The notes beneath the pieces are model-generated. The model made no database searches and was not told where the DNA came from. It worked only from the letters and a program-made list of their open reading frames with translations. Position numbers and translations under genes: made by a program. Shown here piece after piece: positions 1 through 64,000 of a DNA stretch of 64,000 bases (position 1 is its first letter; every line of letters begins with the position of its first letter). This DNA comes from Chitinophagaceae bacterium (GTDB lineage: Bacteria; Bacteroidota; Bacteroidia; Chitinophagales; Chitinophagaceae): positions 186,001-250,000 of the forward strand of contig JAHBTJ010000001.1 in the NCBI GenBank assembly GCA_019638595.1, read 5' to 3'.

Positions 1-118
1 GGAACATCCCAGGTTTATCATGCAATACAAATCCAAATCGAAGGATTTATATATTGATAAATACCTTTCGGCTTTCCAAAGAATTGCTACCTTTCAAAAA
101 AATATCCAGTCTGTATAA
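1..118 (+). CDS. C-terminal end of an unidentified protein (partial)
   Basis: An open frame enters from the left edge (codons starting at base 2) and stops with TAA at 116-118, 12 bp before recN. It encodes about 38 residues, rich in Lys, Tyr and Phe and ending in KNIQSV. I do not recognise the family from this tail. The short gap and shared strand suggest co-transcription with recN. Confidence 0.5.
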   Translation, partial: EHPRFIMQYKSKSKDLYIDKYLSAFQRIATFQKNIQSV

Positions 119-130
119 GTCGCAGGTATT

Positions 131-1783
131 ATGCTTCAAAAATTACTGATACGCAATTACGCTATTATAGAATCGGTTGAAATACAATTTTCGGATAAGC
201 TGAATATCATTACCGGTGAAACAGGAGCAGGCAAAAGCATACTGGTAGGCGCGCTGGGGCTGATACTGGGCGAAAGGGCCGATAGCGCTGTATTGTTCAA
301 CGCATCACAAAAATGTATAACCGAAGGCGTATTCAATATAAGGGGACGGGATGCATTGCGGCAATACCTGCAGCGGAACGACCTGGATGCAGAAGATGAA
401 ATGGTAATAAGGAGGGAAGTTGCCGCTAATGGCAAATCGCGCGCTTTCATCAACGATACTCCTGTTAATCTTACACAGCTCAGGGAATTTACATCGCTGC
501 TGGTAGATCTGCATCAGCAATTTGATACACTGCAACTGGGCGATGATGATTTTCAACGGGAAGTGCTGGACGCGCTTGCCGGTAATAACGCGTTGCTAAC
601 TGAATACAGGAAGGCGTATGCGCTATACAGCGCTACCCAAAAAGAGCTCTTTGCTGCTAAAGAACAGCAGGCTTCCTTTAACAAAGAGCTTGACTATTAC
701 AGGTTTTTGCTGAATGAGCTGGAAGAAGTAAAGCTGCAGCCCAATGAGCTGGAAGATGCGGATGCAGAGTTGAAGCTGCTGGGTAATTCGGAGAACATTA
801 AATCAACGCTTGGTAAAATTCTATATGAGCTGGGCGAGGGTGAACAGCCCGTGGTGCACCAGGTTAAAGCGCTTGCCGGACAGTTACAATCCCTGCATGC
901 GTATCATGCCGGTATTCCTTCGCTGTCGGAAAGATTATTGTCGGTGCAGATAGAGCTGAAGGACATAGCGGATGAAATAGAAAAACTGAATGATGACATC
1001 CGGTTTGACGCGGAACGCATACAGTTGCTGAACGACCGGCTGTCTGCCGGGTATAAATTGCTCAAAAAACACGGTGTGCAAACTACTGCCGCGCTGCTGG
1101 GCATACAGGAAGACCTGCAGCAAAAGCTCAACAAAGTACTCAACCTGGATGCAGATATAGAAAAGCTGGAGAAAAAGCTGTCGGCACAATTGCAGCAGGC
1201 AAAAAAGCTGGCCGAAACGCTTACCGCGGCGCGGCAAAAGGAAACAGCTCCTTTTGAAAAAAAGGTAAGCAAGCTGCTGGCGCAGGTAGGTATGCCCAAC
1301 GCCCGGCTGAAGGTACAGGTAACAGCTTCCGGTCTTTCTTCCACCGGTGGAGATTCTATCGAATTTTTATTTGACGCCAATAAAAGCAACCGCTTTGAAC
1401 CGCTTAAAAAAGTGGCCAGCGGCGGAGAGCTAAGCCGGTTAATGCTTTGCATTAAATCGCTGGTGGCAATATCTGTTCAGTTGCCTACGCTTATTTTCGA
1501 TGAAATAGATTCAGGTATCAGCGGTGAAGCTGCCAGGCAGGTGGGGGGCATTATGAAAGACCTCGGCAAGTCGCACCAGGTGATCGCTATCACACACCAG
1601 CCCCAGATCGCGGCAAAGGCAGACGCCCATTTTTTTGTATACAAAAAAGAAAAAGGCGACCGGATCAATACACGTATAAAATTACTTTCTCAAGACGAAA
1701 GAGTAGACGCGATAGCGCAAATGCTGGGTGGTGAAAAGCCAACAGCCATTGCATTGGAAAATGCCCGGGAGATGATGAAATAG
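131..1783 (+). CDS. recN: DNA repair protein RecN (SMC-like ATPase)
   Basis: RecN is a cytosolic SMC-like ATPase that acts early in recombinational repair of double-strand breaks. The 550-aa length is normal for the family. The Walker A motif GETGAGKS is at residues 29-36. A long, charged, Leu/Gln-rich coiled-coil segment occupies roughly residues 150-390. The ABC signature SGGELSR starts at residue 430 and Walker B (LIFDEIDSG) lies at about 454-462, followed by the typical THQPQIAAKAD. The ATG at 131 places the conserved first strand (LLIRNYAIIESVEI) at the very N terminus, so the start is secure. The gene converges with the minus-strand ThuA/PQQ gene, with a hairpin between them. Confidence 0.97.
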   Translation: MLQKLLIRNYAIIESVEIQFSDKLNIITGETGAGKSILVGALGLILGERADSAVLFNASQKCITEGVFNIRGRDALRQYLQRNDLDAEDEMVIRREVAANGKSRAFINDTPVNLTQLREFTSLLVDLHQQFDTLQLGDDDFQREVLDALAGNNALLTEYRKAYALYSATQKELFAAKEQQASFNKELDYYRFLLNELEEVKLQPNELEDADAELKLLGNSENIKSTLGKILYELGEGEQPVVHQVKALAGQLQSLHAYHAGIPSLSERLLSVQIELKDIADEIEKLNDDIRFDAERIQLLNDRLSAGYKLLKKHGVQTTAALLGIQEDLQQKLNKVLNLDADIEKLEKKLSAQLQQAKKLAETLTAARQKETAPFEKKVSKLLAQVGMPNARLKVQVTASGLSSTGGDSIEFLFDANKSNRFEPLKKVASGGELSRLMLCIKSLVAISVQLPTLIFDEIDSGISGEAARQVGGIMKDLGKSHQVIAITHQPQIAAKADAHFFVYKKEKGDRINTRIKLLSQDERVDAIAQMLGGEKPTAIALENAREMMK

Positions 1784-1816
1784 ATTGGTATTTTGAACAT
1801 TTTTTGCTGCAAAAAC

Positions 1817-1853
1817 AACAAAGGTAGTCGGCTTCCGGCCAACTACCTTTGTT
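1817..1853. terminator. Hairpin between convergent recN and the ThuA/PQQ gene
   Basis: A 12-bp perfect inverted repeat (1817-1828 with 1842-1853) encloses a 13-nt loop. On the minus strand the stem is followed by a run of T, so it can act as an intrinsic terminator for the minus-strand gene. The plus-strand side has no U tract, so it may serve only as a stalling hairpin for recN. Confidence 0.65.
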
Positions 1854-1881
1854 ACTGGTACTGGTATTTTTGATGCAGGTG

Positions 1882-4800
1882 TTACCTGGAAATCAATTCC
1901 AGCACGGCAACTATTATCTTCCCGTCTTCTTTTTCTTTAGGGGTGCTTACAATGTATACAGTATGTGTTCCGTTAAGCGCCTCCGTGAAATTAAACTTCA
2001 GCGTACTGCTTCCGGGTTTGCCGGTAGGGGCAACGCCGTTCAATACAGCCTCGCCCAGTTTTGTTCCGTCAGGCTTATCAAGCCTTAACTCAAATATATA
2101 TCCTGTTTTGGGAGAATCTTCATCGTCTTCCCAGTCAACGCGGAGCTCAGCGCCGGTAACGCCCCGCAGATCAATGCTGTCAATGCTGAACCAGCCGGGT
2201 TTATTATCAGGCGCTATCATCACTTTCATGCCTTTGTAATTTCCGCTCTTGTATTCCTGCATGTTCTTTACTGCCCCAAAAGTAAGCTTGCTGCTGCGCA
2301 GGATAAGATGCGAACTGCCGGAAAGCGGTTTTACAGAGGCGCCTCCCTTATCGGTGTAAGTGGCTGAAAGATATAGCGCTTCATTTTCTTTTACCGCTTT
2401 TACAGGAACGCTGCCGGCAGCCGGCAAAGATTTTTTAAGTCCCGACGGGGCGGCAAGGGAAAGCGCCCAGTGAACGATCTGCCTGGCATCCCCGGTTGAA
2501 AGGCTGGGATGCGCCGCCATGGCAACTTCACCCCATACGCCACCGCCGCCTTTTATGATCTTGTCTACCAGGTAGTCAACAGCTTTAGGATCTTTATGAT
2601 ATTTTTTTGCCACATCGGTAAATGAAGGACCGATAGATTTTTCATCCACCTTATGGCAGGTTTTACAATCCAGCGACAGCATAATGCTCTTGCCGCTTAC
2701 GGCAGCGGCGGCAGCCTGGTGCCCCTGCGGGATGGCAGCCTTATCGGCGCCTTCCAGGAAATCAGCGGTTATATACAGGTTCGCTGCATCAGGTGTGGCA
2801 CCTTCTTCTTTATCGTTAACGGTTACATTGTATTGAACTGCTTTACCCGGGAAATAAAATGACTGGTTCCCGGTTACCTGTATAGATACTTCCGGAATGG
2901 TATTGCCTGCATATACGTTTACCGCGTTGCTTTTGGCAGAAGCGCCTTTGTCATCTTTCACTTCAACAGCAATTGAATAATCTCCTGCTTTGTCGAGCGC
3001 CAGTTCGGTTTCCGGCAATGTTGTTTCCTTCGTTTGTCCGCTACCGGTAGACCATATATACGTAAGCGCATCGTTCTCCGGGTCTTTTGCTTCAACGCTT
3101 GCTTTAACTGTTAACGGAGTTGCTCCTGATAATACGTTTACTTCCAATGCGCCTACTTTGGGTGGCCTGTTGCCCCCGTTATAGTCTATACGGCTTAGCC
3201 CGGCATCATCGTTCTTTGCAAACCATCCGCTGCCATATTCCAATATATACAGCTTACCGTCCGGCCCCACTTCAATATCAATAGCATTATGCAGTTTGGT
3301 ATGTTCCATAAAAGGCTCCATGCGGTCAAAATCCCCGTTAGGCAGCATGGTCACCACTTTTATCCAGCCTCTTATCCAGTCGTATATAAACAGTTTACCG
3401 TTATAGTAATCCGGTAAGCGTGTTTCTTTGGGCCACATGTCGGTGTAATAAGCAGGCCCTGCCATAGCATTCCGTCCGCCTGTTCCTACCTGGGGAAAAT
3501 CAGTTGAAGCGGCATAAGGGTACCAGATAAATGGCGGCGCCACTGGTGGAAGCTCGGTTAAGCCTGTATTATTGAGCGATTCGTTCATGGGTTTTTCAGG
3601 GTCGAACGCTTCGCCTGATTTACCGGTCGTATAGTCGTACCTGTTATAAGCATAATTTTTGCCAACAAACAACGGCCAACCAAAAAATCCTGCTTTGCGC
3701 GCCTGGTTTAATTCATCATATCCCCTGGGTCCTCTTACTCCAAAACTGTCTACACCGGCATCGGGTCCTACTTCTCCCCAATACAGGAAGCTGTTTTTCT
3801 GGTCAACCGAAATGCGGTAGGGGTTCCTGTTGCCCATAACATAAATTTCGGGCCTGGTTTTTTCTGTTCCTTTGGCAAAAAGATTACCATCGGGACTGTC
3901 GTATGTTCCATCTTCGTTTACCCGTATACGTAGTATTTTACCGCGCAGGTCATTGGTGTTGCCGGAACTTCTGCGGGCATCGTATTGTGCGTGCCCGGGG
4001 CGGTCGTCGAGCGGTCCGTAACCCTGGTTGGTATATGGCTGGTTCGGCTCATTGAAGGGGGTAGAATTATCGCCGGTGGATACATATAATAAGCCATCTG
4101 GTCCAAAAGCGATAGAGCCACCGGTATGACAGCATATTTCGCGCTGTTCGTAAAACTGCAGTATAACCTGCTCTGTTTTGTTATCAATCGTATCGTTTTC
4201 AAATTTAAAACGCGACAGCCTGTTAACGGAAGTATCTATAGGGCTGTAGAATATATATACCCAATGGTTTTTATCGAAATTGGGGTCTTTGCCGATGCCC
4301 AGCAATCCTTCTTCCGAATTGGCTTTACCGTCTTTAGTTTTATTGTATACATTCAGGAATCCAACCTGTTTCAGCTTCTTTGTTTCATTGCTGTATCTCA
4401 TGATCTCCCCGCGGCGCTGGGTGATCAGGATGTCGAAATTGGGGAGAATGGTCATTTCGGTAGGTTCAAAAAACTCACCCTGTATAAGAGGCGTTTTAGT
4501 AAACCTGTCTTCGTCGGGCGGATATTGTGAAGTTGCTTTGCTGTAATCCGGGTTTTTATTACCGCCGATAGCATATTCAATACCGCCGAGCAGGTGCTGC
4601 AGGAACAGCGGTTCGGTATACGATTCATCCGTATGCCCCAGCTCTGTATAAAAAGCGCGGCCCCCGTCGTAGTCGTGATACCAGGCCATAGGATGATCAT
4701 CCCCCTGTTTTCCTCCCTCATAGCTTTTTTCGTCAATGCTGATCAGCACATGTACATCTTTATTCATTTTCTTAAAGTTGTACCACTCGTCCTTTCTTGT

Positions 4801-5283
4801 CCATATATCGGGCAGGTGTTGGGTAGAAGGATGTGATTTATCTTTTACGATCAGCTTTGCTTCCTGCTGGTGCGGGTGACTTTCAAAGTAGCCGCCCACC
4901 AGCCTGTTGTACCAACCCCAGTCGTACTCTGCATCGGAAGCGCCGTGTATTCCTACAAAACCGCCGCCCGCCTGTATATATCTTTCAAAAGCAATGCGCT
5001 GGGTGGTATTAAACAAGGGTCCGGTAGTGCTTAAAAAAACCACGGCTGAATATTGCTTCAGCGTGTCTTCATTGAACAGTGCCGGATTGGTAGTTGTATC
5101 AACCGTAAAGTTGTTCTCCGCCCCCAGCTTTTGAATAGCCGGAATGGCTTTAGCGATTGATTCGTGGTGAAAACCGGCGGTTTTACTAAATACAAGCACC
5201 CGTGGATTACCGCTTCTTTTGTTGCAGGCCGAAAAAAGGGTAAGGGAAATAAGAGAAAGAAGGAAAAGGAAATTATGTTTCAT
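1882..5283 (-). CDS. ThuA / PQQ-dependent sugar dehydrogenase / PKD / cytochrome c lipoprotein
   Basis: This 1133-aa multidomain exported lipoprotein has a signal ending in the lipobox LFSAC (Cys20). A ThuA-like (trehalose-utilisation, GATase-like) domain occupies about residues 28-235. It is followed by a soluble glucose/sorbosone-dehydrogenase beta-propeller at about 270-690 and a PKD domain at about 710-795. A cytochrome c domain contains the haem motif CKTCH (C873, C876, H877), and the C terminus (about 1000-1133) resembles a CBM6-type carbohydrate-binding sandwich. This architecture recurs in Bacteroidota. The likely role is periplasmic oxidation of a sugar-derived substrate with electrons passed to the fused haem; the substrate cannot be read from sequence. 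It is a single gene without obvious partners. Confidence 0.9.
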   Translation of the reverse strand: MKHNFLFLLSLISLTLFSACNKRSGNPRVLVFSKTAGFHHESIAKAIPAIQKLGAENNFTVDTTTNPALFNEDTLKQYSAVVFLSTTGPLFNTTQRIAFERYIQAGGGFVGIHGASDAEYDWGWYNRLVGGYFESHPHQQEAKLIVKDKSHPSTQHLPDIWTRKDEWYNFKKMNKDVHVLISIDEKSYEGGKQGDDHPMAWYHDYDGGRAFYTELGHTDESYTEPLFLQHLLGGIEYAIGGNKNPDYSKATSQYPPDEDRFTKTPLIQGEFFEPTEMTILPNFDILITQRRGEIMRYSNETKKLKQVGFLNVYNKTKDGKANSEEGLLGIGKDPNFDKNHWVYIFYSPIDTSVNRLSRFKFENDTIDNKTEQVILQFYEQREICCHTGGSIAFGPDGLLYVSTGDNSTPFNEPNQPYTNQGYGPLDDRPGHAQYDARRSSGNTNDLRGKILRIRVNEDGTYDSPDGNLFAKGTEKTRPEIYVMGNRNPYRISVDQKNSFLYWGEVGPDAGVDSFGVRGPRGYDELNQARKAGFFGWPLFVGKNYAYNRYDYTTGKSGEAFDPEKPMNESLNNTGLTELPPVAPPFIWYPYAASTDFPQVGTGGRNAMAGPAYYTDMWPKETRLPDYYNGKLFIYDWIRGWIKVVTMLPNGDFDRMEPFMEHTKLHNAIDIEVGPDGKLYILEYGSGWFAKNDDAGLSRIDYNGGNRPPKVGALEVNVLSGATPLTVKASVEAKDPENDALTYIWSTGSGQTKETTLPETELALDKAGDYSIAVEVKDDKGASAKSNAVNVYAGNTIPEVSIQVTGNQSFYFPGKAVQYNVTVNDKEEGATPDAANLYITADFLEGADKAAIPQGHQAAAAAVSGKSIMLSLDCKTCHKVDEKSIGPSFTDVAKKYHKDPKAVDYLVDKIIKGGGGVWGEVAMAAHPSLSTGDARQIVHWALSLAAPSGLKKSLPAAGSVPVKAVKENEALYLSATYTDKGGASVKPLSGSSHLILRSSKLTFGAVKNMQEYKSGNYKGMKVMIAPDNKPGWFSIDSIDLRGVTGAELRVDWEDDEDSPKTGYIFELRLDKPDGTKLGEAVLNGVAPTGKPGSSTLKFNFTEALNGTHTVYIVSTPKEKEDGKIIVAVLELISR

Positions 5284-5611
5284 TTGTGGAATCGTTAACC
5301 GTTTTTAAACAAGATCGTAAATGTAAGGGCATTTCTGTTAAAATAACGTGAGTTCTACAACAATTTAGTAACCAATCACCGGCCAAAAATCTCTTTTATT
5401 GATTGAAATCAGTATTTTTTTGGGTTACTATAACTAAGTTTAGATTTTGTTTAAGGCCGGGTGTGGCAAACATGGTTTTAAACTGCTTTACCCCCTCCCG
5501 TTAAACATAACAAAATACGAAATTTGGAGCTTAAAATTAAAATGACGCATACGATTGCGTGTTTTTTTTCTGCAAAAAAAATTTACTTTACTAAAATTAC
5601 AATTGGTTGAA
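5284..5611 (+). promoter_or_regulatory. Divergent upstream region; possible promoter of the sigma/FecR/SusCD locus
   Basis: This 328-bp AT-rich gap separates the minus-strand ThuA/PQQ gene from the sigma factor gene. A weak Bacteroidota-type promoter is visible: TTTG at 5419-5422 and TAGATTTTG at 5441-5449, about 18 bp apart. The second element carries one base more than the TAnnTTTG consensus. I see no long repeat or ORF here. Confidence 0.3.
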
Positions 5612-6178
5612 ATGATGCATGATTATCAGAACTATACTGATCTTGATTTGGTTGCATTATTAAACAGGGGAGACGAAAGAGCCTTTACCGAAATATACAA
5701 CCGGTATTGGGATAAACTGTTTACCACCGCTGTTAACAGGCTGGGAGATATACAGGAAGCAAGAGAAATTGTACAGGATATTTTTTTCAAATTATGGAAA
5801 AGAAGAACAAAAGTTGAAATAGCACAAACGCTTTCCATATACCTGGCATCGGCTGTTAAGTATGAAGTACTTAATTTATTGGCCGTAAAAAACAGGCATC
5901 GCGTATATCTGCAGCATATAAAACATATTCAAAGCGATATATCTGAAGCAACACTTCAACAGCTATCATTTAGTGAGCTCCGGAGGGAATTGGAAAGTGT
6001 AGTAAATGATCTCCCCGAAAAATGCAGGTTGGTGTACAAACTGAGCCGCGAAGCCGGCTATACCAACAATGAAATTGCCCGCACTATGCATATTTCCGAA
6101 AAAACGGTGGAAGCTCATCTTTCAAAAGCATTGCGCAGGTTAAGGAACTCACTTGGATTTTTTATCCATTTCCTGTAG
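5612..6178 (+). CDS. ECF-type RNA polymerase sigma-70 factor
   Basis: This is an extracytoplasmic-function sigma factor of the Bacteroidota group that pairs with FecR-like anti-sigma factors. Region 2 is visible as the stretch around RGDERAFTEIYNRYWDKL and EIVQDIFFKLW. The region 4 helix-turn-helix is around YTNNEIARTMHISEKTVEAH. The frame is open back to a TTG at 5555, but tandem ATGs at 5612 and 5615 give the usual short N terminus (MMHDYQNYTDLDLVALL). I therefore start at 5612, giving 188 aa. It lies 72 bp upstream of fecR and two genes upstream of susC, which suggests that binding of a glycan to SusC signals through FecR to release this factor. Confidence 0.93.
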   Translation: MMHDYQNYTDLDLVALLNRGDERAFTEIYNRYWDKLFTTAVNRLGDIQEAREIVQDIFFKLWKRRTKVEIAQTLSIYLASAVKYEVLNLLAVKNRHRVYLQHIKHIQSDISEATLQQLSFSELRRELESVVNDLPEKCRLVYKLSREAGYTNNEIARTMHISEKTVEAHLSKALRRLRNSLGFFIHFL

Positions 6179-6250
6179 TTAAAAAAATATTTTATGGTTG
6201 AGTAAGGGTAATTGACCTTACCATTGGCTTATAAGTAAAATAACCGCTTT

Positions 6251-7408
6251 ATGCCTGATAAACCATATAACCAACAGATGCTTATTTTGGCGGATAAATG
6301 GGTGCACGGAACGATTACCGAGGAAGAAAAAAAAGTTTTTACGGAATGGTATAATGGATTTGATGATTCATCTCCACTTAACGATATGGAGGCGCCTTTG
6401 ATGTTGAAACAGGAAATATTCGCTTCCATACAACAGGCAAAAGAAGAAGACAGGATAAAAAATACCCGTTTTTTTTGGTTACGGAGAATAGGATGGGCCG
6501 CCGCTGTAATAATTGCTTTATGCGGAACTGCAGGGCTATGGATATACAATGAACCCGGCGGAAATTTTACGCAACAAACTATTCAGAAACCTTTGCCCGA
6601 AACCGATATTGCCCCGGGTACCAATAAGGCTATGCTTACATTGGCAGACGGCTCCATTATTTCGCTTGATGAAGCAAAGACGGGTAACCTTGCCGAACAG
6701 GGAAATACGGCAATTGTGAAACTGGACAGCGGGCAGCTTGCCTATAAAGTAACAGGCACTGCAAAAGAGATCAGTTATAATACATTAACAACACCACGTG
6801 GCGGTCAATTTCAGCTCACCCTGCCTGATGGTTCAGAAGTATGGCTAAATGCGGCATCCTCCATCCGGTTCCCTACCGCTTTTGATGGAAAACAAAGAAA
6901 AGTGTCTATTACAGGAGAGGCTTATTTTGAGATTAAGCCTGATAAATCAATGCCGTTTGTTGTTGAAATAAACGACCATGCTTCCGTAGAAGTACTGGGA
7001 ACACATTTTAATATCAATTCCTATACTGATGAATCGAGTATTAAAACAACACTTATTGAGGGTCTGGTTAAGATAAAAAGTTATGACAAGCAGGAGCTTA
7101 TTACCCCCGGTCAGCAAATTCAACTGGGAGAAAACAATAGCATACGCCTGATTAAAAATGCGGATGTAGAAGAGGCGATTGCATGGAAAAACGGTGTGTT
7201 TCAATTTCATGCGGCCAGCCTGCCTGCTGTGCTAAGGCAATTAAGCCGCTGGTATAATGTGGATGTTCAATACGAAAAGGATATTCCGGAACGGGAGTTT
7301 GAAGGAGAAATGCAAAGGGATCTCAGTTTATTACAGGTATTAAAGATCCTGGAAAAGAATAAAGTGAATTTTGAGATAAAAGGTAAAATATTGATTGTAA
7401 AAAAATAA
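6251..7408 (+). CDS. FecR-family anti-sigma factor
   Basis: This 385-aa inner-membrane anti-sigma factor has a cytosolic N-terminal region (residues 1-76) ready to bind the sigma factor. A single transmembrane helix lies at about 81-99. A periplasmic FecR domain (about 130-300; TTPRGGQFQLTLPDGSEVWL is typical) precedes a C-terminal DUF4974-like STN-type domain, ending in ILEKNKVNFEIKGKILIVKK. It sits between the ECF sigma gene and susC, the standard trans-envelope signalling arrangement. The STN domain at the N terminus of the SusC next door is the expected periplasmic partner. Confidence 0.94.
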   Translation: MPDKPYNQQMLILADKWVHGTITEEEKKVFTEWYNGFDDSSPLNDMEAPLMLKQEIFASIQQAKEEDRIKNTRFFWLRRIGWAAAVIIALCGTAGLWIYNEPGGNFTQQTIQKPLPETDIAPGTNKAMLTLADGSIISLDEAKTGNLAEQGNTAIVKLDSGQLAYKVTGTAKEISYNTLTTPRGGQFQLTLPDGSEVWLNAASSIRFPTAFDGKQRKVSITGEAYFEIKPDKSMPFVVEINDHASVEVLGTHFNINSYTDESSIKTTLIEGLVKIKSYDKQELITPGQQIQLGENNSIRLIKNADVEEAIAWKNGVFQFHAASLPAVLRQLSRWYNVDVQYEKDIPEREFEGEMQRDLSLLQVLKILEKNKVNFEIKGKILIVKK

Positions 7409-7427
7409 TAACAGGCTTAATGCAAAA

Positions 7428-7451
7428 CCATCCCGCTGGCGGGCAGGATGG
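7428..7451. repeat. GC-rich hairpin between fecR and susC
   Basis: CCATCC (7428-7433) pairs with GGATGG (7446-7451) around an inner CCCGC/GCGGG palindrome (7432-7443). It is the only GC-rich structure in the 138-bp gap and could attenuate or process the transcript between regulator and transporter genes. The core resembles the GC-rich palindromes seen at 20.7, 20.9 and 50.4 kb. Confidence 0.45.
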
Positions 7452-7546
7452 CAGATGTTGAAGGCTAAAGGATCAGGAATACTGAACCCAACAAATAAGT
7501 CGAGGATGACTATTTATCATTTTTTAACCTAAAACCATACAAAAGT

Positions 7547-10500
7547 ATGCTATTAAATGCTTTTTGCCCCGATATGTCGCCGGGGCTTGCCAAAACACTG
7601 CGTGTCATGAAATTAACTACCGCTATCTTGCTCTGCTTTTGCCTGAATGCAACCGCAGGTGCGTTTTCACAAACAGTTACTTACACCGGAAAGGATCTTA
7701 GCTTAAAGCAGATATTTACTATTGTAAAAAAACAAACCGGGTATGTATTTTTTTATGATGCCGTTTTATTACGCAAATCAAAACCGGTAACTATCAACGC
7801 TCAAAATGTTCCGGTAGAGCAGTTTCTTGAGCGGACTTTTAAGGAGCAGCCGCTGGGTTATGTTATAGAGAAACAAACGGTAACGGTGGTGGAAAAACCA
7901 ACAGTGGTTAACACGCCGGAAAATACAGTATTACCGTCTGCCGATGAATTAATAAAAGGAAAAGTTACCGATTCGAGCGGGCAGCCGCTCCAGGGTGTTA
8001 CTATTTTAGTAAAGGATTCCAGGAAGGTAACTACAACTGATGCTGACGGTAACTTTTCAATAGAAGTGCCGGCAAACGGTTCTCTGATCATAAGTTATAT
8101 AGGATTTGAGCCAAAAGAAATAAAAACAGGAAATGGCGAATTCCTGAATATACAATTGGTTCAAAGTAACAGAAATCTTGACGAGGTAGTGGTAGTGGGC
8201 TATGGAACGCAAAGAAAGAAAAATGTTACCGGTTCTGTTGCCACCGTCAAAGCCGACGATCTGAATAAAAGCAGTGCCACCAACTTTTCTCAAACGCTGC
8301 AGGGTAAAGCCCCCGGCGTTCAGGTCACTCAGGCAACGGGACAACCGGGTGCAGACGTTTCCATCCAGATACGCACCAATCCTTCAAATGCCAATGCCGG
8401 TGTGCTGTATGTTATAGACGGTGTGCCTATAAATGACGCTGCCAGTACACCCAACACGGCAATAAGATATGGCGGAAGTGGCGTGGATCAGTCTCCTTTG
8501 AATTTTATCAATCCCAGCGATATAGAATCAATAAGCTTTCTGAAAGACGCGAGCTCCGCGGCCATTTACGGGGCGCGGGCAGGCGCCGGGGTTGTGTTGA
8601 TCACCACCAAAAAAGGCTCTGAAAGAAAACCCATTATTAGTTATTCCGGAAGTTACGGCATACAGGAGGTTGACCGGCTATATGATCTTCTGGGTACTAA
8701 AGATTATATGACGCAGCGTAACCTGATTAACCAGGAGCGATGGGCTTATAACAATAAGATCGGGCCTTATTATGGCACGGTTGATGAAAGCAGTGTTGGT
8801 GCACCCGTTTTGCCTTATACACAAAGTGAAATAGACAACGCGGTTATCCAGCCTTCAGCTTTTGACGCTATTATCAGGCAGGGATATATTCATCAGCAGA
8901 ATTTTTCAGTAAGCGGTGGCAGTAAAAGCACCAATTACTTTTTATCCGGCAACTATTTTGACCAAAGAGGTATCCTGGTAGGCTCCGGCTTAAAGAGATA
9001 TAATACCAAGCTGTCATTGGATCATAACATCAGCGAGAAGGTTAAAATAGGCGCGTCCATGATCATATCAAATATTAAGACCAATAATGTTAATACCGGC
9101 GGGCTATATGAAAATGCAGGTATTGTAGTATCGGCTACTTATTGGCCGGCAGACCTGCTGCTGCGTGGCGATGACGGGAAAAGCTACCCGCTTAATCCTT
9201 TATACCAAAATACGCCCAACCCCGCGTCTTATGAAACCGTTACGGATTTCACCAATAGCACAAGGTCATTAACTTCTGCTTATGCTCAATGGGAAATTAT
9301 CAAAGGGCTTACCGCAAAGGGCACGTTGAATTATGACCAGTCTCAAAATAAACGAAACAGTTACTATCCCACCACTTTTTTATACGGAAGGAATGTTGAT
9401 GGCGCTGCCGCGATAAACGTATCGCAGGCAAACAGTCTTTCAAGTGAATGGACCTTAAATTATAAACGTAACTTCCTGGATAACGAATTGAAAATGGACC
9501 TGCTGGGAGGGTATTCCTATCAAAGAAGCAATTGGGATGCCGTTGGTGCAGGCAACCAGCAATTTGTATCCGACCTGTTATATTACTATAATTTAGGCAG
9601 CGGGCAATCCGTTTCTCCCACTGTCAGCTCCGGTAAATATCAAAATACATGGATATCAGGATTCTCAAGAGCCAATTTTATTTTCAGAGACAAGTATGTG
9701 CTTCAATTATCTTTACGCGGCGATGCTGCTTCTAACTTTGCCGACAACAAGAAATGGGGATACTTTCCTTCCGTTTCCGGTAGTTGGGTAATTTCTGAAG
9801 AAAATTTCATGAGTGCTGTTCCCCTTGTAACAGATCTTAAATTACGGGCAGGATACGGCGAAACAGGAAACAGTAGTATTGGCGGCGGGGCATACCCTCT
9901 TTACACATTAAGCGCTTCACCCATGTTTGGAACGAACCAGCCTTCAACAGGCATATCTTTAACACAGGCTGCTAATCCAAACCTGTCATGGGAAACGGTG
10001 GCGGAATTAAATTTCGGGTTGGATTTCGGACTGTTTAAAAACAGGTTGTACGGTTCAATAGACGTGTATAGCAAAACAATCAGGGATATGCTGACCCAAA
10101 TACCTCTTCCTGCAGACAATATTACTTCTTATGTTTGGGGCAATGCGGGTAGTGTAAGAGCCAATGGCTGGGAGTTAAGCCTTTCTTCAAGAAACGTTAT
10201 TCCTGAAAGGAATAGAAACGGGTTTGCCTGGACTACCACCCTTAATTTATCTCACTACTACAGCTTTTGGAAAGAAAGAGCTCCGGCGGCGTTATTAAAT
10301 TTAAAGGGAACTCCATGGATACCAACAACCGGAAAAGATGCTCCTTTCAGAGGTGTGTATGGATATGAAGCGGATGGCATATATAAGGAGACCTGGGGCA
10401 AGCAACCATCATCAATGCCCGGAATGCTTCCCGGTGGTATCATTATTAAAGATATTAACGGGTTTGATGCCAATGGCAATTTAACCGGTGAGCCGGATGG

Positions 10501-11038
10501 AAAGATCAGCGCTGCAGATCAGAAATTATTATACAACAGAGATCCGGAACTTATTTTCGGACTAGGCAATACTTTCACTTTTAAAGGATTTGACTTAAAT
10601 ATTTTTCTTTCGGGCATGATCCAAAAAGGATGGGACCCCACTTCAGATATGGGGTCAGCTTCAATGAACGGGCGTTTGGTGTTATATGGATGGAATGTAC
10701 TTTCCAGCGTAAAAGACAGGTGGACTTACCTGAATCCTGAAGGCAACTTACCAACCGGGTTGACCGATCCAACCTACAGCGGGTTCCAGGGAAATTCGAG
10801 CTATTACGTTGTAAACTCTTCCTTTTTACGGTTCAGAAATATTACGTTGGGCTATTCTCTTCCCGATAATTTGTTAGGTGAGAAAAAACTGTTCTCATCA
10901 GTAAGAATTTTCGCAGACCTGCAAAATGCATTTACTATTACTTCAAAGAGGTATAAGGGTATGGATCCTGAGCTTGATCGGAACAATTACTATCCGTTTA
11001 ATAAAAGCTATACTATGGGATTAAATATCACTTTTTAA
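7547..11038 (+). CDS. SusC/RagA-family TonB-dependent receptor with STN domain
   Basis: This 1163-aa outer-membrane importer for oligosaccharide or another large ligand is energised by TonB. After a signal sequence (about residues 21-42, ending GAFSQ) come four parts. An STN domain (about 45-117) belongs to transducer-type receptors. A carboxypeptidase-regulatory-like domain lies at about 138-197 (IKGKVTDSSGQPLQGVTI). The conserved SusC stretch DEVVVVGYGTQRKKNVTGSV is at about 213-232, followed by the plug, with LYVIDGVPIND as the SusC-type motif. The barrel ends in Phe (MGLNITF). The STN domain fits control by the sigma/FecR pair immediately upstream. susD follows after 19 bp. Confidence 0.96.
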   Translation: MLLNAFCPDMSPGLAKTLRVMKLTTAILLCFCLNATAGAFSQTVTYTGKDLSLKQIFTIVKKQTGYVFFYDAVLLRKSKPVTINAQNVPVEQFLERTFKEQPLGYVIEKQTVTVVEKPTVVNTPENTVLPSADELIKGKVTDSSGQPLQGVTILVKDSRKVTTTDADGNFSIEVPANGSLIISYIGFEPKEIKTGNGEFLNIQLVQSNRNLDEVVVVGYGTQRKKNVTGSVATVKADDLNKSSATNFSQTLQGKAPGVQVTQATGQPGADVSIQIRTNPSNANAGVLYVIDGVPINDAASTPNTAIRYGGSGVDQSPLNFINPSDIESISFLKDASSAAIYGARAGAGVVLITTKKGSERKPIISYSGSYGIQEVDRLYDLLGTKDYMTQRNLINQERWAYNNKIGPYYGTVDESSVGAPVLPYTQSEIDNAVIQPSAFDAIIRQGYIHQQNFSVSGGSKSTNYFLSGNYFDQRGILVGSGLKRYNTKLSLDHNISEKVKIGASMIISNIKTNNVNTGGLYENAGIVVSATYWPADLLLRGDDGKSYPLNPLYQNTPNPASYETVTDFTNSTRSLTSAYAQWEIIKGLTAKGTLNYDQSQNKRNSYYPTTFLYGRNVDGAAAINVSQANSLSSEWTLNYKRNFLDNELKMDLLGGYSYQRSNWDAVGAGNQQFVSDLLYYYNLGSGQSVSPTVSSGKYQNTWISGFSRANFIFRDKYVLQLSLRGDAASNFADNKKWGYFPSVSGSWVISEENFMSAVPLVTDLKLRAGYGETGNSSIGGGAYPLYTLSASPMFGTNQPSTGISLTQAANPNLSWETVAELNFGLDFGLFKNRLYGSIDVYSKTIRDMLTQIPLPADNITSYVWGNAGSVRANGWELSLSSRNVIPERNRNGFAWTTTLNLSHYYSFWKERAPAALLNLKGTPWIPTTGKDAPFRGVYGYEADGIYKETWGKQPSSMPGMLPGGIIIKDINGFDANGNLTGEPDGKISAADQKLLYNRDPELIFGLGNTFTFKGFDLNIFLSGMIQKGWDPTSDMGSASMNGRLVLYGWNVLSSVKDRWTYLNPEGNLPTGLTDPTYSGFQGNSSYYVVNSSFLRFRNITLGYSLPDNLLGEKKLFSSVRIFADLQNAFTITSKRYKGMDPELDRNNYYPFNKSYTMGLNITF

Positions 11039-11057
11039 TTTATTAAACTAATTGGCG

Positions 11058-12674
11058 ATGAACTTATATAGCTATTTACAAAAGAAAAAAGGATTTATCT
11101 TCCTTATCTTTTTCACGATTATGCTTGTATCGTGCAAGAAACAACTGGAATATGTTACATACGGCACGTTCTCAGAATCATTTCCCGCGAATGCTGCCGA
11201 AGCAAATGCTGCTGTGAGCTACAGCTATACAGCCATGGTGCAAAAAACCATATGGAGCCTCGACTGGAACTATACACGGGCACAGGATTTAGCGGTTACC
11301 GATGAAATGGATTGTAACTGGGGCTGGGACCGGCTCAGAAGCCTGAACTTCGATCCTGATTTTACGCTGGTTACACAGAACTATACTTTTTTTGTTTCTT
11401 TCATTTCGCAGATAACGCTCTATATTGATAAAATAGAAAAGTTAGAAATGGCCGATGCAGGTCTCAAGGCAAGATATATTGGTGAGCTTAAAGGATTAAG
11501 AGGTTACTACGCAAATTTCCTGTACTCACATTTTGGACCTGTTCCTATCAGGGTTAATCCTGAAGAAATAAACAATCCTGATGCGCCTGTGTTGGCCCGC
11601 CCTACAGATGAGGAAATGGTAAATCAGATTGTTTCCGATTTGACTGATGCCATAGCTGTTTTGCCTGATAATTTTACAGGCTCAGATTATGGAAGATTTT
11701 CCAAAGCCGCCGCGCTCACCTGCCGTATGAAACTGTATATGCAGTTGAAAAGATGGAATGATGCTATTACCGATGGCGAAACGATAAAAACGTTGGGTTT
11801 TCAACTGATACCGAACTATAATGACAATTTCGGCCCCGAGGCCAAAGGTGGCAACCCGGAAATAATCTTTCCGATCGTTTGTACACCAACAGCTTCGTAT
11901 AACGCGAACATGTGGTTCGCTTATGTAATGCCCGGCGATTATATGAACCCTGACGGCGTGGCTATTACCGCGTGGAACGGATTTCGTATGCCCTGGGACA
12001 CTTACAGGAAGTTTGATACCGCAAACGATCAGCGTACACTCAGGCTTTTACGATACTATCCATCCAATGCAAGGGGCGACGGCTCATGGGTATGGTGTGA
12101 TGCTTTAACAGGGGATACCGCCACCTCGTTATCAGGAGGTACCGTTACACCTGCAGGCACGCTTAACGGTAATGCCACCATGGTAAACAGGGGGGCATTT
12201 GGCGCGCCTTCAAGCTATAGAGGTGCGGTTCCGATGAAATTTGCCATTGATGAGTCAGGTGCCAATTCACAAAATATGAACATGGATTTTGTTATTTACA
12301 GGTATGCTGATGTTCTGTTATTACTGGCGGAAGCATATAATAATGCCGATCAAACCGGCAAAGCCATTCCTTTAATTGATGAAGTAAGGCACCGCGCAGG
12401 CCTCGCAAATACTACAGCAACCGGCAAAGCGGATGTCCAGACTGCCATTGAAAATGAAAGGTTGTTTGAACTGTATCTTGAAGGCAGCAGGCGTGACGAT
12501 TTAATACGCTGGGGTAAATTTACTCAAAGAGCGATTGATGATGGATACAACTCAATTAACCCTAACTGGAGTTCCGGAAGTATAGGAGCGAATAAATACC
12601 TGCTGTATCCGATACCACGGTCTGTAATATCACAAAGCAATGGTGTGATTACACAAAACCCGGGATACGAATAG
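11058..12674 (+). CDS. SusD/RagB-family outer-membrane lipoprotein
   Basis: This surface glycan-binding lipoprotein is the lid for the SusC channel. A short signal ends in the lipobox LVSC (Cys at about 28) followed by KKQ. The protein is rich in TPR-like helices, and its C terminus holds the RagB/SusD signature around IYRYADVLLLLAEAYN, EVRHRAG, ENERLFELYLEGSRRDDLIRW and LLYPIPRSV. I chose the ATG at 11058, because the upstream TTG at 11052 adds only two residues. A terminator hairpin follows. The ligand is unknown; the downstream GH31 gene suggests an alpha-linked glycan. Confidence 0.95.
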   Translation: MNLYSYLQKKKGFIFLIFFTIMLVSCKKQLEYVTYGTFSESFPANAAEANAAVSYSYTAMVQKTIWSLDWNYTRAQDLAVTDEMDCNWGWDRLRSLNFDPDFTLVTQNYTFFVSFISQITLYIDKIEKLEMADAGLKARYIGELKGLRGYYANFLYSHFGPVPIRVNPEEINNPDAPVLARPTDEEMVNQIVSDLTDAIAVLPDNFTGSDYGRFSKAAALTCRMKLYMQLKRWNDAITDGETIKTLGFQLIPNYNDNFGPEAKGGNPEIIFPIVCTPTASYNANMWFAYVMPGDYMNPDGVAITAWNGFRMPWDTYRKFDTANDQRTLRLLRYYPSNARGDGSWVWCDALTGDTATSLSGGTVTPAGTLNGNATMVNRGAFGAPSSYRGAVPMKFAIDESGANSQNMNMDFVIYRYADVLLLLAEAYNNADQTGKAIPLIDEVRHRAGLANTTATGKADVQTAIENERLFELYLEGSRRDDLIRWGKFTQRAIDDGYNSINPNWSSGSIGANKYLLYPIPRSVISQSNGVITQNPGYE

Positions 12675-12695
12675 TTTTTTTTGATTTAAATGAAA

Positions 12696-12742
12696 CAACA
12701 ACGTCATCACTTTTTATGAGGTGGCGTTGTTGTATTTTATTA
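12696..12742 (+). terminator. Rho-independent terminator after susD
   Basis: A 13-bp stem with two G-U pairs (12696-12708 with 12720-12732) and an 11-nt loop is followed by a T-rich tract (12733-12750). It ends the sigma-fecR-susC-susD unit, although the glycosidase downstream could still be reached by read-through. Confidence 0.75.
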
Positions 12743-12827
12743 CTGTTTTAACGTTCGTTTTATATATTTAAATATGTTATTGATGGCTTTTCCCGCAGTG
12801 CGTACAGCGAAGCAGCGTACGCAACAT

Positions 12828-14423
12828 ATGAAGTATAAATTGTGGACTATAGTTATTGTGCTGGCTGGTTTGGGAATGACAGCACGTGCACAGGATACCT
12901 TTGAGACGAAAATTTCAGCCTTGCCGGATGAAAAATGGTGGGGGGCTTTTGTGGGCATGGCCGAACAGATGCCCTTTAAAGCAGACACCAGGTGGTATGA
13001 TTTGGCAAAGGAAAACTTCAACAATCAGAGTGTCCCATTGTTCCTGTCGTCCAAAGGCCGGTATGTCTGGTGCGAAAACCCATTTGTTTTCCGGATGAAA
13101 AGCGATACGCTGGTCATCTTGTCCAATTACGAAAAGGCCGAGGTGGTACAAGCAGGGATGAGTCTGAGGGATGCTTATCTCGCGGCAGCTCAAAAACATT
13201 TTCCGGCAACCGGTAATATTCCGGAAGGATTTTTTTTCAGCCAGCCACAGTATAATACCTGGATTGAACTGATGTATAACCAGAATCAACGGGACATACT
13301 GAATTACGCATACCGGGCGTTGGAAAATGGATTTCCCACGGGAATCTTCATGGTTGACGATAACTGGCAGCGGCATTATGGCAATTTTGACTTTAAGACA
13401 GAGAAGTTTGAAAACCCCGGGGCAATGACAGACGAGCTCCATCGGTTGGGATTCAAAATCATGTTATGGGTTTGTCCGTTTATCACCAGCGATACCCCGG
13501 AATTCCGGGAAATGGAACGCAAGGGGTACCTGTTGAAAACAAAGGATAGTAAGAATACTGCGATCATAAAATGGTGGAACGGCTACAGTGCCTGCCTGGA
13601 TGTGACCAATCCGGAAGCCGTGGAATACTTTAAAGACCTGTTGAGGAAAACTCAAAAAACCTACGGTGTGGATGGGTTCAAATTTGATGCGGGAGATGTG
13701 TACTATTTACAGGGCGATTACCGCTACCACGATACATTGGCAAATGCCAATATCTTTTCCCAACGTTGGGCTGAACTGGCAATGGATTTTCCTTTTAATG
13801 AACTGCGGGCAACATGGAAAACAGGGGGGCAACCTTTGGTACAGCGCCTGGGAGACAAAGCCTACTCGTGGTATTCCAATAGATTGCTGATTCCCGGGAT
13901 GACGACCGCCGGATTGCTTGGGTTTCCGTATACCTGTCCGGATATGATCGGTGGCGGGGAGTACATGAGCTTTCTCAATATGGGATCCAATCCTTTGGAT
14001 GAGGAATTGATTATACGCTCCTGCCAGATACATGCCATGATGCCTATGATGCAGTTTTCTGTAGCGCCATGGCGCATCTTAAGCAGGGAGAATGTTGAAA
14101 TTTGTGCCCGATATGCCAAACTGCATGAGCAGATGGGGACATATATCCTGGAATATGCCCATAAGGCTTCAACGACCAATGAACCTATTGTCAGAAGCAT
14201 GGAATATCAATATCCGCATCAGGGGTTTGCCGGTTGCAACGACCAGTTTATGTTAGGAGAAAAATACCTGGTTGCTCCAATGGTTGAAAAAGGATACAAA
14301 CGTACTGTGAAATTACCAAAAGGGAAGTGGAAAGACGATCGGGGGAAAACTTTTAAGGGGCCGATAGATTTAGAGACAGACGTCCCTATAGAACGGTTGC
14401 CTTACTACGAACGCTTAAAATAG
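12828..14423 (+). CDS. GH31-family glycoside hydrolase (alpha-glycosidase), secreted
   Basis: This is a retaining alpha-glycosidase of family GH31, probably periplasmic. The first in-frame ATG is 12774, but the ATG at 12828 opens directly into a signal peptide (MKYKLWTIVIVLAGLG, ending ARAQ), so I start there (531 aa). The catalytic (beta/alpha)8 barrel covers most of the protein. The proposed nucleophile is D287 in FKFDAGD and the acid/base is D343 in QRLGDKAYSW. The N-terminal beta-sandwich is short for GH31, as in the smaller KxD-type branch. The substrate is uncertain (glucoside, xyloside or galactoside). A remnant of a GH20 gene continues in the same frame immediately after its TAG stop. 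Confidence 0.85.
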   Translation: MKYKLWTIVIVLAGLGMTARAQDTFETKISALPDEKWWGAFVGMAEQMPFKADTRWYDLAKENFNNQSVPLFLSSKGRYVWCENPFVFRMKSDTLVILSNYEKAEVVQAGMSLRDAYLAAAQKHFPATGNIPEGFFFSQPQYNTWIELMYNQNQRDILNYAYRALENGFPTGIFMVDDNWQRHYGNFDFKTEKFENPGAMTDELHRLGFKIMLWVCPFITSDTPEFREMERKGYLLKTKDSKNTAIIKWWNGYSACLDVTNPEAVEYFKDLLRKTQKTYGVDGFKFDAGDVYYLQGDYRYHDTLANANIFSQRWAELAMDFPFNELRATWKTGGQPLVQRLGDKAYSWYSNRLLIPGMTTAGLLGFPYTCPDMIGGGEYMSFLNMGSNPLDEELIIRSCQIHAMMPMMQFSVAPWRILSRENVEICARYAKLHEQMGTYILEYAHKASTTNEPIVRSMEYQYPHQGFAGCNDQFMLGEKYLVAPMVEKGYKRTVKLPKGKWKDDRGKTFKGPIDLETDVPIERLPYYERLK

Positions 14424-14588
14424 GATATCATCACGAATATGATTGATGAGGGGTGGTATTTCAAAGGGGAAAAGGAGGTGTACGAGATATTGGATGAGAT
14501 GGCGGACCTTAAATTCAATGTGCTCCATTGGTACCTGACCAACAATGGAGGCTGGAAGATCGAGGTCAAAAAAGATCCACGCATTTAG
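14424..14588 (+). pseudogene. GH20 beta-N-acetylhexosaminidase fragment
   Basis: After the GH31 stop (TAG at 14421-14423) the same frame stays open for 54 codons to a TAG at 14586-14588. From the ATG at 14439 it encodes 49 residues. KFNVLHWYLTNNGGWKIEVK and KKDPRI match the start of the GH20 catalytic barrel, where homologues read NVFHWHLTDDQGWRIEIKK. The catalytic Asp-Glu pair and the rest of the barrel are absent. It looks like the 5' end of a catalytic domain left by a deletion. The DUF4874/DUF4832 gene begins 17 bp later. Confidence 0.7.
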
Positions 14589-14605
14589 TGATAAAAAAAG
14601 ATTAA

Positions 14606-16150
14606 ATGAAAAAGTCCGCTATCGTTGTTTTACTGTTCATCGGTTTGGTTTCATATTCCCAGCAGAATTCCCAAATAATAAAATTCAGAGGGCTTAACGC
14701 GGATGATCCTGCAGGCAGGCATGGCTTATGGAATCCCGAAAGAGGCCTCCGGCTTGAAGTGGCAACAGACATAGCTTCCAAAGCACATGCTTTTCAGCCG
14801 GGTACTTATCCCGGAATTACTACCTTCCTGGATCAGGAAACCTTAAAATATGCCTCTGACAGTGTTTCATTAGTCCAAACTTATTTTTATTTAACAGGAT
14901 TTACAGGTAAAAATATTTCCCGGGATGGCTTTGATGACATGCAGATGTTTTTTGACAGGTTGAGGACGCTTGGAAAAAAAGCAGTACTGCGTTTTGCGTA
15001 TGAAAAAGATTTTCTTGGACGTGCAACCGATGGCCCTACTGTAGATGATATTCAACGCCATGCGGAGCAATTAAAACCATTTCTGGAGAAAAATAAAGAT
15101 GTTATCCTGGTTGTTCAGGCAGGCATGATTGGGGCCTGGGGAGAATGGCATAGTTCCTTTCACCATTTGGAAGGTTCTGAAGAAACCAAAAGGCAAATCA
15201 TGAAAATTATTTGTGAAATGGCACCAACCGACAGGCAAATCCAGGTGAGGATTCCCGCATATAAAAATTTACTGGATGATGACTCAATACATTATAATCG
15301 CATTTCTTTTCATGATGATTTTATTGTTATTAAACCGCATGAATGGGATGGCGGGATGCATGAAGGCACGCCGTTTTTTAACCAGATTGTAAAAGAATCT
15401 CCTTATTTATTAATTGATGGGGAATTGCCCTGGGGAAGCTGGAGTGTGAATAAAGATAAAGACAACCCAGGCAGCAGTTGGCTGGTTGACGGAGTACAAA
15501 CCTCAAGGCAATTGTTTCTGCAGCACTATACTTCGTTGAGTGCGATCCATAATTACAAAGAAAACAGAAGTGAAGATAAATTTTCCATGATGTACTGGAA
15601 AGAGACTCCCATAACTGAGCAGTTTTTAATAGCAAACAGAATGCCTTTTTCTCCCGATTATTTCATGAATAGCAAAGGTCAGAAAACAGGAAGAAATGTA
15701 TTCGACTATATACGGGATCATTTAGGATACAGGATAGAGTTGCAGTCGTTAAAATATGCTACTGATAAACAAGGCACGTCCATAGATATTTCATTTATCA
15801 ACAGAGGATTTTCAACCATCATAAATAAGCGACCGGTATATTTAGTGCTTATTGACAGGCACAATAATGTTACTGAACTGGAAACAGATGCTGACATTAC
15901 TTCCTGGCAACCTTATATGCCTTCCGATACGGCATGTATTCCATTAGTTCATCATATTCAATATCACATAAATAATAGTATTTTAAAATCCGGTGGCTAC
16001 AAACTTGGCTTATGGATTCCGGATGATTCAAAAACGTTACGTTATAATCCCAGGTACGCAATCCGTTGTGCAAACGGAAATACAAACTGGCAGGTTATTG
16101 ATAATAAATACGGTATTAATGTTTTGTGTGATGAGTTGTTTAATAATTGA
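14606..16150 (+). CDS. Secreted DUF4874/DUF4832 protein
   Basis: This 514-aa exported protein begins with a clear signal peptide (MKKSAIVVLLFIGLVSYSQQ). The N-terminal half resembles DUF4874, a glycoside-hydrolase-like barrel with an NPERGL motif near residue 43. It includes VLRFAYEKDF and VVQAGMIGAWGEWHSSFH, where acidic and His residues cluster as in a sugar-active site. The C-terminal half matches DUF4832 (ISFHDDFI, HYTSLSAIHNY, then an Ig-like sandwich). The function is unproven, but its position after the GH31 and GH20 remnants points to extracellular carbohydrate processing. Confidence 0.75.
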   Translation: MKKSAIVVLLFIGLVSYSQQNSQIIKFRGLNADDPAGRHGLWNPERGLRLEVATDIASKAHAFQPGTYPGITTFLDQETLKYASDSVSLVQTYFYLTGFTGKNISRDGFDDMQMFFDRLRTLGKKAVLRFAYEKDFLGRATDGPTVDDIQRHAEQLKPFLEKNKDVILVVQAGMIGAWGEWHSSFHHLEGSEETKRQIMKIICEMAPTDRQIQVRIPAYKNLLDDDSIHYNRISFHDDFIVIKPHEWDGGMHEGTPFFNQIVKESPYLLIDGELPWGSWSVNKDKDNPGSSWLVDGVQTSRQLFLQHYTSLSAIHNYKENRSEDKFSMMYWKETPITEQFLIANRMPFSPDYFMNSKGQKTGRNVFDYIRDHLGYRIELQSLKYATDKQGTSIDISFINRGFSTIINKRPVYLVLIDRHNNVTELETDADITSWQPYMPSDTACIPLVHHIQYHINNSILKSGGYKLGLWIPDDSKTLRYNPRYAIRCANGNTNWQVIDNKYGINVLCDELFNN

Positions 16151-16185
16151 GAGCAAGAAAATTTTCGCTTAGGTTTGCGGCTAAT

Positions 16186-16893
16186 ATGCAAATGCCCGAT
16201 GAATCAATAATTACATCACTTACCATCATCCGCTATCCTAAAAGATATATTTTTTTCGCGTTGCTGGCTATGGCAATTCACCGGTTTCCGCTGTTGCTAA
16301 ATAAAAAAATACATTTCTGGAAATTGCTGGGATGCGGCAGGGGAGGAGGTTTCAGCAAAAAGCCCGACTGGCAGCAATGGGCTATTTTGGTGGTGAGGGA
16401 AAAACAGGATATGCCCGATACTCAAACCGGGATGCTGAAAATGCTGTATGGTAGCTTTATAGCAGGGTGGTACAAGTGCTGGAAATGTGAAACGCACAGC
16501 TTTTTACTGGAACCTGTTTCCGGGCATGGCGCCTGGGATCGTAAACCTGCATTTGGCATATTGCCCGCCAGTATTGAGCATGAAGGCAGGATAGCAGTAC
16601 TGACCAGGGCTACGATCAGGTTTAATAAACTGAAGAGATTCTGGGCTCATGTGGAGGATACCTCCGCTTTAGTATCAAAGGCCCCGGGGCTGGAATATTC
16701 CGTGAGCATTGGTGAAATTCCATTTGTAAAACAGGCAACATTTAGTATATGGAACAGTATGGAAGATATGAAAGCGTTTGCCTACGCCACCCGGCATGTG
16801 GATATTGTTCAAAAAACCAGGAGCGAAAAATGGTACGGGGAAGAGATGTTTGTAAGATTCCGGGTTTTGGCAATTTATAAAGATTTGAAATAA
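16186..16893 (+). CDS. CrtA (spheroidene monooxygenase)-like protein
   Basis: The protein resembles the CrtA/spheroidene monooxygenase-like family common in Bacteroidota. The evidence is a Gly-rich GCGRGGGF segment, then LTRATIRFNKLKRFW, SKAPGLEYSVSIGEIPF, ATFSIW and AFAYATRHVDIVQKTRSEKW. No carotenoid genes lie nearby, so the physiological substrate is unclear and many family members are not carotenoid enzymes. The frame is open from a TTG at 16147 that overlaps the previous stop. I prefer the ATG at 16186 (235 aa); an ATG at 16192 is also possible. Confidence 0.7.
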   Translation: MQMPDESIITSLTIIRYPKRYIFFALLAMAIHRFPLLLNKKIHFWKLLGCGRGGGFSKKPDWQQWAILVVREKQDMPDTQTGMLKMLYGSFIAGWYKCWKCETHSFLLEPVSGHGAWDRKPAFGILPASIEHEGRIAVLTRATIRFNKLKRFWAHVEDTSALVSKAPGLEYSVSIGEIPFVKQATFSIWNSMEDMKAFAYATRHVDIVQKTRSEKWYGEEMFVRFRVLAIYKDLK

Positions 16894-16966
16894 GATTTGA
16901 TGTTTGCCATTGCGGACAGGTTTGACATTTGATATGAATGGCTGATAGCCGACTGCTGAAAGCTTT
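16880..16966. repeat. Intergenic repeat copy (short)
   Basis: This copy contains the words GATTTGAAAT, TTTGACATTTGAT and GGCTGATAGCC, plus GCGGACAGG (16912-16920). The same words recur at 20.6, 24.7, 44.6, 47.1, 48.8, 50.4, 56.2 and 63.1 kb. It overlaps the 3' end of the CrtA-like gene and fills the gap to the convergent SpmAB gene. Confidence 0.5.
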
Positions 16967-18205
16967 TCAGTAAAAAAACAAATATGCTACCAGTATAGCG
17001 GTAATAATGCCCACCAGGTCGGCCAGCAACATTACAGGGATAGCATAGCGTGTATTCTTAACCGATATGGCCCCGAAATAAACGGCTATCACATAAAAAG
17101 TAGTATCGCTGGTGCCCTGGAAAATACTCGATAGCCTGCCTATAAACGAATCGGCGCCATAGGTATTCATGGCATCAACCATCATACCTCTTGCGCCAGC
17201 GCCGCTTAAGGGCTTCATCAACGCAGTGGGGAGCGCTTCAACAAAATCTGTATTTAATCCCATCAGTGTAAAAACAAACCTGAACCCTTCTATCAGGTAG
17301 CCAAATACACCGGAGTTGCGCAGCACGCTGATGGCTACGAGCATGGCGATCAGGTAAGGAATGATGCGCACGGCTATTTCAAAACCACCTTTGGCGCCCT
17401 CTACAAACGCCTCAAACATATTTACTTTTTTTATCCAGCCTCCCAGTAAAAAGGCAAGGAAGATGAGCAGTATAATGCCGCTGCTGAGCGTAGACGAAAA
17501 GACTTCAAGGCTTTTTTGATCGAGCGATGTAAGAAACCAGATCAATCCTGCTATTAAAGCGGATATGCCTCCTACCCATAGCAGTATAACAGGCTGTAAT
17601 AACTTTATTTTTTGTTTGAAGGACATGATGATCAATGCGGCCAGGGTTGCCGCGAATGTTACGATCATGCAGGGTACAAAAATATCGGTAGGATTGGCTG
17701 CCGGAACTTTTACCGAAGCCCGCATGGCAATTACGGCAACTGGTATCAGGGTAAGTCCGCTGGCATGTAATGCCATGAACATGATCTGCGCGTTGCTGGC
17801 AACCTCTTTTTTGGGATTCAGTTCCTGCAGGCTTTCCATGGCTTTAATGCCGAACGGTGTAGCGGCATTGTCAAGTCCCAGCAGGTTTGCCGAAAAGTTC
17901 ATCATCATATGCCCCGTGGCAGGGTGATTTTTGGGCACTTCCGGAAATAACCTGGAGAAAAAAGGCGCTACAATACGCGAAAGAAAATTAATAGCACCGG
18001 CTTTTTCGCCAATTTTCATAAATCCCAGGAACAACGACATGATACCTACCAGCTTCAATGAGATGTCAAAGCCATCGTTCGCAGACTTAAATATGCCGTC
18101 AACCAGCAACTTCAGGATTTGCTGGTCGCCCAGGAACGCCCATTTGATAAATGCGATAACGAATGCCAGCAGGAAGAAGGCCATCCATATATAATTCAAT
18201 ATCAT
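16967..18205 (-). CDS. Fused SpmA-SpmB nucleoside-recognition membrane protein
   Basis: This 412-aa integral inner-membrane protein has about ten hydrophobic segments. Residues 1-200 resemble SpmA (spore maturation protein A; MNFSANLLGLDNAATPFGIK is diagnostic) and residues 230-412 resemble SpmB (IPYLIAMLVAISVLRNSG, MKPLSGAGARGMMVDAM, GTSDTTFYVIAVYFG). In Bacteroidota these Gate/nucleoside-recognition proteins are often fused although the bacteria do not sporulate. The transported or gated substrate is unknown. The gene stands alone on the minus strand. Confidence 0.88.
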   Translation of the reverse strand: MILNYIWMAFFLLAFVIAFIKWAFLGDQQILKLLVDGIFKSANDGFDISLKLVGIMSLFLGFMKIGEKAGAINFLSRIVAPFFSRLFPEVPKNHPATGHMMMNFSANLLGLDNAATPFGIKAMESLQELNPKKEVASNAQIMFMALHASGLTLIPVAVIAMRASVKVPAANPTDIFVPCMIVTFAATLAALIIMSFKQKIKLLQPVILLWVGGISALIAGLIWFLTSLDQKSLEVFSSTLSSGIILLIFLAFLLGGWIKKVNMFEAFVEGAKGGFEIAVRIIPYLIAMLVAISVLRNSGVFGYLIEGFRFVFTLMGLNTDFVEALPTALMKPLSGAGARGMMVDAMNTYGADSFIGRLSSIFQGTSDTTFYVIAVYFGAISVKNTRYAIPVMLLADLVGIITAILVAYLFFY

Positions 18206-18340
18206 AATGAAGGTTAAAGAATGAACAGCTAAGAAATTTTCTTGAACGGCATCAGGGGAAACGTAAGTATCAATAAACCCCGCGTCCGTTTAATTATATA
18301 CCACCCTAAAAATCAGCATATTCCGTGAAACGTCCAAACT

Positions 18341-18359
18341 TAGTGCAGGAATTGCACTA
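18341..18359. promoter_or_regulatory. Operator-like perfect inverted repeat in a divergent promoter region
   Basis: TAGTGCA (18341-18347) and TGCACTA (18353-18359) are a 7-bp perfect inverted repeat with a 5-nt spacer. The site lies in the 220-bp gap between the divergent SpmAB and lipoprotein genes. Its size and symmetry suit a dimeric repressor, but no regulator gene is adjacent. Confidence 0.35.
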
Positions 18360-18425
18360 CAATACTTTACCGGCCTGAACGTTTGAATAGGGAAATTGAT
18401 CATTTACAACTTAAATCCTTTATGT

Positions 18426-18854
18426 ATGAAATATCCGCCAATGTTTAGCTTTTTTTCATCTTCAGGCGTAAAATGCTTAACCCTTTGCTGCTTTGCATTG
18501 GTTGTTATATTCGCTTCCTGCAAAAAAGACGGTAAACCGGCATCTGAGCTGATCATCGGGAAATGGAATGTGAGTTCGCAGTACTATTACCTGCAGGTTA
18601 ATGGAAAAACCTCTACCCAACCTATTGAAACCCCCTCCGGTTCTTATTATGATTTTAAGACAGATGGAAAGGTAGATATAAAAACAGGATCGTCTGAGGC
18701 ATTGGTATACAACTATTCCATTCAGTCGGGCAATAGTATTTTGTTCAACGGCACTGAAGGACAAACACTGCTTCTTAGGATTATTTCAATAAACCCGGGC
18801 AAAGTTGTACTTCACAATGATCTGAACCAGGGACGAATGGAGCTTACGAAATAA
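18426..18854 (+). CDS. Small lipocalin-like lipoprotein
   Basis: This secreted lipoprotein of about 142 aa has an N-terminal hydrophobic segment (CLTLCCFALVVIF) ending in the lipobox FASC followed by KKDG. The rest is beta-rich, with a lipocalin-like opening (ELIIGKWNVSSQYYYLQ). The frame is open from a TTG at 18396; the ATG at 18426 is preferred and one at 18441 is possible. No enzymatic motif is visible. A strong terminator follows. Confidence 0.7.
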   Translation: MKYPPMFSFFSSSGVKCLTLCCFALVVIFASCKKDGKPASELIIGKWNVSSQYYYLQVNGKTSTQPIETPSGSYYDFKTDGKVDIKTGSSEALVYNYSIQSGNSILFNGTEGQTLLLRIISINPGKVVLHNDLNQGRMELTK

Positions 18855-18888
18855 AGAAGAATAAAGTTTCCAAGGATAAGTAATAACA

Positions 18889-18912
18889 AAACCCCGGAAG
18901 AAGCCGGGGTTT
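18889..18912 (+). terminator. GC-rich terminator hairpin
   Basis: AAACCCCGG (18889-18897) pairs perfectly with CCGGGGTTT (18904-18912) around a 6-nt loop, 35 bp after the lipoprotein stop. The T run after the stem is short. Confidence 0.75.
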
Positions 18913-19029
18913 ATGCTTGTGTATTTGTCCGGAATATCAAACAACCCACGGTTTTTTTAATTTCCCACGTCCCATTACCTTTGCAGCCTTTAAAATAAAG
19001 GCAGCGTGGCTGCTTTATAAAAATCATAT

Positions 19030-20133
19030 ATGGCATTACAGGCAGGTATTGTGGGATTGCCCAATGTGGGTAAATCAACTTTATTTAATGCGCTAAGCAG
19101 CGCCAAGGCCCAGGCGGCTAATTTTCCTTTTTGTACGATTGAGCCGAATGTAGGTGTAATAACCGTGCCCGACGAGCGGCTGATTGAACTGGAAAAGCTG
19201 GTGAAGCCGGAAAGGGTAGTGCCTACTACCGTGGAAATTGTAGATATAGCAGGTTTGGTAAAAGGAGCCAGCAAAGGGGAAGGATTGGGCAACCAGTTTT
19301 TAGGAAATATCCGCAGCACCGATGCTATTATACATGTTTTAAGATGTTTTGATGATGATAATGTAATTCATGTGGATGGAAACGTGAACCCGGTAAGGGA
19401 TAAAGAGATTATAGATACGGAGCTCCAGTTGAAAGACCTTGACAGTGTGGAGAAAAAGATCAGCAAAATTGAAAAGGTTACCAGGACCAGCGGAGATAAA
19501 GAGCAGATACGAGGTTTGGAAATATTACAGCAATTAAAAGTGCACCTGGAGCAGGGTAAAAACGCAAGGTCGTTTTCTGTAAGTAAAGAAGATAGGGAGA
19601 AATTCATTAATGATACTTTCCTGCTTACCATTAAGCCCGTTATATATGTATGTAACGTGGATGAAAAAAGCGTTATTAAGGGAAACAAACATACCGATGC
19701 CATAAAAGAGCTGGTAAAGGATGAAAATGCGGAAATTCTTTTTGTAAGCGCCGCTATTGAAAGCGAAATTGCCGTAATGGACAGCTATGAAGACCGGCAG
19801 ATGTTCCTGGAAGATCTTGGACTAAAAGAAAGCGGTGTAACCAGGCTGATCCGTTCTACGTATCATTTGCTTGACCTCATTACTTATTTTACCGCCGGTG
19901 TACAGGAAGTAAGGGCCTGGACGATCACAAAGGGTATGCTGGCTCCGCAGGCAGCCGGCGTTATACATACCGATTTTGAAAAAGGATTTATACGCGCCGA
20001 AGTGATCAGGTATAAGGATTTTATTCAGTACAAATCGGAAGCGGCTTGCCGCGATGCGGGAAAATTGGCCGTTCAGGGTAAAGATTACGTGGTGGAAGAT
20101 GGCGACATCATGCATTTCAGGTTTAATGTATAA
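19030..20133 (+). CDS. ychF: Redox-regulated ATPase/GTPase YchF (Obg family)
   Basis: This is a universally conserved cytosolic P-loop NTPase of the Obg/OLA1 family that interacts with ribosomes. The G1 motif GLPNVGKS is at residues 9-16. The switch II region follows as DIAGLVKGASKGEGLGNQFL. G4 reads NVDE instead of NKxD, as expected for the ATP-preferring YchF branch. The C-terminal TGS-like domain contains QEVRAWTITKG and AAGVIHTDFEKGFIRAEV, with the family ending near YVVEDGDIMHFRFNV. The length (367 aa) is standard. Confidence 0.97.
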   Translation: MALQAGIVGLPNVGKSTLFNALSSAKAQAANFPFCTIEPNVGVITVPDERLIELEKLVKPERVVPTTVEIVDIAGLVKGASKGEGLGNQFLGNIRSTDAIIHVLRCFDDDNVIHVDGNVNPVRDKEIIDTELQLKDLDSVEKKISKIEKVTRTSGDKEQIRGLEILQQLKVHLEQGKNARSFSVSKEDREKFINDTFLLTIKPVIYVCNVDEKSVIKGNKHTDAIKELVKDENAEILFVSAAIESEIAVMDSYEDRQMFLEDLGLKESGVTRLIRSTYHLLDLITYFTAGVQEVRAWTITKGMLAPQAAGVIHTDFEKGFIRAEVIRYKDFIQYKSEAACRDAGKLAVQGKDYVVEDGDIMHFRFNV

Positions 20134-20153
20134 CAAGCTTTTTTTACTTTTAC

Positions 20154-20206
20154 CACATAGAAAAAGAGGGGACATAATAGCTAATGTGCCTCTGTGTTTC
20201 TATGTG
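20154..20206 (+). terminator. Imperfect hairpin after ychF
   Basis: Arms at about 20154-20174 (CACATAGAAAAAGAGG type) and 20184-20206 (CCTCTGTGTTTCTATGTG type) form an imperfect stem of about 20 bp, beginning 20 bp after the ychF stop. It could stop or stabilise the ychF transcript. It overlaps the possible 5' end of the next reading frame. Confidence 0.5.
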
Positions 20207-20209
20207 TTT

Positions 20210-20614
20210 ATGTTGTGCATGGCGTTCTTTGCGTATGCTTGTTCATCTCCCGCCGGCAAAAAATCACCACAAACTAAAATACCAGGTACCGCCGTAGTTA
20301 GCGACTCGGATGGTGCTCGTCCAAAAGACAGTATAGTCGCATCGGACAAACGAACACTCACTGCCGCAGACGTACAGTACCTCGACTTCATGATCATTGA
20401 AGAGCATCCCGAGGTTATTTTATTTCATGAAAACAAGCCTGAAACAATTGATTTCGCTAACGAATTAAAAGACTATTTCAAATCAAGAAATGCCGATATG
20501 CGCGAGAACGGAGCGCCCACTCCCGAAGCCGAAAAAGGCCGGTCGCAAAAATTTTATGTACACCATGTGGGCGATAATCTTTTCAGGGTATATGTATTTG
20601 ATGAATGGAGGTAG
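20210..20614 (+). CDS. Small hypothetical lipoprotein
   Basis: The frame encodes a hydrophobic segment ending in FAYAC, a lipobox-like site, followed by SSPAGKKS and a charged soluble domain of about 115 aa containing FMIIEEHPEVILFHENKP and FYVHHVGDNLFRVYVFDEWR. I do not recognise the family. The start is uncertain. ATG 20210 lies just after the ychF hairpin but gives a signal without the usual N-terminal positive charges. ATG 20126 overlaps ychF by 8 bp and would run through the hairpin. Confidence 0.5.
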   Translation: MLCMAFFAYACSSPAGKKSPQTKIPGTAVVSDSDGARPKDSIVASDKRTLTAADVQYLDFMIIEEHPEVILFHENKPETIDFANELKDYFKSRNADMRENGAPTPEAEKGRSQKFYVHHVGDNLFRVYVFDEWR

Positions 20615-20624
20615 TGGCTGGTGA

Positions 20625-20766
20625 TCAGCCGTTAGCCCTGAGCTGTCAGCGATCAGCGATTTATAGTTTATGATTTTTTGTTTGTAGTTTGTTTACACAA
20701 ATTGTTAAATCCCTAACTATAAACTCTAAACAATAAACTTCAAACCTGTCTGCTGAGGCGGATATC
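20625..20766. repeat. Intergenic repeat copy
   Basis: The copy starts with GATCAGC/CTGTCAGC words, then TTTATAGTTTATGATTTTTT. An approximate reverse complement follows about 35 bp later (AACTATAAACTC, AACAATAAACTTC). It ends with a GC-rich element at 20745-20766 (CCTGTCTGCTGAGGCGGAT). The same modules occur in the other intergenic repeats of this window. Confidence 0.6.
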
Positions 20767-21028
20767 AAATACATGAAGAGCCATAGGCTTGATGTGATAT
20801 TTGTGCGTGAGATTTTAATCTCGCATATAAAAGAAAGAACTTCAAAAGATTAAATACTGACCCTAACAGGCAGGTTGGTGTCTCCGCCATAGGCGTCAAC
20901 TTAAGCCTGATCACTTTATATGAAGGGTAGCCCGCCGCGGCGGGCAAATAAAGCGTGCGGCATTCTTTTTCAAAAAACATTTTACAGCGACATAGTTTGG
21001 CGTAGCGGGCGGCTACATTTGTGCCGTT
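20767..21028. other. Gap before the ATPase gene; GC palindrome
   Basis: No convincing gene is present in this stretch. A perfect 16-bp palindrome, GCCCGCCGCGGCGGGC, lies at 20930-20945. Shorter GC-rich words (TCCGCCATAGGCG, GTAGCGGGCGGC) flank it. The promoter of the ATPase gene must lie here, but I cannot place it. Confidence 0.5.
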
Positions 21029-21817
21029 ATGAACAGCTCTGGCTACATTTCAACATACTTAAAAGATGAAGATCTAATACGCTTATCGGATACAGCGCTT
21101 GCCGGTGTATTTGACAGAGAATTAAGAAAACAGCGAACTTACCTGGTTACAGGCGGCAGCGCCATCGGTAAAACCACATTACTGGTAATGCTTGCTTCTT
21201 ATATGGGCTTTAAAAGCCCTGAAAAATATAAAACAGGTGTCATCACCTTAGGGTTATCGCCGCAGGAATGGATAAACAGGATAATAGCGAATTTAGGACC
21301 TGCAAAACTGGAAGAACTGGTGAAGCACACCAATAGGCTAATGACGGAAAGAGAACCTGCCACCGATAAAATATATAAAAAAATTGCCGGTGACCTATTG
21401 ATAAATGAAAACAGCTATATAAGTGCTCCTACGGTTCTCCTGATCATTAAAAAGTGGATGAAAGAATATAAGCCGGATGTTATTGTAATTGACGCTGTTG
21501 ACCGCGTTAAACCAGATGTACAAAACAAATATAGATGGCTGAAAGCCCTGCAGGCTGCCGCACAGGTGTATAATGTGCCGATCGTTTTTAGCTTGCCGAT
21601 GAAAAGGGCGTTCAGCAAAAAAGCTCATTTTAGGAGATTGGAAAAGCTGAAAAGCGTTACACGATATGCGGATATCATTATCTCTATCTATAAGCCGTCT
21701 TTCTATAAATGTTGCAAAGGAGAAACCTTATTTTTTGTACAGGAAAATGGGCAAAAGCCCGGTAAAATAAAATTAGTCTCAGAATATCAGCATCAGCGAT
21801 ACAGAATGATTGAATAA
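21029..21817 (+). CDS. RecA/DnaB-like P-loop ATPase
   Basis: This 262-aa cytosolic ATPase has Walker A GGSAIGKT at residues 42-49 and Walker B in PDVIVIDAVDRV. Its fold order resembles the helicase domain of DnaB or RadA: GVITLGLSPQEWINRIIANL occupies the place of the sensor segment after Walker A, and VYNVPIVFSLPMKRAF the place of the segment after Walker B. It lacks a DnaB N-terminal domain and a zinc finger, so it is a stand-alone core. The next gene begins directly after its stop codon, so the pair is probably translationally coupled. The biological role is unknown. Confidence 0.7.
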   Translation: MNSSGYISTYLKDEDLIRLSDTALAGVFDRELRKQRTYLVTGGSAIGKTTLLVMLASYMGFKSPEKYKTGVITLGLSPQEWINRIIANLGPAKLEELVKHTNRLMTEREPATDKIYKKIAGDLLINENSYISAPTVLLIIKKWMKEYKPDVIVIDAVDRVKPDVQNKYRWLKALQAAAQVYNVPIVFSLPMKRAFSKKAHFRRLEKLKSVTRYADIIISIYKPSFYKCCKGETLFFVQENGQKPGKIKLVSEYQHQRYRMIE

Positions 21818-22459
21818 ATGCCTGCCATTACCTTTATTTCCGACACCCATACATTGCACAGGGAGCTGCGGCTTTCCGGTGGCGATATATTGATACATTG
21901 CGGTGATGTAACGGAATATGGTACAAAAGAAGAATTAAAAGATTTTCTGGATTGGTTTTCGGGGCAACCGTTTTCACACAAAATATTTATTGCGGGCAAT
22001 CACGATTTGTGCCTGGAAGAAATGAGCCGCCGGGAGAAAAATAAGATCATTCCCGGTAATATTACCTACCTGCAGAACGAAGCTGTTACCATCAACGGCA
22101 TCAATATTTACGGCAGCCCCGTAAGCCCTTATTTCCTGGGAATGGCGTTTAACCGGAAAAGAGGTAAAGAAATTCAAAAAGAATGGAATAAAATTCCCGC
22201 GAATACCGATATTCTTATTACCCACACACCGCCTTTCGGCATTATGGATAACGGCTTCGGTTGCGAAGACTTGTTGGCGGCTGTAAATGAAATGAAGCCC
22301 GGGCTTTCTGTTTTCGGGCATGTGCACGAACAAAACGGAATGATACAAGAAGGCGGAACTACATTTATCAATGCGACATTGGTAAATACCCTTGCCGGTA
22401 TAAATGAGGTGAATTATAGGGTAATTTCAAAGCCTGTGGAAATAAATATGAATTTATGA
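21818..22459 (+). CDS. Calcineurin-like metallophosphoesterase
   Basis: This 213-aa cytosolic phosphoesterase has all family motifs: DTH (D9, H11), GD (D30), GNHD (residues 60-63), THTPP and a final GHVH. It resembles the MPPED-type/UPF0046 branch, which hydrolyses phosphodiesters or nucleotides, more than nuclease SbcD. The ATG abuts the stop of the ATPase gene with no gap. Pairing with a P-loop ATPase suggests nucleic-acid or nucleotide work, but this is inference. Confidence 0.88.
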   Translation: MPAITFISDTHTLHRELRLSGGDILIHCGDVTEYGTKEELKDFLDWFSGQPFSHKIFIAGNHDLCLEEMSRREKNKIIPGNITYLQNEAVTINGINIYGSPVSPYFLGMAFNRKRGKEIQKEWNKIPANTDILITHTPPFGIMDNGFGCEDLLAAVNEMKPGLSVFGHVHEQNGMIQEGGTTFINATLVNTLAGINEVNYRVISKPVEINMNL

Positions 22460-22504
22460 CCAAATAAAATCCCGGTCAATTCGTTCTCACTTCAATAATA
22501 AGAT

Positions 22505-23701
22505 ATGACAATAAGCAATCTGAATACTCTTCCTGGTATGGGCACAGAATACAATTTACCTTACTTAAATAGCGCATCTACACTTGCAAAAGAAATAGGC
22601 AGAATAAAGAAAGATTCTGCTGAAAAGCGAATGAGGGGTAAAGAAAATTTCAACTTTTTTACTGCCATTGTTAGTGGCAAAAGCGATAAAGTACATATTG
22701 AAAAATATCACTCAAATTTTTTGGCATACCTATTAGACCCCCATGGGATGCACGATTTTGGAGGGTTGTTTCTCAAAGAATTTTTTAAGATCATAGGAGA
22801 AAGAAATAATGAATTGCCTGATGAAAAAAGTTTACGCTTAGAAAGAGAAAAACCTGCTAACGGGCGATTTATTGATATTGTTCTTGAAAACAGCGACTGG
22901 ATAGTATTTATAGAAAACAAGATCCTCTTTAATGAACAGCCTAATCAGATGAGTGATTATTTTGAATTTGCTAGAGAGAAGTACAAAAAGGGTATAGGTA
23001 TATATCTTACATTAAATGGCGGCGCTCCTCCAAGTATGAATGGTCAAAAACCAGCCAATGAAAATTTTCAGATAATTCTTTTGTCATATAAGGAAATAAT
23101 AAAGTGGTTGCAATATTGTTCTGAAGTAGAAGAAATAAAAGAACATAAGCATATCTTAGTTTTTTTGGAACAATACATTTCCATAATAATAAAACTTACC
23201 AAATCCATGAATGAAGAAGCAAGAAGCATTAGAAAAGAGTTGATGGAAAACAAAGCAAAAACTCTTGAGATTGTTAAGAACTGGGGCTATTTTTCTATGA
23301 GTATTGAAACAATAGTAAAAGAAGTTCGTGATAAGTTCAAAAATGATTTAGAGCAAAAAGTCAATGAAGAATTAAATGCAGACAGAGGTATTCCTGATAA
23401 TTTTTCTGTTGAGATTTTACAGGGGGCATATTTATTTAACGGTGATGAGGATGATGGCGATTGCTATTTTGGACTTGGTTTTGTTGTAAAAAAAGACAAT
23501 CAGTGGTATAACTATGGGGGTAAAGGTCATGGTGGACATGGTAACGGAATAACGCTTAATAACATAAGTAGTGAGGGCAGCGATGTAGATAAGGCGAATG
23601 CTCTTTTATTAGAGGCTCAGGATAATGACAGTCAGTGGGAAGAAATTATAGAATCAACAGCAAATAATATAGTAGAAGAGGTAAAAAGAATTTTTGACTA
23701 G
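22505..23701 (+). CDS. PD-(D/E)XK nuclease-family protein
   Basis: This 398-aa protein resembles the PDDEXK_4 family. The family's N-terminal motif (EKYHSNFLAYLLDPHGMHDFG) surrounds residues 66-85. The catalytic core is GRFIDIVLE (D124) followed by WIVFIENK (E137, K139), the canonical D-x12-ExK spacing. The C-terminal half (about 240-398) is charged and probably DNA- or target-binding. The base composition looks more AT-rich than the flanking operons. A WYL regulator follows after one base. Such nucleases are frequent in defence loci, but no methylase or restriction partner is present. Confidence 0.8.
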   Translation: MTISNLNTLPGMGTEYNLPYLNSASTLAKEIGRIKKDSAEKRMRGKENFNFFTAIVSGKSDKVHIEKYHSNFLAYLLDPHGMHDFGGLFLKEFFKIIGERNNELPDEKSLRLEREKPANGRFIDIVLENSDWIVFIENKILFNEQPNQMSDYFEFAREKYKKGIGIYLTLNGGAPPSMNGQKPANENFQIILLSYKEIIKWLQYCSEVEEIKEHKHILVFLEQYISIIIKLTKSMNEEARSIRKELMENKAKTLEIVKNWGYFSMSIETIVKEVRDKFKNDLEQKVNEELNADRGIPDNFSVEILQGAYLFNGDEDDGDCYFGLGFVVKKDNQWYNYGGKGHGGHGNGITLNNISSEGSDVDKANALLLEAQDNDSQWEEIIESTANNIVEEVKRIFD

Positions 23702-23702
23702 A

Positions 23703-24620
23703 ATGTCAAAACGAGGCTACATATCCCGTTATTCGCTGATCCTGAAAAAGCTGAAAGTAAAGCCTTATTCAACTTATGAGGAGTTACAAGCCTGTATCGA
23801 AAACAAGTTTGACTACCTGCAGATGCGAGACGATACATTGAATATTGGCTTTTCCAAACGAACACTTCAACGGGATATAAAAGAAATCAGGAACGTTTTT
23901 GGAATTGACATTGAATATTCAAAATCAAACAAGGGTTATTTTATCAACCGGGATGAAACAGAGAATATGAGCTTCCAAAGAATGATGGAAGCCTTTGATA
24001 TATTTAATTCCCTAAACCTTGCACAGGATATTATACCGTTTATTCATTTGGAAAAACGCCGCCCACAGGGAACAGAAAATTTATATGGCTTGCTCCATGC
24101 CATCAAAAACAGGCTCCAAATCAAATTCACTTACCAGAAATTCTGGGAAGAAGAGTCAAGCGGGCGCTTGGCAGCGCCTTATGCTTTAAAGGAGTTTAAA
24201 AACCGGTGGTATATCATGGCAAAAGACAGCAAAGACAATAACATTAAAAGCTTTGCGCTTGACCGTTTAACAAATCTTGAAATTACTACCCAAACGTATC
24301 AATATCCCGACAATTACAACATTGAACAAAGCTACCGATATTGCTTTGGCATTATAAGCCCGAATGACGAAGAGCCGCAGCACATTATCTTATCGTTTGA
24401 CCCTTTTCAGGGCAAGTATATCAAAACGTTACCATTACACGATACTCAACAGGTTTTAATTGACAATGACGATGAATTACAAATAAAATTAAAGCTGTGT
24501 GTAACGCACGATTTGATAATGGAATTACTTTCGTTTGGCGCCAACATGAAAGTAATTGAACCCCAATCATTGGCTGACGAAATAAAACAAGCCCATAAAA
24601 AAGCATATAAGCAATATTAG
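23703..24620 (+). CDS. HTH-WYL domain transcriptional regulator
   Basis: The protein has an N-terminal winged-helix segment (SKRTLQRDIKEIRNVFGIDIEYS) and a WYL domain around residues 140-220 (APYALKEFKNRWYIMAKD, SFALDRLTNLEI), then the C-terminal WCX-type extension. WYL regulators sense nucleic-acid ligands or damage and often control phage-defence islands (BrxR and CapW are examples). The frame opens at a TTG (23694) overlapping the nuclease stop. The ATG at 23703 leaves one base between genes and is preferred (305 aa). It is the last gene before the seven-gene cluster and is separated from it by 456 bp. Confidence 0.88.
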   Translation: MSKRGYISRYSLILKKLKVKPYSTYEELQACIENKFDYLQMRDDTLNIGFSKRTLQRDIKEIRNVFGIDIEYSKSNKGYFINRDETENMSFQRMMEAFDIFNSLNLAQDIIPFIHLEKRRPQGTENLYGLLHAIKNRLQIKFTYQKFWEEESSGRLAAPYALKEFKNRWYIMAKDSKDNNIKSFALDRLTNLEITTQTYQYPDNYNIEQSYRYCFGIISPNDEEPQHIILSFDPFQGKYIKTLPLHDTQQVLIDNDDELQIKLKLCVTHDLIMELLSFGANMKVIEPQSLADEIKQAHKKAYKQY

Positions 24621-24736
24621 CCAGCGCACAGGTTTAAAAGTCTCCCCAAGCCCGGGCACAGATCAAAGCCTGTAGAAGCGCTTCCGCCTTTCCCGGCCAG
24701 AATTCCAGGCAACTAATGTTATCTATCCTGTAATTA

Positions 24737-24853
24737 TTTGAGATTTATTATTTGTGGTTTGTGGTCAACTATAAACAAAAAACCATAAACTATAAACACC
24801 TGATAGCTGATTGCCGATAGCTAATAGCTCACGGCTCACAGCCCATAGCTGAT
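24737..24853. repeat. Intergenic repeat copy upstream of the seven-gene cluster
   Basis: A 25-bp word at 24766-24790 is identical to 48865-48889 and is present in reverse complement at 44656-44680. It is followed by GATAGCTGATTGCCGATAGC and CACAGCCCATAGCTGAT words shared with other copies. Confidence 0.65.
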
Positions 24854-25076
24854 AAAAAAACTTTTCACACTATTATAATTTCTAACTATTAAGTATTATC
24901 TTAGTACCAGGTTGATGATTTTATATGCTTTGACTGCAGATCATCAGTCTCCTGCCCGAATAATGTTCCCTTCCCCGAATGATGAAAGAAAGCATCTATG
25001 TAAATCTCCCCTTTTTAATCCACGTTGAAATTCCTGCACGGTAATTTTTTTTGATCAACCATCAAACGGGATATTC
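24854..25076 (+). promoter_or_regulatory. Probable promoter region of the seven-gene cluster
   Basis: This AT-rich, gene-free region lies in front of the first cluster gene. An element TATGCTTTG at about 24924-24932 resembles, but does not match exactly, the TAnnTTTG -7 box, and no clear -33 TTTG partner is visible. No operator symmetry stands out. Confidence 0.25.
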
Positions 25077-26057
25077 ATGCCTGCTCGTAAAACAGAAAGC
25101 CGGCTTCCGGACGGATTCACAGCCAGTGACCTGGGGGAAAGCGCCCAGGCACAGGAAAACAATGCGGCGATCGTTTCTTTTATAAGATCGCCATTGGTAA
25201 TGGCTCGTCCCAATACGTATGTAATCTTTATTACCGATGCTGCAATTGCCGCCGCCACCGCTAACTACGAATGGGTATTCAGCGAAAACGGAGCTGTAAC
25301 AGCTACTCAAACCACGCCCGCAGGCGAGTTTACTTATACGCCGCAAAGCTTAGGCGCATTATCCATATCAATAAAAATAAAAGGAGCCGACAATGCCGAT
25401 AAAGCTACTATTACGCTTAACCAGGAAGTAGTTACCTTAAATGAAGAACTGGAAGCTTTAATTACGAGTGCTGTTAATAACCCCGGACCCGGTGTTGGAA
25501 ATGTTGAGGTAGCACGGGAGTTGATCAACGATCATAATCCATATTACCAGGCCGTAACATTGCAGGATCCTGAACCGGGCGATGGGTTTAAACGATTTGT
25601 TTTCTCAATGGCTTCAGAAGGGATATTACAAAGAAATGCCGAACAACGCAAGGTATTAACAGATGCACTGGCGGCAGCGCTTAATAATGGATCCGGCGAT
25701 TTTGCCACACTGGCTGTAGAAGGTGCAGGCATATGCAGGATAAGGCTTGCATTAGCGGCTATGGTAGTAGCTGGATTGCCCTGGACTGAGTTGCCGGATG
25801 CAGCAAGTGCCCGTGCATCGGCCGACCAGCAATTACGCGAGCAACTGGGTACTCTCGACGAAAATAAAAAAATTGATCTTTTTAATCTCGTGCGTTTTCC
25901 TAAAAGCAATATCACCTTATGTGGTAAAATACTGGAAGCATTAAGAAACAGGTATTTTGCCGGCGCCAATTTTAATGATGTGCTTACGGGTATGAACGGA
26001 ACAAGGGCGCACTGGATCAACCGGCATTATAAAGAAGGACCACTGGTAACAGCATAG
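25077..26057 (+). CDS. Cluster gene 1: Ig-like plus helical hypothetical protein
   Basis: This 326-aa protein has no signal peptide or membrane segment. Residues about 35-120 form an Ig/PKD-like beta domain (YEWVFSENGAV, FTYTPQSLGALSISIKIKG). Residues 125-326 are mainly helical, with GFKRFVFSMASEGILQRNAE, ICRIRLALAAMVVAGLPW and a C-terminal THWINRHYKEGP-like motif (read as RAHWINRHYKEGP). I do not recognise the family. It is the first gene of an operon-like run and lies 21 bp before gene 2. It may be a structural or adaptor component. Confidence 0.75.
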   Translation: MPARKTESRLPDGFTASDLGESAQAQENNAAIVSFIRSPLVMARPNTYVIFITDAAIAAATANYEWVFSENGAVTATQTTPAGEFTYTPQSLGALSISIKIKGADNADKATITLNQEVVTLNEELEALITSAVNNPGPGVGNVEVARELINDHNPYYQAVTLQDPEPGDGFKRFVFSMASEGILQRNAEQRKVLTDALAAALNNGSGDFATLAVEGAGICRIRLALAAMVVAGLPWTELPDAASARASADQQLREQLGTLDENKKIDLFNLVRFPKSNITLCGKILEALRNRYFAGANFNDVLTGMNGTRAHWINRHYKEGPLVTA

Positions 26058-26078
26058 TTACATTTAGTATTTATTGTT

Positions 26079-27374
26079 ATGTGCAAAACAACAAACAGGG
26101 CAACACATACCGCGTCACCGGCTGAAAAGGACCTGATCGAAATTGAAAAAGTTGTGCCGGCACAGCCGCCCCCGGGTTTGTTTCCCCCGGCTCATACCAT
26201 CTTATCTGCCAATGCAGATACGGCTTCCCCTTTTTTTACGGCTTTTGCCGCTGTTAAAGCAAAGAGTAAATACAGATCGCTGCCATTTGCGGTGATTGAT
26301 TATACCAATGCGGCATCGCCCCTGTATCTTGGAAACAATGATAAAAAGCCTTTTTTTGTAGCCAGCCTCGCTAAAATTGGGGCATTGTTTGCCGCTTTAT
26401 GGTTACGGAAAACAGCGCGTGCAAACATAAGAAAGTCTGCAGCCTCAACCTTTGCGGAGGCGCTGGAAGAATTGAAAGCGAAATGGACGCTTGAAGAAAA
26501 ACCTTTTCCCGATCGGTTCAAAAAAAATGTTATTCCTTCTGCCACCTGGCCCCCTAAGCTGGAAGATATCTTTACCGGCAACAAATTACCAAACGGCGAC
26601 TGGACACTTGATTTTACAGCAGACCTCCCTTTTAAAGGACCCGATCGTGCGGGTTCGCTTGAGGTATTAAAACCTATTGATAAAATGCCGGAGGGCTCAA
26701 CCGCCACCAAAAAAGCGAAAAGAACCAGGATCAATGGACTGGGTTTCAGGGACCGGCTGGAATTGATGATCGGCTGGTCGAGCAATCTTGCAGCGGCATC
26801 CTGCATCAATGCGCTGGGGTACCAGTTTATAAATGGGTGCCTGGAATCGGCGGGCTTTTACAACAGGAACAAAACCACCGGCGGCGGATTATGGCTAAGC
26901 CGTAATTATGACGGACTGTTTGACGGATCGGACTTCCAGGGGAAAACGCAGCAGGGCGCCACAGCTCAGGCTGCTGCCAACTGCATGTGGCTGGCGGCTG
27001 CCAAACAATTGATAGATGTAGAAGCCTCGGAAGACTGGCTGCTGATGATGGATAAAGAAACTTATACCGACAAGCCCGCGCCGGTACCGGTTTTTACAAG
27101 AAGCTTTATTGGAGATGAACTGGTTAAGCAAGGACTTTTACTAAAAGAGCTTAACAGTAAGATCGGCATTTATTATAAGACTACTAAAGACTCCGGCGGG
27201 AATGAAATATACTCCGATTTTCATTATTCAGATGTGGCGAATGTGGAAGAGAGCGATCCTGCAAAGGGCTTGTTGAAGTATGTGATCGCTATTTGTTTTT
27301 CAGGATCGACAGATAATGATGCCAAAGTGTTGTTTGATCTTTCGTTTGAGTTGGAAAAAGCGGTGAAGGCATAG
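26079..27374 (+). CDS. Cluster gene 2: beta-lactamase-fold serine hydrolase
   Basis: This 431-aa protein carries the signature of the serine beta-lactamase/penicillin-binding fold. SLAK (S96-x-x-K99) is the nucleophile motif and SSN (S234, N236) in MIGWSSNLAA is the SxN motif. KIG (361-363) occupies the place of KTG. About 110 residues rich in Lys and Pro are inserted between the first two motifs. It has no signal peptide, unlike true beta-lactamases, so it is expected in the cytosol or inside a particle. The N terminus MCKTTNR plus a Pro-rich linker resembles that of cluster gene 3. The substrate is unknown. Confidence 0.75.
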   Translation: MCKTTNRATHTASPAEKDLIEIEKVVPAQPPPGLFPPAHTILSANADTASPFFTAFAAVKAKSKYRSLPFAVIDYTNAASPLYLGNNDKKPFFVASLAKIGALFAALWLRKTARANIRKSAASTFAEALEELKAKWTLEEKPFPDRFKKNVIPSATWPPKLEDIFTGNKLPNGDWTLDFTADLPFKGPDRAGSLEVLKPIDKMPEGSTATKKAKRTRINGLGFRDRLELMIGWSSNLAAASCINALGYQFINGCLESAGFYNRNKTTGGGLWLSRNYDGLFDGSDFQGKTQQGATAQAAANCMWLAAAKQLIDVEASEDWLLMMDKETYTDKPAPVPVFTRSFIGDELVKQGLLLKELNSKIGIYYKTTKDSGGNEIYSDFHYSDVANVEESDPAKGLLKYVIAICFSGSTDNDAKVLFDLSFELEKAVKA

Positions 27375-27454
27375 AAGAAGTAGTAAGTGGTAAGGTATAA
27401 GAGATAAGGGATTTTAACCCAATTAGCTTACTCAGCTCATTTAACTTGTTAGCG

Positions 27455-29428
27455 ATGTGTAAAACCAGTAAAAGTTCACAATCGGCGGCGGCCAATCAAT
27501 TGCCGGATATACAACCCAAAACGGGTGGCGGCGGGCCATCAACGCCTGCTGATCCACCTGTGGTTACTATTCGCCGGGAGCATGTGCCTGAAATTGTTTT
27601 TATTGCCGAAGCATCTGCAAACGACAATGGTTTTATTGCAAGCGCTAATAGCTTTCATGACTTTTTTGGCTTCAGGAGTGCAAAGAGAAAAACTTTTACA
27701 TCGTTGCAGCATCTTGTTCAATTACTGGCTGCTACCGACACAGCGTTGAACAGGATACGGATTGTGGCTCATGCTGATAATACGGGTATTTTTTCACCCT
27801 TTGTACAAGGCGCTCCAAGAGTTACGATTGAAAAAGGTGATTTACGTGTTTTTCTAGAAGGCGATGGAAAATGGTTACATAGCAAGCTGAATATTTTCCA
27901 TTTTCTTGGTAGCGGCGCCCCGGCCCGGGAAATAGCAGAGCGAATATTGTCTCATATATTACAAAGCAGCAGCGCCCCGGCGGTTACGCCATTCGGATAT
28001 ACAGAATCTTCACATCCCGATACGGCACTTATTACATTTGTGCTATGCGCCGCTACGCCACTTGTAGTGAATGGGAATTTTCTTAAAAAGGACACGAATA
28101 CTAATTTGTCTGCTGCTCAAAAAACGGCTTTTATTACTGCTTTCGACAAAATATTGGATGTTGCCGGTAGTAATCTCAGGGCGAACAGTTCGTTCAGCAG
28201 TGTAACTCCGGCACATCTCACAAATCTTAAAACCGTTATCAGGAATTTTTCATTGGCAGATTATAATTTTACACCTGGTATTACTCCTATATCCGATGAC
28301 TTTTTAAATACACTCTCCATCCATGTTGCAGCATTAACGAATAAATTCAGGGAAAATCTTGCAAAAATGCAGCAGCGTTTTTCCGGTACTTCCTGGGTTG
28401 ACATCAGGGGATGCCGTGCGGGAACCGACCGTGATTACCTCACTGCTGTAAGCGAGTTTTTTGGAAAACCAGGTAGCCGTCCTCATGTAAGCGGGCCAAC
28501 CTGGTACCAGATGTTCCCGGGTATTGGTTCTACCGACTCACCCGGAGCAGAAAGTATTAATGAAGTGTTAACTACCGGCAATGGGGGCATAAGTGCGGAC
28601 GATTACAAAAGCAATCTTGATAAGTGGCTGACTGCGGTGCGTTATAACGATGCTTACTTCAACGCCTGGCACACTGCGTTTAACAGTAAGGCAGCGTTTT
28701 TTTGCCAATTGAACTGGCGGGCGAATATTCCAACAACATTCATGATACGCGAAGGGAAACAGCACGGAATAGCTTCGCTTAATTTTATTGATACCATCAA
28801 GCGCATAAAAAGTATTATGGGTGTATCTGCATCAGCTCATCCCACCCAGGCAATACTCAATACGCTGCAAACCTTTGTATCTACAAAATTACCGGGTTAT
28901 ATGCAGCAGCTTACACAGGCTGTTCCGGCAACAGGTCCTTTTACAACTATATTCAATGCTTTAAAAACTATTTCAGATGAACTGTCGGCATCTGTTGTAC
29001 CTGCTACAGCGCCAGCGGGCTTAACCTCCGACCAGGTGAAACAGTATCAAACCCAACTCATTGATTTTATCAGTACCAATAAACTGCAACGTATTCATGA
29101 ACTGTTGCAGAATGCTCAAACTCATGTAAATGGACCCAATGGAAAATATCACCTTTTTTTAAGATTTGGATTACCAGGTATTGTATTTATTGAAAATGAT
29201 TTCCTGATAAGCAAAATTTTTGTTCTTACCAGTGAGAAGAATAATGCTTTAAGGATTTTTTTAAGAGAGATGTGGGAAGAAGCGCTTCCAACACCTAACA
29301 GTGTGGGCACTGCTTCGTTGGATACTCCTGCACACAGGGCTATTTCAACATTAACACAGGATCATTCGGACACTACCGTACACCTGGCTCCAATGCCAAA
29401 TTATTTTGACCATATTGAAACCATTTAA
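27455..29428 (+). CDS. Cluster gene 3: hypothetical protein with a possible His/Cys caspase-like dyad
   Basis: The 657-aa protein starts MCKTSKSSQ at the ATG 27455 (an in-frame TTG lies at 27446), followed by a Gly/Pro linker. Residues about 45-125 form an alpha/beta unit ending in IRIVAHADNTG (H106). Further on comes VDIRGCRAG (C320), followed by a helix and HVSGPTWYQMFPG. The order strand-His, then strand-Cys, resembles caspase-like or DUF4347-type folds, but the distance between them is large and I cannot confirm catalysis. A helical C-terminal half follows. No signal peptide is present. Gene 4 begins 2 bp after the stop. Confidence 0.65.
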   Translation: MCKTSKSSQSAAANQLPDIQPKTGGGGPSTPADPPVVTIRREHVPEIVFIAEASANDNGFIASANSFHDFFGFRSAKRKTFTSLQHLVQLLAATDTALNRIRIVAHADNTGIFSPFVQGAPRVTIEKGDLRVFLEGDGKWLHSKLNIFHFLGSGAPAREIAERILSHILQSSSAPAVTPFGYTESSHPDTALITFVLCAATPLVVNGNFLKKDTNTNLSAAQKTAFITAFDKILDVAGSNLRANSSFSSVTPAHLTNLKTVIRNFSLADYNFTPGITPISDDFLNTLSIHVAALTNKFRENLAKMQQRFSGTSWVDIRGCRAGTDRDYLTAVSEFFGKPGSRPHVSGPTWYQMFPGIGSTDSPGAESINEVLTTGNGGISADDYKSNLDKWLTAVRYNDAYFNAWHTAFNSKAAFFCQLNWRANIPTTFMIREGKQHGIASLNFIDTIKRIKSIMGVSASAHPTQAILNTLQTFVSTKLPGYMQQLTQAVPATGPFTTIFNALKTISDELSASVVPATAPAGLTSDQVKQYQTQLIDFISTNKLQRIHELLQNAQTHVNGPNGKYHLFLRFGLPGIVFIENDFLISKIFVLTSEKNNALRIFLREMWEEALPTPNSVGTASLDTPAHRAISTLTQDHSDTTVHLAPMPNYFDHIETI

Positions 29429-29430
29429 CT

Positions 29431-32400
29431 ATGCCACAGGATGCATTGCAATCAATATTAACAGAAGCAGGGCTGGCACTGGCGCCGGTAAGGGCGGTAA
29501 ATACTCCGCAAAAAGCGCAGGACTTTTTTAAGAAGCTGGGCTATGATATTCCTGTGAACGCGTTTGGTTCGGCATTATCGGCACTGGCAACCCAGGGTAC
29601 GGAGCTGGTGAATGCGGTACGCACACTGGTGGATGCAGAAGGCGATATGGAAGTGATAGCCGCGCTGGCGGCAATAGGTACCCGCTTTGGAGCATTGGTT
29701 GCTGCCATTGCCGATCTGCACAATCAAATTAAATCGGCGGGCGGTGCAGGCATTCCGGCTATTGATCAGTTTCCGAGGAGGCTGACCGATTTTTTAATAC
29801 TGGAATATCTGGAAACCCAGAAGGCGCAAATGCATGATGGCTTTTACCTGTTTGGGTTGGTGGAAGTAAATGAGAATGCCCCTGCAGGCCAGCCAAAACG
29901 TGTCATCAACTGGGAGCGCTTCGGGCTGATCTTTACCAATCCCCGCCAGTTGTTCAACGATGTATACCAGTGGGAAACTGATTTTGATACGGCAAAGTTC
30001 TTATCAAGATTAGAACGCCTCATGAAATCCAGCTCCTTGCCGGGAGGCTTATATCCGCAGGCTGCTACCACCAAAACCATATTAGGCAATACATCCAACG
30101 ATCATAAAGAATTAAGGTTCCCGGTTTTCCAGAAGGGACTGACGCCCGAAACCTATGCGCAGTTCGGCATTACTTTTTCGCCTGCCGACGCGCAGGGCAG
30201 TAAGAAAAAAGGAGTAGCGTTGTTACCGTATATTATGGGCGCCGCAGAATTCCAGTTCAATGTATGCGACCGGGGTGAGCTGGTATTTCAATCCTCTGCC
30301 GACATCAAAGGAGTGGGCTTTGTAATACGACCGCCCTTTAACGCGGAAGGTATTCTCAATTTCACTTCTAACTATAATGCTTCTGTTGCTATCAGGGAAA
30401 AGGCGGACAAAACAGATGAGATTATTTTAGTGGGATCCCGCAACGGCACCCGTTTTGCATTAAAAGGATTGGGTGTGAAATGGTTTGTAGGCAATTCCGG
30501 GGGGAAGGTGGATCTCGGGATGGAAGGAGAGATACAGGTGATACGCCTGGTGATCAGCGGTGGCGACGGCGATGGTTTTTTGCAGAAAATGCTTTCGGGT
30601 GTTAATATACAGATAGATTCCAATGTTGCTTTTAAATTCAGCTTGCTGCATGGCTTCAGCATCAGCGGCGGTGCGCAGTTCGCTATTGATCTTCCCGTGC
30701 ATATTGAATTAGGCCCGGTAGCCATTAATGGTATGCGTATAGCGCTTACTCCCGCTACCGAAAAATTCAACCTGGATGCAGGGGCTACTCTCAAGTTATC
30801 ATTAGGACCTATTGTAGCGGTAGTTGAAAATATCGGGTTGCGTACCGAGTTACAATTTAAACAGGGCAATATAGGTCCTGCAAACCTGGATTTTGCCTTT
30901 AAACCTCCTACCGGTATTGGCTTGAGTATTGACGCGGGTGTAGTGAAAGGAGGGGGTTATATTTTGTTCGACGATGTGAACAAACAATACGCCGGCGCGC
31001 TGGAACTTTCTATTATGGACAGCTTCCAGGTGGCGGCCATTTGTGTTATTACAACGCGTATGCCCGATGGCAGTGATGGCTTTTCACTGCTCATCATCAT
31101 CAGCGTTACATTCAGTCCGGGCATATCGTTAAGCATGGGCTTTTTCCTGAGCGGATTAGGCGGTATGCTGGGCATTAACCGTACTATTAATGTGGATGCG
31201 ATGCGGGAAGGCGTAAAGAACAACGCCATTGATCATATCCTGTTTCCCGAAGATGTGGTGGCCAATATCACAACTATTATTCAACAGATCAGCACCATAT
31301 TCCCGCCCAAGAAAGACCAGTTCATGATCGGGCTGATGGCAAGGATTACCTGGGGCGTACCGGCATTGATCACCATTGATTTTGGTTTGATCATTGAATT
31401 TACAAGTCCAACACGTATCGCTATATTAGGTGTGGTAAAAATTGCATTGCCTACCGAAGAAGCCGCCATCCTGCAACTGCAGGTGAACTTTGTGGGCATC
31501 ATTGATTTTGAAAAAGGCATGTTATCATTCGATGCCAGCCTGTACAATTCGCGCATACTCACGTTCACGCTCGAAGGCGATATGGCATTACGCCTGGGTT
31601 GGGGACAAACAAAAGGCTTCCTGCTGTCGGTTGGTGGTTTTCACCCGCAGTTCAAACCACCGTCTGAACTGAAAGTACCTTCCATGAAGCGGCTTACACT
31701 TACTATACTGGCAGACAACCCGCGACTGATACTTACCTGTTATTTCGCTGTAACCTCCAATACGGTGCAGTTCGGGGCTAAAATAGATTTCCGGTTTGCG
31801 GTGTCTGAATTTAAAGTAGTAGGCTATTTGTATTTTGATGCATTGTTCCAGTTCTCGCCCTTCCGCTTTATTGTAGGAGTAGGCGCCGGGCTGGAAGTGA
31901 AGATAGGCAATTGCACCCTCTTTGGTATTACACTTGAATTTGAGCTCGCTGGCCCCACTCCCTGGAATGCCAAAGGCACTGCTTCGTTCAGCATTTTGTT
32001 CTTTACCATAAAAGTACATTTTGATGAAGAATGGGGTGATAAGAGCAGCATTGAATACCCGAAGATCGCGGTACTGCCCAAGGCCATGGAAGCCCTGCAA
32101 CTGGATGCCAACTGGACCACGGAGCTGCCGGCCAACCGCTCTACGCTGGTAGGCGTTCGCGATATTCCTGCTGAGCCGGGCAGTATCGTATTACAACCCT
32201 TCGGTTCCTTCAGGGTAAGTCAAACAGTAGTACCGGTAGGGCAGGTGCTTGATAAATTCGGCGAAAACATCCCGGCGGATATCAAAAAGATAGACATTGC
32301 CAGGGTTAAGATCGGTAACAGCATCGTATCTAATGAATATCCTGTAGAAGCGTTTGCACCGGCTATGTTCAAAAAGCTGGATAATAAGCAAAAGCTGAGC

Positions 32401-32835
32401 GCGCCGTCTTACGAAAATATGAAGAGCGGGGTGAAGGTAACGGAAACAGATGAGATCACTGTGTTGTCAAGAGCGAACCGGAAAGTGGAATATGAAGTGC
32501 ATGTTTCGGATTTCGATCCAACACCGGAAACTCCGTTGTTTACATTCGATAAAAACATATTTAAGCTGATGACCAAAGGCGGGGCAATAGGTAACTCTTC
32601 ACTGTCGCGCGAGTATGCGAATAAAAAAGTGATGCAGAAAGGTGCTGCGGTGAATGTAAATGAAGAAGCGTTTGTAATAATGAACAAGGCGAGTATGGAT
32701 GCGGTAGCCCACAATGGATTTTCCGGCGGCAGCTATTCAGATGCTACAGACGCATTGAACGATTATGTAAGAGCTAATCCGGAAATGAAAGGAAAAATAA
32801 AAGTGGTGCCGGCATATCACATGGAAATGGAATAA
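29431..32835 (+). CDS. Cluster gene 4: giant all-beta protein, DUF6603-like
   Basis: The 1134-aa protein begins with about 110 Ala-rich helical residues. Then come some 650 residues of alternating hydrophobic/polar beta-strands, such as ITIDFGLIIEFTSP and FKVVGYLYFDALFQFSP, resembling what I remember as DUF6603. The last 250 residues are a different domain (VSQTVVPVGQVLDKFGENIP, FAPAMFKKLDNKQKLSAPSY). There is no signal peptide or terminal aromatic barrel motif, so it is unlikely to be a conventional outer-membrane barrel. It might form an elongated beta-groove or shell; that is inference. Confidence 0.72.
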   Translation: MPQDALQSILTEAGLALAPVRAVNTPQKAQDFFKKLGYDIPVNAFGSALSALATQGTELVNAVRTLVDAEGDMEVIAALAAIGTRFGALVAAIADLHNQIKSAGGAGIPAIDQFPRRLTDFLILEYLETQKAQMHDGFYLFGLVEVNENAPAGQPKRVINWERFGLIFTNPRQLFNDVYQWETDFDTAKFLSRLERLMKSSSLPGGLYPQAATTKTILGNTSNDHKELRFPVFQKGLTPETYAQFGITFSPADAQGSKKKGVALLPYIMGAAEFQFNVCDRGELVFQSSADIKGVGFVIRPPFNAEGILNFTSNYNASVAIREKADKTDEIILVGSRNGTRFALKGLGVKWFVGNSGGKVDLGMEGEIQVIRLVISGGDGDGFLQKMLSGVNIQIDSNVAFKFSLLHGFSISGGAQFAIDLPVHIELGPVAINGMRIALTPATEKFNLDAGATLKLSLGPIVAVVENIGLRTELQFKQGNIGPANLDFAFKPPTGIGLSIDAGVVKGGGYILFDDVNKQYAGALELSIMDSFQVAAICVITTRMPDGSDGFSLLIIISVTFSPGISLSMGFFLSGLGGMLGINRTINVDAMREGVKNNAIDHILFPEDVVANITTIIQQISTIFPPKKDQFMIGLMARITWGVPALITIDFGLIIEFTSPTRIAILGVVKIALPTEEAAILQLQVNFVGIIDFEKGMLSFDASLYNSRILTFTLEGDMALRLGWGQTKGFLLSVGGFHPQFKPPSELKVPSMKRLTLTILADNPRLILTCYFAVTSNTVQFGAKIDFRFAVSEFKVVGYLYFDALFQFSPFRFIVGVGAGLEVKIGNCTLFGITLEFELAGPTPWNAKGTASFSILFFTIKVHFDEEWGDKSSIEYPKIAVLPKAMEALQLDANWTTELPANRSTLVGVRDIPAEPGSIVLQPFGSFRVSQTVVPVGQVLDKFGENIPADIKKIDIARVKIGNSIVSNEYPVEAFAPAMFKKLDNKQKLSAPSYENMKSGVKVTETDEITVLSRANRKVEYEVHVSDFDPTPETPLFTFDKNIFKLMTKGGAIGNSSLSREYANKKVMQKGAAVNVNEEAFVIMNKASMDAVAHNGFSGGSYSDATDALNDYVRANPEMKGKIKVVPAYHMEME

Positions 32836-32886
32836 CATAGCCGGCGGGAGAAACACTACATCACAAATTGTATTAAATGAATTAAT

Positions 32887-35800
32887 ATGGCAGATATAGC
32901 GCACTATTCATTTTTACCCTGGCTAAGGCAGGGGCTGAATGCACAGATCGTTGAAAAAGACAACCTGGCTACAGGCGCAGGTGCGGCTATGGAACGTGCA
33001 CAACTGAATGTTGAGCTGACGGTACATGCCGATGCGGTGGAAGGCAATGGCGGTAACGACCAGGTGATTGCTAAAACCATCAATGTGCTGGGACCGGGTG
33101 ATGTATTGAACATCAGCGACCGGGTGGTAGTAAGAGTGAACCCTGCCCGGAATGTAAATAACTACGAGTCTAATAATCTTGCCTATATAGAATTTTATGA
33201 AGAAGATTTTTTGTGGAGGTATACACCCGCGTCGCCCAACGAAGCCAATCCTAAAAAGTTGCGCCCCTGGCTGGCATTGATCGTGTTGAAGGATGGCGAA
33301 TTTACTGAAAAACAATTGCCCGACTCGTTACCGTTCGTTACTGTGCCCAACGATAAGTTCAACGATGTATTTGGAAACCCGGCTGATAGCTGGGCCTGGG
33401 CGCATGTGCATTTCAATGAAATACTCGAAGAAGCGGAGCCCGCGGCTTTAAAAACAAGAGTAACACAGGAGCTGAACAGCGATCCCGATAACGCGTTATG
33501 CCGTTTGTTATGTCCGCGTAAGCTTGTTAAAAATACTGCTTACACCGCCTGTTTGATCCCTGCTTTTGAAACAGGCAGGAGGATTGGATTAGGATTGGAA
33601 ACTACCGGTGTGCCCGCTCAGGAAAGCTCGTGGATCAAAACGGGGCAGGAGGCGAAACCCCGTGGCTTTGATTTTCCCGTATATTATCAATGGTCTTTTC
33701 AAACCGGTATAGATGGTGATTTTGAAAGCCTGGTATCAAAGCTGAAGCCTATTGTAATGGAGCCTGAATCGGGGATGATGCCGATGGACGTGCAGGAAAT
33801 AGGCTATGGAATGGATCAGAAAATGGAAAGCACTACCATGGGTATGGAAGCGGCGTTGCGTCCGCCATCGTTTGAAACCATCCGGAAAGATTTTCCATCC
33901 ACGCCCGGTGAAACGGATGTGTATGAACAGCTAAAAACATTTTTAAACCTGTCGCCCTCCATTAACCGCCCGCAAAACAGCGGTGGCGACAGTAGCGAAA
34001 ACCCTTTTTACGAAGTATCGTTTACCGATGATCCCATGATTGTTCCACCTGTGTACGGCGCGTGGCATGGTTTGGCGGAAGATCTGAAAACTGGTAATAA
34101 TTGGCCCTGGTTGTTAGAGCTGAATCTCGATTTCCGTAACAGGGCCGCTGCGGGGTTGGGAACAAAAGTAATTCAGAAACGGCAGGAGATATTTATGAAC
34201 CGTGCCTGGCAACAGGTAGGAAAGATCAATGATGCCAACAGGAAGATCAATGAGGCACTGCTGAGCAAGCTGGTGAACAATGCCATCTTTAAAAAACATT
34301 TTGTAGGAGCAAAAACCGATAAGCTGTTGCGTACTACCGGCGCTATGCAATACCTGGTATGGAATGAAGCCAGTAATTCTTCCGTAAATGAAGTGGTGGC
34401 GCAAAGCGCTATTCCATTGGCGGTACAGAGCACGGCTTTTCAAAAAATAACACGTGCTACAAAACGTAATAAAAAGCTGAATATTACAAAGGAGGTTGTT
34501 GCCAATTTTAACAAGCCCGGAACAGACCCCATAGCGGTTACAGCAGCGAAATTAAAAGCCGCGCCCTCTTCCGCTTTGAGCATGTTGGCGGCTACGCAAC
34601 TGGTAAACGACGCCCGGGAGTTTTATGTTGCCGATGTGATGAATGTAGCGAAAGATGTTTTCTTTGAACTGTTAAATACTACTTCGTTTAATGACGGTGA
34701 TACCGGTGCTGCTAAAGCGGGCCTGCAAACCGCGCTTGCATCAAAAACCGGTGTGTCTGTTGAAGTGGCGGCAACCGTTACCGGTCTTATCAATAATGTT
34801 TCCGAATATAAAAAGGATCTGCCCGGCAAGGTGCAGGTAACCCTGAGCGAAACTTCGTACAAAACCGTATTTGATGATTTCAGCGGTGGCAGAACCTATG
34901 CTTCGGCTACCGTAATGAACGCGGCTTTACTGACCAATGCAAATGCTGTGGTGGCAGCATCTACTTCCGGTGAAGATGTTACCCACTATAAAAGCAGCAT
35001 GGAATCGTTTGGTTCAAAGCTGGCGGAAATGGATACTGTAATAGCAAAATTGCCTGTCAGCAGCCTGTCGGCTATAAAAACCAATGTCATCAAACAGATT
35101 AACCCGGAACTTACCATGAAGTTCAGGGTTGGAAACATTATTAAAATATGGGATGGTATACAATTCAAGCCTGCAAAGGAATTGAAGCCGGCAATGGCAT
35201 ACCCCGAATTTACAGAGCCGGCATATGAATACCTCGAAGAGATATCGCAGAATTTTATTTTACCCAACGTTGATAAGCTGCCCAGGAATACCATCACGCT
35301 GCTGGAAACCAACAATCGTTTTATTGAATCGTTTTTAGCAGGATTGAACCATGAAATGGCAAGGGAACTGTTATGGAGGGAATATCCTACAGACCAGCGC
35401 GGCTCGTATTTCCGCCAGTTCTGGAATACGCAGGACAATATCTTTGAGCAGGATGCCGAAAAGAAAAAAGACATTGAAGTGATGGATAAATGGACAGAGG
35501 CATTGGGCTTTCATCGTCCGGCAGGCGATAAGGATATATTGGTATTGGTGGTAAGAGGAGACCTGTTTAAAAAATATCCTGATACGATGGTATACGCGCA
35601 GCAAGCTTCGTATGATACGACCAACCCGGTAAAGCCGCGTAAGCTGCCTTCAACCGTAACACAAACCAATACAAAATTCCCTTTATTCAAAGCCACGTTA
35701 AAGCCGGATATTACTTTGTTTGGGTTTGACCTCACGGCTGAACAGGCCAACGGTCACCGTATTACTAACCCGGCTGAAAGTACTTCCGGTAAAAACGCGG

Positions 35801-36162
35801 GCTGGTTTTTTGTATTCAAAGAAAGGCCGGGACAGATACAGTTCGGGCTGGATGATTTTACTACTGAGCTGGGCGATACTACTACCATGCCGGCCGGCAT
35901 GCCCGAAACCTGGAACGACTTTACATGGGAACACCTGGTAGCGCAAAAAGTAGAGCTTGATAATTACCAGCTTACTTTTTCAAAATCGATCAGCATTACT
36001 AAAGCCAACGATGCGGATGTAAAAGATAAATACCTGAATGAAGTGCCGGCCTGGACCAATGGTTCAAACTCCGCGGAAGTGGCTTCCATATTATACCAGG
36101 ATCCCGTGCTGTTTGCAAGACATGCCGGGGAAATGCTGAACGAAGATTTATTGAATTTATAA
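32887..36162 (+). CDS. Cluster gene 5: large hypothetical protein (1091 aa)
   Basis: No named domain is recognised. The N-terminal part is a beta-rich module with striking conserved-looking motifs: YSFLPWLRQGL near residue 8, DRVVVRVNP, YIEFYEEDFLWRYTPASPN and RPWLALIVLKDGEF. The middle is Ala-rich and helical. The C terminus again becomes beta/aromatic, with HEMARELLWREYPTDQRGSY, VVRGDLFKKYPDTMVYAQ, WFFVFKERPGQIQFGLDD and a helical end. It has no signal peptide or membrane helix. Gene 6 follows after 12 bp. It is probably one of three giant partners forming an assembly. Confidence 0.8.
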   Translation: MADIAHYSFLPWLRQGLNAQIVEKDNLATGAGAAMERAQLNVELTVHADAVEGNGGNDQVIAKTINVLGPGDVLNISDRVVVRVNPARNVNNYESNNLAYIEFYEEDFLWRYTPASPNEANPKKLRPWLALIVLKDGEFTEKQLPDSLPFVTVPNDKFNDVFGNPADSWAWAHVHFNEILEEAEPAALKTRVTQELNSDPDNALCRLLCPRKLVKNTAYTACLIPAFETGRRIGLGLETTGVPAQESSWIKTGQEAKPRGFDFPVYYQWSFQTGIDGDFESLVSKLKPIVMEPESGMMPMDVQEIGYGMDQKMESTTMGMEAALRPPSFETIRKDFPSTPGETDVYEQLKTFLNLSPSINRPQNSGGDSSENPFYEVSFTDDPMIVPPVYGAWHGLAEDLKTGNNWPWLLELNLDFRNRAAAGLGTKVIQKRQEIFMNRAWQQVGKINDANRKINEALLSKLVNNAIFKKHFVGAKTDKLLRTTGAMQYLVWNEASNSSVNEVVAQSAIPLAVQSTAFQKITRATKRNKKLNITKEVVANFNKPGTDPIAVTAAKLKAAPSSALSMLAATQLVNDAREFYVADVMNVAKDVFFELLNTTSFNDGDTGAAKAGLQTALASKTGVSVEVAATVTGLINNVSEYKKDLPGKVQVTLSETSYKTVFDDFSGGRTYASATVMNAALLTNANAVVAASTSGEDVTHYKSSMESFGSKLAEMDTVIAKLPVSSLSAIKTNVIKQINPELTMKFRVGNIIKIWDGIQFKPAKELKPAMAYPEFTEPAYEYLEEISQNFILPNVDKLPRNTITLLETNNRFIESFLAGLNHEMARELLWREYPTDQRGSYFRQFWNTQDNIFEQDAEKKKDIEVMDKWTEALGFHRPAGDKDILVLVVRGDLFKKYPDTMVYAQQASYDTTNPVKPRKLPSTVTQTNTKFPLFKATLKPDITLFGFDLTAEQANGHRITNPAESTSGKNAGWFFVFKERPGQIQFGLDDFTTELGDTTTMPAGMPETWNDFTWEHLVAQKVELDNYQLTFSKSISITKANDADVKDKYLNEVPAWTNGSNSAEVASILYQDPVLFARHAGEMLNEDLLNL

Positions 36163-36174
36163 ATTGTAACGGAT

Positions 36175-39100
36175 ATGCCTTCTACATTCAACACGCTGCT
36201 GGAAGATAAAAGGATCAGTGAGATAAAAAATATGACTGCCGCCAAAAACGACGGCATACCTTTTTTGTTATTGCCGGTACGTACGGAAACCCGGTTTATG
36301 GAGCTGGATGAGCCGTCGCAAACAACTTCTACCGATAATATTGATACCATACTGGATGTATTGTTGATGACGCAGGTTGATTTGCTGGATATACAGAACC
36401 TGCAGCAGGCTGGCGGGGCTATTAGCCGGTCATTGAAAAATATACAAAGCGCCGCTAAAATGGTGAGCGAGATCACCATACTAACGGCAAAGAATAAACG
36501 TATTTTGAAGGAAATGGGCGCCAGTGTTACGGATACCGTGAATTTTGCGTCACAAAAATTTCCGTCCGCGGGTTTTACGGTTCTAAAAAATACCGTAAGC
36601 AGCCTGGTAGCTGCTATGGAAGCTTTGGTGGTAGATCCGCATGGGGTGCTGCTGCCGGCCCGCAACCTGCTGGATCGGTTACATAAAGTAGCCGGTACGA
36701 TAGACGTGCTTTCGAACCGCGCTAAAACTCCTTATCAAAATATCAAGAATAAGAAAGACCTGTTCGGGTATGTAGAAACCGGGCTGGACCAGGCGCTTAC
36801 ATTTTATAAAAACCAGGCGGAAGCTGTTGCCGGTATGCAATACATCGCTAAAAACCAGTTCACGCAGCTACAGCAGTTACATACACAGGTCAGCAAGGGA
36901 ATAGCCGCCGTGCTGCCCAACCTGGCGGTGATACATACCGATGCAACCTGGGCCGCATTTATTGCAGAGAAAGCCACACCGTTAGTAGCGGATATAGAAA
37001 GCGGCATCAAAGAATTTGGAATGGTATCGTTGCCGGCAATAAAGGCGTTACCTGAACCTCCGCAATATGATTACAACGACCTGTTGCTGCAGGCCATGAA
37101 AACCTATCTTCATCTTAAAAAAATTTCAATAGAGCCCGCATCGCCTTACGCGGCTGTGTCAAAATTTAAAAACAGGATAAAATCCGGTATAACGTATATA
37201 GACAGATCGGTAACCGCGGTTCCTCTGCAGGGGGCAAGCCAGGCGCAACGCCTGAATAAAGTATATAATTTATTAACGCCTGAGCTGAGTAAAGCAGGAC
37301 AGAAAATTGAGAGTATCAGCGCTAAAAATAAAAGCCAGAAATATGGTATAGATCTTTTGTCGGAATATATTAGCAGTGATGCAGCCGCGGTAATTGGTAA
37401 AGCTAAAGCGGTTATAGAGCCTAAGTTAAAAAAGGTACATGAGCTGTGGGTGCGTATTTACCCCGATGATATTTTTGTACATACCCATGAGGAGGAGCTT
37501 ACCGCTAAAGAATACGAATCGGGCAAACGTTTCTGGAGCGCCTGGTGGATGGCGGGTAATGATATAACATTAGAAAAAGCGGCCTGGAAAAGATTGTGTA
37601 CCACTCATGGTACGAAAAGGGCTTCGTGGATCGCGTCGCTGATTGATCCGCGTACATCGGGTATAGCCCGTAACGCGCAGCAATTACAGCAAAAGCCATA
37701 TGCTTTTTTTGCGGATATACAGGAAGCTGCCAAAAGTATTCCACCCGCGTCGCAGTCGCTTAATCCCACCCTCGATCCCGACCGCTTCTGGACATCCGTG
37801 ATACTGAATGCTATAACGGTGCTGGATACACGAATTAAAAAGCTCGCTTCCCTTTTACAGCCTGTTGCCGTTGCACCCGATGTTATGATGCAGGAGCTGG
37901 AAGTACAGGTAGTGCGCGCCCAGGGCGACATACAATCTATCCTCTCCAAAACAACATCACTTACCCCGGCACAGCAAACGCAATTCGCTGATAAGCTGGC
38001 TGCTTTTAAGCTGGTTGCCGATAATTTCAGCAAGCTGGTTGAAACGGTCAATGCCATTGAGCGTAAGACGATTGACCAATTGGTAAATGAATTGCCGCAG
38101 GAGGCATTTGATTATGTGGATCCTGCGATAAAAGAAGGCGTATGGACAAAAGCTCCGCATACTTACGTGTTGCCTGAACGGTTCGCGGTTATTACCATCA
38201 ACAATAATCGTTTCCAGCATATTGTAGTAGGGAATAAAGTGCCGGATAATTTGCAGCTAGGCCCCGATCCCGCTTTTTTCTCCAATAAAGACGAAAACGG
38301 GGAGACTGTTTATAAAATAGACGAAAACGGCGACCTGGCGATTGAAGACGGAATAAAGTGGATGACAGAATACCGGAGGGCGGTTGAAACAGGTATGGGC
38401 GTAACCATTCCGCTTACACAGGAACAATACGATGCCGGTTTTGACAAGCTGCTGGTGATTGGTGTAAAACAGGGAGATGCCGTTAACAATAAAAGCCTGC
38501 TTGAAAAATTGTTGCTTAACCATGTGTATGCAGCCGATGGTATGGGTATATTAAAAGTTGGAACACCTACCAATAATACAGAAAACGCAACGGCAGGCTA
38601 TAGTGCAAGAGATAACGATGAAGATGAACGTTTTGATATTGAAATAGCCAATCGTTTGTTTGATGCTTTCGCGACGGACACGATGCTTCAAGCCGATGGC
38701 AAACGCCTGGCCGATGGACTGGGCCTGTCGGCTGATGTGTTGCAGAAAGTAGACAACAGGCACGACAGGCAGGTAAGTAACGCTATTACCATGAACAGGG
38801 CTTTGTGGAGCGCTACCCTGGGGCATACAATGGAAGAGATGTGGGATCATATTTTTACGTACGATAATATCAGGCGTACAGAAAAATATTTTATCAATCA
38901 TTGTCCTGCCCGGGGAATATTGCCTTCCATGCGCGTGGGTGCGCAGCCTTATGGCATATTGCCCACTACCGCTTATTCACGGTTTAAAATATCAGCGCAG
39001 TACGATGCCTGTCATTTGCCGCAAGTAACGAACGCAAATGCCGAGGTGGCAAGGCAATTGCGCTTTGATCTGCGCCTGCATGAAATATTAAAAATGTTCA

Positions 39101-42100
39101 ACGGGGTGTGGACCGAGCTCCGGAGAAATAAAGTAGCGCATTATGCCCAGCTCGAAAACGGCAATCCGCAGCAAAAGTTCATTGAAATGCTGGGACTGAA
39201 TGCCGGTTCTGTTGAGCATTATTACAGGTATGGCATTAATATTACGCGCAAGGGAGTAAAAACGGCAGACGGCAATAAAGAATATGATATTAGAGCTACT
39301 CACGGTGCAGAATACATGCGTGCCTGGTTCAAGGAAATGATGATCAACGGAGTATTTGCTCCCTCTTTCAGCTTTCCCGATGAAACAATACCCGACCTTT
39401 TTAACGTGCTTTTTAAACTAACAGATCGTAAATATTCCCGCATAAGAGACCAGTTTGACCAGAGCAGGATATTCCGCAACCGCTTTATCGCGGGGCCGCA
39501 GGAGCTCCGGCAGCTTACCGGATATTTAATTGATAGCAAGGAACTATCGCCCGTTGAGCCGGTTGAGAGAGGAGAAGGGGGATCGTATATTGATTGGTTG
39601 TTGAACAGCTTTCTGGATGCGATTTTGGCGGGCAACAATCCCGCCACTTTCCCCAGCCGAAGCCTGTTGTTTTTACTGATGCGTCAATCGCTGATGCAGG
39701 TTTACCAGGAGGCGGCGTTGGATATTCTTCAACTGGAAGGGTTGATAACCGAAGACAGGCGCCGTATAGTAGGCGATGAAAATACCTATAGCGAATGGGG
39801 CGGCATGGGATCGTTGCGAAAATACAACACCAAATGGCATTTGCTGCTGAAGGATATGGATGAGCTGAAAGGATTTGTGTTTGATAAATTTGATAACAGC
39901 AATGCCTTTTACAATTATGTGGTAAACACCGGCAATAACAGTGGAGCCGGCAGGAGTTCAATGGCTACTTATATATATAAACCCGAAGCGAATCCCTTGC
40001 TGAACGGGTATGTGCGTGCAGCACAGCACAAAAAGATATTGCAAAAAACAGAAGAAGTGCGCCGGGCGTATGGCATATTGAACAACCTGCCTACCGGAGA
40101 GCTGTCGCACCTGCTCGCGGAGCATATTGATTCGTGCAGCTACCGCCTCGATGCCTGGATGACCGGGTTGGTGAACAGGCGGCTGAGTGAACAGCGGGCT
40201 ATTAATAAGGAGGGTATTTACCTGGGCGCTTACGGCTGGCTTGAGAACTTAAGAAGGGATACCAATAAGAAAGAAGCGAAAGCGGCTGATATTCCCGCGG
40301 GGCTGAGTCCTGAAGCTGTTAAGGTATATGATGATCCGGATAATGATGGATTTATTCACGCGCCTTCTTTAAACCACGCCATTACTGCTGCGGTGCTGAG
40401 AAGCGCGTACAAGGCCAATTATTCAGAAGAAGATATCAATAACAGGCTGGCGGTAAACATTTCATCATCGCGTGTAAGAATGGCGCTGAACCTGATAGAT
40501 GGGGTACAGAATGGTTTACAGATAGGAGCCATATTGGGCTTCCAGTTTGAGAAAGGAATACATGAAAGATATAAGCTGGCAGAGCTGGATAAATTTATTT
40601 TACCCTTCCGAAATGCTTTTCCGCTGGTGGTTGCGGTTAAAGACAACGCCCAGGCAGGCAAGCCGCCATCTTATAACAGTAATGTGGTAGACGGCATGGC
40701 ATTGCTTAATAAAATTTATGATGCGGTAAAATGGCTGGACTTTCCCTCCGATAAAACCATGTTCGAAGTAATTACCGATCCGGCCAACAATACGGTGTTG
40801 AAATGGCTGCATGATCTTGTAACAGCTAACGGTGGGGGTAACACGGAATTTGTACAGATAGCAAAAGAAATTGACCGCATGGCAGACGCGCTGGACGCGT
40901 TGGGTGATGTGGCTGTTTCTGAAAGTGTATACCAGGTGGTGCAGGGAAATTATGTAAGAGCTTCGGCAATGATGAACAGTCTTGCGCAGGGAAAAAACAT
41001 CCCCGAACCTCAAATGATTGATACACCACGTTCGGGTACTGTAGTAACGCAGCGGGTAGTATTGAATTTTCATCCGCAGGAAACATTTGCACAACCTCCG
41101 GGCTGGCCGGCAAATGCAACACCCAGGGCAAATGCGGAACCAACGCTCAATACCTGGCTGGCATCGGTTATAGGTAACCCGGCAAATATCAGGTGTGTTG
41201 CAGCGTACAAAACAACGGAGCCGGATGCGGTTACCCGGTCCGGTGAGTTAGCGCTGAGCGAACTGGATCTGCAGCCGCTTGATTATCTTTTTGTGGCAGC
41301 CAATGAGGCGGACTTTAAGCAATACATCGCTTACAAGCTGCGCGAAAAGCTTTCATTACCCAACGATGCCACTGTTACCATTGATCTTATATCCAGGCTT
41401 GACACGTGGGGTTCTTCTGTTCATAGCTTTTATGAGCAGGACCACCTGCTTACCCAGTTGAGAAATATATTGCTGCAGGCGCGTGCGGCAGGTGCGGAAC
41501 AATTGGTGCAAACCAGCGTGGCTCCCGATCCCGGCAATCCCGGCAACCACGATGTTGGGCAATATAAAATAAGAACGGAGGAAGCCGTAAACCGGCTTAC
41601 AAATATTATAAACACATTAACGGCAGACGCGGCTGTAAAAGATTTGCTGGAAGCGAAAAAGATACTGGAAGCCCCGGATGATACTTTGAGCGATGCGCAA
41701 CTGCAGCTCATGAAGGACTTCCTGGTTTTGGTAAATGCCTACGGTGTTCCTAACGCGGTTCCGGGTATGTTACATGAACAGGCGGCCGACAAAAAAGAGG
41801 CATCCCAAAAATACCTGCAACAAACCATGGTCGCCTACAGGCAAACCAGGGAACGATTAAAGCAGGCAACGGATACTTTGAATAAGATAAATGCCAAAAC
41901 TCCTGACAAGCAAAAGCTGTCGTTTTACAATGATGTGTTGAAAATAGTTTTTGGAAAAGCGTTTGTATCCCTGCCTTTGTACAAAGCGCCGAACCAGGAA
42001 GCTATTTCAAAGCAGTTGGCCGCGCCGGATGAAGAAAATATTATCCGGGGCGATCGTACTATGGTAATGGCAGAATGGTTGCAAAGTGTAGCGAAGGTTC

Positions 42101-42702
42101 GTCCTAAGATCGGCTCGCTCGAAATGTTAGACATCCTGTTGTCGGCTGCTGATAAGAGCATAGACCTGTTACCTGTTCAATTGAACCATCAGCCCGGAGA
42201 CTATTGGCTGGGTGTGGAATTCCCGGCGGAATATGTGCCTGCAGAAGATAAGCTTTCGCTGCTGATGGTAAATCCGCAACAATGGATGGATCCCGGTATA
42301 CAGAACCAGGCAGGCATCATACTGGATGAATGGGTAGAGGTGATTCCGAATAAAATGGAAACTACCGGTATAGCGCTCAATTACAATCAGCCCGATGCCA
42401 TGCCGCCTCAATCGTTGCTGCTGGCGGTTACGCCGGTAACTACCGGCAAATGGGTGTGGGAAGATTTGGTGGTTACATTACTGGATACGTTGGAAATGGC
42501 GAAAAACAGGGCGGTAGAGCCGGATCATGTGGATCAGAGCGCGCTGTCGCATATCCTGCCCGGTATATTATCGGAAGTTGCTCCGCCGCAAATGGGAAAC
42601 ATTCCGGATGCCAATCCGTTGGGAGTGCAGGTAGTAATGGATTTCGCATTTAACAGGCAGCCTAAAAAAATACCAATACAACCAATACAACCAATACCAT
42701 AA
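36175..42702 (+). CDS. Cluster gene 6: giant hypothetical protein (2175 aa)
   Basis: This is the largest gene of the window. The N-terminal third has long helices and ends in LWVRIYPDDIFVHTHEEELT followed by a Trp-rich KRFWSAWWMAGND. The middle contains LPERFAVITINNNRFQHIVV and MRVGAQPYGILPTTAYSRF. The C terminus contains YWLGVEFP, DEWVEVIPNKMETTG and PPQSLLLAVTPVTTGKWVWE. These motifs look like those of a widespread but unnamed family in other phyla (from memory). There is no signal peptide. The protein ends in an in-frame 9-bp tandem repeat encoding IPIQPIQPIP. Confidence 0.8.
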   Translation: MPSTFNTLLEDKRISEIKNMTAAKNDGIPFLLLPVRTETRFMELDEPSQTTSTDNIDTILDVLLMTQVDLLDIQNLQQAGGAISRSLKNIQSAAKMVSEITILTAKNKRILKEMGASVTDTVNFASQKFPSAGFTVLKNTVSSLVAAMEALVVDPHGVLLPARNLLDRLHKVAGTIDVLSNRAKTPYQNIKNKKDLFGYVETGLDQALTFYKNQAEAVAGMQYIAKNQFTQLQQLHTQVSKGIAAVLPNLAVIHTDATWAAFIAEKATPLVADIESGIKEFGMVSLPAIKALPEPPQYDYNDLLLQAMKTYLHLKKISIEPASPYAAVSKFKNRIKSGITYIDRSVTAVPLQGASQAQRLNKVYNLLTPELSKAGQKIESISAKNKSQKYGIDLLSEYISSDAAAVIGKAKAVIEPKLKKVHELWVRIYPDDIFVHTHEEELTAKEYESGKRFWSAWWMAGNDITLEKAAWKRLCTTHGTKRASWIASLIDPRTSGIARNAQQLQQKPYAFFADIQEAAKSIPPASQSLNPTLDPDRFWTSVILNAITVLDTRIKKLASLLQPVAVAPDVMMQELEVQVVRAQGDIQSILSKTTSLTPAQQTQFADKLAAFKLVADNFSKLVETVNAIERKTIDQLVNELPQEAFDYVDPAIKEGVWTKAPHTYVLPERFAVITINNNRFQHIVVGNKVPDNLQLGPDPAFFSNKDENGETVYKIDENGDLAIEDGIKWMTEYRRAVETGMGVTIPLTQEQYDAGFDKLLVIGVKQGDAVNNKSLLEKLLLNHVYAADGMGILKVGTPTNNTENATAGYSARDNDEDERFDIEIANRLFDAFATDTMLQADGKRLADGLGLSADVLQKVDNRHDRQVSNAITMNRALWSATLGHTMEEMWDHIFTYDNIRRTEKYFINHCPARGILPSMRVGAQPYGILPTTAYSRFKISAQYDACHLPQVTNANAEVARQLRFDLRLHEILKMFNGVWTELRRNKVAHYAQLENGNPQQKFIEMLGLNAGSVEHYYRYGINITRKGVKTADGNKEYDIRATHGAEYMRAWFKEMMINGVFAPSFSFPDETIPDLFNVLFKLTDRKYSRIRDQFDQSRIFRNRFIAGPQELRQLTGYLIDSKELSPVEPVERGEGGSYIDWLLNSFLDAILAGNNPATFPSRSLLFLLMRQSLMQVYQEAALDILQLEGLITEDRRRIVGDENTYSEWGGMGSLRKYNTKWHLLLKDMDELKGFVFDKFDNSNAFYNYVVNTGNNSGAGRSSMATYIYKPEANPLLNGYVRAAQHKKILQKTEEVRRAYGILNNLPTGELSHLLAEHIDSCSYRLDAWMTGLVNRRLSEQRAINKEGIYLGAYGWLENLRRDTNKKEAKAADIPAGLSPEAVKVYDDPDNDGFIHAPSLNHAITAAVLRSAYKANYSEEDINNRLAVNISSSRVRMALNLIDGVQNGLQIGAILGFQFEKGIHERYKLAELDKFILPFRNAFPLVVAVKDNAQAGKPPSYNSNVVDGMALLNKIYDAVKWLDFPSDKTMFEVITDPANNTVLKWLHDLVTANGGGNTEFVQIAKEIDRMADALDALGDVAVSESVYQVVQGNYVRASAMMNSLAQGKNIPEPQMIDTPRSGTVVTQRVVLNFHPQETFAQPPGWPANATPRANAEPTLNTWLASVIGNPANIRCVAAYKTTEPDAVTRSGELALSELDLQPLDYLFVAANEADFKQYIAYKLREKLSLPNDATVTIDLISRLDTWGSSVHSFYEQDHLLTQLRNILLQARAAGAEQLVQTSVAPDPGNPGNHDVGQYKIRTEEAVNRLTNIINTLTADAAVKDLLEAKKILEAPDDTLSDAQLQLMKDFLVLVNAYGVPNAVPGMLHEQAADKKEASQKYLQQTMVAYRQTRERLKQATDTLNKINAKTPDKQKLSFYNDVLKIVFGKAFVSLPLYKAPNQEAISKQLAAPDEENIIRGDRTMVMAEWLQSVAKVRPKIGSLEMLDILLSAADKSIDLLPVQLNHQPGDYWLGVEFPAEYVPAEDKLSLLMVNPQQWMDPGIQNQAGIILDEWVEVIPNKMETTGIALNYNQPDAMPPQSLLLAVTPVTTGKWVWEDLVVTLLDTLEMAKNRAVEPDHVDQSALSHILPGILSEVAPPQMGNIPDANPLGVQVVMDFAFNRQPKKIPIQPIQPIP
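42673..42699 (+). repeat. Three-unit 9-bp tandem repeat at the 3' end of cluster gene 6
   Basis: CCAATACAA occurs twice and then CCAATACCA, encoding the repetitive tail of the 2175-aa protein. Because the unit is three codons, gain or loss of a unit would lengthen or shorten the tail without a frameshift. Confidence 0.7.
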
Positions 42703-42711
42703 TATTATAAT

Positions 42712-44592
42712 ATGCCAAGAATAGACAGTGTTTCATGCGAACCGTTCCGTGCCTGGAACAGGCTGGAGCCAAGAACCCGCAAGCAGGACTTTGATGATGT
42801 ACTGAAATGTTCCATTCACGATCCCCTGTGGATGCTTACCCGTCAATGGCAATTCGGCGAGTTCCAGGGAGAGGATACCGGCTCGGCGATTTTCGCGAAA
42901 ATAAAAATGCAAACCACGCAGATCACAAGGTATAAATCAGCGACAGAAGTTGGTGAAGTATACACGGATGTAATACCTGCGGAAACAAAGGTGGAAAGTG
43001 AATATCCGCAACTGGACTATCATTGTCGTGTACAGTCGGCCTCTTTTTTTATGAAGCTGCTAAAGAATAAATTAACCGGCGTAGCGGGTTTTAATTATGC
43101 CGGTTACCTGCAGAAGCTGAAAACGTTGTATGCGCTGGTATTACCGGAAAATGTGGATGAGAATGACAACCACATAAATACGGTGTTGAAGCTGCGCACG
43201 CTTGTCAATAATCCGCTGAGCAGTTTTTTGGCTGCCAACGGAGCACAGTGGTTTGATGGTGTTGCATTGTACGAAGCTGCCAAGGCAGGAATACCTGCTG
43301 TCGTAAATGCTATTGTGATAGTGAGCCCCGGCCATACGGAGGCGTTGACGCAATCGCTGGAAGCGTATATACCCTGGTTTGAAAAAGCGTATAAACCCAC
43401 GCATAATACAAATGGTAAGGGAGCCTGGCTGAATGAACAAATGGAGTACCAGTTCGCAGTATCGCTTCCGGAAAAGGCGAAGCCCAATACGGTGTTGAAG
43501 GCGGAAGAATATTATACGGGCGATATGGAATGGTATTCGTTTGATGTGTCGGCAGACGAGGAAACGATTGAGGGACTGACCGGTAATGCCACCGATGGCG
43601 AGCTGCCTAAAGTGGATGAGAAAATAGTAACGGTTATACCTACCCTGGCAAAATACGGTGGCATGCCGCATCCGCGATGGTGGCAGTTTGAAGATGGGAA
43701 TATAGACCTGGGCGATATAGATGCGGATACTACCGATATAGCGAAACTGATCGTATCGGAATACGCGCTTATTTATGGTAACGACTGGCTGGTAGTACCC
43801 TATTCGTTGCCGGTAGGAAGTCTTACACAAATACCCGCGATAGTAATAACAGATGTATTTGGGGAGCGTTCACTGGTAAAACCGGCCATACAGGGTAATA
43901 CTGATGACTGGACAGCCTGGGGATTGTTTAACCTGAGTGTGCGCACAGCGGATAATGTGAAAAATGCGCAGGCTGATACCCGTTTGTTCCTGCCACCCTG
44001 TGTTGCTAAAACACAGGAAAGTGAGCCGTTGGAGGAAATACATTTCATTCGCGATGAAATGGCGAATATGGTATGGGCTATTGAAACAAGACTGAATAGC
44101 TTGGCCGGTACTAATATGGAGGGGGATGCCGCCGCTAATTATCTTCGCAATGCCATTGAATTGATTGAACCGCCGGCAGGCGCCTTATTGCCGGTGGATG
44201 AAAAGGCGATGTTTAAATACATGATTGAAAATACCGTGCCCGAAAACTGGATACCATTTGTGCCTGTTCATATACCCGGGCAATACAGGGCTGTGAGGCT
44301 GCAACGCGCCAGCATGCCACGATGGTTTAAGCAGGAATACGCGCCTGTTCGCCCCGCTACCAGTTTATTACGTACAGGCATAACCGAAGCAGATGCTGTT
44401 ACCTCGGCTTTATTTGTAAATGAAGAAGAAGTGCCGAGGGCTGGCGCCAGGGTTACCAGCAGCTATCAGCGAACTCGTTGGTATAACGGGAAAACGGTCA
44501 ACTGGCTGGGTCGCCGCAAAAAATTAGGCAGGGGAGAAGGCTCCAGCGGATTACAGTTCGACGCGCTGGATCCGATAACAAAGGAGAAATGA
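42712..44592 (+). CDS. Cluster gene 7: large hypothetical protein (626 aa)
   Basis: This is the last gene of the operon-like run, 9 bp after gene 6. The N terminus carries CEPFRAWNRLEPRTRKQDF and WMLTRQWQFGEFQGEDTGSA, motifs I associate with an unnamed family found beside homologues of genes 5 and 6. The middle contains MPHPRWWQFEDGNIDLGDID. The C terminus has ALLPVDEKAMFKYMIENTVP and a Lys/Arg-rich end (WLGRRKKLGRGEG) that could bind nucleic acid or an acidic partner. There is no signal peptide or transmembrane segment. The function is unknown; constant adjacency to two giant proteins would suggest a common complex. Confidence 0.8.
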   Translation: MPRIDSVSCEPFRAWNRLEPRTRKQDFDDVLKCSIHDPLWMLTRQWQFGEFQGEDTGSAIFAKIKMQTTQITRYKSATEVGEVYTDVIPAETKVESEYPQLDYHCRVQSASFFMKLLKNKLTGVAGFNYAGYLQKLKTLYALVLPENVDENDNHINTVLKLRTLVNNPLSSFLAANGAQWFDGVALYEAAKAGIPAVVNAIVIVSPGHTEALTQSLEAYIPWFEKAYKPTHNTNGKGAWLNEQMEYQFAVSLPEKAKPNTVLKAEEYYTGDMEWYSFDVSADEETIEGLTGNATDGELPKVDEKIVTVIPTLAKYGGMPHPRWWQFEDGNIDLGDIDADTTDIAKLIVSEYALIYGNDWLVVPYSLPVGSLTQIPAIVITDVFGERSLVKPAIQGNTDDWTAWGLFNLSVRTADNVKNAQADTRLFLPPCVAKTQESEPLEEIHFIRDEMANMVWAIETRLNSLAGTNMEGDAAANYLRNAIELIEPPAGALLPVDEKAMFKYMIENTVPENWIPFVPVHIPGQYRAVRLQRASMPRWFKQEYAPVRPATSLLRTGITEADAVTSALFVNEEEVPRAGARVTSSYQRTRWYNGKTVNWLGRRKKLGRGEGSSGLQFDALDPITKEK

Positions 44593-44605
44593 GGTATCGG
44601 CAACC

Positions 44606-44846
44606 GGCTGTCAGCAATGGGCTATCAGCTATGAGCCATGAGCAAATTATTTATGGTTTATGGTTTTTTGTTTATAGTTGAGAAAACAAACCCGAAACCT
44701 GCAACTTGAAACCTGCAACCACAAACCCGAAACTTCAAACTATAAACCCCAAACCTGTAACCTGCAACAGTCATCAAATCTTAAATCTCAAATTCCAAAT
44801 CTCCCTTGCAACCTGTCATAAACTATAAACAAAAAACCATAAACGT
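44606..44846. repeat. Intergenic repeat copy, long form
   Basis: Positions 44625-44801 align, inverted, with 48751-48920, including a perfect 38-bp match (44655-44692 with 48853-48890). A second internal inverted repeat is exact over 24 bp (44656-44679 with 44821-44844). Modules in order: CAGCTATGAGCCATGAGC, TTTATGGTTTTTTGTTTAT, CCTGCAACTTGAAACC, CCTGTAACCTGCAACAG and CATCAAATCTTAAATC. Confidence 0.85.
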
Positions 44847-44856
44847 GGATGTCTTC

Positions 44857-45750
44857 CTAATTAAATATCTTATTCATACGGTCAATGATCACCTTCAGTC
44901 TTTCCCTGTCGCCACCCGGTACCTCGGCAGAAGCCCAGCCGTTGTAGCCGATCTTTTCAAGCGCTTTAATGATCACCGGCCAGTTATTGTCGCCATCCAT
45001 TAATTCTACATCAAAGCCTTTCCACAGCCCTTCATCGTTTTGTTTTTTCCGGCTGTACTCTTTTACATCCAGCTTCATAATACGTTTATCAAGTGTTTCA
45101 ATCCACTGTTCGGGCCAGCCATAACGTAGTATATTCCCTATATCAAAATACCAGCCTACCATCGGGTGGTTGATCTCGTCTATATACCGCGCCGCTTCCA
45201 CAGGGCTTATCAGGAAATTGTTCCAAACATTTTCAATGGCGATCTTAATCCCTGTTTTTTCCGCGTACGGGATCAGTTTCTTTATTTCAGCCTGTGTACG
45301 TTTGTAAGCGTCGGCATAGCTGATCTGGTCGTTCACCACGCCCGCTACCAGCAATACGGTGGTACCTCCATAGAGCTTACAATCTTCCATAGAAGTGATA
45401 ACGGTATTGAAACATTTTTCACGCACTTGAGGATCGGGGTGAGATAAAGGCGACTTCCAGTGCTCGGAGTTAACAACCCCGGGAATTTCCAGCCCTGTTT
45501 TGTCTTTAGCCGCCAGTATTTCCCTGTTATCGTATTTGTGGGGTGAGCTGAATTCCACACCATCATATCCCAGTTCCTTCAGCATTTTAAATTTATCCAG
45601 CAGGGGCATATCTCCCTGCACCATTTCAATTTTAAGGCTTTTTTTGATTTTGGGTTTAACTGCCTTTGGGGTGGCGGCAAGGGCAGGAATTCCCATGGCG
45701 GTGGCGGTAGCGGCTATGGCGCTGTTTTTAATAAAGCTTCTTCTTTGCAT
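44857..45750 (-). CDS. Tat-exported sugar phosphate isomerase/epimerase-like TIM barrel
   Basis: This 297-aa protein starts with a twin-arginine-type signal (MQRRSFIKNSAIAATATAMG, then IPALAATP). The mature part is a xylose-isomerase-like TIM barrel (AP endonuclease 2 fold). Likely metal ligands lie in GIKIAIENVWNN (Glu), MVGWYFDIGNILRYG (Asp) and MKLDVKEYSR, ending in a Glu in GWASAEVPGGD. Such proteins are common next to Gfo/Idh/MocA dehydrogenases in Bacteroidota and probably act on keto-sugars in the periplasm. It lies 6 bp downstream of the oxidoreductase gene, so the two are co-transcribed. Confidence 0.85.
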   Translation of the reverse strand: MQRRSFIKNSAIAATATAMGIPALAATPKAVKPKIKKSLKIEMVQGDMPLLDKFKMLKELGYDGVEFSSPHKYDNREILAAKDKTGLEIPGVVNSEHWKSPLSHPDPQVREKCFNTVITSMEDCKLYGGTTVLLVAGVVNDQISYADAYKRTQAEIKKLIPYAEKTGIKIAIENVWNNFLISPVEAARYIDEINHPMVGWYFDIGNILRYGWPEQWIETLDKRIMKLDVKEYSRKKQNDEGLWKGFDVELMDGDNNWPVIIKALEKIGYNGWASAEVPGGDRERLKVIIDRMNKIFN

Positions 45751-45756
45751 GAATGA

Positions 45757-47055
45757 TTATTTGAATGAGGTTACACCGGGTTTCGCTACTTCAGTAACGG
45801 GTATGGTTAAGTCAAAATGATAAGCGGCAGGGTCCGGGCCCAGCATTTCCTGCGAATGCATCGCATCCTCCCAGGATATCTTTTTCCCGGTATAGGCTGC
45901 CATCCGCCCTAAAATGGCCAGCATTGAGCTGTGCGCAACCTCATCGCCCTGGCTAAGTATCTTGCCTTTGCGGATGGCTGCGAACAATTCATTGTGCTCG
46001 GTTTGGTACATGTCGTTTTGCTCACCTTTATACATCCAAAGCTTACCATTGGTATTTATCTGGTGTACATTTTTGGAGCAATCTATCAGCGCGTTCCCTT
46101 TGCTGCCCCATGCTTCCACCGAATAGCTGTTTTCACATCCGGGCTGTTGCCTCGATATATGAAATCCTTTAGCCCCGTTGGGGTATTCGTAAGTAATGGC
46201 AAAATGATCATAAATGTTACCTGCTTTGGGATCTGTCCTCACCTGTCTTCCACCCGTTGCTACCGCGCTTACAGGGTTGATATCGCCAAAAGCCCAGCTC
46301 ATCATATCCACGCTGTGTACCGCCTGTTCTACCAGATGATCGCCCGACAGCCAGTTGAAAAAAGGCCAATTCCTGAGCTGCCATTCGGCAGATTCCAGCC
46401 TCGGGTTTTCTGGCTGCCAGGTGCGGTAGGTAGCGCCTGTATTGTATGTGTTATATACAGTTGAAACTTTACCAATAGCGCCGGCGTTGATCTTACCGAA
46501 AGCGGCACGTTTGGGCTCATGAAAGCGCCAGCAGAACCCTGAAACAATGCTTATGTTCTTTGCTTTGGCTTTTTTGGAAGCTTCCAGCACTTTACGGATG
46601 CCTGCCGCGTCTACCGCTACCGGTTTCTCGCAAAAAATATGTTTGCCTGCTTCTACAGCGGCTTCTATATGCAGGGGTCTGAAGCTGGGGGTGGTTGCCA
46701 GGATCACCACGTCCACTCCCGACGCCAGCACTTTTTTATAGGCATCGAATCCCACATACTGGTGTTCGGGACTTACATTGGCTTTATCGCCATGTATTTC
46801 CTGCAGGTTGGTTAAAGACTTCTGCAACTGGTCGGCAAACAGATCGCCCATGGCGTGCAATACTACGTTAGGGTCGGCATTCAATGCCTGGCTGGCAGCA
46901 CCGCTTCCCCTGCCGCCACAACCAATTAACCCTACTTTTAAAGTATCTGCATTTATTCTTTTGTTGAGCGGTTGGGCATGAATAATGTTAAATGGTAAAG
47001 CACCGGCAGTAACCGCCATACCGGAAAGTTTTAGAAATGTTCTTCTTTTCTGCAT
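45757..47055 (-). CDS. Tat-exported Gfo/Idh/MocA-family oxidoreductase
   Basis: This 432-aa NAD(P)-dependent sugar oxidoreductase has a KRRTFLK twin-arginine-type signal at the N terminus. The Rossmann glycine motif GCGGRG is at residues 45-50 and the EKPVA cofactor/active-site motif starts at residue 143. A longer C-terminal substrate domain contains FLNWLSGDHLVEQ-like residues (read as FNWLSGDHLVEQAVHSVDMM). Export with cofactor bound via Tat is typical for the Bacteroidota subfamily. It is first in the two-gene unit with the TIM-barrel isomerase. Confidence 0.9.
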   Translation of the reverse strand: MQKRRTFLKLSGMAVTAGALPFNIIHAQPLNKRINADTLKVGLIGCGGRGSGAASQALNADPNVVLHAMGDLFADQLQKSLTNLQEIHGDKANVSPEHQYVGFDAYKKVLASGVDVVILATTPSFRPLHIEAAVEAGKHIFCEKPVAVDAAGIRKVLEASKKAKAKNISIVSGFCWRFHEPKRAAFGKINAGAIGKVSTVYNTYNTGATYRTWQPENPRLESAEWQLRNWPFFNWLSGDHLVEQAVHSVDMMSWAFGDINPVSAVATGGRQVRTDPKAGNIYDHFAITYEYPNGAKGFHISRQQPGCENSYSVEAWGSKGNALIDCSKNVHQINTNGKLWMYKGEQNDMYQTEHNELFAAIRKGKILSQGDEVAHSSMLAILGRMAAYTGKKISWEDAMHSQEMLGPDPAAYHFDLTIPVTEVAKPGVTSFK

Positions 47056-47086
47056 GAACTATTCAACTTTTATGTTTAAAAAATAT

Positions 47087-47141
47087 CGGCTATCAGCTAT
47101 GAGCTATCAGCCTTCAGCTATCAGCATCTCAAATCTCAAAT
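47087..47141. repeat. Intergenic repeat copy (short)
   Basis: The sequence contains GGCTATCAGCTATGAGCTAT, CAGCCTTCAGCTATCAGC and CATCTCAAATCTCAAAT. These are modules 1 and 5 of the long copy at 44.6 kb without the middle part. It lies between divergent genes. Confidence 0.6.
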
Positions 47142-47301
47142 AATCCCCTGCGTTCTGCAATTTAAAAATTTATTTCTGCTTATGCGTGCTGTTCTGTCAT
47201 TAACCGGTATAATTTGTTATTACAAATAAAGTGCTGCCGGCTTTTTACCATTATCTTTGAACACCTGTACTCATTTCAATTATTTATTAAAACTACCACC
47301 A

Positions 47302-48738
47302 ATGAGATCCCGCTTTCTGCTTGTAGTGCTCCTATGCTGCTCCATATCTGCTTTTTCGCAATACAAAAAATACGTTAAACCAACCGATACGGCGGTGCTG
47401 AACAAGCTGGCTCAATGGCAGGATATGAAATTCGGGCTATTTATGCACTGGGGCACCTACAGCCAGTGGGGCATTGTGGAAAGCTGGAGCATTTGTCCCG
47501 AAGATGAGGGATGGACACAAAGAAAAGGGCCTTATTCACAGAATTATTTTGAATATGTGAAAGCATATGAAAATCTTCAGGCCACCTTCAACCCGGTTAA
47601 ATTTCAACCCGAAAAATGGGTGAAAGCTGCTAAAGACGCCGGGATGAAGTATATGATCTTTACCACCAAACATCATGACGGATTTTCCATGTTTGATACA
47701 AAGGAAACCGATTATAAGATAACGGATGTCAAAACACCTTTTTCTAAAAATCCGCGTAGCAATGTTACAAAGGAGATATTTAATGCCTTCCGGAAAGATG
47801 GTTTCGCAATAGGTGCGTATTTTTCAAAGCCCGACTGGCACAATAAAGATTACTGGTGGCCGTATTTTCCGCCTAAAGACAGGAATGTGAACTATGAACC
47901 TACCAAATACCCACAACGTTGGGAAAGCTTTAAAAACTTTACTTACAACCAGATCAAGGAGCTGATGAGCGAATACGGTAAGGTGGATATACTATGGCTG
48001 GATGGCGGCTGGGTGCGCCCTTTATCTACGGTAGATACAACGGTTGAATGGCAGAGAACGATCAGGACCGACCAGGATATTGATATGAAAAGGATTGCCG
48101 AAATGGCCAGGGGATATCAGCCAGGCCTGCTGGTAGTGGACAGGACTGTTACCGGGGAATATGAAAACTATACCACGCCCGAGCAGGAAGTGCCTCATGA
48201 ATTATTGCCGTATCCCTGGGAAAGTTGTATTACCATGGGCGACTCCTGGAGCTATGTGCCCAACGATCATTACAAGCCGGCGCAAAAGATCGTGCAGATG
48301 CTGATCCGTATAGTGTCGCGTGGCGGTAATCTTTTGCTGAATATTGGTCCGGGCCCGGATGGAGACTGGGATCCCAACGCGTATGTGCGCCTGCAGCAGA
48401 TAGGAGCATGGATGAAGATCAACGGAGAGGCTATTCACGGCTCCATGCCGCTGGCTCCATATGAAGCGGGTAATATACATTATACACAGTCTAAGGACGG
48501 TAAAAAACAATACGCTTTTTTATTATCAGAAAAAGAGGAAGTCGTCCTGCCTGCGCAGGTTACTTTAACAGGTGTAGCTGCTTCCGCCAAAAGCAGGATC
48601 AGCATACTGGGATCAGGCGCTGCTTTGAAATGGAAAGTTGAGAATGGTAATACCATTGTGGAAATACCTACGCTTGTAAAAAACAAATGGAAGGGCAGGT
48701 ATGCCGTGGTGTTTAAGATGGAAGGAGCGGGTTTGTAG
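47302..48738 (+). CDS. GH29 alpha-L-fucosidase, secreted
   Basis: The protein is a retaining fucosidase of family GH29 and removes terminal alpha-L-fucose. The ATG at 47302 opens a good signal peptide (MRSRFLLVVLLCCSISAFSQ); an in-frame TTG at 47257 is rejected. The barrel shows MKFGLFMHWGTYSQWG, YMIFTTKHHDGFSMFDT and the nucleophile D234 in ILWLDGGW, with RIVSRGGNLLLNIGPGPDG near the end of the barrel, then a small beta-sandwich. The length of 478 aa is typical. It is transcribed divergently from the oxidoreductase and sits next to the rhamnose operon, which suggests breakdown of plant or algal polysaccharides rich in 6-deoxyhexoses. Confidence 0.94.
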   Translation: MRSRFLLVVLLCCSISAFSQYKKYVKPTDTAVLNKLAQWQDMKFGLFMHWGTYSQWGIVESWSICPEDEGWTQRKGPYSQNYFEYVKAYENLQATFNPVKFQPEKWVKAAKDAGMKYMIFTTKHHDGFSMFDTKETDYKITDVKTPFSKNPRSNVTKEIFNAFRKDGFAIGAYFSKPDWHNKDYWWPYFPPKDRNVNYEPTKYPQRWESFKNFTYNQIKELMSEYGKVDILWLDGGWVRPLSTVDTTVEWQRTIRTDQDIDMKRIAEMARGYQPGLLVVDRTVTGEYENYTTPEQEVPHELLPYPWESCITMGDSWSYVPNDHYKPAQKIVQMLIRIVSRGGNLLLNIGPGPDGDWDPNAYVRLQQIGAWMKINGEAIHGSMPLAPYEAGNIHYTQSKDGKKQYAFLLSEKEEVVLPAQVTLTGVAASAKSRISILGSGAALKWKVENGNTIVEIPTLVKNKWKGRYAVVFKMEGAGL

Positions 48739-48750
48739 TTTGAGGTTGGA

Positions 48751-48920
48751 GGATTTGATATTTGAGATTTGAAATTTGATGGCTGTTGCAGGTTACAGGT
48801 TTGGAGTTTATAGTTTGAAATTTCGGTTTGTGGTTGCAGGTTACAAGTTGCAGGTTTGTTTTCTCAACTATAAACAAAAAACCATAAACCCTAAACAATT
48901 CGCTCATGGCTCATAGCTGA
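48751..48920. repeat. Intergenic repeat copy, long form, inverted relative to 44.6 kb
   Basis: Reverse-complement homologue of 44625-44801, differing by a 6-bp gap and scattered substitutions. The central 38 bp (48853-48890) are identical. The copy lies between the fucosidase 3' end and the FGGY kinase 3' end. Confidence 0.85.
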
Positions 48921-48959
48921 AAACTAAACTGATACTTCATACCTGCAACTTGCAACCTG

Positions 48960-50333
48960 TTATTCCGTTACCCGGTAATACATCAGCTCAATAATATTGG
49001 ACGGAACCGGTTTTTTGTTCCAGTGCTGATGTATAGCAAGGGCAGCGCCTAATGCGGTTGCCTGTGCAACATAAGCCGCGTACACTTCAATGCCCGGAAA
49101 TGCTTTTGCCAGGAGGTTCATGTAAAGCGGGTTTTTGCTGAAGCCTCCGTCCACAAAAATTCTTTTTACATCCGAGCCTTCCAGTATCAGTTGGGTAGAA
49201 GCGATCTGCCCTTGCATAATATCCAGCATCAGTTGATGATATGCCTGTTCATAGCTGCTGAAGCTGTTCAGCGATCTGCCTGAAAATGCTGTAATGCCGC
49301 CCAGGGCAACAGTAACGGAAGTTGCAGCTGAAGCTGTTAGCGCGTCGGTAACGGAAGGATCGTATTGAACGGTTGTATAATAATTCAATGGCTTGCCGAA
49401 ATGCTCTGCCAGTCTTTTGGTTTGTTGCTCATGCTCGTATCCCGCAAAAAAGCGCGATGCTTTTACGGAAGCGCCGTGGTAGCTCATATAGCACAGGCAG
49501 TCCTGCTGCAGCTCTGCTACCGTAAGCGGCGCATTGTTAAACGGGTTCAGGCTGATGGCCCAGGTACCTGTTGATATCAGTACAAAAGGCTCCCGGAAAT
49601 TAATCAGGTAAGGAATAAGCGCCGACGAGCTGTCGTGCAGACCGATACCTGCTTTTAATTTTTTGCCATGTATTTCAATATCTACAATGCCGTCTGACGG
49701 GAAGATAGGGGCGAGCTTATCAACAATACCCTCCCTGTACACCCATTCGTGGTAATTATTTTGCGGGAAATTCCACAAAATAGTATGACAGCCGATGCTT
49801 GTAATATCTGAATACGCTTTTTTAATAAGCAGCGAGCTGATATACTGCGGAAGGTGCAGGGAATACTTTACTTTTTCAAACGCTTCGGGGCGCCTGTTTT
49901 TGAGCCAGTACAGCAGCATCCCGGAGTTGAGGTTGCCCAATACAGGAGAAGCGGTATACATCGAAACGGCAATTTCTCCCCCGTAAGTATCGTAAAATTT
50001 TTTCTTTAATTCTTCGGGATAAGGCTTCAGGTAATTGTATAACGGAGTAACCGGCTTGCCATCGGCGCCCGTATTTACAAAGCTGGCACCATAAGCCGTA
50101 AAATTTACGGCAATAATATTAAATTCCCCCAGCTTGTTCAGCTCTTCAAAAGATTGTGTTACCCAACCGCTGAGTTTTGTTACATCATCACAGGAATCGC
50201 CGTCCTCATCTGTAATTTCAGGAAAGGGAGAGCTCTTTTCGTATACTATTTCATACGATTCATTGAACAAAAAAACTTTCTTGTTTGTTTTTCCTATATC
50301 GTAAATAGCTATTACCGGTGTTGGATGACTCAT
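48960..50333 (-). CDS. FGGY-family carbohydrate kinase, probable L-rhamnulokinase
   Basis: The 457-aa kinase has the N-terminal FGGY phosphate motif (IAIYDIGKTNKKVFLF) and the C-terminal ATP-binding motif IFVDGGFSKNP. LISTGTWAISLNPF and CLCYMSYHGASVKASRFF are typical of the family. As the last gene of the rhaT-rhaD-rhaM-rhaI run it should phosphorylate L-rhamnulose to L-rhamnulose 1-phosphate for the aldolase. Sequence alone does not exclude L-fuculose as substrate. It is separated from rhaI by 288 bp of repeat. Confidence 0.85.
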   Translation of the reverse strand: MSHPTPVIAIYDIGKTNKKVFLFNESYEIVYEKSSPFPEITDEDGDSCDDVTKLSGWVTQSFEELNKLGEFNIIAVNFTAYGASFVNTGADGKPVTPLYNYLKPYPEELKKKFYDTYGGEIAVSMYTASPVLGNLNSGMLLYWLKNRRPEAFEKVKYSLHLPQYISSLLIKKAYSDITSIGCHTILWNFPQNNYHEWVYREGIVDKLAPIFPSDGIVDIEIHGKKLKAGIGLHDSSSALIPYLINFREPFVLISTGTWAISLNPFNNAPLTVAELQQDCLCYMSYHGASVKASRFFAGYEHEQQTKRLAEHFGKPLNYYTTVQYDPSVTDALTASAATSVTVALGGITAFSGRSLNSFSSYEQAYHQLMLDIMQGQIASTQLILEGSDVKRIFVDGGFSKNPLYMNLLAKAFPGIEVYAAYVAQATALGAALAIHQHWNKKPVPSNIIELMYYRVTE

Positions 50334-50335
50334 CA

Positions 50336-50605
50336 GAGATCAGATATTTGAAATTTGAGATTTGAAATTTTTGATATCCGCTACGGCGGGCTGGTTTCTG
50401 AGTATTACTAATTTGAAATTTGAGATCCGCCGCAGCGGACAGGTTTGAAATGTAACTGATAGCTGATTACTGACGACTGATTGCTCACCGCCCATAGCTC
50501 ATGGCCCAAGACTGATTGCCCACTGCTTATACCTCACCACCTCCACCCTATGCTTTTATTACAGGTTTCCGGTTGCGCAATCAGCAGCCGTCAAATTTCG
50601 AATCT
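50336..50605. repeat. Intergenic repeat copy with GC palindromes
   Basis: TTTGAAATTTGAGATTTGAA words alternate with two GC-rich elements, at 50373-50394 (ATCCGCTACGGCGGGCTGG type) and 50424-50443 (ATCCGCCGCAGCGGACAGG type). They are followed by GATAGCTGATTACTGACG and GCCCATAGCTCATGGCC words. It fills most of the gap between rhaI and the kinase gene and therefore lies inside the rhamnose transcription unit. Confidence 0.7.
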
Positions 50606-50621
50606 CAAATCCTTCTCCCTT

Positions 50622-51896
50622 CTACAACCCTGTCGCTACCGTTTTCGCACCCCTGTTTTTGATCAGTTGTTCACGGATCTTCGCGCTGCGGAACAACTCA
50701 ACAGGGTTCAATGCAGCCCCGGCTCTTAATCTCGCTTCCGCCACCAGTGCGCGTACATCGGTGCGGAAAGTATCCTGCAATATTTCCTGGGCGCGTACCA
50801 CATCATTGTTCTGCTGCGCTTCCCGTAAGGCTTTGCGGTCTGTAAGCAATGCCTGCGCATACGCTATCAAAATGGCTTCTACCGACTGCAGGAGGTCTTC
50901 CAGCGGATCTTTTACATTGTGCGATGCGTCTATCATCCATCCCAGGTCGGTGTTGTGGTTCATTCCTTTCGCGTCCATCCCCTCTACCAGCTCATTGAAA
51001 ATTAAAAACAACTGGTAGGGTTTAATGCTGCCTGTGGTCAGGTCATCGTCTCCATACTTGGAATCGTTGAAGTGGAAGCCGCCCAGCTTTCCTTCCATCA
51101 GCAATAAAGAAACGATCTGTTCTATATTGGCGTTGGGTAGATGGTGCCCGAGGTCTACCAATGTATAGGCCTTTTTGCCCAGCTTGCTGGCGTAGAGGTA
51201 TGATTGCCCCCAATCGCCTACCGTGGTGGAGTAAAAGTTAGGCTCGAAGGCTTTATACTCAACAAACATTTTCCAGCTATCGGGCAGCGCCGCGTAAATT
51301 TCCTGCAGTCCGCTTAACGTATTTTGAAAAGCCTCCCTGAAATTTAATTGCCCGGGAAAGCAGGAGCCATCGCTCAGCCATACCGTTAGTGAATCGGAGC
51401 CGAGCTCTATACCGTATTTTATTACTTCTATATTATGATCAATAGCCTGTTGCCGGATGGCTTTGTTCACATTTTGCAACGAACCGAATTTATAGCTCAG
51501 TTCCTGGTTAGGCTGATCCTGGAAGGTATTGGAATTCATGGCATCGAAACGCAATCCGTTTTGCGCCGCCAGCGCTTTAATGTGGGTCGCGTTTTCGGGA
51601 ATATCCCAGGGAATATGCAGCGATATGGCGCCGCTCGACTTATTTAAAGCATGTAGCAGGCCGATATCTTCTATTTTCTCTTCAAGATTACGGGGCTCAC
51701 CGCCGCCTGAAAAACGTCCAAAGCGGGTGCCGCCTGTACCGAGCGCCCAACTGGGTATTGCTACCTGGAAATCTACCAGCTTACCTATCACGGATTCCGC
51801 ATTCCTGATAGTATCCTTTGCAAAGCTCAACCGGCGGTTGTGCTCTTTGGCAAATAATTCGTTATGCGCGTCAATGCTGTATTTTTCGATATGCAT
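50622..51896 (-). CDS. rhaI: L-rhamnose isomerase (RhaI type)
   Basis: This cytosolic metal-dependent TIM-barrel isomerase converts L-rhamnose to L-rhamnulose. The frame is open upstream to 51995, but the ATG at 51896 gives MHIEKYSIDAHNELFAKEHN, the expected N terminus, 11 bp after the rhaM stop (424 aa). Putative metal ligands are E213 (FVEYKAF), D248 (VDLGHH), H275 (GFHFND) and D323 (MIDASHN). The first three show the same spacing as those I recall for the Pseudomonas stutzeri enzyme. The family is unrelated in sequence to E. coli RhaA. Confidence 0.9.
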   Translation of the reverse strand: MHIEKYSIDAHNELFAKEHNRRLSFAKDTIRNAESVIGKLVDFQVAIPSWALGTGGTRFGRFSGGGEPRNLEEKIEDIGLLHALNKSSGAISLHIPWDIPENATHIKALAAQNGLRFDAMNSNTFQDQPNQELSYKFGSLQNVNKAIRQQAIDHNIEVIKYGIELGSDSLTVWLSDGSCFPGQLNFREAFQNTLSGLQEIYAALPDSWKMFVEYKAFEPNFYSTTVGDWGQSYLYASKLGKKAYTLVDLGHHLPNANIEQIVSLLLMEGKLGGFHFNDSKYGDDDLTTGSIKPYQLFLIFNELVEGMDAKGMNHNTDLGWMIDASHNVKDPLEDLLQSVEAILIAYAQALLTDRKALREAQQNNDVVRAQEILQDTFRTDVRALVAEARLRAGAALNPVELFRSAKIREQLIKNRGAKTVATGL

Positions 51897-51907
51897 GATC
51901 AATTTAT

Positions 51908-52222
51908 TTATGGCATGTAAAAAACTTCCTTTAACGGAATGCTCACCGGCGATTCGTCTGCATTCACTTCCATGATATCTTTCATGTAGTGCCACCAGCG
52001 TTTCATTACCGGCTGTTGCGGCAGGGCATCCATTGCCAGGCTGTCCGCCACCTGCAGATAGCCAAAAAGAAAATTGGTTTCCCTGTCTAAAAAGATCGAA
52101 TATTCCTGTATGCCGGTTTGTTTCAATAAAGCATGCAGCTCAGGCCATAGCTCATTGTGGCGTTTTTCGTATTCCGCCTCAAAGCCTTTGTGCAGTTTCA
52201 TTTTAAAAGCAAGCCGTTGCAA
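51908..52222 (-). CDS. rhaM: L-rhamnose mutarotase (TTG start)
   Basis: RhaM interconverts the anomers of L-rhamnose to feed the isomerase. The 104-aa sequence matches the family throughout: EYEKRHNELWPELHALLKQ, EYSIFLDRETNFLFGYLQV, MKRWWHYMKDIM and a terminal LKEVFYMP. Homology argues for a TTG start at 52222, because the residues RLAFKMKL correspond to the conserved first strand. The first ATG (52201) would begin inside that strand. It lies 11 bp upstream of rhaI. Confidence 0.93.
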   Translation of the reverse strand: MQRLAFKMKLHKGFEAEYEKRHNELWPELHALLKQTGIQEYSIFLDRETNFLFGYLQVADSLAMDALPQQPVMKRWWHYMKDIMEVNADESPVSIPLKEVFYMP

Positions 52223-52260
52223 AATTTAAAATTTGAGATTTAAAATTTGAGATTTTCTCA
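52219..52260. repeat. Short intergenic repeat copy (AAATTTGAGATT words)
   Basis: AAAATTTAAAATTTGAGATT is repeated twice in tandem and matches module 5 of the other copies. It lies directly upstream of the rhaM TTG start, inside the operon, and touches the start codon. Confidence 0.5.
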
Positions 52261-52331
52261 TCGCAGTCGGGTCTTTCTATTCACCCCTTATTCCCTATCC
52301 CTCATTCCCTGCACCTCACACCCTGCTACTC

Positions 52332-54452
52332 TTATCTTACAAACGCCATTGCTACGCCGCCATCCACGTTCAGCACATTGCCTGTGGATTTGTTTAATAA
52401 TCCTCCTATAAATGCAAAGCAGGCATTGGCAATATCGTCGGGCAAAATAATTTCGTTGAGTAAAGTGCGGCTTGCATAATACTTAGGCAGCTCTTCTACT
52501 TTAATACCATATGCTTTCGCCCTGCCTTCGGCCCATCCGCCGCTCCATATATTGCTTCCCGAAATAACCGCATCGGGATTAATCACGTTCACGCGTATGT
52601 GATCTTTGCCCAGCTCAGCCGCGTTCAGCCTGCTGAGGTGCAGTTGCGCGGCTTTGGCAGAACCATAGCCGGCATTATTGGGACCGCTCACCAGCGCGTT
52701 CTTGCTCACGATGTTCAGTACATCTCCGCCCAGGTTTTGCTTGCGCATCACGTTAACGCCGGACTGTGTAACCAGGTATTGGCCTTTCACCAATACATCG
52801 TATAAAATATCCCAGTCCTTTTCGGTATGATCTTCCAGGGGCTTGGATATAGACAGTCCCGCGTTGTTTACTATAATATCCAGTCCGCCAAAAGCCAGCA
52901 CGGCAGTTTTGATGGTTTGCGCAATGGTAGCCGCGTTCGTTACATCCAGCACATCGCCCGTAAACGCGTCTTTACCGTATTTTTGATTGAACTCGTCTTT
53001 CGCTTCTTCCAGCCTTTCCGGGTTATTGTCAGAAAGAATAACACATGCGCCTTCGTCGGCGAATTTTTTAGCGATAGCCTTTCCTATACCGCCTGCGCTT
53101 CCGGTGATCAACGCTATGCGGCCCGATAACGCCTTGGGTTTGGGCATACGTTGCAGCTTTGCTTCTTCCAGCAGCCAGTATTCAATATTAAAAGCTTCCT
53201 GGCGGGGTAATGAAGTATATTCAGAGATCGCTTCCGACCCCTTCATTACATTAATGGCATTGATATAAAATTCCGCCGCAACACGCGCTGTTTGCTTGTC
53301 TTTTGAAAAAGTGAACATACCTACACCGGGATACAGGATCACCACCGGGTTCGCATCGCGTATAGCCGGACTGTTGGGATGTTTGCATTTTTCGTAATAC
53401 TCAGTATACATTTTACGGTATGCATCAAACAGGGGCGCTATTTTTTCCTTTACCGCCGCTATATCGCTTACATCCTCACCGGGTGCAAGATTCAATACAA
53501 GCGGGCTGATCTTTGTTCTTAAAAAGTGATCAGGGCAGCTTGTTCCCAGGGGCGCCAGCCTGTCCAGGTCGTTTGAATTAATGAATTCCAGCACGCGGTC
53601 ATCATCTGTAAAATGACCGATCATTTTAATATTGGAAGAGCAGAAGCCTCTTAATACGGGAGCCAGCACCGCTGCTTTATCCAGGCGTTCTTCTTTGGGC
53701 AGGGATTGTATTTTTGCGCCGCCGAATGCCGCTTTTCCTTTTGTATGCTCTTCAAGATAAGCCGCGCAACGTTCAATTACTTCAAGCGTATTGATATAGC
53801 TTTCGTACGCGGTATCGCCCCAGGTAAACAAACCATGCGAGCCCAGCATAATGCCGCGGATACCGGGATTTTCATCAAGGCATTTCTTTAGTTCAAGTCC
53901 CAGCTCAAAACCGGGTTTTCTCCATTCCACCCAGCCCAGTTGCCCGTTAAACAGCTCCTGCGTAATGCGTTTGCCGTCTTTTGCGGCTGCAATAGCAATG
54001 GCAGCATCGGGATGAAGATGATCAATATGTTTGAATGGAAGAAATCCATGCAAAGGTGTATCTATTGAAGGCGCCTTTGAACTGAGGTCGAAAATACAGT
54101 GATTGAACAGCTCCACCATTTCATCTTCATATGCTAAACCGCGGTAAATATTTTTAAGACTGCGGAGCCTGTCTACATACAAAGCAGCCAGCCCGCTTTT
54201 TTTAAGCGTACCCAGGTCGCCACCCGATCCCTTTACCCACATTACTTCTGTTTCACCGCCGGTTAGCGGGTCTTTTGCTATTACCTTACAGGAAGTATTG
54301 CCGCCACCATAGTTGGTGAGCCTCAGGTCCGCACCCAGCAGGTTAGAACGGTAAATCAATAATCCTACCTCATCTCCCTCCAGGGCGGCGGCTTTCGCAT
54401 CATCCCACAGGTAACTTACGTGCTTGAAAGTTTTCGTTGTAACAGAAGACAT
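52332..54452 (-). CDS. Bifunctional L-rhamnulose-1-phosphate aldolase / short-chain dehydrogenase
   Basis: This 706-aa fusion is common in Bacteroidota rhamnose operons. The N-terminal half is a class II aldolase (LTNYGGGNTSCKV, KGSGGDLGTLKKSG, and the zinc-type HLH in HIDHLHPDAA) that cleaves rhamnulose 1-phosphate to DHAP and L-lactaldehyde. The C-terminal half is an SDR: TGSAGGIG at residues 450-457 binds NAD(P), and Y596-x3-K600 is the catalytic pair. It probably oxidises or reduces the lactaldehyde. The ATG follows rhaT by 27 bp. Confidence 0.93.
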   Translation of the reverse strand: MSSVTTKTFKHVSYLWDDAKAAALEGDEVGLLIYRSNLLGADLRLTNYGGGNTSCKVIAKDPLTGGETEVMWVKGSGGDLGTLKKSGLAALYVDRLRSLKNIYRGLAYEDEMVELFNHCIFDLSSKAPSIDTPLHGFLPFKHIDHLHPDAAIAIAAAKDGKRITQELFNGQLGWVEWRKPGFELGLELKKCLDENPGIRGIMLGSHGLFTWGDTAYESYINTLEVIERCAAYLEEHTKGKAAFGGAKIQSLPKEERLDKAAVLAPVLRGFCSSNIKMIGHFTDDDRVLEFINSNDLDRLAPLGTSCPDHFLRTKISPLVLNLAPGEDVSDIAAVKEKIAPLFDAYRKMYTEYYEKCKHPNSPAIRDANPVVILYPGVGMFTFSKDKQTARVAAEFYINAINVMKGSEAISEYTSLPRQEAFNIEYWLLEEAKLQRMPKPKALSGRIALITGSAGGIGKAIAKKFADEGACVILSDNNPERLEEAKDEFNQKYGKDAFTGDVLDVTNAATIAQTIKTAVLAFGGLDIIVNNAGLSISKPLEDHTEKDWDILYDVLVKGQYLVTQSGVNVMRKQNLGGDVLNIVSKNALVSGPNNAGYGSAKAAQLHLSRLNAAELGKDHIRVNVINPDAVISGSNIWSGGWAEGRAKAYGIKVEELPKYYASRTLLNEIILPDDIANACFAFIGGLLNKSTGNVLNVDGGVAMAFVR

Positions 54453-54479
54453 AAACTAATATTTAGTGTATCAAAAAAA

Positions 54480-55571
54480 TTATGGTTTTAAAGAATTGCC
54501 ATAGCCTACCAGCAATACCGCTGCGATAATGGTGATAATGCCGGCAATGATCGTGTTTTTTGTTTTGGAACTCACGCCTTTCCATTCCTTAAGTATAATA
54601 CCCCACATATTCGCTACCAGGATGATAAACGCCATGTGTAGTATCCAGGAGCTGGGGCCGTTGCCCATTTTACTTTCTCCCATGCCATAGAAAAAGAACT
54701 GCAGGAACCAGGTAGTACCTGCCAGCGCCGCAAATATATAGTTGCGCAGCAGCGGTGTTTTACCGTTGGTATAATCGCCAAACGTTTTATTACGCGCATT
54801 GAGCAACATACACCAGATAAAATTGGTGGTTAAGCCTCCCCACAAAATTACTATATAGGTAACGTTGTTCTGGTACAGGAACTCTCCCTGCCCGGGATTG
54901 GCATTTTTCCAAAGCTCATTGGCTGTATCGGCCATTGACTTGCCCGATTCTATACCAAAGTTAAAGCAGGCGCTTAATACGCCGGATATGATCGCTACCA
55001 CCAGCCCCAGCCCGAACTTATATTCCGTTTTGGCTGCTGCTCCATGCGGGTCCGCGCTTTCTGTTTGCAGTTCCTTTTCTTTCATGCTGCCCGCCCTGCC
55101 GCACAAAATGATGCCCAATACACAAACCGCGAGCCCTGCCATTACGGTAAGTCCCCAATGGGTAGTTACCAGCATGCCAAAAGTATCTTTACCGGCTTTG
55201 GGATAAAACTGGTAGTATACGGAAGGGATCAGCGCACCCAGCACCATGGTAAGACCAAGAATGATGCTGCTGCCCAGCGCAACGCCCAGGTAACGTACGC
55301 CCAGTCCATAGGTAAGACCGCCAATGCCCCACAGCAGTCCAAAAAGGTAGGTGAAACCCAGGATGCCTCCATCCGTGTTTTTGATGATCTCGGAAAAGTT
55401 AGGGATGGTAAGATAAGCGGCAAGCGGCGGAACGATCAGCCATGAAAAAAGCCCCCCGATTATCCAGTAACTTTCCCAGGCCCAGCCTTTAACTTTTTTA
55501 AAAGGGATATAAAAACTACCTGATGCAAAACCTCCTATAAAGTGATAGATTATTCCTAAAATTACCTGCAT
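54480..55571 (-). CDS. rhaT: L-rhamnose/proton symporter RhaT family
   Basis: This 363-aa inner-membrane sugar importer of the RhaT family (DMT-like) has about ten transmembrane helices. Recognisable stretches include FASGSFYIPFKKVKGWAWES near the N terminus, GLTYGLGVRYLGVALGSSI, and GTTWFLQFFFYGMGESKMG near the C terminus. It is the first gene of the rhamnose operon, directly downstream of the tandem operator-like repeats and the -7 element. Confidence 0.94.
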   Translation of the reverse strand: MQVILGIIYHFIGGFASGSFYIPFKKVKGWAWESYWIIGGLFSWLIVPPLAAYLTIPNFSEIIKNTDGGILGFTYLFGLLWGIGGLTYGLGVRYLGVALGSSIILGLTMVLGALIPSVYYQFYPKAGKDTFGMLVTTHWGLTVMAGLAVCVLGIILCGRAGSMKEKELQTESADPHGAAAKTEYKFGLGLVVAIISGVLSACFNFGIESGKSMADTANELWKNANPGQGEFLYQNNVTYIVILWGGLTTNFIWCMLLNARNKTFGDYTNGKTPLLRNYIFAALAGTTWFLQFFFYGMGESKMGNGPSSWILHMAFIILVANMWGIILKEWKGVSSKTKNTIIAGIITIIAAVLLVGYGNSLKP

Positions 55572-55610
55572 TCCTTTCTGTTTTCATGATGGATGTAAAC
55601 AACCGTGGCT

Positions 55611-55656
55611 CAAATGTAGAGCATACCCATAGTTAAGCTGTCATGCGCTGTCATGC
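55611..55656 (-). promoter_or_regulatory. Rhamnose operon promoter with tandem operator-like repeat
   Basis: On the minus strand TACATTTG (55611-55618) fits the Bacteroidota -7 box TAnnTTTG, 40 bp before the rhaT ATG. Upstream, GCATGACAG occurs twice (55648-55656 and 55638-55646) with a 10-bp period, covering the place where a -33 TTTG box should be. No good -33 box is visible, so an activator binding both half-sites on one face of the helix is plausible. Confidence 0.5.
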
Positions 55657-55716
55657 AAGGGAGACGTTGCTGCTAAACGAACCTGTTGGGGGATCATTGG
55701 GACTGAGCGGGAGCAT

Positions 55717-56094
55717 CTATTTTTTGGAAGAAATTTTTTTCATATGCAGGGCAAGCTTGCCGGATGAGGTTTGGGCGGAACCTTTAACAATGCCCTTTTC
55801 CTCCCAAAGGGTAAGCTGAACAGGTTCTTCCACGTATATATTAGCGGTGAAAGCATTTCCTTGTAAGGTAAGCGCCTGGTTTTTGAGGTTGGTTCCGCTG
55901 CCGGTTATATCGGCTGTGTATTCGCCCTTTTGTTTTTTTACGTCCACAATATAATCCTGGTATCCTTCCGGGGCGTCTTTTACCTGTACCTCCCATTTCC
56001 CGATAATGCTGGTGGTTATATCAAATACGGGAACAGTCATTGAAATAGTAGTGCAAAGCAGCAGGGCTGACAGCGCGGTGATCATGATTTTCAT
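55717..56094 (-). CDS. Small secreted hypothetical protein
   Basis: A 125-aa protein with a signal peptide (MKIMITALSALLLCTTISMT) and a beta-rich mature domain with IIGKWEVQVKDAPEGYQDYI and GEYTADITGSGTNLKNQ, ending in Lys/Ser. It resembles small lipocalin-like or DUF-type beta-sandwich proteins of Bacteroidota, but I cannot name a family. It is monocistronic, and the rhamnose promoter lies downstream of it on the same strand. Confidence 0.65.
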   Translation of the reverse strand: MKIMITALSALLLCTTISMTVPVFDITTSIIGKWEVQVKDAPEGYQDYIVDVKKQKGEYTADITGSGTNLKNQALTLQGNAFTANIYVEEPVQLTLWEEKGIVKGSAQTSSGKLALHMKKISSKK

Positions 56095-56172
56095 TGTAAA
56101 AATGGCTTTAGCGGTTAATCGTTAACCGCTTCAAGATATATTTTTCGCCGGAATTTGCGAAAAAAAACCGGG

Positions 56173-56303
56173 TATTTAAAATTTAAGATTTGATGGCTGT
56201 TGCAGGTTGGGGGGGTAGATTGCAGGTTGCAAGTTTCGGGTTTGTAGTTTATAGTTTCGGGTTTGTGGTGTTCTCATAGCCCATAGCTGACTGCTCAAAG
56301 CTA
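56173..56303. repeat. Intergenic repeat copy
   Basis: AAATTTAAGATTTGATGGCT, GTTGCAGGTTGCAAGTTTC, TTTGTAGTTTATAGTTTCGG and CATAGCCCATAGCTGAC occur in the same order and orientation as in the copy at 48.75 kb, with the TTTTTTG module missing. Confidence 0.65.
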
Positions 56304-56364
56304 TTTGCAAGTTCCAGGGTGCATTCCGGATTTGTAGCATTTCAATAAGCCCCTGATAACAGTA

Positions 56365-56441
56365 TATCCGGCTGACCGGATAGATGAGCAGCCCCACCCT
56401 AACGTACCGTTCGGTACAGGCGGGAAATATATTTTCAACTT
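56365..56441 (+). repeat. Direct repeat 1 flanking the S41 peptidase gene
   Basis: This element of about 77 bp recurs at 58004-58083 in the same orientation. Shared words in order are CCGGCTGACCG, TGAGCA, CCCTAACGTA, GTTCGGTAC and GGCGGGAAATATATTTT. Here GTACCGTTCGGTAC is a perfect inverted repeat. Confidence 0.8.
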
Positions 56442-56535
56442 TCGTATCTTACATTAGCATCGGCTCCGGGCGTTTTCATCTCGAAAATTCGGGTCAGCCG
56501 AGCGCTAAGTTCTTAACCGTTGCCTGCAATTTTAA

Positions 56536-57930
56536 ATGACACACCCTACTACTTTGAAAATTTATTTGCTACATCTTCTCTTTCTTCCAAGTCTTTTATT
56601 TGGACAGACCGATTCAACAAGATCCAAATTGGTTGAAAGTTTGACAGAAAATATTTACAGGACATACCTTGATGTCGAAATTGCAAAAGCTATGTACGAT
56701 ACTGTAAAAAATAAACTAACAGATGGTAGGTATGACACGACACTCAACCTTGACGAATTTGTTTATGAAGTAAATAAAGATTTAAGGAGAGTAAGTAAAG
56801 ACAACCACATTGTGGTTTATCCTGCTCATCATAAGCAATCAAATTATTACTACGAAACCGACTACAAAGAGCATAGTTGGAGATATTGGAAACGACATAG
56901 TAAACGAGCCAACAGAAGGTGGGAAAAATTTAAAAAAAAGTATAGAGAACGTACAAAGAATGACATGTTCACTTACGGAGAAATAAAAATATTACCTGGA
57001 AACATTGGTTATGTAGAAATAAGAGATTTCAATAGTACTTCATATTTTAAAAAAGAGAACCGGCATCGCATTAGCTTTAAATCTGTACTTAGTTTTTTAG
57101 AAAACACAAAAGCCATAATCATTGACTTTAGAGAAAACTTAGGGGGCTATGTATTTTTATCAGCCAAAATGTGCTCTTATTTCTCCGACAAACAAAATGC
57201 CTATTTCATCACAACGGAAAGTGTATTTAGATATGACTCAAGCGGGATAAGAAAGGAATACAAATACACAGACAAGCTATACACTGATAATAAAATTAAG
57301 AACAATCTAATTAGCAATAAAAAAATATTTATCCTAACAAGCAAAAGGACATTTTCTGCAGGAGAATTGTCAATTTATAAGCTAAAGCAACTAAATCATA
57401 ACACTACAATCGTTGGAGAAAGAACTACTGGTGGAGGAAATGGCCATTATGGCGGAACCATGGAAAAATATTACTCTGCCGTGATACCGTGTATTAAAGT
57501 ATTTGATGAAAATAATTCCAATTATACAATAGAGGCAAAGGGAATTAAACCAGACATTCAAACTACTTCTGACAGTGCTTTAACTGTTGCTTATGGCTTA
57601 TCCCTTTCGGAGAATACCGACACATCTAAATCAAGAACAAAATATTTCAAAAGTCAAAAACTAATTATTGACGGAAGAGAAGAGTTTTTTAAGAAAAAGT
57701 ATCCTGATTATGTTGGAGATTACAGAAAAATTACAATAACTAAAGAAAATGAGAGACTATACATGACCTACGACCTATATTCAAAGCAGCTTTTAGTTCC
57801 TGAAGCAAATGACTTTTTTGTTACTAATGACTTTGAGTTTATACGTTTTACAAGAAGTACAGAAAACAAAATAATAGGAATACAAATCAAACATAAAGAC
57901 GGCTATTTGGAAAAATTCCGTAGACTGTAA
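56536..57930 (+). CDS. S41-family (C-terminal processing/IRBP-like) peptidase, exported
   Basis: The 464-aa protein has a signal peptide (LKIYLLHLLFLPSLLFGQ). A helical N-terminal region includes a very basic segment (WKRHSKRANRRWEKFKKKYR), followed by the S41 core: GNIGYVEIRDFN, AIIIDFRENLGG, and the catalytic serine S274 in RTFSAGE followed by VGERTTGGG. No PDZ domain is obvious. The gene is markedly more AT-rich than its neighbours. It is bracketed by about 80-bp direct repeats and stands alone, which suggests acquisition as a unit. Confidence 0.85.
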   Translation: MTHPTTLKIYLLHLLFLPSLLFGQTDSTRSKLVESLTENIYRTYLDVEIAKAMYDTVKNKLTDGRYDTTLNLDEFVYEVNKDLRRVSKDNHIVVYPAHHKQSNYYYETDYKEHSWRYWKRHSKRANRRWEKFKKKYRERTKNDMFTYGEIKILPGNIGYVEIRDFNSTSYFKKENRHRISFKSVLSFLENTKAIIIDFRENLGGYVFLSAKMCSYFSDKQNAYFITTESVFRYDSSGIRKEYKYTDKLYTDNKIKNNLISNKKIFILTSKRTFSAGELSIYKLKQLNHNTTIVGERTTGGGNGHYGGTMEKYYSAVIPCIKVFDENNSNYTIEAKGIKPDIQTTSDSALTVAYGLSLSENTDTSKSRTKYFKSQKLIIDGREEFFKKKYPDYVGDYRKITITKENERLYMTYDLYSKQLLVPEANDFFVTNDFEFIRFTRSTENKIIGIQIKHKDGYLEKFRRL

Positions 57931-58003
57931 AGTGCAGCCAACATCTGGTTTTGAGCCAGCAGGACGACGAATAAATCCTCATCTCAGGGCTACTGCCAGC
58001 GGC

Positions 58004-58083
58004 ATACCCGGCTGACCGAACACAGGTGAGCAACACCCGCCCTAACGTATTGTTCGGTACGGCGGGAAATATATTTTTAACTT
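58004..58083 (+). repeat. Direct repeat 2 flanking the S41 peptidase gene
   Basis: Second copy of the element at 56365-56441, with small indels and substitutions. It sits 24 bp upstream of the lipoprotein start, so each repeat precedes a gene. Confidence 0.8.
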
Positions 58084-58106
58084 AGTAACCTAACAAATTA
58101 AAAAAA

Positions 58107-58541
58107 ATGAAAGTAGTAATCTTATTATCATTAGGCTTTTTTGCCTTGACCGCGTGTAATAATCCCGAAAGCAGCTCTTCGGAAAACGCAGAAAACCAGG
58201 CTGCAACAGGACAACCAACTGTTGGTGGAGAAAAAGATGAACACGGTTGTCTTGCTGCAGCAGGCGAGAGCTGGAGTGAAATAAAGCAGGGTTGTGTGCA
58301 GATATCTGATATCGGACAACGTCTTAACCCGGTTGAAGTAGCTAAAGGAGACGCTACTATCAGCGCGTTCGTTCTATTCAATGATGATAAATCAAAACTC
58401 GAATTGTTTTTATCGAATGAAAAGGAAACAATTATCCTGGATAAAAAAGGAGAAGATGTGTATCAAAAGGATTCCTTAAAGTTTGATGTTAAGGATTCGA
58501 CTTTGTACATCAATCGTGAAAAGAAGTATAAGGCAGAATGA
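58107..58541 (+). CDS. Small lipoprotein with a conserved two-Cys motif
   Basis: A 144-aa lipoprotein: MKVVILLSLGFFALTAC gives the lipobox LTAC (Cys17), followed by a Ser/Glu-rich linker. The mature part opens with GCLAAAGESWSEIKQGCVQ, a motif with two cysteines seen in several Bacteroidota lipoproteins, then about 60 residues of beta structure. The function is unknown. It begins directly after direct repeat 2. Confidence 0.72.
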   Translation: MKVVILLSLGFFALTACNNPESSSSENAENQAATGQPTVGGEKDEHGCLAAAGESWSEIKQGCVQISDIGQRLNPVEVAKGDATISAFVLFNDDKSKLELFLSNEKETIILDKKGEDVYQKDSLKFDVKDSTLYINREKKYKAE

Positions 58542-58685
58542 TACAGAAAACAGGGAACGATAAGAAGGCCGGTAATACAGGAATAAAGCCAGCCGGCAGA
58601 ATGAACAATGGGTTTTCGATAAAAAAGGAAACAGGATACAAAAACCGGCTGATAACAGAAACGCTTATACACTAAATACAGGAAA

Positions 58686-59054
58686 ATGAAAATAACGGAT
58701 AAACACAATGAACGCATAGCTAAAATGACTTTCGCATCTGTATATCCTCATTATGTAACCAAGGTAGAAAGCAAAGGCAGAACCAGGGAGGAGCTGCATC
58801 AGGTAATTGAATGGCTGACGGGTTTTAATGAAAAAAAGCTACAGGCGCTTATTGACGGGAAAGCAACGTTTGAAGTATTCTTTGAGAAGGCAACCTTACA
58901 CCCGAATGCTCATCTTATCACTGGAATGATCTGCGGTTACCGGATAGAAGAAATAGAAAATCCGCTGACACAAAAAGCAAGATATTTAGACAAGTTGGTG
59001 GACGAATTGGCAAAAGGGCGCAAGATGGAAAAGATTTTGAGAAAGCAGCCTTAG
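58686..59054 (+). CDS. DUF2200 family protein
   Basis: The 122-aa cytosolic protein matches the small conserved DUF2200 family: HNERIAKMTFASVYPHYVTK at the N terminus, TREELHQVIEWLTGF, then NAHLITGMICGYRIEEIENP and a basic C terminus. Its biochemical function is not known. It lies between the lipoprotein and a short frame of doubtful status. The 144 bp upstream hold no other feature I can see. Confidence 0.85.
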   Translation: MKITDKHNERIAKMTFASVYPHYVTKVESKGRTREELHQVIEWLTGFNEKKLQALIDGKATFEVFFEKATLHPNAHLITGMICGYRIEEIENPLTQKARYLDKLVDELAKGRKMEKILRKQP

Positions 59055-59098
59055 CTAAATTTTTTGAACTATTTGATCTGTTCTGTAACAATGTAAAA

Positions 59099-59332
59099 GT
59101 GACTGATACAAGAAAAGTTGTTCTTGATTTTTTTGAAAGATTAATATTGAAGCAAGACGATTTAAAAAGTAGGATAGAAGATAAATTTTCAACAATGCTC
59201 GCCTACACAGTAGAGTTGGTAAAAGAAAATGCATTATCGGCGCTCAAGGATGATTATGACAGAATTTATGAACAGCTTAAAGAAAAGAGCGAAGAAATCA
59301 CTTCATGTAAATCCATTTTAGTAACCAAATGA
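59099..59332 (+). pseudogene. Short helical ORF, possibly a gene remnant
   Basis: The frame encodes about 77 helical, charged residues (VVLDFFERLILKQDDLKSRI, SALKDDYDRIYEQLKEKSEE). It has only a GTG start at 59099. The same frame remains open upstream into the end of the DUF2200 gene without ATG, GTG or TTG, with plausible coding residues (KAALAKFFELFDLFCNN). It may be the 3' end of a truncated gene or a small protein using a rare start. I do not recognise a family. Confidence 0.35.
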
Positions 59333-59364
59333 TATTGTCTTTTGAGTTTGGAAATCAAAATGGG

Positions 59365-60117
59365 TTAAAGCATTGAGAGTTTCTTCAGCAGGTCGTCTTT
59401 TCTGCGGGTAGATACTTCCACTTCCGACTGGTCGCTCATGGATATATAACCTCCCTTGCCTTTGTGGTATTGTTTTACAAAATGAAGGTTCACCAGGTGC
59501 GAATTGTGAACCCTGAAAAAATTATAATCAGCCAGCATATCTTCAAACTCCTTCAGCGTTTTCGCAACAGTCATCCGCTTGTTATCTTTCATAAAAACCG
59601 TGGTATAGTTGATAGCGCTCTCGCATCGGATGATATCGGATACGGGAATATAGGTAATGCCGTTCACGGTATGTATCCCTATGCGCTTACTGGCGTTGTT
59701 GCCGGCTTTCATATTGTTGAACAGCGCGTCTATTTTCCGGGCGGTTTCCAGCTTCGATATCCTGGCCTGCAGCCGTTCCAGCGCGCTCTTTAATTCATCT
59801 GCATCAATGGGCTTTAGCAGGTAATCCACGGCGCTGAACTTAAAAGCCTGCACGGCATATTTTTCGTAAGCCGTTGTAAATATCACATCAAAGTTTATTT
59901 CCTCTATTCCATTCAGCAGGTCAAATCCGGTTTTCTCCTGGATACGCATGTCCAGGAATACCAGGTCGGGCTGCAGTTGCCTGCTGCCTGCCAGGGCTTT
60001 TTCTACGCTGTTGAAGCTATCCAGTACCCGTACTGAAGAACCGAAATGTTCCTGCAGCAGTCCCGAGAGCCGGTCTACACAATGTTGCTCATCGTCCACA
60101 ATAATTGCATTGATCAT
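59365..60117 (-). CDS. LytTR-family response regulator
   Basis: A two-component response regulator of 250 aa. The receiver domain has acidic D8/D9, phosphoacceptor D56 in LVFLDMR, and K102 in DYLLKPID. The LytTR DNA-binding domain covers about 150-250 (GITYIPVSDIIRCESAINYT, FFRVHNSHLVNLHFVKQYHK). The ATG at 60117 (MINAIIVDDEQ) is right; the frame extends upstream to 60171 without homology. The usual sensor kinase partner is not beside it in the window. Confidence 0.93.
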   Translation of the reverse strand: MINAIIVDDEQHCVDRLSGLLQEHFGSSVRVLDSFNSVEKALAGSRQLQPDLVFLDMRIQEKTGFDLLNGIEEINFDVIFTTAYEKYAVQAFKFSAVDYLLKPIDADELKSALERLQARISKLETARKIDALFNNMKAGNNASKRIGIHTVNGITYIPVSDIIRCESAINYTTVFMKDNKRMTVAKTLKEFEDMLADYNFFRVHNSHLVNLHFVKQYHKGKGGYISMSDQSEVEVSTRRKDDLLKKLSML

Positions 60118-60217
60118 AATTGTAGGGAACGCGGTATTTATATGGTTGAAAAGATACCAATAATACTGCAATTATCTGTTATTTTGTTGATGTTTACCGG
60201 AGGCTGTGTGTAGTATA

Positions 60218-60250
60218 TTGTAAACAATAAACCACAAACCACAAACTTTG
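60218..60250. repeat. Short intergenic repeat words
   Basis: TGTAAACAATAAACCACAAA followed by CCACAAACTTTG, related to the AAACCATAAAC/ACAAACC modules of the long repeats. It sits just before the outer-membrane protein start. Confidence 0.35.
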
Positions 60251-60260
60251 TAATTATTCC

Positions 60261-63071
60261 ATGATGCGTTTATTAAAGCTGCTTTGCATTTTCCTGTTGT
60301 TTTATATAGAAGTATCCGCGCAGGAGTTTGGCGGTAATCCGCCTTCGGTAAAGTGGCGGCAGGTAAATATTCCCGAGGCACGTATTATCTTTCCAAAGGG
60401 GCTGGATTCAACCGCCCGGCGGGTAGCGACAATTGTATCTTATCTTAACAGGCATACCGGCGTAACGGCCGGAAACGCACACAGGAAGATCAATATAGTG
60501 CTGCAGAACCAAACTATTCAATCAAACGGGTATGTCGGGCTGGCACCCTGGCGCAGCGAATTTTATTTAACCCCGCAATTCAACAGCTTTCAGTTGGGCA
60601 GCTTACAGTGGGCGGATAACCTGGCGGCTCACGAATACAGGCACGTGCAGCAATATATGAATTTCAGGAAAGGATTGTCGAAGGCAGTCTACTATATTTT
60701 GGGAGAAGAAGGGCAGGCAGTGGCTAATAATGTTGCTATACCCAACTGGTTTTTTGAGGGAGATGCCGTTTTCCAGGAAACGGCTGTGAGCGGGCAGGGA
60801 AGAGGAAGGATCCCTTACTTTTTTAATGGATACAGATCGTTGTGGAGCGCAGGTAAGCAATACAGCTTTATGAAATTGCGCAATGGATCTTTCAAAGATT
60901 ATATTCCTGATCATTATGCGCTGGGATATTTAATGGTAGGCTATGGCCGTGAAAAATGGGGTGAAGCATTCTGGACAAAAGCAACAGACGATGCGGCCCG
61001 TTTCAGGGGTGTGTTTTATCCCTGGCAAAAAGCAGTTAAGAAATATTCGGGTATTCCTTACCGTGATTTTGTAAAAAGCGCGCTCTCCTATTATCAGGAA
61101 CAGGATAAAGCATTACCGGCTGCCGGAACAGCTTTATGGGTTACCCCGGCCACCGGCAGGTATGTATCGAATTATACATTGCCCGTATTTGCCGGCAACG
61201 ATTCGTTGCTGCTGTTTAAAAGAACTTATCGCGAAGCAGGAGCGTGGTACTGGCTGATCAATGGAAAGGAAGAAAAAATACGCACGAAAGATATAGCGGC
61301 AGATGATTATTACTCGTATCGCAATGGAAAGATTGTATATACCGCTTACGAACCCGATGCACGGTGGGGACAAAGAGATTATAATGTGATCAGGCTGATG
61401 GATGTTCGTACAAAGCAGGTAAGGCAGCTCACTAAAAAAAGCAAATATTTTTCACCTGATCTTTCACCCGATGGTAAAAAAATAGTAGCTATATCCTATT
61501 TGCCGGATCAGCGAACGGCGTTGCATATACTAAGCACAGACTCTGCTCGTGTATTGAAAGAGATACCGGGAAATGAGCTGGTTTTTACGTATCCCAAATT
61601 TTTAGATGATGACCGTATTGTTTCGTGTATACGTGATGCGGATGGGCGCATGAGTGTGGCGGTCATAGATATCAGCAGCAATACTATAGATAATTTAACG
61701 GCATGGAGCTATGAAATAAAAGGGTATCCTTTTGTAAAAGGGGATACGGTTTACTTTTCTGCCAGCAATGGCTACCGCGATGATATTTACGCCGTAAGTA
61801 TTGCCGGCCGGCAGCTTTATAAGCTCAGCAATGAATATTTGGGAGCCTACCAGCCGGCCGTAAACGAAACAGGCAGTTTGGTGTGGAGCAGCTTTACCGC
61901 TGAAGGGTACCGCCTGAAGCAGAAGCAACTGACCGCTGCCGACTGGGTTCCGGTAGCTGAGCCAGCTACAGCACAGGCGCGTGATCTTTATTTACCCAAC
62001 GCGTTGCGTCAAACCGGGGGAAATATTTTGCAGGAGATCTCCCCGGGGGATTTTCCCGTGTCGAAATACGGTAAGGCGACCCGGCTGTTTAATTTTCATA
62101 GCTGGCGGCCTTATTATGAGCAGCCGGACTGGAGCTTTACCCTGTATGGACAGAATGTGCTTAATACTTTTCAATCGCGGCTGTATTACAGCTTCAACGA
62201 AAATGAGCGGAGTCATACAGCCGGCGCCGGCGCTACCCTGGCAACCTGGTTCCCCTGGGTAACCGGTGGTATTTCGTATACGTTTGACCGTAAGGTGAGC
62301 GATTCCGCACGCACTATTCACTGGAATGAGCTGAATGCCAATATAGGGCTAAGCCTGCCTCTCAACTTTACCCGGGGCCGGTGGTATAAAAACCTTACGC
62401 TGGCATCTTCTTTCAATGTGGAACAACTGGCTATTACCGGAAAATACAAGGATAGTGTAGCCAGTCCATTGTTTAACTATTTGCAGTTTTCGCTTAACTG
62501 GAGCAGCCAGGTACAGCGGGCGGTACAGCATATCAATCCGCGGTTTGCACAAACATTGCTGTTCCGTTACAGAACGGTTGTGAATGAGCATACCGCCAGG
62601 CAGTTGCTTGCCAGCGGATCTTTATATTTCCCGGGATTGGGCGTGAATCACAGTCTTGTATTGTCTGCGGCGTTCCAGCAGCGGGATACTGCCAATCAAT
62701 ATCGCTTTTCGAATAACTTTCCTTTTGCAAGAGGATACGATGGTATTGATGCACCCCGTATGTGGAAATGGGCGGCGAATTATCATTTCCCTGTGGTATA
62801 TCCCGATTGGGGATTTGGGCAGATACTGTATTTCCTGCGCGTGAGGGGAAATATTTTTTTCGATTATGCCCAGGCGCAGAGCTTACGCACGCTGGACATA
62901 TTTTCTTTTAGAAGCGCAGGTGCTGAAATTTATTTTGATACCAAATGGTGGAACCAGCAACCGGTTACATTTGGATTACGTTACAGTCGCCTGCTGGATG
63001 ATAACATTGCAGGAGTGAACAGTCCTGGCCGGTGGGAGTTTATTTTGCCGGTAGATTTGTTCAGCAGGTAG
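60261..63071 (+). CDS. Predicted outer-membrane protein: gluzincin-like domain, beta-propeller, C-terminal barrel
   Basis: A 936-aa protein with a signal peptide (LLKLLCIFLLFYIEVSAQ). Residues about 40-270 form a metallopeptidase-like domain with HEYRH (H124, E125, H128) and a downstream E166 in WFFEGDA, the HExxH...E pattern of gluzincins. Residues about 300-590 contain TolB/WD40-like repeats (YFSPDLSPDGKKIVAISYLP). From about 640 the sequence is amphipathic beta-strand rich and resembles an outer-membrane barrel (FGLRYSRLLDDN near the end). This layout appears in Bacteroidota surface proteins, but its substrate is unknown. Confidence 0.75.
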   Translation: MMRLLKLLCIFLLFYIEVSAQEFGGNPPSVKWRQVNIPEARIIFPKGLDSTARRVATIVSYLNRHTGVTAGNAHRKINIVLQNQTIQSNGYVGLAPWRSEFYLTPQFNSFQLGSLQWADNLAAHEYRHVQQYMNFRKGLSKAVYYILGEEGQAVANNVAIPNWFFEGDAVFQETAVSGQGRGRIPYFFNGYRSLWSAGKQYSFMKLRNGSFKDYIPDHYALGYLMVGYGREKWGEAFWTKATDDAARFRGVFYPWQKAVKKYSGIPYRDFVKSALSYYQEQDKALPAAGTALWVTPATGRYVSNYTLPVFAGNDSLLLFKRTYREAGAWYWLINGKEEKIRTKDIAADDYYSYRNGKIVYTAYEPDARWGQRDYNVIRLMDVRTKQVRQLTKKSKYFSPDLSPDGKKIVAISYLPDQRTALHILSTDSARVLKEIPGNELVFTYPKFLDDDRIVSCIRDADGRMSVAVIDISSNTIDNLTAWSYEIKGYPFVKGDTVYFSASNGYRDDIYAVSIAGRQLYKLSNEYLGAYQPAVNETGSLVWSSFTAEGYRLKQKQLTAADWVPVAEPATAQARDLYLPNALRQTGGNILQEISPGDFPVSKYGKATRLFNFHSWRPYYEQPDWSFTLYGQNVLNTFQSRLYYSFNENERSHTAGAGATLATWFPWVTGGISYTFDRKVSDSARTIHWNELNANIGLSLPLNFTRGRWYKNLTLASSFNVEQLAITGKYKDSVASPLFNYLQFSLNWSSQVQRAVQHINPRFAQTLLFRYRTVVNEHTARQLLASGSLYFPGLGVNHSLVLSAAFQQRDTANQYRFSNNFPFARGYDGIDAPRMWKWAANYHFPVVYPDWGFGQILYFLRVRGNIFFDYAQAQSLRTLDIFSFRSAGAEIYFDTKWWNQQPVTFGLRYSRLLDDNIAGVNSPGRWEFILPVDLFSR

Positions 63072-63080
63072 GGGAGGGAG

Positions 63081-63206
63081 ATGGTGGATTTGAAATTTGA
63101 TGGCTGTTGCCGGTTACAGGTTTCGGGTTTATAGTTTGAAGTTTGTGGTTTCTTAACAACTATAAACAGCAACCATTATAAATCACAAACTATAAACCAT
63201 AAATGA
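63081..63206. repeat. Intergenic repeat copy
   Basis: GATTTGAAATTTGATGGCTG, TTGCCGGTTACAGGTTTCGG, GTTTATAGTTTGAAGTTTG and CAACTATAAACAGCAACCAT follow the module order of the 48.75-kb copy in the same orientation, with one internal module deleted. Confidence 0.65.
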
Positions 63207-63210
63207 TATC

Positions 63211-64000
63211 ATGCAGATCAAACTATTTATTACTATTTGTTGTTTGGGGATGATGCGTGCGTATGCGCAGAATGGCGTGCTGGTTTTTCAATCGGATTTT
63301 GGATTGAAAGACGGAGCTGTTTCGGCTATGAAAGGGGTTGCTAATGGCGTATCAATTAACTTAAAGCTATACGATATCACGCATGAAATTCCGGCGTATA
63401 ATATATGGGAGGCTGCTTATAGGCTTGAACAAACGGTTCGTTACTGGCCTGCTGGCACCGTGTTTGTATCGGTGGTAGATCCCGGGGTGGGAACGGAAAG
63501 AAAGTCGGTTGTGCTGAAGACGAGATCCGGTCATTTTATAGTAACACCCGATAATGGTACCCTTACCCTGGTAGCGGCATCACTGGGCGTGCAAGAGCTG
63601 CGCGAAATAGATGAAGCTGTGAACCGGAGAAAAAATTCAGAAGCATCCTACACCTTTCATGGGCGGGATGTATACGCGTATACGGGCGCACGGCTGGCAG
63701 CAAAGGTCATCAGCTTTGAAGAGGTTGGCGAGTCCTTGCTTCCAACGGTAGTAACCATTCCTTACCAGGCTGCAATCATAGAAAATAATATATTAAAAGG
63801 AAGCATACCCATACTGGATGTACAGTACGGTAACGTATGGACGAATATACCGGCAACGATGGTACAACAGTTGAATATTACTCCCGGGCAAAAGCTGCAG
63901 GTAAAAATATTTCATGGTAATAAGCAGGTATACATAGGTATATTGCAATATGCTGAAACATTCGGGGCTGTGAGTAAAGGGGAATGCCTGGCTTATCTGA
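63211..64000 (+). CDS. SAM hydroxide adenosyltransferase-like protein with signal peptide (partial)
   Basis: The frame runs off the right edge (263 codons visible). An N-terminal signal sequence (MQIKLFITICCLGMMRAYAQ) is followed by a domain matching the DUF62/SAM hydrolase family: LVFQSDFGLKDGAVSAMKG, VSVVDPGVGTERKSV, VTPDNGTLTLV and SYTFHGRDVYAYTGARLA, with the C-terminal beta-domain partly present. The family hydrolyses S-adenosylmethionine to adenosine and methionine. An exported form is surprising, because SAM is cytosolic. Confidence 0.85.
   Translation, partial: MQIKLFITICCLGMMRAYAQNGVLVFQSDFGLKDGAVSAMKGVANGVSINLKLYDITHEIPAYNIWEAAYRLEQTVRYWPAGTVFVSVVDPGVGTERKSVVLKTRSGHFIVTPDNGTLTLVAASLGVQELREIDEAVNRRKNSEASYTFHGRDVYAYTGARLAAKVISFEEVGESLLPTVVTIPYQAAIIENNILKGSIPILDVQYGNVWTNIPATMVQQLNITPGQKLQVKIFHGNKQVYIGILQYAETFGAVSKGECLAYL

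Follow-up and report, generated by a model that had tools for sequence, protein, structure and literature searches.

What do giant proteins of unfamiliar kind do when their genes stand side by side, and do they act inside or outside the cell? The window analysed here, the whole 64,000-nucleotide stretch of Chitinophagaceae DNA, raises this question with seven plus-strand open reading frames at 25077..44592, which encode proteins of 326, 431, 657, 1134, 1091, 2175 and 626 aa. From gene 1 to gene 7 the intergenic gaps are 21, 80, 2, 51, 12 and 9 bp; the preceding gene is 456 bp away and a convergent gene lies 264 bp downstream. A check of the open reading frames bore out the coordinates and lengths of this layout, described in the first-pass annotation as seven plus-strand genes with gaps of 2-80 bp. 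That annotation had also read the operon as possibly one conserved system; the conservation stood, and the division between genes 1-3 and genes 4-7 had been missed. Judged from sequence comparisons, the operon is made of two parts, a variable enzyme cassette (genes 1-3) and a conserved core (genes 4-7). Its features are as follows.

25077..26057, plus strand: gene 1, 326 aa, candidate accessory or adaptor protein of the enzyme cassette, from its matches to L039
26079..27374, plus strand: gene 2, 431 aa, slot enzyme, putatively serine beta-lactamase/DD-peptidase-like, from motifs and a weak PF13354 match
27455..29428, plus strand: gene 3, 657 aa, putative cysteine hydrolase of the slot, from His/Cys motifs
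29431..32835, plus strand: gene 4, 1134 aa, core protein, with DUF6603 at 30697-32385
32887..36162, plus strand: gene 5, 1091 aa, core protein; its N-terminal region has a relative in the second DUF6603 architecture
34564..34986, plus strand: variable gene-5 segment, roughly residues 560-700, from alignment and hydropathy of relatives
36175..42702, plus strand: gene 6, 2175 aa, core protein
42712..44592, plus strand: gene 7, 626 aa, core protein with a confident model and no PDB match
26079..26093 and, as a second copy, 27455-27469, plus strand: MCKT(T/S) N-terminal peptide of slot proteins, from DNA matches

Related loci were collected through gene 5 (scan of genome contigs, best 79 loci of 171 matches), so gene 5 is present at every locus. 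Co-occurrence of genes 4-7 across phyla had been set beforehand as a test, and the genes did co-occur: among the matches listed, the order 4-5-6-7 was complete in 69 of 83 loci and consistent up to the contig end in 13 others, and L072 was the sole locus without gene 4. Median gaps for 4-5, 5-6 and 6-7 were 3, 14.5 and 6 bp. The core was found in many bacterial phyla and on haloarchaeal plasmids, where the gene order is the same. Within the phylum, gene 7 was present in 6 of 296 genomes, each time with DUF6603 lying 10-12 kb upstream, on one contig and in the same orientation; within the family it was present in 9 of 147 genomes, and in neither of two genomes of the same genus. This patchy, widely dispersed distribution agrees with the earlier suggestion of a conserved system in distant phyla.

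A phage or prophage origin was rejected, as there was no clear PHROG match (one stretch of gene 1 at E 8e-4 and one of gene 2 at 0.03, both to families of unknown function). No relatives of gene 7 were found in viral contigs. The single match among phage records, MT835531 (an unverified faecal scaffold), contains a piece of gene 4, gene 6 and gene 7, together with a regulator that by eye is of actinobacterial type; rather than a phage copy of the core, it was taken for a mislabelled bacterial contig.

Gene 4 had been said to look like DUF6603, and it is a clear member of this family (PF20248; residues 423-985, E 9e-131, 437 bits against a curated Pfam cut-off of 27), which here has a fixed set of partners. 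The family name implies that the function is unknown; a literature search found no paper on DUF6603 and none on this system of genes 4-7. In the predicted structure a helical N-terminus is followed by a region, residues 226 to 868, with 39 strands. Foldseek favoured outer-membrane barrels (9 matches at E < 0.001), with query TM of 0.09-0.16 for the ten best. Given this weak likeness, and the lack of a hydrophobic N-terminus in the window protein, an outer-membrane beta-barrel was rejected. Profile matches to the PDB (best E 6e-4) were mostly to designed coiled coils on the helical N-terminus and were taken for chance. A second DUF6603 architecture was also found, combining DUF6603 with a gene-5-related protein and two unrelated giants; with families grouped by eye, genes 6 and 7 showed no relation to these giants.

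Genes 5-7 proved as unfamiliar as first thought: no named system was found for them in Pfam, NCBIfam, PHROGs or PADLOC, or in the PDB by profile. Known secretion or S-layer parts were likewise rejected, with none among the window proteins (Pfam, NCBIfam, PDB profile). The three motifs of the giants that had been called repeated, FLWRYTPASPN among them, each occur once per protein; they are repeated from one species to another and not along a single chain. The claim that no membrane helix is present holds for window gene 5. In window gene 4, however, crude hydropathy shows one transmembrane-like stretch at residue 75, in the helical part. After removal of 15 loci as duplicates or near duplicates, 64 non-redundant gene-5 proteins remained, that of the window among them; by the same measure 20 have such a stretch mid-protein, and 17 of these 20 carry two neighbouring ones. 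The variable segment of gene 5 is soluble in the window and holds long inserts in some plasmid copies. A gene-5 protein named VCBS repeat-containing has a 634-aa insert at model position 576, and the hairpin begins at this position too in the three mapped cases. Gene 6 is about 1450-2420 aa long in most relatives and 2322-3225 aa in haloarchaea, where it carries surface-domain inserts; in two haloarchaea the inserts, at position 1402, contain a BGTF surface domain. The gene 7 model (pLDDT 82, pTM 0.76) had no PDB fold match; its relatives have LTD tails in two haloarchaea and a Laminin_G_3-like tail (under the cut-off) in L112. Core proteins (genes 5, 6 and 7) accept foreign segments at fixed sites. 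The LTD, Laminin_G-like, BGTF and VCBS-named segments are of extracellular types. Because the core has membrane-like hairpins in some species and extracellular-type domains in some, the cytosol is doubtful as the place of action of what had been called a large cytosolic assembly.

In the cassette, gene 1 matched a slot protein of L039 (1034 aa) at residues 2-320, which make up its N-terminal third, and gene 3 matched the same protein at 356-439 and 497-997. Separate gene-1-like proteins were found in L037, L040 and L097, and gene 1 is a candidate accessory or adaptor of the enzyme cassette. The SxxK/SxN serine-hydrolase-like motifs reported for gene 2 are both present, as SLAK at residue 96 (26364-26375) and SSN at residue 234 (26778-26786); instead of the KTG expected of class A beta-lactamases and DD-peptidases there is KTT at 265 and 367. 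Its match to Beta-lactamase2 (PF13354) was weak (E 2.5e-4, 20.9 bits, just under the cut-off of 22), and the PDB gave no match. Gene 3 starts with ATG at 27455 and encodes HADNTG (27770-27787) and RGCRAG (28406-28423). Both residues of the possible His/Cys dyad proposed for it are kept in all four aligned gene-3-type proteins. A profile link (E 2.5e-6, over only 40 columns) connects these proteins with a 384-aa family in which His and Cys are present in all seven covering rows, the eighth being cut there. No Pfam match worth the name and no PDB profile match was found for gene 3, and its motifs suggest a putative His/Cys hydrolase, with a caspase-like cysteine peptidase as a candidate. The N-terminal sequence MCKT(T/S) is present in all five non-gene-1 slot proteins of the window and L037 and in no other open reading frame of the set. 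DNA encoding it had two matches in the window against 0.13 expected, a count reached by 1 of 100 shuffles; the peptide is a candidate loading or targeting tag.

The payload census covered the 73 loci where gene 4 had been called as an ORF, several of them near copies, among the matches listed: 55 were assigned to a class, 8 had no class and 10 had no slot ORF. PhoD-like (16) and His/Cys (14) enzymes were the most numerous, followed by trypsin-like (9), subtilisin (6) and M64 (5) types; 'papain-like?' occurred twice (by eye) and a tyrosinase, a galactose-oxidase-like enzyme and a lipase-like fusion once each. The catalytic motif GDSG was present in 9/9 trypsin-like enzymes and GTSxA in 5/6 subtilisins. 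HExxH was found in 3/5 M64 loci; in the other two the M64-type gene lacks it and is not nearest to gene 4. The slot protein of L057 lacks both His and Cys in the alignment and was therefore placed outside the His/Cys class. The slot-gene scan took in 90 of 119 genes (near copies, short genes and the window set aside), with figures from the 25 commonest of 64 families. A C-terminal domain is common to 9/9 trypsin-like enzymes and 3/6 subtilisins and stands alone (138-141 aa) in three loci. In Kineococcus a lipase-like domain (E 4e-5, just under the cut-off) lies in one frame with DUF6603. An EAD9 match below the cut-off (E 0.006) was seen in a single slot protein.

On the gene-5 tree, 50 rows bear an enzyme label, in 9 classes; these labels require 22 or more changes of class, where 8 would be the minimum. 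Without the doubtful labels (45 rows, 8 classes) the figure is 19. The tree has 75 rows, from loci whose gene-5 ORF reaches 850 aa, after removal of five neighbourhoods duplicating other loci. Between the window and its nearest relative, L037, the core is 86-94% identical, compared with 73% for gene 1, 47% for gene 2 and 33% for gene 3. Five other close pairs (L042/L047, L062/L068, L056/L080, L087/L088, L087/L093) have slot enzymes with 88-99.5% identity, nearly the same as for the core; in L041/L042 the value is 67% against 73-85% for the core. Fast exchange is therefore not general. The locus shares with polymorphic toxins a conserved carrier whose catalytic payload can be exchanged.

The giants stand side by side in distant bacteria and haloarchaea, usually beside an enzyme that differs by species, which suggests an undescribed machine with exchangeable enzymes. 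We tentatively favour, at a little under an even chance, the reading that genes 4-7 form one large complex, a recurring cassette in bacteria and haloarchaea, with genes 1-3 as a payload delivered outside the cell. We infer an enzyme-carrying particle or surface complex with polymorphic-toxin-like logic and parts of no known machine. The window payload would be a serine hydrolase (gene 2) and a putative His/Cys hydrolase (gene 3) with an adaptor (gene 1). Made without a signal peptide, the enzyme would dock on the beta-rich gene-4 protein through N- or C-terminal segments, as adjacency in the operon, the one direct fusion and the accessory domain common to two protease folds suggest. Genes 5 and 6 would form the body of the complex; the gene-5 loop, where a hairpin-like stretch or a long insert is seen at one site, may contact a membrane or surface, and gene 7 may be the outward-facing end, with tails (LTD, one Laminin_G-like) that could bind targets. 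The complex would get outside without Sec, by lysis or another route, and the enzyme would be deployed on other cells or surrounding macromolecules. Exchange of the enzyme may point to conflict, and the enzymes are perhaps weapons. A broader proposal, possible and rather doubtful, is an undescribed class of multi-subunit machines, shared by bacteria and archaea, that would bring a hot-swappable enzyme to surfaces or other cells; gene 4 would provide the docking site, the gene-5 loop anchoring or adhesion, and gene 7 target binding, and the second DUF6603 architecture would be a sister class within a superfamily of enzyme-delivery complexes.

Several known machines share traits with the locus. 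Extracellular contractile injection systems and tailocins also have many large leaderless proteins and variable cargo in one operon. The earlier statement that genes 1-7 contain no contractile sheath, tube or baseplate was upheld by Pfam, NCBIfam and PHROGs, which found no spike or AAA gene either; with no structural gene in genes 1-7 or among the four flank families listed in at least three loci, such a system was rejected. Tc (ABC) toxin complexes have giant leaderless subunits and an exchangeable enzymatic part; however, neither a Pfam match of genes 1-7 nor a PDB profile match of genes 4-7 to Tc families was found. Another comparison is with polymorphic toxin systems (PMC3482391). These combine a large conserved carrier with exchangeable catalytic payloads, spread widely across phyla and bear adhesion-type domains on the carrier. 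Their payload is a C-terminal tip, whereas here it is a separate upstream gene beside a four-protein carrier. No immunity gene or known secretion signal was recognised at these loci, the sole small recurrent neighbour being the 138-141-aa domain (3 loci). The classical form with a C-terminal tip, an adjacent immunity gene and a known trafficking signal was rejected. A further comparison is with NTP-dependent counter-invader conflict systems (PMC7159879, PMC8195603). These similarly place interchangeable protease or hydrolase effectors beside a conserved module, but no STAND/AAA NTPase was recognised in the conserved unit here.

The main rival, which we consider unlikely and still worth serious weight, is an intracellular conflict system (anti-phage or abortive-infection). 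The core would be a sensor or scaffold restraining a suicidal or phage-directed enzyme, which infection would activate, and the gene-5 hairpin an inner-membrane anchor in some species. Leaderless proteases and other hydrolases are typical effectors of intracellular conflict systems, and by crude hydropathy the slot enzymes are mostly without an evident signal peptide (the unclassified first-slot proteins of L084 and L112 have strongly hydrophobic N-termini). Directly upstream of the window operon are the candidate defence genes PDC-S10 and PDC-S26 (PADLOC), a weak mad8-like ATPase and a WYL regulator; these candidate genes fit an intracellular role, as does the patchy occurrence within the family and genus. 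Against the favoured reading, no outward route was seen: a hydrophobic N-terminus was found in 2/74 gene-4, 0/77 gene-5, 0/84 gene-6 and 0/71 gene-7 proteins (crude hydropathy), and no secretion, lysis or injection family was recognised among the four flank families listed in at least three loci (the same 15 loci removed). However, the conserved unit showed no recognisable NTPase, nuclease or TIR partner, and no PADLOC model of known anti-phage systems matched any of genes 1-7 at E 1 (0 families for each). The galactose-oxidase-like and tyrosinase payloads, which are of extracellular types, also speak against it, together with the extracellular-type core segments.

A cell-surface or extracellular digestive complex, in which one displayed hydrolase or oxidase would serve nutrition or remodel the matrix and conflict would play no part, appears improbable. 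Many hosts are free-living polymer degraders, the classified payloads act on macromolecules, lipids, phosphoesters or phenolics, and the core has surface-type inserts; yet signal peptides are absent from the core and from the majority of slot enzymes, the class changes on the gene-5 tree exceed the expectation for a fixed nutritional role, and no transporter family lies beside the locus in at least three loci. Very improbable is a lipid-handling or membrane-remodelling assembly, with DUF6603 as a long amphipathic beta trough holding lipid and slot enzymes tailoring lipids or partner proteins. The strands of the gene 4 model, its weak Foldseek matches to LptD, ushers and ApoB, the gene-5 hairpin-like stretch and the PhoD-like and lipase-like payloads would suit it, but payloads of protease type are no rarer, query TM is 0.05-0.16 among the 50 Foldseek matches listed, and DUF6603 has other partners in its second architecture. 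Hardly credible is a selfish cassette, cryptic or in decay, with giant genes that do nothing for the host: patchiness, plasmid carriage, split copies in Rhizobium and Halobellus and a Streptomyces plasmid with gene 7 and no other core gene within 14 kb are offset by full-length frames with many invariant residues in distant phyla, which imply long-kept selection.

Under the favoured reading, with enzymes going outward, the locus would be a new kind of protein-delivery machine, common to bacteria and archaea, whose payload slot is modular and whose graft sites for binding domains are fixed; a complex acting inside the cell would be a new large class of conflict system. Four giant families called hypothetical in databases now share a context. 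Among the flank families listed, the only recurrent partner was a P-loop gene beside 12 loci, in either orientation, presumably MnmH/SelU-like by its motifs. A second copy of this gene was found elsewhere in 5 of 15 genomes searched.

We read the operon at 25077..44592 (plus strand) as encoding an enzyme-carrying complex, because it joins a fixed core of giant proteins (genes 4-7) to an exchangeable, mostly leaderless enzyme, with docking signs and sites for membrane or adhesive grafts. All seven genes proposed by the first-pass annotation were found in the window, gene 3 starting at ATG 27455 (657 aa). Its suggestion that one product looks like DUF6603 was borne out by a Pfam match of gene 4, and gene 2 was beta-lactamase-like, below the Pfam threshold. 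Genes 1 and 3 had no match worth the name in Pfam, NCBIfam or PADLOC, and neither did genes 5, 6 and 7; the motifs quoted as repeats were each present just once per protein. In one relative (L039) genes 1 and 3 are joined in one protein. The predicted model of gene 4 (pLDDT 80.5, pTM 0.50) has a helical N-terminus followed by 39 strands in residues 226-868. Its best PDB hits were outer-membrane barrels (E down to 1e-4), but at a query TM of 0.09-0.16, and a barrel was therefore rejected. The gene 7 model (pLDDT 82, pTM 0.76) found no PDB entry with E < 0.001 (best E 0.24).

Genome contigs (genome_contigs) were scanned with the gene-5 alignment, and the best 79 loci of 171 relatives, the window and three further neighbourhoods gave 83 loci, near copies among them and all with gene 5 by construction. 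ORF calls placed 61 of these in the order 4-5-6-7; with a six-frame check of the remaining 22, the full order was found in 69/83, and the expected conservation of this neighbourhood across phyla was thereby upheld. Another 13 were consistent with the core order as far as the contig end, including two with broken frames (gene 4 in L077, a gene-4 piece in L091), and at L072 alone gene 4 was not found in 5.1 kb upstream. Isolates with the locus include Arthrobacter ruber, Kineococcus vitellinus and Herbidospora yilanensis (Actinomycetota), Microvirga massiliensis and Crenothrix polyspora (Pseudomonadota) and Nannocystis exedens (Myxococcota), alongside many Bacteroidota and bins from additional phyla, whose taxonomic assignments may be incorrect. 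Mis-binning is probable for L103, which bears a Williamsia label, and for a Patescibacteria bin (L074) and a Myxococcales bin (L085), which agree with each other in the length of the gene 6 ORF and in that of the gene 7 ORF. Gene 7 was detected in 14 of 72,556 plasmid records, including haloarchaea, Streptomyces and Rhizobium. The four-gene order is retained on plasmids of Salinigranum and Halalkalicoccus, and also on those of Halobellus and Rhizobium, where genes 5 and 6 are broken over several frames. One faecal scaffold labelled as phage (L134, MT835531) carries genes 6 and 7 and part of gene 4, but has the look of a bacterial contig.

Within the family, gene 7 was present in 9 of 147 genomes drawn, the window's own counted. 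Across the phylum, 296 genomes were searched for both: DUF6603 was present in 13 (12 above the cut-off) and gene 7 in six, and in all six DUF6603 lay 10-12 kb upstream on the same contig and strand. The other seven genomes had DUF6603 without gene 7, and six of them supplied seven stretches (L127-L133) of a second architecture. Here the DUF6603 protein is larger, and its partners, grouped by eye, are proteins of 498-956 aa (6/7 stretches), 1222-1407 aa (5/7) and 496-704 aa (3/7). A distant relationship links the 498-956-aa protein to the gene-5 N-terminus (columns 60-289; hhalign probability 95.5, E 1.4e-8); hhalign found no relation of the remaining partners to genes 6 and 7. By eye, an upstream gene in L129 resembles a metallo-beta-lactamase-fold hydrolase.

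The slot upstream of gene 4 is variable: 119 of its genes fell into 50 clusters. Pfam gave PhoD-like, Nal1/trypsin-like, M64, subtilase, tyrosinase and galactose/glyoxal-oxidase-like classes. Kineococcus carries a lipase-like domain (E 4e-5, slightly below the cut-off) and DUF6603 in a single 2886-aa frame, and the record of Streptomyces longwoodensis names the gene that precedes DUF6603 'peptidoglycan-binding domain-containing'. H-(G/A) and (R/K)GC-x-x-G motifs are common to gene 3 and a distinct family of 384 aa, and we read both as putative His/Cys hydrolases. ORF calls gave a gene 4 in 73 loci: 55 of these were assigned a class, eight had a slot gene without class and ten had no slot gene. 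The M64-type gene of L061 and L100 is third or second upstream of gene 4 and lacks HExxH; the nearest slot proteins there (L100:4376-6445, L061:4265-6478) are related, 689-737 aa long and match no recognised family. They have an unusual common motif, HAP(I/V)CG(Y/F)CC(F/L)H(L/M)HWRW. Two further related proteins of 640-682 aa (L078:4453-6501, L048:4493-6415), with a conserved Cys region and EHSF/GHG motifs, look papain-like by eye. The unclassed slot protein of L073 had a weak T6SS effector match at E 3.6e-8, scoring 32 bits where the cut-off is 150. Several slot enzyme families are usually exported; in a crude hydropathy scan of 62 first-slot proteins, no signal peptide was evident in most. 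Five exceeded 2.0: the unclassed L084 and L112, with strongly hydrophobic N-termini, and three PhoD-like proteins, in which the stretch seems by eye part of the domain.

Enzyme class changed at least 22 times on the gene-5 tree (FastTree, some branches long; 50 labelled rows, 9 classes), and at least 19 times once doubtful labels were dropped (45 rows, 8 classes). Class differs between sisters, for example between the subtilisin of L059 and the His/Cys enzyme of L053, and between L066, with a cut member of the 384-aa family, and the trypsin-like L063. Identity was compared in 12 pairs. Between the window and its nearest relative, L037, it was 94, 92, 86 and 92% for genes 4-7 as against 33% for gene 3, 47% for gene 2 and 73% for gene 1, and L037 has an additional 259-aa gene. 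Counting against exchange, the slot enzyme is kept at 88-99.5% in L042/L047, L062/L068, L056/L080, L087/L088 and L087/L093, and in L041/L042 it stands at 67% beside 73-85% for the core.

The enzymes carry possible signs of docking. A C-terminal domain of ~110 aa is common to 9/9 trypsin-like and 3/6 subtilisin slot enzymes, and is a free-standing protein of 138-141 aa in three loci. Five proteins, those of genes 2 and 3 and three from L037, start with MCKT(T/S), though their bodies are unlike; the DNA pattern for this start occurs twice in the window (0.13 expected). The core itself accepts grafts. Gene 5 has a variable segment beginning after model position 576. Of 64 non-redundant proteins, 20 show a transmembrane-like stretch there, 17 of them with two such stretches side by side, and three cases were mapped to the model. 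Gene 5 of S. longwoodensis, recorded as VCBS repeat-containing, has a 634-aa insert with two D-x-(D/N)-x-DG motifs and sequence that looks propeller-like by eye; inserts of 86-123 aa occur in two haloarchaea and in a second Streptomyces. Gene-6 inserts of 331-1072 aa follow position 1402 in three haloarchaea, with a BGTF surface domain (NF045517) inside in both tested. Gene 7 ends in LTD domains in two haloarchaea, and in L112 has a Laminin_G_3-like domain (E 1.4e-5, slightly below the cut-off). Domains of these kinds (LTD, Laminin_G_3-like, BGTF, VCBS) are extracellular or adhesive types.

From these sequence features, the enzyme-carrying complex probably acts outside the producing cell and probably serves conflict; we infer the complex itself, its location, release and target. 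In logic the operon is like polymorphic toxins. We could not recognise a machine that its parts would fit, and no paper on DUF6603 or the operon system was found in the literature searched, with most subscription papers and preprints outside its coverage. The main alternative is a possible defence role inside the cell. Directly upstream lies what looks like a candidate defence island:

21029-24620: four-gene block of DnaB-like ATPase, phosphoesterase, PDDEXK nuclease and WYL regulator

The phosphoesterase matched PADLOC candidate model PDC-S10 (E 5e-81) and the nuclease PDC-S26 (E 7e-45). Downstream of the operon, genes resemble sugar catabolism.

The window spans positions 186001-250000 of contig 1 in a genome that comprises 7.06 Mb in 52 contigs. 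Gene 7 was absent from both same-genus genomes. One (G028) has ~4.6 kb between a ychF/Gate pair and TIM-barrel/oxidoreductase/fucosidase genes; in the other, the fucosidase gene and ychF/Gate are on separate contigs. Because the ychF/Gate block runs in the opposite orientation to that in the window, this does not qualify as a clean empty site. A P-loop gene, which we take to be MnmH/SelU-like and often without the rhodanese domain, adjoins the operon in 12 loci:

L038-L044, L048, L051, L057, L071, L075: MnmH/SelU-like gene just after gene 7, either orientation

A second copy elsewhere was found in 5 of 15 genomes searched.
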